Source of the DNA: Utricularia gibba
Lineage: Eukaryota; Streptophyta; Magnoliopsida; Lamiales; Lentibulariaceae
Reading direction: 5' to 3'
Assembly (NCBI GenBank): GCA_002189035.1
Contig: NEEC01000195.1
Coordinates: 1-64,000, forward strand
DNA: 64,000 bases
Positions 1-64,000 of the stretch are shown here, one piece after another. The notes beneath the pieces were generated by a model, which had not been told where the DNA came from, did not search any database, and saw nothing but the letters and a program-made list of their open reading frames with translations. A program made the position numbers and the translations under genes. Position 1 is the stretch's first letter; every line of letters begins with the position of its first letter.

Positions 1-234
1 ACTTTATACTTGAGGAGGCGGTCTTGGGTGCACTTGGAACCGGAAAAAGATCAGCTTAGGCCTTGGCCCAAAGTAAGTTGTAGCCCGGCAAAGAAAGTGA
101 TGTATTTATTAACGTTCGGTTTTCGGTGTTGCCTACATGGTTTTTCAAGGAACAGCTTCTCGTTTTGTGGCGGCCAGTCTCGCTAGGAACTTGGTCCGGG
201 CCCGCGATTCTTTATGGCTCATGAGGACAAAAGG

Positions 235-246
235 ATGCAAATCGAT
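235..246 (+). promoter_or_regulatory. Octamer-like motif overlapping ATCGAT (first example)
   Basis: ATGCAAAT (235..242) matches the canonical POU/Oct octamer and overlaps the palindrome ATCGAT (241..246). The block gatgcaaatcgat is shared by both types and survives even in strongly eroded copies, so there are about 200 copies in the window. That the array binds any such factor is inference and depends on the host lineage. Confidence 0.4.
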
Positions 247-280
247 GAATACAATGTTGCATTTGTTTAAATTGCGATAT

Positions 281-289
281 CACGTGCAC
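281..289 (+). promoter_or_regulatory. CACGTG/GTGCAC overlapping palindromes (first example)
   Basis: CACGTG (281..286), the core of the E-box/G-box class, overlaps GTGCAC (284..289). It lies just before the T-rich tail of nearly every monomer of either type and is lost only in a few scars. It may be a protein site or simply a conserved part of the founder sequence. Confidence 0.4.
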
Positions 290-346
290 CCACATGATTT
301 TTTCAACAACTTACTTTATACTTGAGCAGGCGGTCTTTGGGTGCAC
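284..346 (+). other. Dyad across the monomer junction (first example)
   Basis: GTGCACCC at 284..291 and its exact reverse complement GGGTGCAC at 339..346 are separated by 47 bp containing the T-rich tail and actttata junction. Each arm contains GTGCAC, itself a palindrome. The pair occurs at every junction that leads into a head with gggtgcac (most B heads and subfamily-2 A heads). It is lost where the head reads gggggcac. It could extrude a hairpin or bind a dimeric protein, but no function is shown. Confidence 0.6.
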
Positions 347-402
347 CTGGAACGGGACAAAGGTAAGGTTTGGCTTGCACGAGAGTTAGTTGTAGTCCGG
401 CA

Positions 403-408
403 AATAAA
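403..408 (+). promoter_or_regulatory. AATAAA hexamer restricted to type B (first example)
   Basis: B copies read ggcaaataaagtg, containing AATAAA, followed by a T-rich stretch (gatgtatttattatcg). A copies have ggcaaagaaagtg and lack it. If the array is transcribed on this strand, each dimer would offer one potential poly(A) signal. There is no evidence of transcription in the sequence. Confidence 0.3.
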
Positions 409-936
409 GTGATGTATTTATTATCGTTCGGTTTTCGGGGGCTGCCTACATGGTTTTTCAAGGAACCGCTTCTCGTTTGTGGCGGCCAGTCTCGCTGGGA
501 ACTTGGTCCTTGACCCCGATTCTGTATGGCTCATGAGGTCAACTGGATGCAAATCGATTAAAAAAAATGATCCATTTGTTTAAATTACGATGTCACGTGC
601 ACCCCACATGATTTTTTTAACAACTACTTTATACTTGAGGAGGCGGTCTTGGGGGCACTTGGAACCGGAAAAAGATCAGCTTAGGCCTTGGCCAAAGTAA
701 GTTGTAGCCCGGCAAAGAAAGTGATGTATTTATTAACGTTCGGTTTTCGGTGTTGCCTACATGGTTTTTCAAGGAACAGCTTCTCGTTTTGTGGCGGCCA
801 GTCTCGCTAGGAACTTGGTCCGGGCCCGCGATTCTTTATGGCTCATGAGGACAAAAGGATGCAAATCGATGAATACAATGTTGCATTTGTTTAAATTGCG
901 ATATCACGTGCACCCACATGATTTTTTCAACAACTT

Positions 937-1236
937 ACTTTACTTGAGAAGGCGGTCTTTGGGTGCACTTGGAACGGAAAAGGTCAGGTTAGGCTTGCCC
1001 AAAGTAGTTGTAGCCCGGCAAATAAAGTGATGTATTTATTATCGTTCGGTTTCGGGGCTGCCTACATGGTTTTTCAAGGAACGCTTCTCGTTTTGTGGCG
1101 GCCAGTCTCGCTGGGAACTTGGTCCCCCCGATTCTGTATGGCTCATGAGGTCAACTGGATGCAAATCGATTAAAAAAATGATGCATTTGTTTAAATTACG
1201 ATGTCACGTGCACCCACATGATTTTTTCAACAACTT
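937..1236 (+). repeat. Eroded mosaic monomer in a B slot
   Basis: This copy lies between two intact A copies. It reads ggaacgcttc where A has aacagc and B has aaccgc. It reads ggtccccccgattc where A has ccgggcccgcg and B has ccttgacccc. The rest is B-like (gctgggaac, gattctgtatgg, gtcaactgg, attacgatgt). The missing bases are those at which A and B disagree, so the copy looks like the shared subset of the two types at those columns. Confidence 0.8.
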
Positions 1237-2142
1237 ACTTTATACTTGAGAAGGCGGTCTTGGGTGCACTTGGAACCGGAAAAAGATCAGCTTAGGCTTG
1301 GCCCAAAGTAAGTTGTAGCCCGGCAAAGAAAGTGATGTATTTATTAACGTTCGGTTTTCGGTGTTGCCTACATGGTTTTTCAAGGAACAGCTTCTCGTTT
1401 TGTGGCGGCCAGTCTCGCTAGGAACTTGGTCCGGGCCCGCGATTCTTTATGGCTCATGAGGACAAAAGGATGCAAATCGATGAATACAATGTTGCATTTG
1501 TTTAAATTGCGATATCACGTGCACCCCACATGATTTTTTCAACAACTTACTTTATACTTGAGAAGGCGGTCTTTGGGTGCACTTGGAACGGAAAAAGGTA
1601 GCTTAGGCTTGGCCAAAGTAGTTGTAGCCCGGCAAAGAAAGTGATGTATTTATTAACGTTCGGTTTTTCGGGTTGCCTACATGGTTTTTCAAGGAACGCT
1701 TCTCGTTTTGTGGCGGCCAGTCTCGCTGGAACTTGGTCCGGCCCGATTCTTATGGCTCATGAGGTCAACTGGATGCAAATCGATGAATAAAATGATGCAT
1801 TTGTTTAAATTACGATATCACGTGCACCCCACATGATTTTTTCAACAACTTACTTTATACTTGAGAAGGCGGTCTTTGGGTGCACTTGGAACCGGAAAAG
1901 ATCAGCTTAGGCCTTGGCCCAAAGTAAGTTGTAGCCCGGCAAAGAAAGTGATGTATTTATTAACGTTCGGTTTTCGGTGTTGCCTACATGGTTTTTCAAG
2001 GAACAGCTTCTCGTTTTGTGGCGGCCAGTCTCGCTAGGAACTTGGTCCGGGCCCGCGATTCTTTATGGCTCATGAGGACAAAAGGATGCAAATCGATGAA
2101 TACAATGTTGCATTTGTTTAAATTGCGATATCACGTGCACCC

Positions 2143-2165
2143 CACGATTTTTTTGCAACGAGAAG
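2143..2165 (+). other. Junction deletion scar
   Basis: The monomer junction reads ccccacgattttttt then gcaacgagaagg. The usual junction has ccacatgatttttt, caacaacttac and tttatacttgagaagg. About 16-20 bp are missing, including the actttata start, and the interval between the flanking anchors (1988 and 2285) is 297 bp. No direct repeat longer than a few bases flanks the break. Confidence 0.75.
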
Positions 2166-5100
2166 GCGGTCTTTGGGTGCACTGGAACGGAAAAAAGATC
2201 AGCTTAGGCTTGGCCCAAAGTAAGTTGTAGCCCGGCAAAGAAAGTGATGTATTTATTAACGTTCGGTTTTCGGGGGTTGCCTACATGGTTTTTCAAGGAA
2301 CAGCTTCTCGTTTTGTGGCGGCCAGTCTCGCTAGGAACTTGGTCCGGGCCCGCGATTCTTTATGGCTCATGAGGACAATGGATGCAAATCGATGAAAAAA
2401 ATGATGCATTTGTTTAAATTACGATATCACGTGCACCCACATGATTTTTTTCAACAACTTACTTTATACTTGAGAAGGCGGTCTTTGGGTGCACTTGGAA
2501 CCGGAAAAAGGTCAGCTTAGGCCTTGGCCCAAAGTAAGTTGTAGCCCGCAAAGAAAGTGATGTATTTATTAACGTTCGGTTTTCGGTGTTGCCTACATGG
2601 TTTTTCAAGGAACAGCTTCTCGTTTTGTGGCGGCCAGTCTCGCTAGGAACTTGGTCCGGGCCCGCGATTCTTTATGGCTCATGAGGACAAAAGGATGCAA
2701 ATCGATGAATACAATGTTGCATTTGTTTAAATTGCGATATCACGTGCACCCCACATGATTTTTTCAACAACTTACTTTATACTTGAGGAGGCGGTCTTTG
2801 GGTGCACTGGAACGGAAAAAGGTCAGCTTAGGCCTTGGCCCAAAGTAGTTGTAGCCCGGCAAAAAAGTGATGTATTTATTAACGTTCGGTTTTCGGGTTG
2901 CCTACATGGTTTTTCAAGGAACCGCTTCTCGTTTTGTGGCGGCCAGTCTCGCTAGGAACTTGGTCCGGGCCCCCGATTCTGTATGGCTCATGAGGTCAAC
3001 TGGATGCAAATCGATGAAAAAAAATGATGCATTTGTTTAAATTACGATGTCACGTGCACCCACATGATTTTTTTCAACAACTTACTTTATACTTGAGAAG
3101 GCGGTCTTTGGGTGCACTTGGAACCGGAAAAAGGTCAGCTTAGGCCTTGGCCCAAAGTAAGTTGTAGCCCGGCAAAGAAAGTGATGTATTTATTAACGTT
3201 CGGTTTTCGGGTTGCCTACATGGTTTTTCAAGGAACAGCTTCTCGTTTTGTGGCGGCCAGTCTCGCTAGGAACTTGGTCCGGGCCCGCGATTCTTTATGG
3301 CTCATGAGGACAAAAGGATGCAAATCGATGAATACAATGTTGCATTTGTTTAAATTGCGATATCACGTGCACCCCACATGATTTTTTCAACAACTTACTT
3401 TATACTTGAGCAGGCGGTCTTTGGGTGCACCTGGAACGGGACAAAGGTAAGGTTTGGCTTGCACGAGAGTTAGTTGTAGTCCGGCAAATAAAGTGATGTA
3501 TTTATTATCGTTCGGTTTTCGGGGCTGCCTACATGGTTTTTCAAGGAACCGCTTCTCGTTTTGTGGCGGCCAGTCTCGCTGGAACTTGGTCCTTGACCCC
3601 GATTCTGTATGGCTCATGAGGTCAACTGGATGCAAATCGATTAAAAAAATGATGCATTTGTTTAAATTACGATGTCACGTGCACCCACATGATTTTTTTA
3701 ACAACATACTTTATACTGAGAGGCGGTCTTGGGGGCACTTGGAACCGGAAAAAGATCAGCTTAGGCCTTGGCCCAAAGTAAGTTGTAGCCCGGCAAAGAA
3801 AGTGATGTATTTATTAACGTTCGGTTTTCGGTGTTGCCTACATGGTTTTTCAAGGAACAGCTTCTCGTTTTGTGGCGGCCAGTCTCGCTAGGAATTGGTC
3901 CGGGCCCGCGATTCTTTATGGCTCATGAGGACAAAAGGATGCAAATCGATGAATACAATGTTGCATTTGTTTAAATTGCGATATCACGTGCACCCCACAT
4001 GATTTTTTCAACAACTTACTTTATACTTGAGCAGGCGGTCTTTGGGTGCACTGGAACGGGACAAAGGTAAGGTTTGGCTTGCAGAGAGTTAGTTGTAGTC
4101 CGGCAAATAAAGTGATGTATTTATTATCGTTCGGTTTTCGGGGTGCCTACATGGTTTTTCAAGGAACCGCTTCTCGTTTGTGGCGGCCAGTCTCGCTGGG
4201 AACTTGGTCCTTGACCCCGATTCTGTATGGCTCATGAGGTCAACTGGATGCAAATCGATTAAAAAAAATGATGCATTTGTTTAAATTACGATGTCACGTG
4301 CACCCCACATGATTTTTTAACAACTACTTTATACTGAGGAGGCGGTCTTGGGGGCACTTGGAACCGGAAAAAGATCAGCTTAGGCCTTGGCCAAAGTAAG
4401 TTGTAGCCGGCAAAGAAAGTGATGTATTTATTAACGTTCGGTTTTCGGTGTTGCCTACATGGTTTTTCAAGGAACAGCTTCTCGTTTTGTGGCGGCCAGT
4501 CTCGCTAGGAACTTGGTCGGGCCCGCGATTCTTTATGGCTCATGAGGACAAAAGGATGCAAATCGATGAATACAATGTTGCATTTGTTTAAATTGCGATA
4601 TCACGTGCACCCCACATGATTTTTTCAACAACTTACTTTATACTTGAGAAGGCGGTCTTTGGGTGCACCTGGAACGGAAAAAGGTCAGCTTAGGCTTGGC
4701 AAGTAAGTTGTAGTCCGGCAAAGAAAGTGATGTATTTATTATCGTTCGGTTTTCGGGGCTGCCTACATGGTTTTTCAAGGAACCGCTTCTCGTTTTGTGG
4801 CGGCCAGTCTCGCTGGAACTTGGTCCGGGCCCCCGATTCTTTATGGCTCATGAGGTCAAAAGGATGCAAATCGATGAATACAATGATGCATTTGTTTAAA
4901 TTGCGATATCACGTGCACCCCACATGATTTTTTCAACAACTTACTTTATACTTGAGAAGGCGGTCTTTGGGTGCACTTGGAACCGGAAAAAGATCAGCTT
5001 AGGCCTTGGCCCAAAGTAAGTTGTAGCCCGGCAAAGAAAGTGATGTATTTATTAACGTTCGGTTTTCGGTGTTGCCTACATGGTTTTTCAAGGAACAGCT

Positions 5101-5873
5101 TCTCGTTTTGTGGCGGCCAGTCTCGCTAGGAACTTGGTCCGGGCCCGCGATTCTTTATGGCTCATGAGGACAAAGGATGCAAATCGATGAATACAATGTT
5201 GCATTTGTTTAAATTGCGATATCACGTGCACCCCACATGATTTTTTCAACAACTTACTTTATACTTGAGAAGGCGGTCTTTGGGTGCACTTGGAACCGGA
5301 AAAAGGTCAGCTTAGGCTTGGCCCAAAGTAAGTTGTAGCCCGGCAAATAAAGTGATGTATTTATTATCGTTCGGTTTTCGGGTTGCCTACATGGTTTTTC
5401 AAGGAACAGCTTCTCGTTTTGTGGCGGCCAGTCTCGCTGGAACTTGGTCCGGGCCCCGATTCTTTATGGCTCATGAGGTCAACTGGATGCAAATCGATGA
5501 AAAAATGATGCATTTGTTTAAATTGCGATATCACGTGCACCCACATGATTTTTTCAACAACTTACTTTATACTTGAGAAGGCGGTCTTTGGGTGCACTTG
5601 GAACCGGAAAAAGATCAGCTTAGGCCTTGGCCCAAAGTAAGTTGTAGCCCGGCAAAGAAAGTGATGTATTTATTAACGTTCGGTTTTCGGTGTTGCCTAC
5701 ATGGTTTTTCAAGGAACAGCTTCTCGTTTTGTGGCGGCCAGTCTCGCTAGGAACTTGGTCCGGGCCCCGATTCTTTATGGCTCATGAGGACAAAAGGATG
5801 CAAATCGATGAATACAATGTTGCATTTGTTTAAATTGCGATATCACGTGCACCCCACATTTTTTCAACAACTT

Positions 5874-6156
5874 ACTTTATACTGAGTCTTTGGGTGCACT
5901 TGGAACGGAAAAAGTCAGCTTAGGCTTGGCCCAAAGTTGTAGCCCGGCAAAGAAAGTGATGTATTTATTAACGTTCGGTTTTCGGGGCCTACATGGTTTT
6001 TCAAGGAACAGCTTCTCGTTTTGTGGCGGCCAGTCTCGCTGGAACTTGGTCCGGGCCCCGATTCTTTATGGCTCATGAGGTCAAAAGGATGCAAATCGAT
6101 GAAACAATGATGCATTTGTTTAAATTGCGATATCACGTGCACCCCACATGATTTTT
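5874..6156 (+). repeat. Eroded monomer with shortened head
   Basis: The head lacks the aggcgg segment (tttatactgagtctttggg). The spacer before gttgtag is short, and ttcggggcctacatgg replaces cggtgttgcc (A) or cgggggctgcc (B). The tail is mixed: gctggaac, ccgggccccgattc, gtcaaaagg, gatgaaacaatgatgc and attgcgatat. The anchor interval before this copy is 292 bp. Confidence 0.78.
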
Positions 6157-9100
6157 TCAACAACTTACTTTATACTGAGAGGCGGTCTTTGGGGCACTTG
6201 GAACCGGAAAAGATCAGCTTAGGCCTTGCCCAAAGTAAGTTGTAGCCCGGCAAAGAAAGTGATGTATTTATTAACGTTCGGTTTTCGGTGTTGCCTACAT
6301 GGTTTTTCAAGGAACAGCTTCTCGTTTTGTGGCGGCCAGTCTCGCTAGGAACTTGGTCCGGGCCCGCGATTCTTTATGGCTCATGAGGACAAAAGGATGC
6401 AAATCGATGAATACAATGTTGCATTTGTTTAAATTGCGATATCACGTGCACCCCACATGATTTTTTCAACAACTTACTTTATACTTGAGCAGGCGGTCTT
6501 TGGGTGCACCTGGAACGGGACAAAGGTAAGGTTTGGCTTGCACGAGAGTTAGTTGTAGTCCGGCAAATAAAGTGATGTATTTATTATCGTTCGGTTTTCG
6601 GGGGCTGCCTACATGGTTTTTCAAGGAACCGCTTCTCGTTTGTGGCGGCCAGTCTCGCTGGGAACTTGGTCCTTGACCCCGATTCTGTATGGCTCATGAG
6701 GTCAACTGGATGCAAATCGATTAAAAAAATGATCCATTTGTTTAAATTACGATGTCACGTGCACCCCACATGATTTTTTTAACAACATACTTTATACTGA
6801 GGAGGCGGTCTTGGGGGGCACTTGGAACCGGAAAAAGATCAGCTTAGGCCTTGGCCCAAAGTAAGTTGTAGCCCGGCAAAGAAAGTGATGTATTTATTAA
6901 CGTTCGGTTTTCGGTGTTGCCTATGGTTTTTCAAGGAACAGCTTCTCGTTTTGTGGCGGCCAGTCTCGCTAGGAACTTGGTCCGGGCCCGCGATTCTTTA
7001 TGGCTCATGAGGACAAAAGGATGCAAATCGATGAATACAATGTTGCATTTGTTTAAATTGCGATATCACGTGCACCCACATGATTTTTTCAACAACTTAC
7101 TTTATACTTGAGAAGGCGGTCTTTGGGTGCACTTGGAACGGAAAAGATCAGCTTAGGCTTGGCCCAAAGTAAGTTGTAGCCCGGCAAAGAAAGTGATGTA
7201 TTTATTAACGTTCGGTTTTCGGGTTGCCTACATGGTTTTTCAAGGAACCGCTTCTCGTTTTGTGGCGGCCAGTCTCGCTGGAACTTGGTCCGGGCCCCGA
7301 TTCTTTATGGCTCATGAGGTCAAAAGGATGCAAATCGATGAATAAATGTTGCATTTGTTTAAATTGCGATATCACGTGCACCCCACATGATTTTTTCAAC
7401 AACTTACTTTATACTTGAGAAGGCGGTCTTTGGGTGCACTTGGAACCGGAAAAAGGTCAGCTTAGGCCTTGGCCCAAAGTAAGTTGTAGCCCGGCAAAGA
7501 AAGTGATGTATTTATTAACGTTCGGTTTTCGGTGTTGCCTACATGGTTTTTCAAGGAACAGCTTCTCGTTTTGTGGCGGCCAGTCTCGCTAGGAACTTGG
7601 TCCGGGCCCCGATTCTTTATGGCTCATGAGGACAACTGGATGCAAATCGATGAAACAATGATGCATTTGTTTAAATTACGATATCACGTGCACCCCACAT
7701 GATTTTTTCAACAACTTACTTTACTTGAGAAGGCGGTCTTGGGCACTTGGAACCGGAAAAAGGTCAGCTTAGGCCTTGGCCCAAAGTAAGTTGTAGCCCG
7801 GCAAAGAAAGTGATGTATTTATTAACGTTCGGTTTTCGGTGTTGCCTACATGGTTTTTCAAGGAACAGCTTCTCGTTTTGTGGCGGCCAGTCTCGCTAGG
7901 AACTTGGTCCGGGCCCGCGATTCTTTATGGCTCATGAGGACAAAAGGATGCAAATCGATGAATACAATGTTGCATTTGTTTAAATTGCGATATCACGTGC
8001 ACCCCACATGATTTTTTCAACAACTTACTTTATACTTGAGGAGGCGGTCTTTGGGTGCACTTGGAACCGGAAAAAGGTCAGCTTAGGCTTGGCCAAAGTA
8101 AGTTGTAGCCCGGCAAAGAAAGTGATGTATTTATTAACGTTCGGTTTTCGGGTTGCCTACATGGTTTTTCAAGGAACAGCTTCTCGTTTTGTGGCGGCCA
8201 GTCTCGCTGGGAACTTGGTCCGGGCCCGATTCTGTATGGCTCATGAGGTCAACTGGATGCAAATCGATTAAAAAATGGCATTTGTTTAAATTACGATGTC
8301 ACGTGCACCCCACATGATTTTTTCAACAACTTACTTTATACTTGAGGAGGCGGTCTTTGGGGGCACTTGGAACCGGAAAAAGATCAGCTTAGGCCTTGGC
8401 CCAAAGTAAGTTGTAGCCCGGCAAAGAAAGTGATGTATTTATTAACGTTCGGTTTTCGGTGTTGCCTACATGGTTTTTCAAGGAACAGCTTCTCGTTTTG
8501 TGGCGGCCAGTCTCGCTAGGAACTTGGTCCGGGCCCGCGATTCTTTATGGCTCATGAGGACAAAAGGATGCAAATCGATGAATACAATGTTGCATTTGTT
8601 TAAATTGCGATATCACGTGCACCCCACATGATTTTTTCAACAACTTACTTTATACTTGAGAGGCGGTCTTTGGGTGCACCTGGAACGGGACAAAGGTAAG
8701 GTTTGGCTTGCAGAGTTAGTTGTAGTCCGGCAAATAAAGTGATGTATTTATTATCGTTCGGTTTTCGGGGGCTGCCTACATGGTTTTTCAAGGAACCGCT
8801 TCTCGTTTTGTGGCGGCCAGTCTCGCTGGGAACTTGGTCCTTGACCCCGATTCTGTATGGCTCATGAGGTCAACTGGATGCAAATCGATTAAAAAATGAT
8901 CCATTTGTTTAAATTACGATGTCACGTGCACCCACATGATTTTTTCAACAACTTACTTTATACTGAGAGGCGGTCTTTGGGGCACTTGGAACCGGAAAAA
9001 GATCAGCTTAGGCCTTGGCCCAAAGTAAGTTGTAGCCCGGCAAAGAAAGTGATGTATTTATTAACGTTCGGTTTTCGGTGTTGCCTACATGGTTTTTCAA

Positions 9101-12100
9101 GGAACAGCTTCTCGTTTTGTGGCGGCCAGTCGCTAGGAACTTGGTCCGGGCCCGCGATTCTTATGGCTCATGAGGACAAAAGGATGCAAATCGATGAATA
9201 CAATGTTGCATTTGTTTTAAATTGCGATATCACGTGCACCCCACATGATTTTTTCAACAACTTACTTTATACTTGAGAAGGCGGTCTTTGGGTGCACTTG
9301 GAACGGAAAAAGGTCAGCTTAGGCTTGGCCCAAAGTAGTTGTAGCCCGGCAAAGAAAGTGATGTATTTATTAACGTTCGGTTTTCGGGTTGCCTACATGG
9401 TTTTTCAAGGAACAGCTTCTCGTTTTGTGGCGGCCAGTCTCGCTGGAACTTGGTCCTTGCCCCGATTCTGTATGGCTCATGAGGTCAAGGATGCAAATCG
9501 ATGAAAAAATGGCATTTGTTTAAATTACGATATCACGTGCACCCCACATGATTTTTTCAACAACTTACTTTATACTTGAGAGGCGGTCTTTGGGTGCACT
9601 TGGAACCGGAAAAAGATCAGCTTAGGCCTTGGCCCAAAGTAAGTTGTAGCCCGGCAAAGAAAGTGATGTATTTATTAACGTTCGGTTTTCGGTGTTGCCT
9701 ACATGGTTTTTCAAGGAACAGCTTCTCGTTTTGTGGCGGCCAGTCTCGCTAGGAACTTGGTCCGGGCCCGCGATTCTTTATGGCTCATGAGGACAAAAGG
9801 ATGCAAATCGATGAATACAATGTTGCATTTGTTTAAATTGCGATATCACGTGCACCCCACATGATTTTTTCAACAACTTACTTTATACTTGAGAGGCGTC
9901 TTTGGGTGCACTGGAACGGGACAAAGGTAAGGTTTGGCTTGGAGAGTTAGTTGTAGTCCGGCAAATAAAGTGATGTATTTATTATCGTTCGGTTTTCGGG
10001 GGCTGCCTACATGGTTTTTCAAGAACCGCTTCTCGTTTTGTGGCGGCCAGTCTCGCTGGGAACTTGGTCCTTGACCCGATTCTGTATGGCTCATGAGGTC
10101 AACTGGATGCAAATCGATTAAAAAAAATGATGCATTTGTTTAAATTACGATGTCACGTGCACCCCACATGATTTTTTTAACAACATACTTTATACTGAGG
10201 AGGCGGTCTTGGGGCACTTGGAACCGGAAAAAGATCAGCTTAGGCCTTGGCCCAAAGTAAGTTGTAGCCCGGCAAAGAAAGTGATGTATTTATTAACGTT
10301 CGGTTTTCGGTGTTGCCTACATGGTTTTTCAAGGAACAGCTTCTCGTTTTGTGGCGGCCAGTCTCGCTAGGAACTTGGTCCGGGCCCGCGATTCTTTATG
10401 GCTCATGAGGACAAAAGGATGCAAATCGATGAATACAATGTTGCATTTGTTTAAATTGCGATATCACGTGCACCCCACATGATTTTTTCAACAACTTACT
10501 TTATACTTGAGCAGGCGGTCTTTGGGTGCACCTGGAACGGGACAAAGGTAGGTTTGGCTTGCACGAGAGTTAGTTGTAGTCCGGCAAATAAAGTGATGTA
10601 TTTATTATCGTTCGGTTTTCGGGGGCTGCCTACATGGTTTTTCAAGGAACCGCTTCTCGTTTTGTGGCGGCCAGTCTCGCTGGGAACTTGGTCCTTGACC
10701 CCGATTCTGTATGGCTCATGAGGTCAACTGGATGCAAATCGATTAAAAAAAATGATCCATTTGTTTAAATTACGATGTCACGTGCACCCCACATGATTTT
10801 TTAAACAACTACTTTATACTGAGAGGCGGTCTTGGGGCACTTGGAACCGGAAAAAGATCAGCTTAGGCCTTGGCCCAAAGTAAGTTGTAGCCCGGCAAAG
10901 AAAGTGATGTATTTATTAACGTTCGGTTTTCGGTGTTGCCTACATGGTTTTTCAAGGAACAGCTTCTCGTTTTGTGGCGGCCAGTCTCGCTAGGAACTTG
11001 GTCGGGCCCGCGATTCTTTATGGCTCATGAGGACAAAAGGATGCAAATCGATGAATACAATGTTGCATTTGTTTAAATTGCGATATCACGTGCACCCCAC
11101 ATGATTTTTTCAACAACTTACTTTATACTTGAGAAGGCGGTCTTTGGGTGCACTTGGAACGGAAAAAGGTAGGTTAGGCTTGCCCAAGTAAGTTGTAGCC
11201 CGGCAAAGAAAGTGATGTATTTATTATCGTTCGGTTTTCGGGCTGCCTACATGGTTTTTCAAGGAACCGCTTCTCGTTTTGTGGCGGCCAGTCTCGCTGG
11301 GAACTTGGTCCGGGCCCGATTCTTTATGGCTCATGAGGTCAACTGGATGCAAATCGATGAAAAAAAATGATGCATTTGTTTAAATTACGATATCACGTGC
11401 ACCCACATGATTTTTTCAACAACTTACTTTATACTTGAGAAGGCGGTCTTTGGGTGCACTTGGAACCGGAAAAAGATCAGCTTAGGCCTTGGCCCAAAGT
11501 AAGTTGTAGCCCGGCAAAGAAAGTGATGTATTTATTAACGTTCGGTTTTCGGTGTTGCCTACATGGTTTTTCAAGGAACAGCTTCTCGTTTTGTGGCGGC
11601 CAGTCTCGCTAGGAACTTGGTCCGGGCCCGCGATTCTTTATGGCTCATGAGGACAAAAGGATGCAAATCGATGAATACAATGTTGCATTTGTTTAAATTG
11701 CGATATCACGTGCACCCCACATGATTTTTTCAACAACTTACTTTATACTTGAGAGGCGGTCTTGGGTGCACCTGGAACGGGACAAAGGTAAGGTTTGGCT
11801 TGCCAGTTAGTTGTAGTCCGGCAAATAAAGTGATGTATTTATTATCGTTCGGTTTTCGGGGGCTGCCTACATGGTTTTTCAAGGAACCGCTTCTCGTTTT
11901 GTGGCGGCCAGTCTCGCTGGGAACTTGGTCCTTGACCCCGATTCTGTATGGCTCATGAGGTCAACTGGATGCAAATCGATTAAAAAAAATGATGCATTTG
12001 TTTAAATTACGATGTCACGTGCACCCCACATGATTTTTTTAACAACTTACTTTATACTGAGAGGCGGTCTTGGGGGGCACTTGGAACCGGAAAAAGATCA

Positions 12101-15100
12101 GCTTAGGCCTTGGCCCAAAGTAAGTTGTAGCCCGGCAAAGAAAGTGATGTATTTATTAACGTTCGGTTTTCGGTGTTGCCTACATGGTTTTTCAAGGAAC
12201 AGCTTCTCGTTTTGTGGCGGCCAGTCTCGCTAGGAACTTGGTCCGGGCCCGCGATTCTTTATGGCTCATGAGGACAAAAGGATGCAAATCGATGAAACAA
12301 TGTTGCATTTGTTTAAATTGCGATATCACGTGCACCCCACATGATTTTTTCAACAACTTACTTTATACTTGAGCAGGCGGTCTTTGGGTGCACCTGGAAC
12401 GGGACAAAGGTAGGTTTGGCTTGCCGAGAGTTAGTTGTAGTCCGGCAAATAAAGTGATGTATTTATTATCGTTCGGTTTTCGGGGGCTGCCTACATGGTT
12501 TTTTCAAGGAACCGCTTCTCGTTTGTGGCGGCCAGTCTCGCTGGGAACTTGGTCCTTGACCCCGATTCTGTATGGCTCATGAGGTCAACTGGATGCAAAT
12601 CGATTAAAAAAAATGATCATTTGTTTAAATTACGATGTCACGTGCACCCCACATGATTTTTTTAACAACTACTTTATACTGAGAGGCGGTCTTGGGGGGC
12701 ACTTGGAACCGGAAAAAGATCAGCTTAGGCCTTGGCCCAAAGTAAGTTGTAGCCCGGCAAAGAAAGTGATGTATTTATTAACGTTCGGTTTTCGGTGTTG
12801 CCTACATGGTTTTTCAAGGAACAGCTTCTCGTTTTTGGCGGCCAGTCTCGCTAGGAACTTGGTCCGGGCCCGATTCTTTATGGCTCATGAGGACAAAAGG
12901 ATGCAAATCGATGAATACAATGTTGCATTTGTTTAAATTGCGATATCACGTGCACCCCACATGATTTTTTCAACAACTTACTTTATACTTGAGAAGGCGG
13001 TCTTGGGTGCACTTGGAACGGAAAAAGGTCAGCTTAGGCTTGGCCCAAAGTAGTTGTAGCCCGGCAAATAAAGTGATGTATTTATTAACGTTCGGTTTTC
13101 GGGTTGCCTACATGGTTTTTCAAGGAACAGCTTCTCGTTTTGTGGCGGCCAGTCTCGCTGGAACTTGGTCCCCCGATTCTTTGGCTCATGAGGTCAACTG
13201 GATGCAAATCGATTAAAAAATGATGCATTTGTTTAAATTACGATGTCACGTGCACCCCACATGATTTTTTCAACTACTTTATACTTGAGAGGCGGTCTTT
13301 GGGTGCACTTGGAACCGGAAAAAGGTCAGCTTAGGCCTTGGCCCAAAGTAAGTTGTAGCCCGGCAAAGAAAGTGATGTATTTATTAACGTTCGGTTTTCG
13401 GGTTGCCTACATGGTTTTTCAAGGAACAGCTTCTCGTTTTGTGGCGGCCAGTCTCGCTAGGAACTTGGTCCGGGCCCGCGATTCTTTATGGCTCATGAGG
13501 ACAAAGGATGCAAATCGATGAATACAATGTTGCATTTGTTTAATTGCGATATCACGTGCACCCACATGATTTTTTCAACTTACTTTATACTTGAGAGGCG
13601 GTCTTTGGGCACTGGAACGGGACAAAGGTAAGGTTTGGCTTGCCGAAGTTAGTTGTAGTCCGGCAAATAAAGTGATGTATTTATTATCGTTCGGTTTTCG
13701 GGGGCTGCCTACATGGTTTTTCAAGGAACCGCTTCTCGTTTGTGGCGGCCAGTCTCGCTGGGAACTTGGTCCTTGACCCCGATTCTGTATGGCTCATGAG
13801 GTCAACTGGATGCAAATCGATTAAAAAAATGATGCATTTGTTTAAATTACGATGTCACGTGCACCCCACATGATTTTTTTAACAACTACTTTATACTTGA
13901 GAGGCGGTCTTGGGGGCACTTGGAACCGGAAAAAGATCAGCTTAGGCCTTGGCCCAAAGTAAGTTGTAGCCCGGCAAAGAAAGTGATGTATTTATTAACG
14001 TTCGGTTTTCGGTGTTGCCTACATGGTTTTTCAAGGAACAGCTTCTCGTTTTGTGGCGGCCAGTCTCGCTAGGAACTTGGTCCGGGCCGCGATTCTTTAT
14101 GGCTCATGAGGACAAAAGGATGCAAATCGATGAATACAATGTTGCATTTGTTTAAATTGCGATATCACGTGCACCCCACATGATTTTTTCAACAACTTAC
14201 TTTATACTTGAGCAGGGCGGTCTTTGGGTGCACCTGGAACGGGACAAAGGTAAGGTTTGGCTTGCACGAGAGTTAGTTGTAGTCCGGCAAATAAAGTGAT
14301 GTATTTATTATCGTTCGGTTTTCGGGGGCTGCCTACATGGTTTTTTCAAGGAACCGCTTCTCGTTTTGTGGCGGCCAGTCTCGCTGGGAACTTGGTCCTT
14401 GACCCCGATTCTGTATGGCTCATGAGGTCAACTGGATGCAAATCGATTAAAAAAATGATCATTTTTTAAATTACGATGTCACGTGCACCCCACATGATTT
14501 TTTCAACAACTTACTTTATACTTGAGAGGCGGTCTTGGGGCACTTGGAACCGGAAAAAGATCAGCTTAGGCCTTGGCCCAAAGTAAGTTGTAGCCCGGCA
14601 AAGAAAGTGATGTATTTATTAACGTTCGGTTTTCGGTGTTGCCTACATGGTTTTTCAAGGAACAGCTTCTCGTTTTGTGGCGGCCAGTCTCGCTAGGAAC
14701 TTGGTCCGGGCCCGCGATTCTTTATGGCTCATGAGGACAAAAGGATGCAAATCGATGAATACATGTTGCATTTGTTTAAATTGCGATATCACGTGCACCC
14801 CACATGATTTTTTCAACAACTTACTTTATACTTGAGCAGGCGGTCTTTGGGTGCACTGGAACGGGACAAAGGTAAGGTTGGCTTGCCCAAGTAGTTGTAG
14901 TCCGGCAAATAAAGTGATGTATTTATTATCGTTCGGTTTTCGGGGGCTGCCTACATGGTTTTTCAAGGAACCGCTTCTCGTTTTGTGGCGGCCAGTCTCG
15001 CTGGGAACTTGGTCCTTGACCCGATTCTGTATGGCTCATGAGGTCAACTGGATGCAAATCGATTAAAAAAAATGATGCATTTGTTTAAATTACGATGTCA

Positions 15101-17274
15101 CGTGCACCCCACATGATTTTTTCAACAACTTACTTTATACTTGAGGAGGCGGTCTTTGGGGCACTTGGAACCGGAAAAAGGTCAGCTTTGGCCTTGCCCA
15201 AAGTAAGTTGTAGCCCGGCAAAGAAAGTGATGTATTTATTAACGTTCGGTTTTCGGGTGCCTACATGGTTTTTCAAGGAACAGCTTCTCGTTTTGTGGCG
15301 GCCAGTCTCGCTGGGAACTTGGTCCGACCCGATTCTTATGGCTCATGAGGTCAACTGGATGCAAATCGATGAAAAAAATGATGCATTTGTTTAAATTGAT
15401 ATCACGTGCACCCCACATGATTTTTTCAACAACTTACTTTATACTTGAGAGGCGGTCTTTGGGTGCACTTGGAACGGGAAAAGGTCAGCTTGGCTTGCCC
15501 AAGTAGTTGTAGCCCGGCAAAAAAGTGATGTATTTATTAACGTTCGGTTTTCGGGGTTGCCTACATGGTTTTTCAAGGAACAGCTTCTCGTTTTGTGGCG
15601 GCCAGTCTCGCTGGGAACTTGGTCCGGGCCCGATTCTTTATGGCTCATGAGGACAAAATGCAAATCGATGAAAAAAATGTGCATTTGTTTAAATTACGAT
15701 ATCACGTGCACCCCACATGATTTTTTCAACAACTTACTTTATACTTGAGGAGGCGGTCTTGGGGCACTTGGAACCGGAAAAAGAAGCTTAGGCCTTGCCC
15801 AAAGTAAGTTGTAGTCCGGCAAATAAAGTGATGTATTTATTATCGTTCGGTTTTCGGGGTTGCCTACATGGTTTTTCAAGGAACCGCTTCTCGTTTGTGG
15901 CGGCCAGTCTCGCTGGGAACTTGGTCCTTGACCCCGATTCTGTATGGCTCATGAGGTCAACTGGATGCAAATCGATTAAAAAAATGATGCATTTGTTTAA
16001 ATTACGATGTCACGTGCACCCCACATGATTTTTTCAACAACTACTTTATACTGAGGAGGCGGTCTTGGGGGGCACTTGGAACCGGAAAAAGGTCAGCTTA
16101 GGCCTTGGCCCAAAGTAAGTTGTAGCCCGGCAAAGAAAGTGATGTATTTATTAACGTTCGGTTTTCGGTGTTGCCTACATGGTTTTTCAAGGAACAGCTT
16201 CTCGTTTTGTGGCGGCCAGTCTCGCTAGGAACTTGGTCCGGGCCCGCGATTCTTTATGGCTCATGAGGACAAAAGGATGCAAATCGATGAATACAATGTT
16301 GCATTTGTTTAAATTGCGATATCACGTGCACCCCACATGATTTTTTCAACAACTTACTTTATACTTGAGAGGCGGTCTTTGGTGCACCTGGAACGGGACA
16401 AAGGTAAGGTTTGGCTTGCACGAGAGTTAGTTGTAGTCCGGCAAATAAAGTGATGTATTTATTATCGTTCGGTTTTCGGGGGCTGCCTACATGGTTTTTC
16501 AAGGAACCGCTTCTCGTTTTGTGGCGGCCAGTCTCGCTGGGAACTTGGTCCTTGACCCCGATTCTGTATGGCTCATGAGGTCAACTGGATGCAAATCGAT
16601 TAAAAAAATGATGCATTTGTTTAAATTACGATGTCACGTGCACCCCACATGATTTTTTCAACTTACTTTATACTTGAGGAGGCGGTCTTGGGCACTTGGA
16701 ACCGGAAAAAGATCAGCTTAGGCCTTGGCCCAAAGTAAGTTGTAGCCCGGCAAAGAAAGTGATGTATTTATTAACGTTCGGTTTTCGGTGTTGCCTACAT
16801 GGTTTTTCAAGGAACAGCTTCTCGTTTTGTGGCGGCCAGTCTCGCTAGGAACTTGGTCGGGCCCGATTCTTTATGGCTCATGAGGACAAAAGGATGCAAA
16901 TCGATGAATACAATGTTGCATTTGTTTAAATTGCGATATCACGTGCACCCCACATGATTTTTTCAACAACTTACTTTATACTTGAGAAGGCGGTCTTGGG
17001 TGCACTTGGAACGGAAAAGATAGCTTAGGCTTGGCCCAAAGTAAGTTGTAGCCCGGCAAAGAAAGTGATGTATTTATTAACGTTCGGTTTTCGGTGTTGC
17101 CTACATGGTTTTTCAAGGAACAGCTTCTCGTTTTGTGGCGGCCAGTCTCGCTGGAACTTGGTCCCCCGATTCTTTATGGCTCATGAGGTCAACTGGATGC
17201 AAATCGATGAAAAAAATGTTGCATTTGTTTAAATTCGATATCACGTGCACCCCACATGATTTTTTCAACAACTT

Positions 17275-18206
17275 ACTTTATACTTGAGAAGGCGGTCTTT
17301 GGGTGCACTTGGAACCGGAAAAGATCAGCTTAGGCCTTGCCCAAAGTAAGTTGTAGCCCGGCAAAGAAAGTGATGTATTTATTAACGTTCGGTTTTCGGT
17401 GTGCCTACATGGTTTTTCAAGGAACAGCTTCTCGTTTTGTGGCGGCCAGTCTCGCTAGGAACTTGGTCCGGCCCGCGATTCTTTATGGCTCATGAGGACA
17501 AAAGGATGCAAATCGATGAATACAATGTTGCATTTGTTTAAATTGCGATATCACGTGCACCCCACATGATTTTTTCAACAACTTACTTTATACTTGAGGA
17601 GGCGGTCTTTGGGCACTTGGAACCGGAAAAAGATCAGCTTAGGCTTGCCCAAAGTAAGTTGTAGCCCGGCAAAGAAAGTGATGTATTTATTAACGTTCGG
17701 TTTTCGGGTTGCCTACATGGTTTTTCAAGGAACAGCTTCTCGTTTTGTGGCGGCCAGTCTCGCTAGGAACTTGGTCCGGGCCCGCGATTCTTTATGGCTC
17801 ATGAGGACAAAGGATGCAAATCGATGAATACAATGTTGCATTTGTTTAAATTGCGATATCACGTGCACCCCACATGATTTTTTCAACAACTTACTTTATA
17901 CTTGAGAAGGCGGTCTTTGGGTGCACTTGGAACCGGAAAAAGATCAGCTTAGGCCTTGGCCCAAAGTAAGTTGTAGCCCGGCAAAGAAAGTGATGTATTT
18001 ATTAACGTTCGGTTTTCGGTGTTGCCTACATGGTTTTTCAAGGAACAGCTTCTCGTTTTGTGGCGGCCAGTCTCGCTAGGAACTTGGTCCGGGCCCGCGA
18101 TTCTTTATGGCTCATGAGGACAAAAGGATGCAAATCGATGAATACAATGTTGCATTTGTTTAAATTGCGATATCACGTGCACCCCACATGATTTTTTCAA
18201 CAACTT
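17275..18206 (+). repeat. Three consecutive type A monomers (phase break)
   Basis: Copies with anchors 17409, 17717 and 18030 all carry the A markers aacagc, gctagg, gacaaa-gg and gatgaatacaatgttgc, with no B copy between them. The middle one differs in reading ttcgggttgcc. Strict A/B alternation would put a B at 17717. The run is a register shift of the dimer. Confidence 0.88.
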
Positions 18207-18513
18207 ACTTTATACTTGAGCAGGGGTCTTTGGGTGCACTGGAACGGGACAAAGTAAGGTTTGGCTTGCAAGAGTTAGTTGTAGTCCGGCAAATAAAGTG
18301 ATGTATTTATTATCGTTCGGTTTTCGGGGCTGCCTACATGGTTTTTCAAGGAACCGCTTCTCGTTTTGTGGCGGCCAGTCTCGCTGGGAACTTGGTCCTG
18401 ACCCCGATTCTGTATGGCTCATGAGGTCAACTGGATGCAAATCGATTAAAAAAAATGATCCATTTGTTTAAATTACGATGTCACGTGCACCCCACATGAT
18501 TTTTTAACAACAT

Positions 18514-19132
18514 ACTTTATACTGAGAGGCGGTCTTGGGGGCACTTGGAACCGGAAAAAAGATCAGCTTAGGCCTTGGCCCAAAGTAAGTTGTAGCCCGG
18601 CAAAGAAAGTGATGTATTTATTAACGTTCGGTTTTCGGTGTGCCTACATGGTTTTTCAAGGAACAGCTTCTCGTTTTGTGGCGGCCAGTCTCGCTAGGAA
18701 CTTGGTCCGGGCCCGCGATTCTTTATGGCTCATGAGGACAAAAGGATGCAAATCGATGAATACAAATGTTGCATTTGTTTAAATTGCGATATCACGTGCA
18801 CCCCACATGATTTTTTCAACAACTTACTTTATACTTGAGAAGGCGGTCTTTGGGTGCACTTGGAACCGGAAAAAGCTTAGGCCTTGGCCCAAAGTAAGTT
18901 GTAGCCCGGCAAAGAAAGTGATGTATTTATTAACGTTCGGTTTTCGGTGTTGCCTACATGGTTTTTCAAGGAACAGCTTCTCGTTTTGTGGCGGCCAGTC
19001 TCGCTAGGAACTTGGTCCGGGCCCCGATTCTTTATGGCTCATGAGGACAAAAGGATGCAAATCGATGAATACAATGTTGCATTTGTTTAAATTGCGATAT
19101 CACGTGCACCCCACATGATTTTTTCAACAACT
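18514..19132 (+). repeat. Two consecutive type A monomers (phase break)
   Basis: Anchors 18648 and 18958 are both A type through head and tail (aacagc, gctagg, gacaaaagg, attgcgatat). The first has the short form cggtgtgcc, and the second has a shortened head (ggaaaaagcttagg). The next copy (19263) returns to B. Confidence 0.88.
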
Positions 19133-21600
19133 ACTTTATACTTGAGAAGGCGGTCTTTGGGTGCACCTGGAACGGAAAAAGGTAAGGTTTGGCTTGCAGT
19201 TAGTTGTAGTCCGGCAAATAAAGTGATGTATTTATTATCGTCGGTTTTCGGGGGCTGCCTACATGTTTTTCAAGGAACCGCTTCTCGTTTTGTGGCGGCC
19301 AGTCTCGCTGGGAACTTGGTCCTTGACCCCGATTCTTATGGCTCATGAGGACAAAAGGATGCAAATCGATGAAAAAATGTTGCATTTGTTTAAATTGCGA
19401 TGTCACGTGCACCCCACATGATTTTTTCAACAACTTACTTTATACTTGAGAAGGCGGTCTTTGGGTGCACTTGGAACCGGAAAAAGATCAGCTTAGGCCT
19501 TGGCCAAAGTAAGTTGTAGCCCGGCAAAGAAAGTGATGTATTTATTAACGTTCGGTTTTCGGTGTTGCCTACATGGTTTTTCAAGGAACAGCTTCTCGTT
19601 TTGTGGCGGCCAGTCTCGCTAGGAACTTGGTCCGGGCCCGCGATTCTTTATGGCTCATGAGGACAAAAGGATGCAAATCGATGAATACAATGTTTTGTTT
19701 AAATTGCGATATCACGTGCACCCACATGATTTTTTCAACAACTTACTTTATACATGAGGAGGCGGTCTTGGGGGCACTTGGAACGGAAAAAGTCAGCTTA
19801 GGCCTTGCCCAAAGTAAGTTGTAGTCCGGCAAATAAAGTGATGTATTTATTAACGTTCGGTTTTCGGGGGTTGCCTACATGGTTTTTCAAGGAACAGCTT
19901 CTCGTTTTGTGGCGGCCAGTCTCGCTGGGAACTTGGTCCGGCCCCGATTCTTATGGCTCATGAGGTCAAAGGATGCAAATCGATTAAAAAAATGTTGCAT
20001 TTGTTTAAATTATATCACGTGCACCCCACATGATTTTTTCAACAACTTACTTTATACTTGAGAGGCGGTCTTTGGGTGCACTTGGAACCGGAAAAAGTCA
20101 GCTTAGGCCTTGCCCAAAGTAAGTTGTAGCCCGGCAAAAAAGTGATGTATTTATTATCGTTCGGTTTTCGGGTTGCCTACATGGTTTTTCAAGGAACGCT
20201 TCTCGTTTTGTGGCGGCCAGTCTCGCTGGGAACTTGGTCCTTGACCCCGATTCTGTATGGCTCATGGTCAACTGGATGCAAATCGATTAAAAAAAATGAT
20301 GCATTTGTTTAAATTACGATGTCACGTGCACCCCACATGATTTTTTTAACAACTTACTTTATACTTGAGAAGGCGGTCTTTGGGTGCACTTGGAACCGGA
20401 AAAAGATCAGCTTAGGCCTTGGCCCAAAGTAAGTTGTAGCCCGGCAAAGAAAGTGATGTATTTATTAACGTTCGGTTTTCGGTGTTGCCTACATGGTTTT
20501 TCAAGGAACAGCTTCTCGTTTTGTGGCGGCCAGTCTCGCTAGGAACTTGGTCCGGGCCCGCGATTCTTTATGGCTCATGAGGACAAAAGGATGCAAATCG
20601 ATGAATACAATGTTGCATTTGTTTAAATTGCGATATCACGTGCACCCCACATGATTTTTTTCAACAACTTACTTTATACTTGAGCAGGCGGTCTTGGGTG
20701 CACCTGGAACGGGAAAAGGTAAGTTTGGCTTGCACGAGAGTTAGTTGTAGTCCGGCAAAAAAGTGATGTATTTATTATCGTTCGGTTTTCGGGGGCTGCC
20801 TACATGGTTTTTCAAGGAACCGCTTCTCGTTTTGTGGCGGCCAGTCTCGCTGGGAACTTGGTCCTTGACCCCGATTCTGTATGGCTCATGGTCAACTGGA
20901 TGCAAATCGATTAAAAAAAATGATGCATTTGTTTAAATTATGATGTCACGTGCACCCCACATGATTTTTTAACAACTTACTTTATACTTGAGAAGGCGGT
21001 CTTTGGGGCACTTGGAACCGGAAAAAGATCAGCTTAGGCCTTGGCCCAAAGTAAGTTGTAGCCCGGCAAAGAAAGTGATGTATTTATTAACGTTCGGTTT
21101 TCGGTGTTGCCTACATGGTTTTTCAAGGAACAGCTTCTCGTTTGTGGCGGCCAGTCTCGCTAGGAACTTGGTCCGGGCCCGCGATTCTTTATGGCTCATG
21201 AGGACAAAAGGATGCAAATCGATGAATACAATGTTGCATTTGTTTAAATTGCGATATCACGTGCACCCCACATGATTTTTTCAACAACTTACTTTATACT
21301 TGAGCAGGCGGTCTTTGGGGCACCTGGAACGGGACAAAGGTAAGGTTTGGCTTGGAGAGTTAGTTGTAGTCCGGCAAATAAAGTGATGTATTTATTATCG
21401 TTCGGTTTTCGGGGCTGCCTACATGGTTTTTCAAGGAACCGCTTCTCGTTTTGTGGCGGCCAGTCTCGCTGGGAACTTGGTCCTTGACCCCGATTCTGTA
21501 TGGCTCATGAGGTCAACTGGATGCAAATCGATTAAAAAAAATGATGCATTTGTTTAAATTACGATGTCACGTGCACCCCACATGATTTTTTTAACAACAT

Positions 21601-22219
21601 ACTTTATACATGAGGAGGCGGTTTGGGCACTTGGAACCGGAAAAAGGTCAGCTTAGGCCTTGGCCCAAAGTAAGTTGTAGCCCGGCAAAGAAAGTGATGT
21701 ATTTATTAACGTTCGGTTTTCGGTGTTGCCTACATGGTTTTTCAAGGAACAGCTTCTCGTTTTGTGGCGGCCAGTCTCGCTAGGAACTTGGTCCGGCCCG
21801 CGATTCTTTATGGCTCATGAGGACAAAAGGATGCAAATCGATGAATACAATGTTGCATTTGTTTAAATTGCGATATCACGTGCACCCCACATGATTTTTT
21901 CAACAACTTACTTTATACTTGAGGAGGCGGTCTTGGGGCACTTGGAACGGAAAAAGTCAGCTTAGGCCTTGGCCCAAAGTAAGTTGTAGCCCGGCAAAGA
22001 AAGTGATGTATTTATTAACGTTCGGTTTTCGGTGTTGCCTACATGGTTTTTCAAGGAACAGCTTCTCGTTTTGTGGCGGCCAGTCTCGCTAGGAACTTGG
22101 TCCGGGCCCGCGATTCTTTATGGCTCATGAGGACAAAAGGATGCAAATCGATGAATACAATGTTGCATTTGTTTAAATTGCGATATCACGTGCACCCCAC
22201 ATGATTTTTTTAACAACTT
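21601..22219 (+). repeat. Two consecutive type A monomers (phase break)
   Basis: Anchors 21734 and 22043 are both complete A copies. The first starts with the tatacatgagg junction normally seen after B, the second with tatacttgagg. The next copy (22347) is B-headed with mixed tail markers (gattcttatgg, attgcgatgt). Confidence 0.88.
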
Positions 22220-23143
22220 ACTTTATACTTGAGAGGCGGTCTTTGGGTGCACTTGGAACGGAAAAGTTTGGCTTGCAAAAAGTTAGTTGTAGTCCGGCAA
22301 ATAAAGTGATGTATTTATTATCGTTCGGTTTTCGGGGGCTGCCTACATGGTTTTTCAAGGAACCGCTTCTCGTTTTGTGGCGGCCAGTCTCGCTGGGAAC
22401 TTGGTCCTTGACCCCGATTCTTATGGCTCATGAGGTCAACTGGATGCAAATCGATTAAAAAAATGTTGCATTTGTTTAAATTGCGATGTCACGTGCACCC
22501 CACATGATTTTTTCAACAACTTACTTTATACTTGAGAGGCGGTCTTTGGTGCACTTGGAACGGAAAAAGATCAGCTTAGGCCTTGGCCCAAAGTAAGTTG
22601 TAGCCCGGCAAAGAAAGTGATGTATTTATTAACGTTCGGTTTTCGGTGTTGCCTACATGGTTTTTCAAGGAACAGCTTCTCGTTTTTGGCGGCCAGTCTC
22701 GCTAGGAACTTGGTCCGGGCCCGCGATTCTTTATGGCTCATGAGGACAAAAGGATGCAAATCGATGAATACAATGTTGCATTTGTTTAAATTGCGATATC
22801 ACGTGCACCCCACATGATTTTTTCAACAACTTACTTTATACTTGAGAGGCGGTCTTTGGGGCACTTGGAACGGAAAAAGTCAGCTTAGGCCTTGGCCCAA
22901 AGTAAGTTGTAGTCCGGCAAATAAAGTGATGTATTTATTATCGTTCGGTTTTCGGGGGCTGCCTACATGGTTTTTCAAGGAACCGCTTCTCGTTTTGTGG
23001 CGGCCAGTCTCGCTGGGAACTTGGTCCTTGACCCCGATTCTGTATGGCTCATGAGGTCAACTGGATGCAAATCGATTAAAAAAATGATGCATTTGTTTAA
23101 ATTATGATGTCACGTGCACCCCACATGATTTTTTCAACAACTT

Positions 23144-23451
23144 ACTTTATACTTGAGAGGCGGTCTTTGGGTGCACTTGGAACCGGAAAAAGATCAGCTT
23201 AGGCCTTGGCCCAAAGTAAGTTGTAGCCCGGCAAAGAAAGTGATGTATTTATTAACGTTCGGTTTTCGGTTGCCTACATGGTTTTTCAAGGAACAGCTTC
23301 TCGTTTGTGGCGGCCAGTCTCGCGGAACTTGGTCCTTGACCCCGATTCTGTATGGCTCATGAGGTCAACTGGATGCAAATCGATTAAAAAAAATGATGCA
23401 TTTGTTTAAATTACGATGTCACGTGCACCCCACATGATTTTTTAACAACAT
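23144..23451 (+). repeat. A-head/B-tail hybrid monomer
   Basis: The head is type A (agatcagcttagg, gtagcccggcaaagaaag, ttattaacg, aacagc). The tail is type B (ccttgacccc, gattctgtatgg, gtcaactgg, gattaaaaaaa, attacgatgt). The switch falls in the identical block between aacagc and the gct-gg site, where the copy reads ctcgcggaac, a small gap at the switch. It follows a B copy ending attatgatgt and precedes an A, so the dimer phase slips by one. Confidence 0.85.
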
Positions 23452-26400
23452 ACTTTATACTTGAGAGGCGGTCTTGGGTGCACTTGGAACCGGAAAAAGT
23501 CAGCTTAGGCCTTGGCCCAAAGTAAGTTGTAGCCCGGCAAAGAAAGTGATGTATTTATTAACGTTCGGTTTTCGGTGTTGCCTACATGGTTTTTCAAGGA
23601 ACAGCTTCTCGTTTTGTGGCGGCCAGTCTCGCTAGGAACTTGGTCCGGGCCCGCGATTCTTTATGGCTCATGAGGACAAAGGATGCAAATCGATGAATAC
23701 AATGTTGCATTTGTTTAAATTGCGATATCACGTGCACCCCACATGATTTTTTCAACAACTTACTTTATACTTGAGCAGGCGGTCTTTGGGTGCACTGGAA
23801 CGGGACAAAGGTAAGGTTTGGCTTGCCCGAGTTAGTTGTAGTCCGGCAAATAAAGTGATGTATTTATTATCGTTCGGTTTTCGGGGGCTGCCTACATGGT
23901 TTTTCAAGGAACGCTTCTCGTTTTGTGGCGGCCAGTCTCGCTGGGAACTTGGTCCTTGACCCCGATTCTGTATGGCTCATGAGGTCAACTGGATGCAAAT
24001 CGATTAAAAAAAATGATGCATTTGTTTAAATTACGATGTCACGTGCACCCCACATGATTTTTCAACAACTTACTTTATACTTGAGAGGCGGTCTTTGGGG
24101 CACTTGGAACCGGAAAAAGATCAGCTTAGGCCTTGGCCCAAAGTAAGTTGTAGCCCGGCAAAGAAAGTGATGTATTTATTAACGTTCGGTTTTCGGTGTT
24201 GCCTACATGGTTTTTCAAGGAACAGCTTCTCGTTTTGTGGCGGCCAGTCTCGCTAGGAACTTGGTCCGGGCCCGCGATTCTTATGGCTCATGAGGACAAA
24301 AGGATGCAAATCGATGAATACAATGTTGCATTTGTTTAAATTGCGATATCACGTGCACCCCACATGATTTTTTCAACAACTTACTTTATACTTGAAGGCG
24401 GTCTTTGGGTGCACCTGGAACGGGACAAAGGTAGGTTTGGCTTGCACCGAGAGTTAGTTGTAGTCCGGCAAATAAAGTGATGTATTTATTATCGTTCGGT
24501 TTTCGGGGGCTGCCTACATGGTTTTTCAAGGAACCGCTTCTCGTTTTGTGGCGGCCAGTCTCGCTGGGAACTTGGTCCTTGACCCCGATTCTGTATGGCT
24601 CATGAGGTCAACTGGATGCAAATCGATTAAAAAAAATGATGCATTTGTTTAAATTACGATGTCACGTGCACCCCACATGATTTTTTTAACAACATACTTT
24701 ATACATGAGGAGGCGGTCTTTGGGGCACTTGGAACCGGAAAAGGTCAGCTTAGGCCTTGGCCCAAAGTAAGTTGTAGCCCGGCAAAGAAAGTGATGTATT
24801 TATTAACGTTCGGTTTTCGGTGTTGCCTACATGGTTTTTCAAGGAACAGCTTCTCGTTTTGTGGCGGCCAGTCTCGCTAGGAACTTGGTCCGGCCCCGAT
24901 TCTTATGGCTCATGAGGACAAAAGGATGCAAATCGATGAAACAATGTTGCATTTGTTTAAATTGCGATATCACGTGCACCCCACATGATTTTTTCAACAA
25001 CTTACTTTATACTTGAGCAGGCGGTCTTTGGGTGCACCTGGAACGGACAAAGGTTTGGCTTGCACCGAGAGTTAGTTGTAGTCCGGCAAATAAAGTGATG
25101 TATTTATTATCGTTCGGTTTTCGGGGCTGCCTACATGGTTTTCAAGGAACGCTTCTCGTTTTGTGGCGGCCAGTCTCGCTGGAACTTGGTCCTTGACCCC
25201 GATTCTGTATGGCTCATGAGGTCAAGGATGCAAATCGATTAAAAAAAATGATGCATTTGTTTAAATTACGATGTCACGTGCACCCCACATGATTTTTTTA
25301 ACAACTTACTTTATACATGAGGAGGCGGTCTTTGGGGGCACTTGGAACGGAAAAAGGTCAGCTTAGGCCTTGGCCCAAAGTAAGTTGTAGCCCGGCAAAG
25401 AAAGTGATGTATTTATTAACGTTCGGTTTTCGGTGTTGCCTACATGGTTTTTCAAGGAACAGCTTCTCGTTTTGTGGCGGCCAGTCTCGCTAGGAACTTG
25501 GTCCGGGCCCGCGATTCTTTATGGCTCATGAGGACAAAAGGATGCAAATCGATGAATACAATGTTGCATTTGTTTAAATTGCGATATCACGTGCACCCCA
25601 CATGATTTTTTCAACAACTTACTTTATACTTGAGCAGGCGGTCTTGGGTGCACCTGGAACGGACAAAGGTAAGGTTTGGCTTGCGAGAGTTAGTTGTAGT
25701 CCGGCAAATAAAGTGATGTATTTATTATCGTTCGGTTTTCGGGGCTGCCTACATGGTTTTTCAAGGAACCGCTTCTCGTTTTGTGGCGGCCAGTCTCGCT
25801 GGGAACTTGGTCCTTGACCCCGATTCTGTATGGCTCATGAGGTCAACTGGATGCAAATCGATTAAAAAAAATGATGCATTTGTTTAAATTACGATGTCAC
25901 GTGCACCCCACATGATTTTTTTAACAACATACTTTATACTTGAGGAGCGGTCTTGGGTGCACTTGGAACCGGAAAAAGGTCAGCTTAGGCCTTGGCCCAA
26001 AGTAAGTTGTAGCCCGGCAAAGAAAGTGATGTATTTATTAACGTTCGGTTTTCGGTGTTGCCTACATGGTTTTTCAAGGAACAGCTTCTCGTTTTGTGGC
26101 GGCCAGTCTCGCTAGGAACTTGGTCCGGGCCCGCGATTCTTTATGGCTCATGAGGACAAAAAGGATGCAAATCGATGAATACAATGTTGCATTTGTTTAA
26201 ATTGCGATATCACGTGCACCCCACATGATTTTTCAACAACTTACTTTATACTTGAGCAGGCGGTCTTTGGGTGCACCTGGAACGGACAAAGGTAAGGTTT
26301 GGCTTGCACCGAGAGTTAGTTGTAGTCCGGCAAATAAAGTGATGTATTTATTATCGTTCGGTTTTCGGGGCTGCCTACATGGTTTTTCAAGGAACCGCTT

Positions 26401-26490
26401 CTCGTTTGTGGCGGCCAGTCTCGCTGGAACTTGGTCCTTGACCCCGATTCTGTATGGCTCATGAGGTCAACTGGATGCAAATCGATTAAA

Positions 26491-26546
26491 AAATTTGTTT
26501 AAATTACGATGTCACGTGATTTTTTTATACATACATTTTGGGGGCT
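26491..26546 (+). other. Largest deletion scar in the window
   Basis: The end of one B copy and the start of the next A are condensed. It reads gattaaaaaatttgtttaaa (missing atgatgca), then gtcacgtgatttttttatac, then atacattttgggggcttgg. The gtgcaccccacatg segment, most of taacaacatactttatacat and the gaggaggcggtc segment are largely gone, about 44 bp in all, and the anchor interval is 269 bp. Several short gaps occur within 60 bp rather than one clean deletion. Confidence 0.82.
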
Positions 26547-27136
26547 TGGAACCGGAAAAAGTCAGCTTAGGCCTTGGCCCAAAGTAAGTTGTAGCCCGGC
26601 AAAGAAAGTGATGTATTTATTAACGTTCGGTTTTCGGTGTTGCCTACATGGTTTTTCAAGGAACAGCTTCTCGTTTTGTGGCGGCCAGTCTCGCTAGGAA
26701 CTTGGTCCGGGCCCGCGATTCTTTATGGCTCATGAGGACAAAAGGATGCAAATCGATGAATACAATGTTGCATTTGTTTAAATTGCGATATCACGTGCAC
26801 CCCACATGATTTTTTCAACAACTTACTTTATACTTGAGCAGGCGGTCTTTGGGTGCACTGGAACGGGACAAAGGTCAGTTTGGCTTGCCGAGAGTTAGTT
26901 GTAGTCCGGCAAATAAAGTGATGTATTTATTATCGTTCGGTTTTCGGGGGCTGCCTACATGGTTTTTCAAGGAACCGCTTCTCGTTTTGTGGCGGCCAGT
27001 CTCGCTGGGAACTTGGTCCTTGACCCCGATTCTGTATGGCTCATGAGGTCAACTGGATGCAAATCGATTAAAAAAAATGATGCATTTGTTTAAATTACGA
27101 TGTCACGTGCACCCACATGATTTTTTTTAACAACAT

Positions 27137-27449
27137 ACTTTATACATGAGGAGGCGGTCTTGGGGGCACTTGGAACCGGAAAAAGGTCAGCTTAGGCCTT
27201 GGCCCAAAGTAAGTTGTAGCCCGGCAAAGAAAGTGATGTATTTATTAACGTTCGGTTTTCGGTGTTGCCTACATGGTTTTTCAAGGAACAGCTTCTCGTT
27301 TTGTGGCGGCCAGTCTCGCTAGGAACTTGGTCCGGGCCCGCGATTCTTTATGGCTCATGAGGACAAAAGGATGCAAATCGATGAATACAATGTTGCATTT
27401 GTTTAAATTGCGATATCACGTGCACCCCACATGATTTTTTCAACAACTT
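27137..27449 (+). repeat. Reference type A monomer (313 bp)
   Basis: A full-length A copy, phased to start at actttatac. In order: junction actttatacatgaggagg; head with cttggaaccgg, ggtcagcttagg and ccttggcccaaag; gtagcccggcaaagaaag; ttattaacgttcgg; cggtgttgcc; the anchor at 27273; aacagc; a 30 bp block identical in both types; gctaggaac; the palindrome CGGGCCCG inside ggtccgggcccgcg; gattctttatgg; gacaaaagg; ATGCAAAT overlapping ATCGAT; gatgaatacaatgttgc; tttgtttaaattgcgatat; CACGTG overlapping GTGCAC; then a T-rich tail ending caacaactt. Hand-counted GC of an A unit is about 46%, and CpG is not depleted. The phase is arbitrary, since nothing in the sequence marks a natural monomer end. Confidence 0.95.
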
Positions 27450-27764
27450 ACTTTATACTTGAGCAGGCGGTCTTTGGGTGCACCTGGAACGGGACAAAGG
27501 TAAGGTTTGGCTTGCACCGAGAGTTAGTTGTAGTCCGGCAAATAAAGTGATGTATTTATTATCGTTCGGTTTTCGGGGGCTGCCTACATGGTTTTTCAAG
27601 GAACCGCTTCTCGTTTTGTGGCGGCCAGTCTCGCTGGGAACTTGGTCCTTGACCCCGATTCTGTATGGCTCATGAGGTCAACTGGATGCAAATCGATTAA
27701 AAAAATGATGCATTTGTTTAAATTACGATGTCACGTGCACCCCACATGATTTTTTTAACAACAT
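27450..27764 (+). repeat. Reference type B monomer (315 bp)
   Basis: A full-length B copy, following A directly. It differs from A most in the first ~75 bp (gagcagg, tttgggtgcacctgg, aacgggacaaagg, taaggtttggcttgc, accgagagttagttg). It then differs at gtagtccggcaaataaag, ttattatcg, cgggggctgcc, aaccgc, gctggg, ccttgacccc, gattctgtatgg, gtcaactgg, gattaaaaaa and attacgatgt. It ends tttttttaacaacat, which leads into the next A. By hand alignment about 45 positions differ from A, or ~85% identity. The oligo-A run after atcgatt varies between copies from about 5 to 9 A. Together with the preceding A unit it forms the 628 bp dimer. Confidence 0.95.
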
Positions 27765-30700
27765 ACTTTATACATGAGGAGGCGGTCTTGGGGGCACTTG
27801 GAACCGGAAAAGGTCAGCTTAGGCCTTGGCCCAAAGTAAGTTGTAGCCCGGCAAAGAAAGTGATGTATTTATTAACGTTCGGTTTTCGGTGTTGCCTACA
27901 TGGTTTTTCAAGGAACAGCTTCTCGTTTTGTGGCGGCCAGTCTCGCGGAACTTGGTCCTTGCCCCGATTCTTATGGCTCATGAGGACAAGGATGCAAATC
28001 GATGAAACAATGTTGCATTTGTTTAAATTGCGATATCACGTGCACCCCACATGATTTTTTTTTCAACTTACTTTATACTTGAGGAGGCGGTCTTGGGGGC
28101 ACTTGGAACGGAAAAAGATCAGCTTGGCTTGGCCAAAGTAAGTTGTAGTCCGGCAAATAAAGTGATGTATTTATTATCGTTCGGTTTTCGGGGGCTGCCT
28201 ACATGGTTTTTCAAGGAACCGCTTCTCGTTTTGTGGCGGCCAGTCTCGCTGGGAACTTGGTCCTTGACCCCGATTCTGTATGGCTCATGAGGTCAACTGG
28301 ATGCAAATCGATTAAAAAAAATGATGCATTTGTTTAAATTAGATGTCACGTGCACCCCACATGATTTTTTTAACAACATACTTTATACTTGAGAGGCGGT
28401 CTTTGGGGCACTTGGAACCGGAAAAAGGTCAGCTTAGGCCTTGGCCCAAAGTAAGTTGTAGCCCGGCAAAGAAAGTGATGTATTTATTAACGTTCGGTTT
28501 TCGGTGTTGCCTACATGGTTTTTCAAGGAACAGCTTCTCGTTTTGTGGCGGCCAGTCTCGCTAGGAACTTGGTCCGGGCCCGCGATTCTTTATGGCTCAT
28601 GAGGACAAAAGGATGCAAATCGATGAATACAATGTTGCATTTGTTTAAATTGCGATATCACGTGCACCCCACATGATTTTTTCAACAACTTACTTTATAC
28701 TTGAGCAGGCGGTCTTTGGGTGCACCTGGAACGGGACAAAGGTAAGGTTTGGCTTGCACCGAGAGTTAGTTGTAGTCCGGCAAATAAAGTGATGTATTTA
28801 TTATCGTTCGGTTTTCGGGGGCTGCCTACATGGTTTTTCAAGGAACCGCTTCTCGTTTTGTGGCGGCCAGTCTCGCTGGGAACTTGGTCCTTGACCCCGA
28901 TTCTGTATGGCTCATGAGGTCAACTGGATGCAAATCGATTAAAAAAAATGATGCATTTGTTTAAATTACGATGTCACGTGCACCCCACATGATTTTTTTA
29001 ACAACATACTTTATACATGAGGAGGCGGTCTTGGGGCACTTGGAACCGGAAAAAGGTCAGCTTAGGCCTTGGCCCAAAGTAAGTTGTAGCCCGGCAAAGA
29101 AAGTGATGTATTTATTAACGTTCGGTTTTCGGTGTTGCCTACATGGTTTTTCAAGGAACAGCTTCTCGTTTTGTGGCGGCCAGTCTCGCTAGGAACTTGG
29201 TCCGGGCCCGCGATTCTTTATGGCTCATGAGGACAAAAGGATGCAAATCGATGAATACAATGTTGCATTTGTTTAAATTGCGATATCACGTGCACCCCAC
29301 ATGATTTTTTCAACAACTTACTTTATACTTGAGAGGCGGTCTTTGGGTGCACCTGGAACGGACAAAAAGGTTTGGCTTTTGCCGAGAGTTAGTTGTAGTC
29401 CGGCAAATAAAGTGATGTATTTATTATCGTTCGGTTTTCGGGGCTGCCTACATGGTTTTTCAAGGAACCGCTTCTCGTTTTGTGGCGGCCAGTCTCGCTG
29501 GGAACTTGGTCCTTGACCCCGATTCTGTATGGCTCATGAGGTCAACTGGATGCAAATCGATTAAAAAAAATGATGCATTTGTTTAAATTACGATGTCACG
29601 TGCACCCCACATGATTTTTTTAACAACATACTTTATACATGAGGAGGCGGTCTTGGGGGCACTTGGAACCGGAAAAAGGTCAGCTTAGGCCTTGGCCCAA
29701 AGTAAGTTGTAGCCCGGCAAAAGAAAGTGATGTATTTATTAACGTTCGGTTTTCGGTGTTGCCTACATGGTTTTTCAAGGAACAGCTTCTCGTTTTTGGC
29801 GGCCAGTCTCGCTAGGAACTTGGTCCGGGCCCGCGATTCTTTATGGCTCATGAGGACAAAAGGATGCAAATCGATGAATACAATGTTGCATTTGTTTAAA
29901 TTGCGATATCACGTGCACCCCACATGATTTTTTCAACAACTTACTTTATACTTGAGCAGGCGGTCTTTGGGTGCACCTGGAACGGGACAAAGGTAAGTTG
30001 GCTTGCAAAAGTTAGTTGTAGTCCGGCAAATAAATGATGTATTTATTATCGTTCGGTTTCGGGGGCTGCCTACATGGTTTTTCAAGGAACCGCTTCTCGT
30101 TTTGTGGCGGCCAGTCTCGCTGGAACTTGGTCCTTGACCCCGATTCTGTATGGCTCATGAGGTCAACTGGATGCAAATCGATTAAAAAAAATGATGCATT
30201 TGTTTAAATTACGATGTCACGTGCACCCCACATGATTTTTTAACAACATACTTTATACATGAGGAGGCGGTCTTGGGGCACTTGGAACCGGAAAAAGGTC
30301 AGCTTAGGCCTTGGCCCAAAGTAAGTTGTAGCCCGGCAAAGTGATGTATTTATTAACGTTCGGTTTTCGGTGTTGCCTACATGGTTTTTCAAGGAACAGC
30401 TTCTCGTTTTGTGGCGGCCAGTCTCGCTAGGAACTTGGTCCGGGCCCGCGATTCTTTATGGCTCATGAGGACAAAAGGATGCAAATCGATGAATACAATG
30501 TTGCATTTGTTTAAATTGCGATATCACGTGCACCCCACATGATTTTTTCAACAACTTACTTTATACTTGAGCAGGCGGTCTTTGGGTGCACCTGGAACGG
30601 GACAAAGGTTAGGTTTGGCTTGCCGAAGTTAGTTGTAGTCCGGCAAATAAAGTGATGTATTTATTATCGTTCGGTTTTCGGGGCTGCCTACATGGTTTTT

Positions 30701-30867
30701 CAAGGAACCGCTTCTCGTTTTGTGGCGGCCAGTCTCGCTGGAACTTGGTCCTTGACCCCGATTCTGTATGGCTCATGAGGTCAACTGGATGCAAATCGAT
30801 TAAAAAAAATGATGCATTTGTTTAAATTACGATGTCACGTGCACCCCACATGATTTTTTAACAACAT

Positions 30868-31178
30868 ACTTATACTTGAGGAGGCGGTCTTGGGGGCACT
30901 TGGAACCGGAAAAAGTCAGCTTAGGCCTTGGCCCAAAGTAAGTTGTAGCCCGGCAAAGAAAGTGATGTATTTATTAACGTTCGGTTTTCGGTGTTGCCTA
31001 CATGGTTTTTCAAGGAACAGCTTCTCGTTTTGTGGCGGCCAGTCTCGCTAGGAACTTGGTCCTTGACCCCGATTCTTTATGGCTCATGAGGTCAACTGGA
31101 TGCAAATCGATTAAAAAAATGATGCATTTGTTTAAATTGCGATATCACGTGCACCCCACATGATTTTTTTAACAACTT
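30868..31178 (+). repeat. Complex A/B/A mosaic monomer
   Basis: Markers in order: A head (gtcagcttagg, gtagcccggcaaagaaag, ttattaacg, cggtgttgcc, aacagc, gctagg), then B ccttgacccc, then A gattctttatgg, then B gtcaactgg and gattaaaaaaatgatgc, then A attgcgatat. At least four switches in one monomer suggest patchy conversion or a mixed consensus rather than one crossover. Confidence 0.8.
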
Positions 31179-31488
31179 ACTTTATACTTGAGCAGGCGGT
31201 CTTTGGGGCACTGGAAACGGAAAAAGCAGCTTAGCCTTGCCAAAGTAAGTTGTAGTCCGGCAAAGAAAGTGATGTATTTATTAATCGTTCGGTTTTCGGG
31301 GGCTGCCTACATGGTTTTTCAAGGAACCGCTTCTCGTTTTGTGGCGGCCAGTCTCGCTGGGAACTTGGTCCTTGACCCCGATTCTGTATGGCTCATGAGG
31401 TCAACTGGATGCAAATCGATTAAAAAAATGTGATGCATTTGTTTAAATTACGATGTCACGTGCACCCCACATGATTTTTTAACAACAT

Positions 31489-31795
31489 ACTTTATACATG
31501 AGAGGCGGTCTTGGGGCACTTGGAACCGGAAAAAGTCAGCTTAGGCCTTGCCAAAGTAAGTTGTAGCCCGGCAAAGAAAGTGATGTATTTATTACGTTCG
31601 GTTTTCGGTGTTGCCTACATGGTTTTTCAAGGAACGCTTCTCGTTTTGTGGCGGCCAGTCTCGCTGGGAACTTGGTCCTTGACCCCGATTCTGTATGGCT
31701 CATGAGGTCAACTGGATGCAAATCGATTAAAAAAAATGATGCATTTGTTTAAATTACGATGTCACGTGCACCCCACATGATTTTTTTAACAACAT
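31489..31795 (+). repeat. Eroded A-head/B-tail monomer
   Basis: The copy starts with tatacatgagagg and an A head. It then reads ttattacgttcgg (A ttattaacg, B ttattatcg) and ggaacgcttc (A aacagc, B aaccgc), each lacking the base that differs. From gctgggaac on it is pure B (ccttgacccc, gattctgtatgg, gtcaactgg). The A-to-B change is thus bracketed by two single-base drop-outs at discordant columns. Confidence 0.83.
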
Positions 31796-33666
31796 ACTTT
31801 ATACTTGAGGAGGCGGTCTTTGGGGCACTTGGAACCGGAAAAAGTCAGCTTAGGCCTTGGCCCAAAGTAAGTTGTAGCCCGGCAAAGAAAGTGATGTATT
31901 TATTAACGTTCGGTTTTCGGTGTTGCCTACATGGTTTTTCAAGGAACAGCTTCTCGTTTTGTGGCGGCCAGTCTCGCTAGGAACTTGGTCCGGGCCCGCG
32001 ATTCTTTATGGCTCATGAGGACAAAAGGATGCAAATCGATGAATACAATGTTGCATTTGTTTAAATTGCGATATCACGTGCACCCCACATGATTTTTTCA
32101 ACAACTTACTTTATACTTGAGCAGGCGGTCTTTGGTGCACCTGGAACGGAAAGGTAAGGTTTGGCTTGCCGGAGTTAGTTGTAGTCCGGCAAATAAAGTG
32201 ATGTATTTATTATCGTTCGGTTTTCGGGGCTGCCTACATGGTTTTTCAAGGAACCGCTTCTCGTTTGTGGCGGCCAGTCTCGCTGGGAACTTGGTCCTTG
32301 ACCCCGATTCTGTATGGCTCATGAGTCAACTGGATGCAAATCGATTAAAAAAATGATGCATTTGTTTAAATTACGATGTCACGTGCACCCCACATGATTT
32401 TTTAACAACATACTTTATACATGAGGAGGCGGTCTTGGGGGGCACTTGGAACCGGAAAAAGGTCAGCTTAGGCCTTGGCCCAAAGTAAGTTGTAGCCCGG
32501 CAAATAAAGTGATGTATTTATTAACGTTCGGTTTTCGGTGTTGCCTACATGGTTTTTCAAGGAACAGCTTCTCGTTTTGTGGCGGCCAGTCTCGCTAGGA
32601 ACTTGGTCCGGGCCCGCGATTCTTTATGGCTCATGAGGACAAAAGGATGCAAATCGATGAATACAATGTTGCATTTGTTTAAATTGCGATATCACGTGCA
32701 CCCCACATGATTTTTTCAACAACTTACTTTATACTTGAGCAGGCGGTCTTTGGGTGCACCTGGAACGGACAAAGGTAAGGTTTGGCTTGCACCGAGAGTT
32801 AGTTGTAGTCCGGCAAATAAAGTGATGTATTTATTATCGTTCGGTTTTCGGGGCTGCCTACATGGTTTTTCAAGGAACCGCTTCTCGTTTTGTGGCGGCC
32901 AGTCTCGCTGGGAACTTGGTCCTTGACCCCGATTCTGTATGGCTCATGAGGTCAACTGGATGCAAATCGATTAAAAAAAATGATGCATTTGTTTAAATTA
33001 CGATGTCACGTGCACCCCACATGATTTTTTTTAACAACATACTTATATACATGAGGAGGCGGTCTTGGGGCACTTGGAACCGGAAAAAGGTCAGCTTAGG
33101 CCTTGCCCAAAGTAAGTTGTAGCCCGGCAAAGAAAGTGATGTATTTATTAACGTTCGGTTTCGGTGTTGCCTACATGGTTTTTCAAGGAACAGCTTCTCG
33201 TTTTTGTGGCGGCCAGTCTCGCTAGGAACTTGGTCCGGGCCCCGATTCTTTATGGCTCATGAGGACAAAAGGATGCAAATCGATGAATACAATGTTGCAT
33301 TTGTTTAAATTGCGATATCACGTGCACCCCACATGATTTTTTCAACAACTTACTTTATACTTGAGCAGGCGGTCTTTGGGTGCACCTGGAACGGACAAAA
33401 GTAAGGTTTGGCTTGCACCGAGAGTTAGTTGTAGTCCGGCAAATAAAGTGATGTATTTATTATCGTTCGGTTTTCGGGGGCTGCCTACATGGTTTTTCAA
33501 GGAACCGCTTCTCGTTTTGTGGCGGCCAGTCTCGCTGGGAACTTGGTCCTTGACCCCGATTCTGTATGGCTCATGAGGTCAACTGGATGCAAATCGATTA
33601 AAAAAAATGATGCATTGTTTTAAATTACGATGTCACGTGCACCCCACATGATTTTTTTAACAACAT

Positions 33667-33951
33667 ACTTTATACATGAGGAGGCGGTCTTGGGGGCACT
33701 TGGAACCGGAAAAAGGTCAGCTTAGGCCTTGGCCCAAAGTAAGTTGTAGCCCGGCAAAGAAAGTGATGTATTTATTAACGTTCGGTTTTCGGTGTTGCCT
33801 ACATGGTTTTTCAAGGAACAGCTTCTCGTTTTGTGGCGGCCAGTCTCGCTAGGAACTATGGCTCATGAGGTCAACTGGATGCAAATCGATTAAAAAATGA
33901 TGCATTTGTTTAAATTCGATGTCACGTGCACCCCACATGATTTTTTCAACT
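33667..33951 (+). repeat. Hybrid monomer with 22 bp deletion
   Basis: An intact A head runs to gctaggaac, then jumps to tatggctcatgagg. The segment ttggtcc...gattct, which holds the most A/B-divergent part of the distal half, is missing. The tail is B (gtcaactgg, gattaaaaaatgatgc) with taaattcgatgtcacg, which lacks the base that differs between attgcgat and attacgat. The copy measures 285 bp. Confidence 0.85.
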
Positions 33952-36432
33952 ACTTTATACTGAGAGGCGGTCTTGGGGGCACTTGGAACCGGAAAAAGAT
34001 CAGCTTAGGCCTTGGCCCAAAGTAAGTTGTAGCCCGGCAAAGAAAGTGATGTATTTATTAACGTTCGGTTTTCGGTGTTGCCTACATGGTTTTTCAAGGA
34101 ACAGCTTCTCGTTTTGTGGCGGCCAGTCTCGCTAGGAACTTGGTCCGGGCCCGCGATTCTTTATGGCTCATGAGGACAAAAGGATGCAAATCGATGAATA
34201 CAATGTTGCATTTGTTTAAATTGCGATATCACGTGCACCCCACATGATTTTTTCAACAACTTACTTTATACTTGAGCAGGCGGTCTTTGGGTGCACCTGG
34301 AACGGGACAAAGGTTTTGGCTTGCACGAGAGTTAGTTGTAGTCCGGCAAATAAAGTGATGTATTTATTATCGTTCGGTTTTCGGGGGCTGCCTACATGGT
34401 TTTTCAAGGAACCGCTTCTCGTTTTTGGGCGGCCAGTCTCGCTGGGAACTTGGTCCTTGACCCCGATTCTGTATGGCTCATGAGGTCAACTGGATGCAAA
34501 TCGATTAAAAAAAAATGATCCATTTGTTTAAATTATGATGTCACGTGCACCCCACATGATTTTTTTAACAACTTACTTTATACTTGAGAAGGCGGTCTTG
34601 GGTGCACTTGGAACCGGAAAAAGATCAGCTTAGGCCTTGGCCCAAAGTAAGTTGTAGCCCGGCAAAGAAAGTGATGTATTTATTAACGTTCGGTTTTCGG
34701 TGTTGCCTACATGGTTTTTCAAGGAACAGCTTCTCGTTTTGTGGCGGCCAGTCTCGCTAGGAACTTGGTCCGGGCCCGCGATTCTTTATGGCTCATGAGG
34801 ACAAAAGGATGCAAATCGATGAATACAATGTTGCATTTGTTTAAATTGCGATATCACGTGCACCCCACATGATTTTTTCAACAACTTACTTTATACTTGA
34901 GCAGGCGGTCTTGGGTGCACTGGAACGGACAAAGGTAAGGTTTGGCTTGCACCGAGAGTTAGTTGTAGTCCGGCAAATAAAGTGATGTATTTATTATCGT
35001 TCGGTTTTCGGGGCTGCCTACATGGTTTTTCAAGGAACCGCTTCTCGTTTTGTGGCGGCCAGTCTCGCTGGGAACTTGGTCCTTGACCCCGATTCTGTAT
35101 GGCTCATGAGGTCAACTGGATGCAAATCGATTAAAAAAAATGATGCATTTGTTTAAATTACGATGTCACGTGCACCCCACATGATTTTTTTAACAATACT
35201 TTATACATGAGGAGGCGGTCTTGGGGGCACTTGGAACCGGAAAAAGATCAGCTTAGGCCTTGGCCCAAAGTAAGTTGTAGCCCGGCAAAGAAAGTGATGT
35301 ATTTATTAACGTTCGGTTTTCGGTGTTGCCTACATGGTTTTTCAAGGAACAGCTTCTCGTTTTGTGGCGGCCAGTCTCGCTAGGAACTTGGTCCGGGCCC
35401 GCGATTCTTTATGGCTCATGAGGACAAAAGGATGCAAATCGATGAATACAATGTTGCATTTGTTTAAATTGCGATATCACGTGCACCCCACATGATTTTT
35501 TCAACAACTTACTTTATACTTGAGGAGGCGGTCTTGGGGCACTTGGAACGGAAAAAGGCTTAGGCTTGGCCCAAAGTAAGTTGTAGTCCGGCAAATAAAG
35601 TGATGTATTTATTATCGTTCGGTTTTCGGGGGCTGCCTACATGGTTTTTCAAGGAACCGCTTCTCGTTTTGTGGCGGCCAGTCTCGCTGGGAACTTGGTC
35701 CTTGACCCCGATTCTGTATGGCTCATGAGGTCAACTGGATGCAAATCGATTAAAAAAAATGATGCATTTGTTTAAATTACGATGTCACGTGCACCCCACA
35801 TGATTTTTTTAACAACATACTTTATACTGAGAGGCGGTCTTGGGGGCACTTGGAACCGGAAAAAGGTCAGCTTAGGCCTTGGCCCAAAGTAAGTTGTAGC
35901 CCGGCAAAGAAAGTGATGTATTTATTAACGTTCGGTTTTCGGTGTTGCCTACATGGTTTTTCAAGGAACAGCTTCTCGTTTTGTGGCGGCCAGTCTCGCT
36001 AGGAACTTGGTCCGGGCCCGCGATTCTTTATGGCTCATGAGGACAAAAGGATGCAAATCGATGAATACAATGTTGCATTTGTTTAAATTGCGATATCACG
36101 TGCACCCCACATGATTTTTTCAACAACTTACTTTATACTTGAGCAGGCGGTCTTTGGGCACTGGAACGGGAAAAGGTAAGGTTTGGCTTGCAAGAGTTAG
36201 TTGTAGTCCGGCAAATAAAGTGATGTATTTATTACGTTCGGTTTTCGGGCTGCCTACATGGTTTTTCAAGGAACCGCTTCTCGTTTTGTGGCGGCCAGTC
36301 TCGCTGGGAACTTGGTCCTTGACCCCGATTCTGTATGGCTCATGAGGTCAACTGGATGCAAATCGATTAAAAAAAATGATGCATTTGTTTAAATTACGAT
36401 GTCACGTGCACCCCACATGATTTTTTCAACAT

Positions 36433-36744
36433 ACTTTATACTTGAGAAGGCGGTCTTTGGGTGCACTTGGAACCGGAAAAAGATCAGCTTAGGCCTTGGC
36501 CCAAAGTAAGTTGTAGCCCGGCAAAGAAAGTGATGTATTTATTAACGTTCGGTTTTCGGTTGCCTACATGGTTTTTCAAGGAACAGCTTCTCGTTTTGTG
36601 GCGGCCAGTCTCGCTGGGAACTTGGTCCTTGACCCCGATTCTTATGGCTCATGAGGTCAACTGGATGCAAATCGATTAAAAAAAATGATGCATTTGTTTA
36701 AATTGCGATATCACGTGCACCCCACATGATTTTTTCAACAACTT
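36433..36744 (+). repeat. A-head/B-tail hybrid monomer
   Basis: The head carries agatcagc, gcccggcaaagaaag, ttattaacg and aacagc. The tail carries gctgggaac, ccttgacccc, gtcaactgg and gattaaaaaaaatgatgc, then returns to the A form attgcgatat. It reads gattcttatgg, the shared subset of A gattctttatgg and B gattctgtatgg. The main switch lies between aacagc and gctggg. Confidence 0.83.
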
Positions 36745-37055
36745 ACTTTATACTTGAGAAGGCGGTCTTTGGGTGCACTTGGAACCGGAAAAGATCAGCT
36801 TAGGCCTTGCCCAAAGTAAGTTGTAGCCCGGCAAAGAAAGTGATGTATTTATTAACGTTCGGTTTTCGGGTTGCCTACATGGTTTTTCAAGGAACAGCTT
36901 CTCGTTTTGTGGCGGCCAGTCTCGCTGGGAACTTGGTCCTTGACCCGATTCTGTATGGCTCATGAGGTCAACTGGATGCAAATCGATTAAAAAAAATGAT
37001 CCATTTGTTTAAATTACGATGTCACGTGCACCCCACATGATTTTTTCAACAACTT
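36745..37055 (+). repeat. A-head/B-tail hybrid monomer, adjacent to another
   Basis: This second hybrid follows the first directly. It has an A head with ttcgggttgcc and aacagc, then B markers gctgggaac, ccttgacccg, gattctgtatgg, gtcaactgg, gattaaaaaaaatgatcc and attacgatgt. Two hybrids in a row keep the overall A/B phase unchanged from 36258B to 37190B. Confidence 0.83.
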
Positions 37056-40000
37056 ACTTTATACTTGAGGAGGCGGTCTTGGGGCACTTGGAACGGAAAA
37101 AGATCAGCTTAGGCCTTGCCCAAAGTAAGTTGTAGTCCGGCAAATAAAGTGATGTATTTATTATCGTTCGGTTTTCGGGGGCTGCCTACATGGTTTTTCA
37201 AGGAACCGCTTCTCGTTTTGTGGCGGCCAGTCTCGCTGGAAACTTGGTCCTTGACCCCGATTCTGTATGGCTCATGAGGTCAACTGGATGCAAATCGATT
37301 AAAAAAAATGATGCATTTGTTTAAATTACGATGTCACGTGCACCCCACATGATTTTTTTAACAACTACTTTATACTGAGGAGGCGGTCTTGGGGGCACTT
37401 GGAACCGGAAAAAGGTCAGCTTAGGCCTTGGCCCAAAGTAGTTGTAGCCCGGCAAAGAAAGTGATGTATTTATTAACGTTCGGTTTTCGGTGTTGCCTAC
37501 ATGGTTTTTCAAGGAACAGCTTCTCGTTTTGTGGCGGCCAGTCTCGCTAGGAACTTGGTCCGGGCCCGCGATTCTTTATGGCTCATGAGGACAAAAGGAT
37601 GCAAATCGATGAATACAATGTTGCATTTGTTTAAATTGCGATATCACGTGCACCCCACATGATTTTTTCAACAACTTACTTTATACTTGAGCAGGCGGTC
37701 TTTGGGTGCACCTGGAACGGGACAAAGGTAAGGTTTGGCTTGCAAGAGTTAGTTGTAGTCCGGCAAATAAAGTGATGTATTTATTATCGTTCGGTTTTCG
37801 GGGGCTGCCTACATGGTTTTTCAAGGAACCGCTTCTCGTTTTGTGGCGGCCAGTCTCGCTGGGAACTTGGTCCTTGACCCCGATTCTGTATGGCTCATGA
37901 GGTCAACTGGATGCAAATCGATTAAAAAAAATGATGCATTTGTTTAAATTATGATGTCACGTGCACCCCACATGATTTTTTCAACAACTTACTTTATACT
38001 TGAGAAGGCGGTCTTTGGGGCACTTGGAACCGGAAAAAGATCAGCTTAGGCCTTGGCCCAAAGTAAGTTGTAGCCCGGCAAAGAAAGTGATGTATTTATT
38101 AACGTTCGGTTTTCGGTGTTGCCTACATGGTTTTTCAAGGAACAGCTTCTCGTTTTGTGGCGGCCAGTCTCGCTAGGAACTTGGTCCGGGCCCGCGATTC
38201 TTTATGGCTCATGAGGACAAAAGGATGCAAATCGATGAATACAATGTTGCATTTGTTTAAATTGCGATATCACGTGCACCCCACATGATTTTTTCAACAA
38301 CTTACTTTATACTTGAGCAGGCGGTCTTTGGGTGCACCTGGAACGGGACAAAGGTAAGGTTTGGCTTGCACCGAGAGTTAGTTGTAGTCCGGCAAATAAA
38401 GTGATGTATTTATTATCGTTCGGTTTTCGGGGGCTGCCTACATGGTTTTTCAAGGAACCGCTTCTCGTTTTGTGGCGGCCAGTCTCGCTGGGAACTTGGT
38501 CCTTGACCCCGATTCTGTATGGCTCATGAGGTCAACTGGATGCAAATCGATTAAAAAAAATGATGCATTTGTTTAAATTACGATGTCACGTGCACCCCAC
38601 ATGATTTTTTTAAACAACTACTTTATACTGAGGAGGCGGTCTTGGGGGCACTTGGAACCGGAAAAAGATCAGCTTAGGCCTTGGCCCAAAGTAAGTTGTA
38701 GCCCGGCAAAGAAAGTGATGTATTTATTAACGTTCGGTTTTCGGTGTTGCCTACATGGTTTTTCAAGGAACAGCTTCTCGTTTTGTGCGGCCAGTCTCGC
38801 TAGGAACTTGGTCCGGGCCCGCGATTCTTTATGGCTCATGAGGACAAAAGGATGCAAATCGATGAATACAATGTTGCATTTGTTTAAATTGCGATATCAC
38901 GTGCACCCCACATGATTTTTTCAACAACTTACTTTATACTGAGCAGGCGGTCTTTGGGGCACTTGGAACGGAAAAGGTTTAGGCTTGGCCCAAAGTAAGT
39001 TGTAGTCCGGCAAATAAAGTGATGTATTTATTATCGTTCGGTTTTCGGGGGCTGCCTACATGGTTTTTCAAGGAACCGCTTCTCGTTTGTGGCGGCCAGT
39101 CTCGCTGGGAACTTGGTCCTTGACCCCGATTCTGTATGGCTCATGAGGTCAACTGGATGCAAATCGATTAAAAAAAAATGATGCATTTGTTTAAATTACG
39201 ATGTCACGTGCACCCCACATGATTTTTTAACAACATACTTTATACTTGAGAGGCGGTCTTTGGGGCACTTGGAACCGGAAAAAGGTCAGCTTAGGCCTTG
39301 GCCCAAAGTAAGTTGTAGCCCGGCAAAGAAAGTGATGTATTTATTAACGTTCGGTTTTCGGTGTTGCCTACATGGTTTTTCAAGGAACAGCTTCTCGTTT
39401 TGTGGCGGCCAGTCTCGCTAGGAACTTGGTCCGGGCCCGATTCTTATGGCTCATGAGGACAAAAGGATGCAAATCGATGAATACAATGTTGCATTTGTTT
39501 AAATTGCGATATCACGTGCACCCCACATGATTTTTTCAACAACTTACTTTATACTTGAGCAGGCGGTCTTTGGGTGCACCTGGAACGGGACAAAGGTAGG
39601 TTTGGCTTGCACGAGAGTTAGTTGTAGTCCGGCAAATAAAGTGATGTATTTATTATCGTTCGGTTTTCGGGGCTGCCTACATGGTTTTTCAAGGAACCGC
39701 TTCTCGTTTTGTGGCGGCCAGTCTCGCTGGGAACTTGGTCCTTGACCCCGATTCTGTATGGCTCATGAGGTCAACTGGATGCAAATCGATTAAAAAAAAT
39801 GATCCATTTGTTTAAATTATGATGTCACGTGCACCCCACATGATTTTTTCAACAACTTACTTTATACTTGAGAAGGCGGTCTTTGGGTGCACTTGGAACC
39901 GGAAAAAGATCAGCTTAGGCCTTGGCCAAAGTAAGTTGTAGCCCGGCAAAGAAAGTGATGTATTTATTAACGTTCGGTTTTCGGTGTTGCCTACATGGTT

Positions 40001-43000
40001 TTTCAAGGAACAGCTTCTCGTTTTGTGGCGGCCAGTCTCGCTAGGAACTTGGTCCGGGCCCGCGATTCTTTATGGCTCATGAGGACAAAAGGATGCAAAT
40101 CGATGAATACAATGTTGCATTTGTTTAAATTGCGATATCACGTGCACCCCACATGATTTTTTCAACAACTTACTTTATACTTGAGCAGGCGGTCTTTGGG
40201 GCACTGGAACGGAAAAAGGTAGGTTTGGCTTGCCCGAAGTTAGTTGTAGTCCGGCAAATAAAGTGATGTATTTATTATCGTTCGGTTTTCGGGGGCTGCC
40301 TACATGGTTTTTCAAGGAACCGCTTCTCGTTTTGTGGCGGCCAGTCTCGCTGGAACTTGGTCCTTGACCCCGATTCTGTATGGCTCATGAGGTCAACTGG
40401 ATGCAAATCGATTAAAAAAAATGATGCATTTGTTTAAATTACGATGTCACGTGCACCCCACATGATTTTTTTAACAACTACTTTATACATGAGGAGGCGG
40501 TCTTGGGGGGCACTTGGAACCGGAAAAAGGTCAGCTTAGGCCTTGGCCCAAAGTAAGTTGTAGCCCGGCAAAGAAAGTGATGTATTTATTAACGTTCGGT
40601 TTTCGGTGTTGCCTACATGGTTTTCAAGGAACAGCTTCTCGTTTTGTGGCGGCCAGTCTCGCTAGGAACTTGGTCCGGGCCCGCGATTCTTTATGGCTCA
40701 TGAGGACAAAAGGATGCAAATCGATGAATACAATGTTGCATTTGTTTAAATTGCGATATCACGTGCACCCCACATGATTTTTTCAACAACTTACTTTATA
40801 CTTGAGCAGGCGGTCTTTGGGTGCACCTGGAACGGGACAAAGGTAGGTTTGGCTTGCACAGAGTTAGTTGTAGTCCGGCAAAAAAAGTGATGTATTTTAT
40901 TATCGTTCGGTTTTCGGGGGCTGCCTACATGGTTTTTCAAGGAACCGCTTCTCGTTTTGTGGCGGCCAGTCTCGCTGGGAACTTGGTCCTTGACCCCGAT
41001 TCTGTATGGCTCATGAGGTCAACTGGATGCAAATCGATTAAAAAAAATGATGCATTTGTTTAAATTACGATGTCACGTGCACCCCACATGATTTTTTTTA
41101 ACAACATACTTTATACATGAGAGGCGGTCTTTGGGGGCACTTGGAACCGGAAAAAGGTCAGCTTAGGCCTTGGCCCAAAGTAAGTTGTAGCCCGGCAAAG
41201 AAAGTGATGTATTTATTAACGTTCGGTTTTCGGTGTTGCCTACATGGTTTTTCAAGGAACAGCTTCTCGTTTTGTGGCGGCCAGTCTCGCTAGGAACTTG
41301 GTCCGGGCCCGCGATTCTTTATGGCTCATGAGGACAAAAGGATGCAAATCGATGAATACAATGTTGCATTTGTTTAAATTGCGATATCACGTGCACCCCA
41401 CATGATTTTTTCAACAACTTACTTTATACTTGAGGAGGCGGTCTTTGGGGCACTTGGAACGGAAAAGATAGGTTTGGCTTGCCCAAAGTAAGTTGTAGTC
41501 CGGCAAATAAAGTGATGTATTTATTATCGTTCGGTTTTCGGGGCTGCCTACATGGTTTTTCAAGGAACCGCTTCTCGTTTTGTGGCGGCCAGTCTCGCTG
41601 GGAACTTGGTCCTTGACCCCGATTCTGTATGGCTCATGAGGTCAACTGGATGCAAATCGATTAAAAAAAATGATCATTTGTTTAAATTACGATGTCACGT
41701 GCACCCCACATGATTTTTTTAACAACATACTTTATACTGAGGAGGCGGTCTTGGGGGCACTTGGAACCGGAAAAAGGTCAGCTTAGGCCTTGGCCCAAAG
41801 TAAGTTGTAGCCCGGCAAAGAAAGTGATGTATTTATTAACGTTCGGTTTTCGGTGTTGCCTACATGGTTTTTCAAGGAACAGCTTCTCGTTTTGTGGCGG
41901 CCAGTCTCGCTAGGAACTTGTCCGGGCCGCGATTCTTTATGGCTCATGAGGACAAAAGGATGCAAATCGATGAATACAATGTTGCATTTGTTTAAATTGC
42001 GATATCACGTGCACCCACATGATTTTTTCAACAACTTACTTTATACTTGAGCAGGCGGTCTTTGGTGCACCTGGAACGGACAAAGGTAAGGTTTGGCTTG
42101 CACGAGAGTTAGTTGTAGTCCGGCAAATAAAGTGATGTATTTATTATCGTTCGGTTTTCGGGGCTGCCTACATGGTTTTTCAAGGAACCGCTTCTCGTTT
42201 TGTGGCGGCCAGTCTCGCTGGGAACTTGGTCCTTGACCCCGATTCTGTATGGCTCATGAGGTCAACTGGATGCAAATCGATTAAAAAAAATGATGCATTT
42301 GTTTAAATTACGATGTCACGTGCACCCCACATGATTTTTTAACAACATACTTTATACATGAGGAGGCGGTCTTGGGGGCACTTGGAACCGGAAAAAGGTC
42401 AGCTTAGGCCTTGGCCCAAAGTAAGTTGTAGCCCGGCAAAGAAAGTGATGTATTTATTAACGTTCGGTTTTCGGTGTTGCCTACATGGTTTTTCAAGGAA
42501 CAGCTTCTCGTTTTGTGGCGGCCAGTCTCGCTAGGAACTTGGTCCGGGCCCGCGATTCTTTATGGCTCATGAGGACAAAAGGATGCAAATCGATGAATAC
42601 AATGTTGCATTTGTTTAAATTGCGATATCACGTGCACCCCACATGATTTTTTCAACAACTTACTTTATACTTGAGGAGGCGGTCTTTGGGTGCACTGGAA
42701 CGGAAAAAGTAAGCTTGGCTTGCCCAAAGTAGTTGTAGTCCGGCAAATAAAGTGATGTATTTATTATCGTTCGGTTTTCGGGGCTGCCTACATGGTTTTT
42801 CAAGAACCGCTTCTCGTTTTGTGGCGGCCAGTCTCGCTGGGAACTTGGTCCTTGACCCCGATTCTGTATGGCTCATGAGGTCAACTGGATGCAAATCGAT
42901 TAAAAAAAATGATGCATTTGTTTAAATTACGATGTCACGTGCACCCCACATGATTTTTTTAACAACATACTTTATACATGAGGAGGCGGTCTTGGGGGGC

Positions 43001-43596
43001 ACTTGGAACCGGAAAAAGGTCAGCTTAGGCCTTGGCCCAAAGTAAGTTGTAGCCCGGCAAAGAAAGTGATGTATTTATTAACGTTCGGTTTTCGGTGTTG
43101 CCTACATGGTTTTTCAAGGAACAGCTTCTCGTTTTGTGGCGGCCAGTCTCGCTAGGAACTTGGTCCGGGCCCGCGATTCTTTATGGCTCATGAGGACAAA
43201 AGGATGCAAATCGATGAATACAATGTTGCATTTGTTTAAATTGCGATATCACGTGCACCCCACATGATTTTTTCAACAACTTACTTTATACTTGAGCAGG
43301 CGGTCTTTGGGTGCACTGGAACGGGACAAAGGTAAGGTTTGGCTTGCACCGAGAGTTAGTTGTAGTCCGGCAAATAAAGTGATGTATTTATTATCGTTCG
43401 GTTTTCGGGGCTGCCTACATGGTTTTTCAAGGAACCGCTTCTCGTTTTGTGGCGGCCAGTCTCGCTGGGAACTTGGTCCTTGACCCCGATTCTGTATGGC
43501 TCATGAGGTCAACTGGATGCAAATCGATTAAAAAAAATGATCCATTTGTTTAAATTATGATGTCACGTGCACCCCACATGATTTTTTCAACAACTT

Positions 43597-43909
43597 ACTT
43601 TATACTTGAGAGGCGGTCTTTGGGTGCACTTGGAACCGGAAAAAGATCAGCTTAGGCCTTGGCCCAAAGTAAGTTGTAGCCCGGCAAAGAAAGTGATGTA
43701 TTTATTAACGTTCGGTTTTCGGTGTTGCCTACATGGTTTTTCAAGGAACAGCTTCTCGTTTTGTGGCGGCCAGTCTCGCTGGGAACTTGGTCCTTGACCC
43801 CGATTCTGTATGGCTCATGAGGTCAACTGATGCAAATCGATTAAAAAAAATGATGCATTTGTTTAAATTGCGATATCACGTGCACCCCACATGATTTTTT
43901 CAACAACTT
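43597..43909 (+). repeat. A-head/B-tail hybrid monomer, clean switch
   Basis: The head is wholly A up to the last a of aacagc (43750). The tail is B from gctggg (first B-specific base at 43781) through gattaaaaaaaatgatgc, then attgcgatat at the end. The crossover lies in the 30 bp identical block 43751..43780. The copy inserts one extra monomer between a B ending attatgatgt and an A, shifting the dimer phase. It lacks one g in caactgatgc. Confidence 0.88.
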
Positions 43910-44533
43910 ACTTTATACTTGAGAGGCGGTCTTGGGTGCACTTGGAACCGGAAAAAGATCAGCTTAGGCCTTGGCCCAAAGTAAGTTGTAGCCCGGCAAA
44001 GAAAGTGATGTATTTATTAACGTTCGGTTTTCGGTGTTGCCTACATGGTTTTTCAAGGAACAGCTTCTCGTTTTGTGGCGGCCAGTCTCGCTAGGAACTT
44101 GGTCCGGGCCGCGATTCTTTATGGCTCATGAGGACAAAAGGATGCAAATCGATGAATACAATGTTGCATTTGTTTAAATTGCGATATCACGTGCACCCCA
44201 CATGATTTTTTCAACAACTTACTTTATACTTGAGCAGGCGGTCTTTGGGTGCACCTGGAACGGACAAAGGTCAGGTTTGGCTTGCCGAGAGTTAGTTGTA
44301 GTCCGGCAAATAAAGTGATGTATTTATTATCGTTCGGTTTTCGGGGGCTGCCTACATGGTTTTTCAAGGAACCGCTTCTCGTTTTGTGGCGGCCAGTCTC
44401 GCTGGGAACTTGGTCCTTGACCCCGATTCTGTATGGCTCATGAGGTCAACTGGATGCAAATCGATTAAAAAAAATGATGCATTTGTTTAAATTACGATGT
44501 CACGTGCACCCCACATGATTTTTTCAACAACTT

Positions 44534-44846
44534 ACTTTATACTTGAGAGGCGGTCTTTGGGTGCACTTGGAACCGGAAAAAGATCAGCTTAGGCCTTGGC
44601 CCAAAGTAAGTTGTAGCCCGGCAAATAAAGTGATGTATTTATTATCGTTCGGTTTTCGGGGCTGCCTACATGGTTTTTCAAGGAACCGCTTCTCGTTTTG
44701 TGGCGGCCAGTCTCGCTGGGAACTTGGTCCTTGACCCCGATTCTGTATGGCTCATGAGGTCAACTGGATGCAAATCGATTAAAAAAAATGATGCATTTGT
44801 TTAAATTACGATGTCACGTGCACCCCACATGATTTTTTAACAACAT
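44534..44846 (+). repeat. A-head/B-tail hybrid monomer, early switch
   Basis: The first ~95 bp are A type (cttggaaccgg, agatcagcttagg, ccttggcccaaag, gtagcccgg). From caaataaag on it is B throughout (ttattatcg, cggggctgcc, aaccgc, gctggg, ccttgacccc). It follows a complete B, so two B-type bodies stand side by side. The switch point is upstream of the one shared by most other hybrids. Confidence 0.87.
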
Positions 44847-46081
44847 ACTTTATACATGAGGAGGCGGTCTTGGGGCACTTGGAACCGGAAAAAGGTCAGC
44901 TTAGGCCTTGGCCCAAAGTAAGTTGTAGCCCGGCAAAGAAAGTGATGTATTTATTAACGTTCGGTTTTCGGTGTTGCCTACATGGTTTTTCAAGGAACAG
45001 CTTCTCGTTTTGTGGCGGCCAGTCTCGCTAGGAACTTGGTCCGGGCCCGCGATTCTTTATGGCTCATGAGGACAAAAGGATGCAAATCGATGAATACAAT
45101 GTTGCATTTGTTTAAATTGCGATATCACGTGCACCCCACATGATTTTTTCAACAACTTACTTTATACTTGAGGAGGCGGTCTTGGGGGCACTGGAACGGA
45201 AAAAGTCAGCTTAGGCTTGGCCAAAGTTAGTTGTAGTCCGGCAAATAAAGTGATGTATTTATTATCGTTCGGTTTTCGGGGGCTGCCTACATGGTTTTTC
45301 AAGGAACCGCTTCTCGTTTTGTGGCGGCCAGTCTCGCTGGAACTTGGTCCTTGACCCCGATTCTGTATGGCTCATGAGGTCAACTGGATGCAAATCGATT
45401 AAAAAAAATGATGCATTTGTTTAAATTACGATGTCACGTGCACCCCACATTTTTTTAACAACATACTTTATACATGAGAGGCGGTCTTGGGGGCACTTGG
45501 AACCGGAAAAAGTCAGCTTAGGCCTTGGCCCAAAGTAAGTTGTAGCCCGGCAAAGAAAGTGATGTATTTATTAACGTTCGGTTTTCGGTGTTGCCTACAT
45601 GGTTTTTCAAGGAACAGCTTCTCGTTTTGTGGCGGCCAGTCTCGCTAGGAACTTGGTCCGGGCCGCGATTCTTTATGGCTCATGAGGACAAAAGGATGCA
45701 AATCGATGAATACAATGTTGCATTTGTTTAAATTGCGATATCACGTGCACCCACATGATTTTTTCAACAACTTACTTTATACTTGCAGGCGGTCTTTGGG
45801 TGCACTGGAACGGGACAAAGGTCAGGTTTGGCTTGCCGAGAGTTAGTTGTAGTCCGGCAAATAAAGTGATGTATTTATTATCGTTCGGTTTTCGGGGCTG
45901 CCTACATGGTTTTTCAGGAACCGCTTCTCGTTTTGTGGCGGCCAGTCTCGCTGGGAACTTGGTCCTTGACCCCGATTCTGTATGGCTCATGAGGTCAACT
46001 GGATGCAAATCGATTAAAAAAATGATGCATTTGTTTAAATTATGATGTCACGTGCACCCCACATGATTTTTTCAACAACTT

Positions 46082-46395
46082 ACTTTATACTTGAGAAGGC
46101 GGTCTTTGGGTGCACTTGGAACCGGAAAAAGATCAGCTTAGGCCTTGGCCCAAAGTAAGTTGTAGCCCGGCAAAGAAAGTGATGTATTTATTAACGTTCG
46201 GTTTTCGGTGTTGCCTACATGGTTTTTCAAGGAACAGCTTCTCGTTTTGTGGCGGCCAGTCTCGCTGGGAACTTGGTCCTTGACCCCGATTCTGTATGGC
46301 TCATGAGGTCAACTGGATGCAAATCGATTAAAAAAAATGATGCATTTGTTTAAATTGCGATGTCACGTGCACCCACATGATTTTTTCAACAACTT
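46082..46395 (+). repeat. A-head/B-tail hybrid monomer, clean switch
   Basis: The A head runs through aacagc (last A-specific base 46236) and B markers start at gctggg (46267), so the switch falls in the same 30 bp identical block as in the hybrid at 43597. The tail ends attgcgatgt, a mixed form. It follows a B ending attatgatgt and precedes a complete A, shifting the phase by one monomer. Confidence 0.88.
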
Positions 46396-48248
46396 ACTTT
46401 ATACTTGAGAAGGCGGTCTTTGGGTGCACTTGGAACCGGAAAAAGATCAGCTTAGGCCTTGGCCCAAAGTAAGTTGTAGCCCGGCAAAGAAAGTGATGTA
46501 TTTATTAACGTTCGGTTTTCGGTGTTGCCTACATGGTTTTTCAAGGAACAGCTTCTCGTTTTGTGGCGGCCAGTCTCGCTAGGAACTTGGTCCGGGCCCG
46601 CGATTCTTTATGGCTCATGAGGACAAAAGGATGCAAATCGATGAATACAATGTTGCATTTGTTTAAATTGCGATATCACGTGCACCCCACATGATTTTTT
46701 CAACAACTTACTTTATACTTGAGCAGGCGGTCTTTGGGTGCACTTGGAACGGGACAAAGGTAAGGTTTGGCTTGCACCGAGAGTTAGTTGTAGTCCGGCA
46801 AATAAAGTGATGTATTTATTATCGTTCGGTTTTCGGGGCTGCCTACATGGTTTTTCAAGGAACCGCTTCTCGTTTTGTGGCGGCCAGTCTCGCTGGGAAC
46901 TTGGTCCTTGACCCCGATTCTGTATGGCTCATGAGGTCAACTGGATGCAAATCGATTAAAAAAATGATGCATTTGTTTAAATTACGATGTCACGTGCACC
47001 CCACATGATTTTTTAACAACATACTTTATACATGAGAGGCGGTCTTGGGGGCACTTGGAACCGGAAAAAGGTCAGCTTAGGCCTTGGCCCAAAGTAAGTT
47101 GTAGCCCGGCAAAGAAAGTGATGTATTTATTAACGTTCGGTTTTCGGTGTTGCCTACATGGTTTTTCAAGGAACAGCTTCTCGTTTTGTGGCGGCCAGTC
47201 TCGCACTTGGTCCGGGCCCGCGATTCTTTATGGCTCATGAGGACAAAAGGATGCAAATCGATGAATACAATGTTGCATTTGTTTAAATTGCGATATCACG
47301 TGCACCCCACATGATTTTTTCAACAACTTACTTTATACTTGAGCAGGCGGTCTTTGGGGCACTGGAACGGAAAAAGGTTGGCTTGGCCCAAAGTAGTTGT
47401 AGTCCGGCAAATAAGTGATGTATTTATTATCGTTCGGTTTTCGGGGCTGCCTACATGGTTTTTCAAGGAACGCTTCTCGTTTGTGGCGGCCAGTCTCGCT
47501 GGGAACTTGGTCCTTGACCCCGATTCTGTATGGCTCATGAGGTCAACTGGATGCAAATCGATTAAAAAAAATGATGCATTTGTTTAAATTACGATGTCAC
47601 GTGCACCCCACATGATTTTTTAACAACATACTTTATACATGAGGAGGCGGTCTGGGGGCACTTGAACCGGAAAAAGTCAGCTTAGGCCTTGGCCCAAAGT
47701 AAGTTGTAGCCCGGCAAAGAAAGTGATGTATTTATTAACGTTCGGTTTTCGGTGTTGCCTACATGGTTTTTCAAGGAACAGCTTCTCGTTTTGTGGCGGC
47801 CAGTCTCGCTAGGAACTTGGTCCGGGCCGCGATTCTTTATGGCTCATGAGGACAAAGGATGCAAATCGATGAATACAAATGTTGCATTTGTTTAAATTGC
47901 GATATCACGTGCACCCCACATGATTTTTTCAACAACTTACTTTATACTTGAGCAGGCGGTCTTTGGGTGCACCTGGAACGGGACAAGGTAAGGTTTGGCT
48001 TGCACGAGAGTTAGTTGTAGTCCGGCAAATAAAGTGATGTATTTATTATCGTTCGGTTTTCGGGCTGCCTACATGGTTTTTCAAGGAACCGCTTCTCGTT
48101 TTGTGGCGGCCAGTCTCGCTGGGAACTTGGTCCTTGACCCCGATTCTGTATGGCTCATGAGGTCAACTGGATGCAAATCGATTAAAAAAATGATCCATTT
48201 GTTTAAATTATGATGTCACGTGCACCCCACATGATTTTTTCAACAATT

Positions 48249-48857
48249 ACTTTATACTTGAGAAGGCGGTTTTGGGTGCACTTGGAACCGGAAAAAGATC
48301 AGCTTAGGCCTTGGCCCAAAGTAAGTTGTAGCCGGCAAAGAAAGTGATGTATTTATTAACGTTCGGTTTTCGGTGTTGCCTACATGGTTTTTCAAGGAAC
48401 AGCTTCTCGTTTTGTGGCGGCCAGTCTCGCTGGAACTTGGTCCCCCCGATTCTTTATGGCTCATGAGGTCAACTGATGCAAATCGATGAAAAAATGTTGC
48501 ATTTGTTTAAATTGCGATATCACGTGCACCCACATGATTTTTTCAACAACTTACTTTATACTTGAGAGGCGGTCTTTGGGTGCACTTGGAACCGGAAAAG
48601 ATCAGCTTAGGCCTGGCCAAAGAGTTGTAGCCCGGCAAAGAAAGTGATGTATTTATTAACGTTCGGTTTTCGGTGTTGCCTACATGGTTTTTCAAGGAAC
48701 GCTTCTCGTTTGTGGCGGCCAGTCTCGCTGGAACTTGGTCCTTGACCCCGATTCTGTATGGCTCATGAGGTCAACTGATGCAAATCGATTAAAAAAAATG
48801 ATGCATTTGTTTAAATTGCGATGTCACGTGCACCCCACATGATTTTTTCAACAACTT
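48249..48857 (+). repeat. Pair of eroded mosaic monomers
   Basis: The first copy has an A head with gtagccggcaaag (A gtagcccgg, B gtagtccgg). It then has gctggaac, ggtccccccgattc, gtcaactgatgc, gatgaaaaaatgttgc and attgcgatat. The second reads ggaacgcttc, tcgtttgtgg, gctggaac, then B ccttgacccc and gtcaactgatgc. Many of the missing bases are A/B-discordant columns. The pair lies between complete B (48073) and A (48995) copies. Confidence 0.82.
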
Positions 48858-50729
48858 ACTTTATACTTGAGAAGGCGGTCTTTGGGTGCACTTGGAACCG
48901 GAAAAAGATCAGCTTAGGCCTTGGCCCAAAGTAAGTTGTAGCCCGGCAAAGAAAGTGATGTATTTATTAACGTTCGGTTTTCGGTGTTGCCTACATGGTT
49001 TTTCAAGGAACAGCTTCTCGTTTTGTGGCGGCCAGTCTCGCTAGGAACTTGGTCCGGGCCCGCGATTCTTTATGGCTCATGAGGACAAAAGGATGCAAAT
49101 CGATGAATACAATGTTGCATTTGTTTAAATTGCGATATCACGTGCACCCCACATGATTTTTTCAACAACTTACTTTATACTTGAGCAGGCGGTCTTTGGG
49201 TGCACTTGGAACGGGACAAAGGTAAGGTTTGGCTTGCACCGAGAGTTAGTTGTAGTCCGGCAAATAAAGTGATGTATTTATTATCGTTCGGTTTTCGGGG
49301 GCTGCCTACATGGTTTTTCAAGGAACCGCTTCTCGTTTTGTGGCGGCCAGTCTCGCTGGGAACTTGGTCCTTGACCCCGATTCTGTATGGCTCATGAGGT
49401 CAACTGGATGCAAATCGATTAAAAAAAATGATGCATTTGTTTAAATTACGATGTCACGTGCACCCCACATGATTTTTTAACAACATACTTTATACATGAG
49501 GAGGCGGTCTTGGGGGGCACTTGGAACCGGAAAAAGGTCAGCTTAGGCCTTGGCCCAAAGTAAGTTGTAGCCCGGCAAAGAAAGTGATGTATTTATTAAC
49601 GTTCGGTTTTCGGTGTTGCCTACATGGTTTTTCAAGGAACAGCTTCTCGTTTTGTGGCGGCCAGTCTCGCTAGGAACTTGGTCCGGGCCCGCGATTCTTT
49701 ATGGCTCATGAGGACAAAAGGATGCAAATCGATGAATACAATGTTGCATTTGTTTAAATTGCGATATCACGTGCACCCCACATGATTTTTTCAACAACTT
49801 ACTTTATACTTGAGGAGGCGGTCTTGGGGGCACCTGGAACGGAAAAATCAGCTTAGGCTTGCCAAAGTAAGTTGTAGTCCGGCAAATAAAGTGATGTATT
49901 TATTATCGTTCGGTTTTCGGGGGCTGCCTACATGGTTTTTCAAGGAACCGCTTCTCGTTTTGTGGCGGCCAGTCTCGCTGGGAACTTGGTCCTTGACCCC
50001 GATTCTGTATGGCTCATGAGGTCAACTGGATGCAAATCGATTAAAAAAAATGATGCATTTGTTTAAATTACGATGTCACGTGCACCCCACATGATTTTTT
50101 TAACAACATACTTTATACATGAGGAGGCGGTCTTGGGGGCACTTGGAACCGGAAAAAGGTCAGCTTAGGCCTTGGCCCAAAGTAAGTTGTAGCCCGGCAA
50201 AGAAAGTGATGTATTTATTAACGTTCGGTTTTCGGTGTTGCCTACATGGTTTTTCAAGGAACAGCTTCTCGTTTTGTGCGGCCAGTCTCGCTAGGAACTT
50301 GGTCCGGGCCGCGATTCTTTATGGCTCATGAGGACAAAAGGATGCAAATCGATGAATACAATGTTGCATTTGTTTAAATTGCGATATCACGTGCACCCCA
50401 CATGATTTTTTCAACAACTTACTTTATACTTGAGCAGGCGGTCTTTGGGTGCACCTGGAACGGGACAAAGTAGGTTTGGCTTGCGAGAGTTAGTTGTAGT
50501 CCGGCAAATAAAGTGATGTATTTATTATCGTTCGGTTTTCGGGGTGCCTACATGGTTTTTCAAGGAACCGCTTCTCGTTTTGTGGCGGCCAGTCTCGCTG
50601 GGAACTTGGTCCTTGACCCCGATTCTGTATGGCTCATGAGGTCAACTGGATGCAAATCGATTAAAAAAAATGATGCATTTGTTTAAATTATGATGTCACG
50701 TGCACCCCACATGATTTTTTCAACAACTT

Positions 50730-51043
50730 ACTTTATACTTGAGAAGGCGGTCTTTGGGTGCACTTGGAACCGGAAAAAAGGTCAGCTTAGGCCTTGGCCC
50801 AAAGTAAGTTGTAGCCCGGCAAAGAAAGTGATGTATTTATTAACGTTCGGTTTTCGGGTTGCCTACATGGTTTTTCAAGGAACCGCTTCTCGTTTTGTGG
50901 CGGCCAGTCTCGCTGGGAACTTGGTCCTTGACCCCGATTCTGTATGGCTCATGAGGTCAACTGGATGCAAATCGATTAAAAAAATGATGCATTTGTTTAA
51001 ATTACGATATCACGTGCACCCCACATGATTTTTTCAACAACTT
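50730..51043 (+). repeat. A-head/B-tail hybrid monomer
   Basis: The A head (ggtcagcttagg, gtagcccggcaaagaaag, ttattaacg) is followed by ttcgggttgcc, then B markers from aaccgc onward (gctggg, ccttgacccc, gtcaactgg, gattaaaaaaatgatgc), ending attacgatat. The switch lies between ttattaacg and aaccgc, upstream of the common interval. It follows a B ending attatgatgt and shifts the dimer phase. Confidence 0.85.
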
Positions 51044-52903
51044 ACTTTATACTTGAGAAGGCGGTCTTTGGGTGCACTTGGAACCGGAAAAAGATCAGCT
51101 TAGGCCTTGGCCCAAAGTAAGTTGTAGCCCGGCAAAGAAAGTGATGTATTTATTAACGTTCGGTTTTCGGTGTTGCCTACATGGTTTTTCAAGGAACAGC
51201 TTCTCGTTTTGTGGCGGCCAGTCTCGCTAGGAACTTGGTCCGGGCCCGCGATTCTTTATGGCTCATGAGGACAAAAGGATGCAAATCGATGAATACAATG
51301 TTGCATTTGTTTAAATTGCGATATCACGTGCACCCCACATGATTTTTTCAACAACTTACTTTATACTTGAGCAGGCGGTCTTTGGGTGCACCTGGAACGG
51401 GACAAAGGTAAGGTTTGGCTTGCCCGAGAGTTAGTTGTAGTCCGGCAAATAAAGTGATGTATTTATTATCGTTCGGTTTTCGGGGGCTGCCTACATGGTT
51501 TTTCAAGGAACCGCTTCTCGTTTTGTGGCGGCCAGTCTCGCTGGGAACTTTGGTCCTTGACCCCGATTCTGTATGGCTCATGAGGTCAACTGGATGCAAA
51601 TCGATTAAAAAAAATGATGCATTTGTTTAAATTACGATGTCACGTGCACCCACATGATTTTTTCAACAACTTTATACTGAGGAGGCGGTCTTGGGGGGCA
51701 CTTGGAACCGGAAAAAGGTCAGCTTAGGCCTTGGCCCAAAGTAAGTTGTAGCCCGGCAAAGAAAGTGATGTATTTATTAACGTTCGGTTTTCGGTGTTGC
51801 CTACATGGTTTTTCAAGGAACAGCTTCTCGTTTTGGCGGCCAGTCTCGCTAGGAACTTGGTCCGGGCCCGCGATTCTTTATGGCTCATGAGGACAAAAGG
51901 ATGCAAATCGATGAATACAATGTTGCATTTGTTTAAATTGCGATATCACGTGCACCCCATGATTTTTTCAACAACTTACTTTATACTGAGGAGGCGGTCT
52001 TGGGGGCACTTGGAACGGAAAAAGGTTTGGCTTGCCCAAAGTAAGTTGTAGTCCGGCAAATAAAGTGATGTATTTATTATCGTTCGGTTTTCGGGGGCTG
52101 CCTACATGGTTTTTCAAGGAACCGCTTCTCGTTTTGTGGCGGCCAGTCTCGCTGGGAACTTGGTCCTTGACCCCGATTCTGTATGGCTCATGAGGTCAAC
52201 TGGATGCAAATCGATTAAAAAAAATGATGCATTTGTTTAAATTACGATGTCACGTGCACCCCACATGATTTTTTAACAACATACTTTATACTGAGGAGGC
52301 GGTCTTGGGGGGCACTTGGAACCGGAAAAGGTCAGCTTAGGCCTTGGCCCAAAGTAAGTTGTAGCCCGGCAAAGAAAGTGATGTATTTATTAACGTTCGG
52401 TTTTCGGTGTTGCCTACATGGTTTTTCAAGGAACAGCTTCTCGTTTTGTGGCGGCCAGTCTCGCTAGGAACTTGGTCCGGGCCCGCGATTCTTTATGGCT
52501 CATGAGGACAAAAGGATGCAAATCGATGAATACAATGTTGCATTTGTTTAAATTGCGATATCACGTGCACCCCACATGATTTTTTCAACAACTTACTTTA
52601 TACTTGAGCAGGCGGTCTTTGGGTGCACCTGGAACGGGACAAAGGTAGGTTTGGCTTGCCGAGAGTTAGTTGTAGTCCGGCAAATAAAGTGATGTATTTA
52701 TTATCGTTCGGTTTTCGGGGCTGCCTACATGGTTTTTCAAGGAACCGCTTCTCGTTTTGTGGCGGCCAGTCTCGCTGGGAACTTGGTCCTTGACCCCGAT
52801 TCTGTATGGCTCATGAGGTCAACTGGATGCAAATCGATTAAAAAAAATGATGCATTTGTTTAAATTACGATGTCACGTGCACCCCACATGATTTTTTCAA
52901 CAT

Positions 52904-53483
52904 ACTTTATACTTGAGGAGGCGGTCTTGGGGCACTTGGAACCGGAAAAAGATCAGCTTAGGCCTTGGCCCAAAGTAAGTTGTAGCCCGGCAAAGAAAGT
53001 GATGTATTTATTAACGTTCGGTTTTCGGTTGCCTACATGGTTTTTCAAGGAACAGCTTCTCGTTTTGTGGCGGCCAGTCTCGCTGGAACTTGGTCCGCCC
53101 GATTCTTATGGCTCATGAGGGGATGCAAATCGATCATTTGTTTAAATTGCGATATCACGTGCACCCCACATGATTTTTTCAACAATACTTTATACTTGAG
53201 AGGCGGTCTTTGGGGCACTTGGAACCGGAAAGCAGCTTAGGCTTGGCCAAAGTAAGTTGTAGCCCGGCAAAGAAAGTGATGTATTTTATTTTTCGGTTTT
53301 CGGGGTTGCCTACATGGTTTTTCAAGGAACAGCTTCTCGTTTTGTGGCGGCCAGTCTCGCTGGAACTTGGTCCCCCCGATTCTTATGGCTCATGAGGTCA
53401 ACTGGATGCAAATCGATTAAAAAAATGATCATTTGTTTAAATTATGATGTCACGTGCACCCCACATGATTTTTTCAACAACTT
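52904..53483 (+). repeat. Most eroded pair of monomers in the array
   Basis: The first copy (283 bp) reads gctggaac, ggtccgcccgattcttatgg, then catgaggggatgcaaatcg and atcatttgtttaaattg. This is close to what remains when A (gacaaaagg; gatgaatacaatgttgc) and B (gtcaactgg; gattaaaaaaaatgatgc) are reduced to shared bases. The second reads ggaaagcagcttagg, gtattttatttttcgg (losing aacg or atcg), gctggaac, ggtccccccgattc and ttatggc, then a B tail. Flanking copies (52729B, 53613B) are close to normal. Confidence 0.85.
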
Positions 53484-55850
53484 ACTTTATACTGAGAGGC
53501 GGTCTTGGGGGCACTTGGAACGGAAAAAGGTCAGCTTAGGCTTGGCCAAAGTAAGTTGTAGCCGGCAAATAAAGTGATGTATTTATTATCGTTCGGTTTT
53601 CGGGGTGCCTACATGGTTTTTCAAGGAACCGCTTCTCGTTTTGTGGCGGCCAGTCTCGCTGGGAACTTGGTCCTTGACCCCGATTCTGTATGGCTCATGA
53701 GGTCAACTGGATGCAAATCGATTAAAAAAAATGATGCATTTGTTTAAATTACGATGTCACGTGCACCCCACATGATTTTTTAACAACTTACTTTATACTG
53801 AGGAGGCGGTCTTGGGGGCACTTGGAACCGGAAAAAGGTCAGCTTAGGCCTTGGCCCAAAGTAAGTTGTAGCCCGGCAAAGAAAGTGATGTATTTATTAA
53901 CGTTCGGTTTTCGGTGTTGCCTACATGGTTTTTCAAGGAACAGCTTCTCGTTTTGTGGCGGCCAGTCTCGCTAGGAACTTGGTCCGGGCCCGATTCTTTA
54001 TGGCTCATGAGGACAAAAGGATGCAAATCGATGAATACAATGTTGCATTTGTTTAAATTGCGATATCACGTGCACCCCACATGATTTTTTCAACAACTTA
54101 CTTTATACTTGAGCAGGCGGTCTTTGGGTGCACTGGAACGGGACAAAGGTAGGTTTGGCTTGCAGAGAGTTAGTTGTAGTCCGGCAAATAAAGTGATGTA
54201 TTTTATTATCGTTCGGTTTTCGGGGCTGCCTACATGGTTTTTCAAGGAACCGCTTCTCGTTTTGTGGCGGCCAGTCTCGCTGGGAACTTGGTCCTTGACC
54301 CCGATTCTGTATGGCTCATGAGGTCAACTGGATGCAAATCGATTAAAAAAAATGATCCATTTGTTTAAATTATGATGTCACGTGCACCCCACATGATTTT
54401 TTCAACAACTTACTTTATACTGAGAAGGCGGTCTTGGGGCACTTGGAACCGGAAAAAGGTCAGCTTAGGCCTTGGCCCAAAGTAAGTTGTAGCCCGGCAA
54501 AGAAAGTGATGTATTTATTAACGTTCGGTTTTCGGTGTTGCCTACATGGTTTTTCAAGGAACAGCTTCTCGTTTTGTGGCGGCCAGTCTCGCTAGGAACT
54601 TGGTCCGGGCCCGCGATTCTTTATGGCTCATGAGGACAAAAGGATGCAAATCGATGAATAAATGTTGCATTTGTTTAAATTGCGATATCACGTGCACCCC
54701 ACATGATTTTTTCAACAACTTACTTTATACTTGAGCAGGCGGTCTTTGGGTGCACTGGAACGGGACAAAGGTAAGGTTGGCTTGCCCGAGAGTTAGTTGT
54801 AGTCCGGCAAATAAGTGATGTATTTATTATCGTTCGGTTTTCGGGGCTGCCTACATGGTTTTTCAAGGAACCGCTTCTCGTTTTGTGGCGGCCAGTCTCG
54901 CTGGGAACTTGGTCCTTGACCCCGATTCTGTATGGCTCATGAGGTCAACTGGATGCAAATCGATTAAAAAAAATGATGCATTTGTTTAAATTACGATGTC
55001 ACGTGCACCCCACATGATTTTTTAACAACATACTTTATACTGAGGAGGCGGTCTTGGGGGCACTTGGAACCGGAAAAGGTCAGCTTAGGCCTTGGCCCAA
55101 AGTAAGTTGTAGCCCGGCAAAGAAAGTGATGTATTTATTAACGTTCGGTTTTCGGTGTTGCCTACATGGTTTTTCAAGGAACAGCTTCTCGTTTTGTGGC
55201 GGCCAGTCTCGCTAGGAACTTGGTCCGGGCCCGCGATTCTTTATGGCATGAGGACAAAAGGATGCAAATCGATGAATACAATGTTGCATTTGTTTAAATT
55301 GCGATATCACGTGCACCCCACATGATTTTTTCAACAACTTACTTTATACTTGAGGAGGCGGTCTTGGGGCACTGGAACGGAAAAGGTCAGCTTAGGCTTG
55401 AAAGTAAGTTGTAGTCCGGCAAATAAAGTGATGTATTTATTATCGTTCGGTTTTCGGGGGCTGCCTACATGGTTTTTCAAGGAACGCTTCTCGTTTTGTG
55501 GCGGCCAGTCTCGCTGGGAACTTGGTCCTTGACCCCGATTCTGTATGGCTCATGAGGTCAACTGGATGCAAATCGATTAAAAAAAATGATGCATTTGTTT
55601 AAATTACGATGTCACGTGCACCCCACATGATTTTTTTAACAACTACTTTATACATGAGGAGGCGGTCTTGGGGGCACTTGGAACCGGAAAAAGGTCAGCT
55701 TAGGCCTTGGCCCAAAGTAAGTTGTAGCCCGGCAAAGAAAGTGATGTATTTATTAACGTTCGGTTTTCGGTGTTGCCTACATGGTTTTTCAAGGAACAGC
55801 TTCTCGTTTTGTGGCGGCCAGTCTCGCTAGGAACTTGGTCCGGGCCCGCG

Positions 55851-55865
55851 ATTCATGCAAAAGGA
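55851..55865 (+). other. Short deletion scar in a type A monomer
   Basis: The copy reads gcgattcatgcaaaaggatg in place of gattctttatggctcatgag followed by gacaaaaggatg. About 14 bp are missing around the short repeated string catg, shortening the next anchor interval to 298 bp. The rest of the copy is ordinary A. Confidence 0.75.
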
Positions 55866-56253
55866 TGCAAATCGATGAATACAATGTTGCATTTGTTTAA
55901 ATTGCGATATCACGTGCACCCCACATGATTTTTTCAACAACTTACTTTATACTTGAGCAGGCGGTCTTTGGGTGCACTGGAACGGGACAAAGGTAGGTTT
56001 GGCTTGCACGAGAGTTAGTTGTAGTCCGGCAAATAAAGTGATGTATTTATTATCGTTCGGTTTTCGGGGGCTGCCTACATGGTTTTTCAAGGAACCGCTT
56101 CTCGTTTTGTGGCGGCCAGTCTCGCTGGGAACTTGGTCCTTGACCCCGATTCTGTATGGCTCATGAGGTCAACTGGATGCAAATCGATTAAAAAAATGAT
56201 CATTTGTTTAATTATGATGTCACGTGCACCCCACATGATTTTTTCAACAACTT

Positions 56254-56550
56254 ACTTTATACTTGAGGAGGCGGTCTTGGGGCACTTGGAACCGGAAAAA
56301 GATCAGCTTAGGCTTGGCCCAAAGTAAGTTGTAGCCGGCAAAGAAAGTGATGTATTTATTAACGTTCGGTTTTCGGTTGCCTACATGGTTTTTCAAGGAA
56401 CAGCTTCTCGTTTTGTGGCGGCCAGTCTCGCTGGGAACTGGTCCCCCCGATTCTTATGGCTCATGAGGTGGATGCAAATCGATTAAAAAAATGATGCATT
56501 TGTTTAAATTACGATATCACGTGCACCCCACATGATTTTTTCAACAACTT
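56254..56550 (+). repeat. Eroded hybrid monomer at a phase slip
   Basis: The A head (agatcagcttagg, aacagc) has gtagccgg and cggttgcc gaps. Then come gctgggaac, ctggtccccccgattc, ttatggc, catgaggtggatgc, gattaaaaaaatgatgc and attacgatat. Gaps fall at discordant columns. It follows a B ending attatgatgt and precedes an A, adding one monomer to the register. Confidence 0.82.
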
Positions 56551-56850
56551 ACTTTATACTGAGAGGCGGTCTTTGGGCACTTGGAACGGAAAAGATCAGC
56601 TTAGGCCTTGGCCCAAAGTAAGTTGTAGCCCGGCAAAGAAAGTGATGTATTTATTAACGTTCGGTTTTCGGGTTGCCTACATGGTTTTTCAAGGAACAGC
56701 TTCTCGTTTTGTGGCGGCCAGTCTCGCTAGGAACTTGGTCCCGATTCTTTATGGCTCATGAGGACAAAAGGATGCAAATCGATGAATACAATGTTGCATT
56801 TGTTTAAATTGCGATATCACGTGCACCCCACATGATTTTTTCAACAACTT

Positions 56851-59800
56851 ACTTTATACTTGAGCAGGCGGTCTTTGGGTGCACCTGGAACGGGAAAAAG
56901 GTAAGGTTTGGCTTGCACCGAGAGTTAGTTGTAGTCCGGCAAATAAAGTGATGTATTTATTATCGTTCGGTTTTCGGGGGCTGCCTACATGGTTTTTTCA
57001 AGGAACCGCTTCTCGTTTTGTGGCGGCCAGTCTCGCTGGGAACTTGGTCCTTGACCCCGATTCTGTATGGCTCATGAGGTCAACTGGATGCAAATCGATT
57101 AAAAAAAATGATGCATTTTTTAAATTACGATGTCACGTGCACCCCACATGATTTTTTCAACAACTTACTTTATACTTGAGGAGGCGGTCTTTGGGTGCAC
57201 TTGGAACCGGAAAAAGATCAGCTTAGGCCTTGGCCCAAAGTAAGTTGTAGCCCGGCAAAGAAAGTGATGTATTTATTAACGTTCGGTTTTCGGTGTTGCC
57301 TACATGGTTTTTCAAGGAACAGCTTCTCGTTTTGTGGCGGCCAGTCTCGCTAGGAACTTGGTCCGGGCCCGCGATTCTTTATGGCTCATGAGGACAAAAG
57401 GATGCAAATCGATGAATACAATGTTGCATTTGTTTAAATTGCGATATCACGTGCACCCCACATGATTTTTTCAACAACTTACTTTATACTTGAGAGGCGG
57501 TCTTGGGTGCACCTGGAACGGGAAAAGGTAAGGTTTGGCTTGCACCGAGAGTAGTTGTAGTCCGGCAAAAAAGTGATGTATTTATTATCGTTCGGTTTTC
57601 GGGGGCTGCCTACATGGTTTTTCAAGGAACCGCTTCTCGTTTTGTGGCGGCCAGTCTCGCTGGGAACTTGGTCCTTGACCCCGATTCTGTATGGCTCATG
57701 AGGTCAACTGGATGCAAATCGATTAAAAAAATGATCCATTTGTTTAAATTACGATGTCACGTGCACCCCACATGATTTTTTTAACAACTTACTTTATACT
57801 TGAGAAGGCGGTCTTGGGGCACTTGGAACCGGAAAAAGATCAGCTTAGGCTTGGCCCAAAGTAAGTTGTAGCCCGGCAAAGAAAGTGATGTATTTATTAA
57901 CGTTCGGTTTTCGGTTGCCTACATGGTTTTTCAAGGAACAGCTTCGTTTTGTGGCGGCCAGTCTCGCTAGGAACTTGGTCCGGGCCCGCGATTCTTTATG
58001 GCTCATGAGGACAAAAGGATGCAAATCGATGAATACAATGTTGCATTTGTTTAAATTGCGATATCACGTGCACCCCACATGATTTTTTCAACAACTTACT
58101 TTATACTTGAGGAGGCGGTCTTTGGGGGCACTTGGAACGGAAAAAGGTAGGTTAGGCTTGCCAAAGTAAGTTGTAGTCCGGCAAATAAAGTGATGTATTT
58201 ATTATCGTTCGGTTTTCGGGGGCTGCCTACATGGTTTTTCAAGGAACCGCTTCTCGTTTTGTGGCGGCCAGTCTCGCTGGGAACTTTGGTCCTTGACCCC
58301 GATTCTGTATGGCTCATGAGGTCAACTGGATGCAAATCGATTAAAAAAATGATGCATTTGTTTAAATTACGATGTCACGTGCACCCCACATGATTTTTTT
58401 AACAACTACTTTATACATGAGGAGGCGGTCTTGGGGGCACTTGGAACCGGAAAAAGGTCAGCTTAGGCCTTGGCCCAAAGTAAGTTGTAGCCCGGCAAAG
58501 AAAGTGATGTATTTATTAACGTTCGGTTTTCGGTGTGCCTACATGGTTTTTCAAGGAACAGCTTCTCGTTTTGTGGCGGCCAGTCTCGCTAGGAACTTGG
58601 TCCGGGCCCGCGATTCTTTATGGCTCATGAGGACAAAAGGATGCAAATCGATGAATACAATGTTGCATTTGTTTAAATTGCGATATCACGTGCACCCCAC
58701 ATGATTTTTTCAACAACTTACTTTATACTTGAGCAGGCGGTCTTTGGGTGCACTGGAACGGGACAAAGGTAGGTTTGGCTTGCGAGAGTTAGTTGTAGTC
58801 CGGCAAATAAAGTGATGTATTTATTATCGTTCGGTTTTCGGGGGCTGCCTACATGGTTTTTCAAGGAACCGCTTCTCGTTTTGTGGCGGCCAGTCTCGCT
58901 GGGAACTTGGTCCTTGACCCCGATTCTGTATGGCTCATGAGGTCAACTGGATGCAAATCGATTAAAAAAATGATGCATTTGTTTAAATTACGATGTCACG
59001 TGCACCCCACATGATTTTTTAACAACATACTTTATACATGAGAGGCGGTCTTGGGGGCACTTGGAACCGGAAAAAGGTCAGCTTAGGCCTTGGCCCAAAG
59101 TAAGTTGTAGCCCGGCAAAGAAAGTGATGTATTTATTAACGTTCGGTTTTCGGTGTTGCCTACATGGTTTTTCAAGGAACAGCTTCTCGTTTTGTGGCGG
59201 CCAGTCTCGCTAGGAACTTGGTCCGGGCCCGCGATTCTTTATGGCTCATGAGGACAAAAGGATGCAAATCGATGAATACAATGTTGCATTTGTTTAAATT
59301 GCGATATCACGTGCACCCCACATGATTTTTTCAACAACTTACTTTATACTTGAGAGGCGGTCTTGGGGGCACTGGAACGGAAAAAGGTCAGCTTAGGCTT
59401 GCCCAAAGTAAGTTGTAGTCCGGCAAATAAAGTGATGTATTTATTATCGTTCGGTTTTCGGGGGCTGCCTACATGGTTTTTCAAGGAACCGCTTCTCGTT
59501 TTGTGGCGGCCAGTCTCGCTGGGAACTTGGTCCTTGACCCCGATTCTGTATGGCTCATGAGGTCAACTGGATGCAAATCGATTAAAAAAAATGATGCATT
59601 TGTTTAAATTACGATGTCACGTGCACCCCACATGATTTTTTCAACAACTTTATTTACTTGAGAGGCGGTCTTGGGGGCACTTGGAACCGGAAAAAGGTCA
59701 GCTTAGGCCTTGGCCCAAAGTAAGTTGTAGCCCGGCAAAGAAAGTGATGTATTTATTAACGTTCGGTTTTCGGTGTTGCCTACATGGTTTTTCAAGGAAC

Positions 59801-62800
59801 AGCTTCTCGTTTTGTGGCGGCCAGTCTCGCTAGGAACTTGGTCCGGGCCCGATTCTTTATGGCTCATGAGGACAAAGGATGCAAATCGATGAATACAATG
59901 TTGCATTTGTTTAAATTGCGATATCACGTGCACCCCACATGATTTTTTCAACAACTTACTTTATACTTGAGCAGGCGGTCTTTGGGTGCACCTGGAACGG
60001 GACAAAGGTAGGTTTGGCTTGCGAGAGTTAGTTGTAGTCCGGCAAATAAAGTGATGTATTTATTATCGTTCGGTTTTCGGGGTGCCTACATGGTTTTTCA
60101 AGGAACCGCTTCTCGTTTTGTGGCGGCCAGTCTCGCTGGGAACTTGGTCCTTGACCCGATTCTGTATGGCTCATGAGGTCAACTGGATGCAAATCGATTA
60201 AAAAAAATGATCCATTTGTTTAAATTATGATGTCACGTGCACCCCATGATTTTTTAACAACTTACTTTATACTTGAGGAGGCGGTCTTTGGGTGCACTTG
60301 GACCGGAAAAAGATCAGCTTAGGCTTGGCCCAAAGTAAGTTGTAGCCCGGCAAAGAAAGTGATGTATTTATTAACGTTCGGTTTTCGGTGTTGCCTACAT
60401 GGTTTTTCAAGGAACAGCTTCTCGTTTTGTGGCGGCCAGTCTCGCTGGGAACTTGGTCCGACCCCGATTCTATGGCTCATGAGGACAAAGGATGCAAATC
60501 GATTAAAAAAAATGATGCATTTGTTTAAATTGCGATATCACGTGCACCCCACATGATTTTTTTCAACAAACTTTATACTTGAGGAGGCGGTCTTGGGGCA
60601 CTTGGAACCGGAAAAAGGTCAGCTTAGGCCTTGGCCCAAAGTAAGTTGTAGCCCGGCAAAGAAAGTGATGTATTTATTAACGTTCGGTTTTCGGTGTTGC
60701 CTACATGGTTTTTCAAGGAACAGCTTCTCGTTTGTGGCGGCCAGTCTCGCTAGGAACTTGGTCCGGGCCCGATTCTTTATGGCTCATGAGGACAAAAGGA
60801 TGCAAATCGATGAACAATGTTGCATTTGTTTAAATTGCGATATCACGTGCACCCCACATGATTTTTTCAACAACTTACTTTATACTTGAGCAGGCGGTCT
60901 TTGGGTGCACCTGGAACGGGACAAAGGTAAGGTTTGGCTTGCACCGAGAGTTAGTTGTAGTCCGGCAAAAAGTGATGTATTTATTATCGTTCGGTTTTCG
61001 GGGGCTGCCTACATGGTTTTTCAAGGAACCGCTTCTCGTTTGTGGCGGCCAGTCTCGCTGGGAACTTGGTCCTTGACCCCGATTCTGTATGGCTCATGAG
61101 GTCAACTGGATGCAAATCGATTAAAAAAAATGATCCATTTGTTTAAATTATGATGTCACGTGCACCCCACATGATTTTTTCAACAACTTACTTTATACTT
61201 GAGAAGGCGGTCTTGGGGGCACTTGGAACCGGAAAAAGATCAGCTTAGGCCTTGGCCCAAAGTAAGTTGTAGCCCGGCAAAGAAAGTGATGTATTTATTA
61301 ACGTTCGGTTTTCGGTTTGCCTACATGGTTTTTCAAGGAACAGCTTCTCGTTTTGTGGCGGCCAGTCTCGCTAGGAACTTGGTCCGGGCCCGCGATTCTT
61401 TATGGCTCATGAGGACAAAGGATGCAAATCGATGAATACAATGTTGCATTTGTTTAAATTGCGATATCACGTGCACCCCACATGATTTTTTCAACAACTT
61501 ACTTTATACTTGAGCAGGCGGTCTTTGGGTGCACTGGAACGGGACAAAGGTAGGTTTGGCTTGCAGAGAGTTAGTTGTAGTCCGGCAAATAAAGTGATGT
61601 ATTTATTATCGTTCGGTTTTCGGGGGCTGCCTACATGGTTTTTCAAGGAACCGCTTCTCGTTTTGTGGCGGCCAGTCTCGCTGGGAACTTGGTCCTTGAC
61701 CCCGATTCTGTATGGCTCATGAGGTCAACTGGATGCAAATCGATTAAAAAAAATGATCCATTTGTTTAAATTATGATGTCACGTGCACCCCACATGATTT
61801 TTTCAACAACTTACTTTATACTTGAGAAGGCGGTCTTTGGGTGCACTTGGAACCGGAAAAAGATCAGCTTAGGCCTTGGCCCAAAGTAAGTTGTAGCCCG
61901 GCAAAGAAAGTGATGTATTTATTAACGTTCGGTTTTCTGTTGCCTACATGGTTTTTCAAGGAACAGCTTCTCGTTTTGTGGCGGCCAGTCTCGCTAGGAA
62001 CTTGGTCCGGGCCCGCGATTCTTTATGGCTCATGAGGACAAAAGGATGCAAATCGATGAATACAATGTTGCATTTGTTTAAATTGCGATTCACGTGCACC
62101 CCACATGATTTTTTCAACAACTTACTTTATACTTGAGAGGCGGTCTTTGGGGGCACTTGGAACGGAAAAAGGTAGCTTAGGCTTGCCCAAGTAAGTTGTA
62201 GTCCGGCAAATAAAGTGATGTATTTATTATCGTTCGGTTTTCGGGGGCTGCTACATGGTTTTTCAAGGAACCGCTTCTCGTTTTGTGGCGGCCAGTCTCG
62301 CTGGGAACTTGGTCCTTGACCCGATTCTGTATGGCTCATGAGGTCAACTGGATGCAAATCGATTAAAAAAAATGATCCATTTGTTTAAATTATGATGTCA
62401 CGTGCACCCCACATGATTTTTTCAACAACTTACTTTATACTTGAGAAGGCGGTCTTTGGGTGCACTTGGAACCGGAAAAAGATCAGCTTAGGCCTTGGCC
62501 CAAAGTAAGTTGTAGCCGGCAAAGAAAGTGATGTATTTATTAACGTTCGGTTTTCGGTGTTGCCTACATGGTTTTTCAAGGAAACAGCTTCTCGTTTTGT
62601 GGCGGCCAGTCTCGCTAGGAACTTGGTCCGGGCCCGCGATTCTTTATGGCTCATGAGGACAAAAGGATGCAAATCGATGAATAAATGTTGCATTTGTTTA
62701 AATTGCGATTCACGTGCACCCCACATGATTTTTTCAACAACTTACTTTATACTTGAGCAGGCGGTCTTTGGGTGCACGGAACGGGACAAAAAGGTTTGGC

Positions 62801-64000
62801 TTGCACCGAGAGTTAGTTGTAGTCCGGCAAATAAAGTGATGTATTTATTATCGTTCGGTTTTCGGGGGCTGCCTACATGGTTTTTCAAGGAACCGCTTCT
62901 CGTTTTGTGGCGGCCAGTCTCGCTGGAACTTGGTCCTTGACCCCGATTCTGTATGGCTCATGAGGTCAACTGGATGCAAATCGATTAAAAAAAATGATCC
63001 ATTTGTTTAAATTATGATGTCACGTGCACCCCACATGATTTTTTCAACAACTTACTTTATACTTGAGGAGGCGGTCTTTGGGGCACTTGGAACCGGAAAA
63101 AATCAGCTTAGGCCTTGGCCCAAAGTAAGTTGTAGCCCGGCAAAGAAAGTGATGTATTTATTAACGTTCGGTTTTCGGTGTTGCCTACATGGTTTTTCAA
63201 GGAACAGCTTCTCGTTTTGTGGCGGCCAGTCTCGCTAGGAACTTGGTCCGGGCCCGCGATTCTTTATGGCTCATGAGGACAAAAGGATGCAAATCGATGA
63301 ATACAATGTTGCATTTGTTTAAATTGCGATATCACGTGCACCCCACATGATTTTTTCAACAACTTACTTTATACTTGAGAGGCGGTCTTGGGGCACTGGA
63401 ACGGAAAAGGCTTAGGCTTGGCAAAGTTAGTTGTAGTCCGGCAAATAAAGTGATGTATTTATTATCGTTCGGTTTTCGGGGGCTGCCTACATGGTTTTTC
63501 AAGGAACCGCTTCTCGTTTTGTGGCGGCCAGTCTCGCTGGGAACTTGGTCCTTGACCCCGATTCTGTATGGCTCATGAGGTCAACTGGATGCAAATCGAT
63601 TAAAAAAAATGATGCATTTGTTTAAATTACGATGTCACGTGCACCCCACATGATTTTTTTAACAACTACTTTATACTGAGAGGCGGTCTTGGGGGGCACT
63701 TGGAACCGGAAAAAGGTCAGCTTAGGCCTTGGCCCAAAGTAAGTTGTAGCCCGGCAAAGAAAGTGATGTATTTATTAACGTTCGGTTTTCGGTGTTGCCT
63801 ACATGGTTTTTCAAGGAACAGCTTCTCGTTTTGTGGCGGCCAGTCTCGCTAGGAACTTGGTCCGGGCCCGCGATTCTTTATGGCTCATGAGGACAAAAGG
63901 ATGCAAATCGATGAATACAATGTTGCATTTGTTTAAATTGCGATATCACGTGCACCCCACATGATTTTTTCAACAACTTACTTTATACTTGAGCAGGCGG
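56851..64000 (+). repeat. Array block VIII: regular dimers to the right window edge
   Basis: Anchors: 56989B 57304A 57614B 57923A 58231B 58543A 58853B 59164A 59473B 59784A 60090B 60399m 60705A 61013B 61325A 61635B 61948A 62255B 62568A 62877B 63189A 63491B 63803A, then a truncated B beginning at about 63982. From ~60.2 kb to ~63.0 kb most B copies end attatgatgt (60227, 61148, 61771, 62391, 63013). Most of the following A units start tatacttgag with atcagc in the head, so subfamily 2 dominates. The last tatacatgag junction is near 59034. The array runs off the window mid-copy. Confidence 0.92.
60264..60569 (+). repeat. A-head/B-tail mosaic monomer
   Basis: The A head runs through aacagc, followed by gctgggaac, ggtccgaccccgattc and tatggctc, then gacaaagg (A), gattaaaaaaaatgatgc (B) and attgcgatat (A). 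It follows a B ending attatgatgt (about 60227) and precedes a complete A, so it shifts the dimer phase by one. Confidence 0.82.

Follow-up and report, generated by a model that had tools for sequence, protein, structure and literature searches.

The window, by which we mean the whole 64,000-nucleotide stretch of DNA analysed here, comprises bases 1-64000 of contig C55 (66,602 bp), from a genome of 100.09 Mb in 516 contigs. It consists of a single satellite array, which Tandem Repeats Finder resolves into 207 copies with a period of ~311 bp, and the array and the individual units that are relevant to the analysis are as follows.

1-64000, plus strand: satellite array of ~311-315 bp units, with A and B mostly alternating (dimer of about 622-630 bp); Tandem Repeats Finder and unit typing.
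136-448, plus strand: example of a clean A-type unit (m0), 313 bp; unit typing, with the A type recurring exactly in other contigs.
1065-1370, plus strand: unit containing GGAACGCTTC, whose left half has further gaps where the types are discordant and whose right half is B-like; string search and unit typing.
1680-1986, plus strand: mosaic unit, 307 bp, with A and B alleles mixed in the left half and losses at discordant columns, containing GGAACGCTTC, GCTGGAAC and GATTCTTATGG; string search and unit typing.
31001-31309, plus strand: unit of 309 bp with A and B alleles mixed in both halves; unit typing.
33802-34084, plus strand: mosaic unit m109, much shortened, 283 bp; unit typing.
48383-48682, plus strand: mosaic unit m156, much shortened, 300 bp; unit typing.
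53036-53611, plus strand: adjoining mosaic units m171 and m172, of 277 and 299 bp, in which discordant columns have often lost their base; unit typing.
56384-56679, plus strand: mosaic unit m182, 296 bp, with many losses; unit typing.
60398-60703, plus strand: mosaic unit m195, 306 bp, with many losses; unit typing.

The satellite is present in at least 20 contigs of the genome, those besides the window being C7, C17, C20, C24, C25, C33, C59, C60, C96 and C101, together with C114, C313, C478, C479, C481, C482, C484, C488 and C489, and these other contigs are much cleaner than the window. An earlier reading of the window, made from its sequence only, had described the units as A and B, and both types are indeed present and alternating. 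An alignment based on two types had to be dropped, however, because exact recurrent units in the cleaner contigs revealed B1 and B2. Together with A these make up three types of 315 bp, besides which recombinant units exist. The A and B types differ by 10-15%, and exact, unmixed A, B1 and B2 units are found elsewhere in the genome, in C484, C479, C7, C488 and others. Two unit types alternate as an A-B dimer in the window as well as in C17, C7, C484, C479 and C488, while units with an A-left and a B2-right half occur in C60, C24, C25, C33 and C313 and form runs in several of these (C60, C24 and C313). The array forms in the genome are thus the A-B1 dimer, the A-B2 dimer and a monomeric A-left/B2-right form. 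The monomeric array covers most of one end of C60, and its unit is frequent in C24.

Over columns 170-208, B2 has an unbroken series of alleles in common with A, apart from a base of its own at column 193, and no base is lost. This A-like tract on a B1-like background is likely to be a real gene conversion tract that was formed without base loss. Beyond the window, C55:64001-66602 contains a 367-bp unit in which a local duplication joins A-left to B2-left sequence, and the A-B2 units near it are almost clean. Two longer unit spacings, of 471 and 481 bp, are seen in C313:1-8000, which is perhaps the edge of an array with insertions.

A search of a plasmid collection with the window gave no match, and literature searches found no published description of the satellite unit. 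The putative centromeres of U. gibba have been stated to be without satellite repeats (PMC8333044), and if the genome is that of Utricularia gibba, a satellite in at least 20 contigs may bear on that statement. In the same genome, cox1 is split by an intron seemingly with an ORF, on a contig of at least 184 kb.

In 206 units of the window we counted 815 deletion events and 43 inserted bases but only 17 private substitutions, which bears out the observation made from sequence that private substitutions are rare. The central claim of the sequence-only reading was that bases are missing where the A and B types disagree. We examined this by an alignment-free count in which the exact flanks of each column were sought with and without the central base, patterns that match intact units being excluded, and discordant columns were called strict when neither allele extends a neighbouring run, such that no homopolymer route to the loss exists. 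In the window the base was lost in 10 of 20,136 cases (0.05%) at concordant columns outside homopolymers and in 10 of 986 (1.0%) at strict discordant columns (odds ratio 20.6, p = 5.7e-9), and the claim therefore stands with an enrichment of ~20-fold at strict columns. The other discordant columns, at which an adjacent run is lengthened by an allele, lose the base in about 9-10% of cases, with 31% at one of them, and loss in concordant homopolymers climbs with run length (0.5, 2.8, 6.5 and 13% for runs of 2, 3, 4 and 5 or more). The strict-column enrichment together with the dependence on run length indicates that two processes are superimposed, one that shortens runs and one that removes bases at conflicting columns. 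The copies in C313 serve as a control for genuinely diverged units, as they carry many substitutions (2.8 private substitutions per unit) and gaps at discordant columns are not enriched in them.

The losses are concentrated in half-units in which A and B alleles are mixed. Loss of informative bases in the window is 1.5% in half-units with no A/B switch and 10.8% in those with at least three, and 63 hybrid halves have at least three switches inside about 150 bp. When counted by exact flanks over the window and eight other array stretches, mosaic half-units lose 266 of 1,218 bases (21.8%), about ten times the share lost in pure ones, 181 of 8,797 (2.1%), with an odds ratio of 13.3. The two variables are not fully independent, since the units used to call the drop-outs also served to call mosaic status. 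Loss in mosaic halves is graded by the alleles that extend a run, at 37.5% where both do, 20.6% where one does and 3.0% where none does, the corresponding values in pure halves being 2.4, 2.3 and 0.3%.

The mosaics are also unevenly placed. They are limited to the A-right and B-left halves while A-left and B-right stay pure, and a mosaic stretch is typically bounded by a pure A-left on one side and by a pure B half, left or right, on the other. Of 91 right halves that follow a pure A-left, 46 are mosaic, compared with 3 of 84 that follow a pure B-left (p = 3e-13). This placement fits the merging of an A-B dimer array, with the order A-left, A-right, B-left, B-right, and the monomeric A-left/B2-right array seen in other contigs, with the order A-left, B-right, A-left, B-right. 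A simple phase slip between ABAB and BABA reads was rejected as the source of the mixing, since it would mix all four half-units, yet A-left and B-right are pure. Mixing is limited to the A-right half in 32 of the 63 mosaic runs, which hints at a further real recombinant form with a B-like middle of A-right that would have been blurred by the consensus. A recurring A-right pattern, for example at 57921, 59162 and 61946, gives the same hint, its alleles being B1-like in the middle but A-like towards the tail.

All seven strings that had been quoted as examples of drop-outs were located in the window by string search, within a few bases of where they had been placed: GGAACGCTTC nine times, CAAAAAAGTG and GTAGCCGG five times each, TTATTACG and TAAATTCGAT twice each, GATTCTTATGG 14 times and GCTGGAAC 20 times. 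As A/B drop-outs they fare unequally. Five of the strings are enriched in mosaic copies, CAAAAAAGTG and TAAATTCGAT on few counts only, but GTAGCCGG (2 of 71 mosaic copies versus 9 of 273) and TTATTACG (1 of 68 versus 1 of 275) are not, and these two are best read as ordinary homopolymer shortening; many of the other examples also have a homopolymer component.

If the drop-outs were inherited, they might be expected to recur in neighbouring dimers. The same drop-out was found at a lag of two units 42 times, with 40.7 expected, and among the five lags tested sharing is slightly above chance at lags of four and six units (p = 0.045 and 0.022) and below it at lag three. Real conversion should leave contiguous and heritable tracts that are common to neighbours, whereas the window shows many switches per half and lag-2 sharing at the level of chance.

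The effect of mixed reads on a consensus was simulated with noisy reads (9% insertion, 4.5% deletion and 1.2% substitution) in which A was mixed with B1 or B2. A graph consensus, based on majority rule with each mismatch treated as one insertion plus one deletion, yielded all seven strings from mixed reads, with 26 to 76 occurrences per 240 units, compared with 0 to 2 in 240 from pure reads. The mean unit length was 306 bp with mixed reads, so that the 306-bp length was reproduced too, and 314 bp with pure reads. Its loss at strict columns was too high (18% versus 1.0% in the window), and it failed as a predictor of the observed order of discordant columns (rho 0.14, not significant). A maximum-likelihood consensus with a PacBio-like model, in which an inserted copy of the neighbouring base is cheap, gave the observed order of the classes (both, one and none, in descending order of loss) at absolute rates that are too low, and its per-column correlation was weak (rho 0.29-0.35, p 0.06-0.12). 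The models support the principle of read mixing rather than any exact consensus program.

We propose, with high confidence, that the drop-outs arose as errors in the consensus of a noisy long-read assembly whose satellite arrays were collapsed, with no biological process involved. Such a read-mixing artefact is what the sequence-only reading had put forward, and it is supported by the enrichment at discordant columns, the concentration in mosaics, the shorter units, the simulated strings, the lack of lag-2 sharing and the cleaner state of the other contigs, and also by the scarcity of private substitutions, the placement of the mosaics and the array forms that exist in the genome. We infer that the mixing occurred in the real assembly and that the drop-outs are not in the molecules. 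Reads from different array forms would have been piled together while contig C55 was being built. Where the types agree at a column the consensus would be correct, and where they disagree each allele would have the backing of just a fraction of the reads. With an error model rich in insertions, both alleles would then resemble spurious inserted bases, such that neither would gain a majority and the position would be deleted. At columns where one type is dominant the base would be kept, giving an A/B mosaic that changes column by column, and homopolymer shortening on top of this would represent ordinary indel error. The PacBio assembly of U. gibba was made with HGAP, with a mean subread of 10 kb and a contig N50 of 3.4 Mb (PMC5793159), and HGAP is likely to be the pipeline concerned if the genome is that of Utricularia gibba.

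Shortening of homopolymers by a noisy long-read consensus might in principle suffice, with the A/B conflict playing no role, and the climb of loss with run length and the behavior of GTAGCCGG and TTATTACG are what would be expected. We regard it as very unlikely as the whole explanation, however, as strict discordant columns, at which no run is extended, are still enriched 20-fold, and at the same columns the drop rate is strongly tied to mosaic status. The opposite possibility is that the sequence is real, such that recombination between units gave A/B heteroduplexes whose repair lost the mismatched base and left hybrids without the discordant bases. Losses do cluster in A/B hybrid units, and real recombinants exist, as shown by the B2 tract at columns 170-208 and by the A-left/B2-right units. 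Yet those recombinants that are exact or form runs (B2, and A-left/B2-right in C60) are contiguous and without systematic loss at discordant columns, the density of switches in the 63 hybrid halves is high, neighbouring dimers do not share drop-outs at lag 2, and private substitutions are nearly absent, unlike in C313. Repair of this kind is therefore an extremely improbable source of the drop-outs, and the earlier judgment that an artefact is likelier than a biological cause holds. An intermediate account, in which some hybrids are real, plant repair deletes mismatched bases between the unit types and the assembler adds only homopolymer noise, is given just as slight a chance.

If the consensus of mixed reads is indeed the cause, then the hybrid monomers, length variants and unit-level variation of this array are not to be taken as evolution, and the same applies to other satellite contigs assembled from noisy long reads. 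Single-base losses that are enriched at type-discordant columns, combined with almost no private substitutions, may serve as a diagnostic for collapsed arrays that can be applied without the reads.

The satellite itself shows nothing unusual when compared with plant satellites that have a dimeric higher-order repeat, as it likewise consists of alternating A/B units of ~315 bp, here with B represented by the variants B1 and B2 and with a recombinant that forms monomeric arrays. The drop-outs have their counterpart in the mosaics of collapsed alleles or repeats in long-read assemblies, and according to the HiCanu paper collapsed heterozygosity yields a mosaic consensus (PMC7545148). In both cases two sources are mixed column by column in one contig, but in the present array it is types of satellite unit that are mixed, and the most visible sign is the loss of bases at conflicting columns, graded according to the alleles that extend neighbouring runs.
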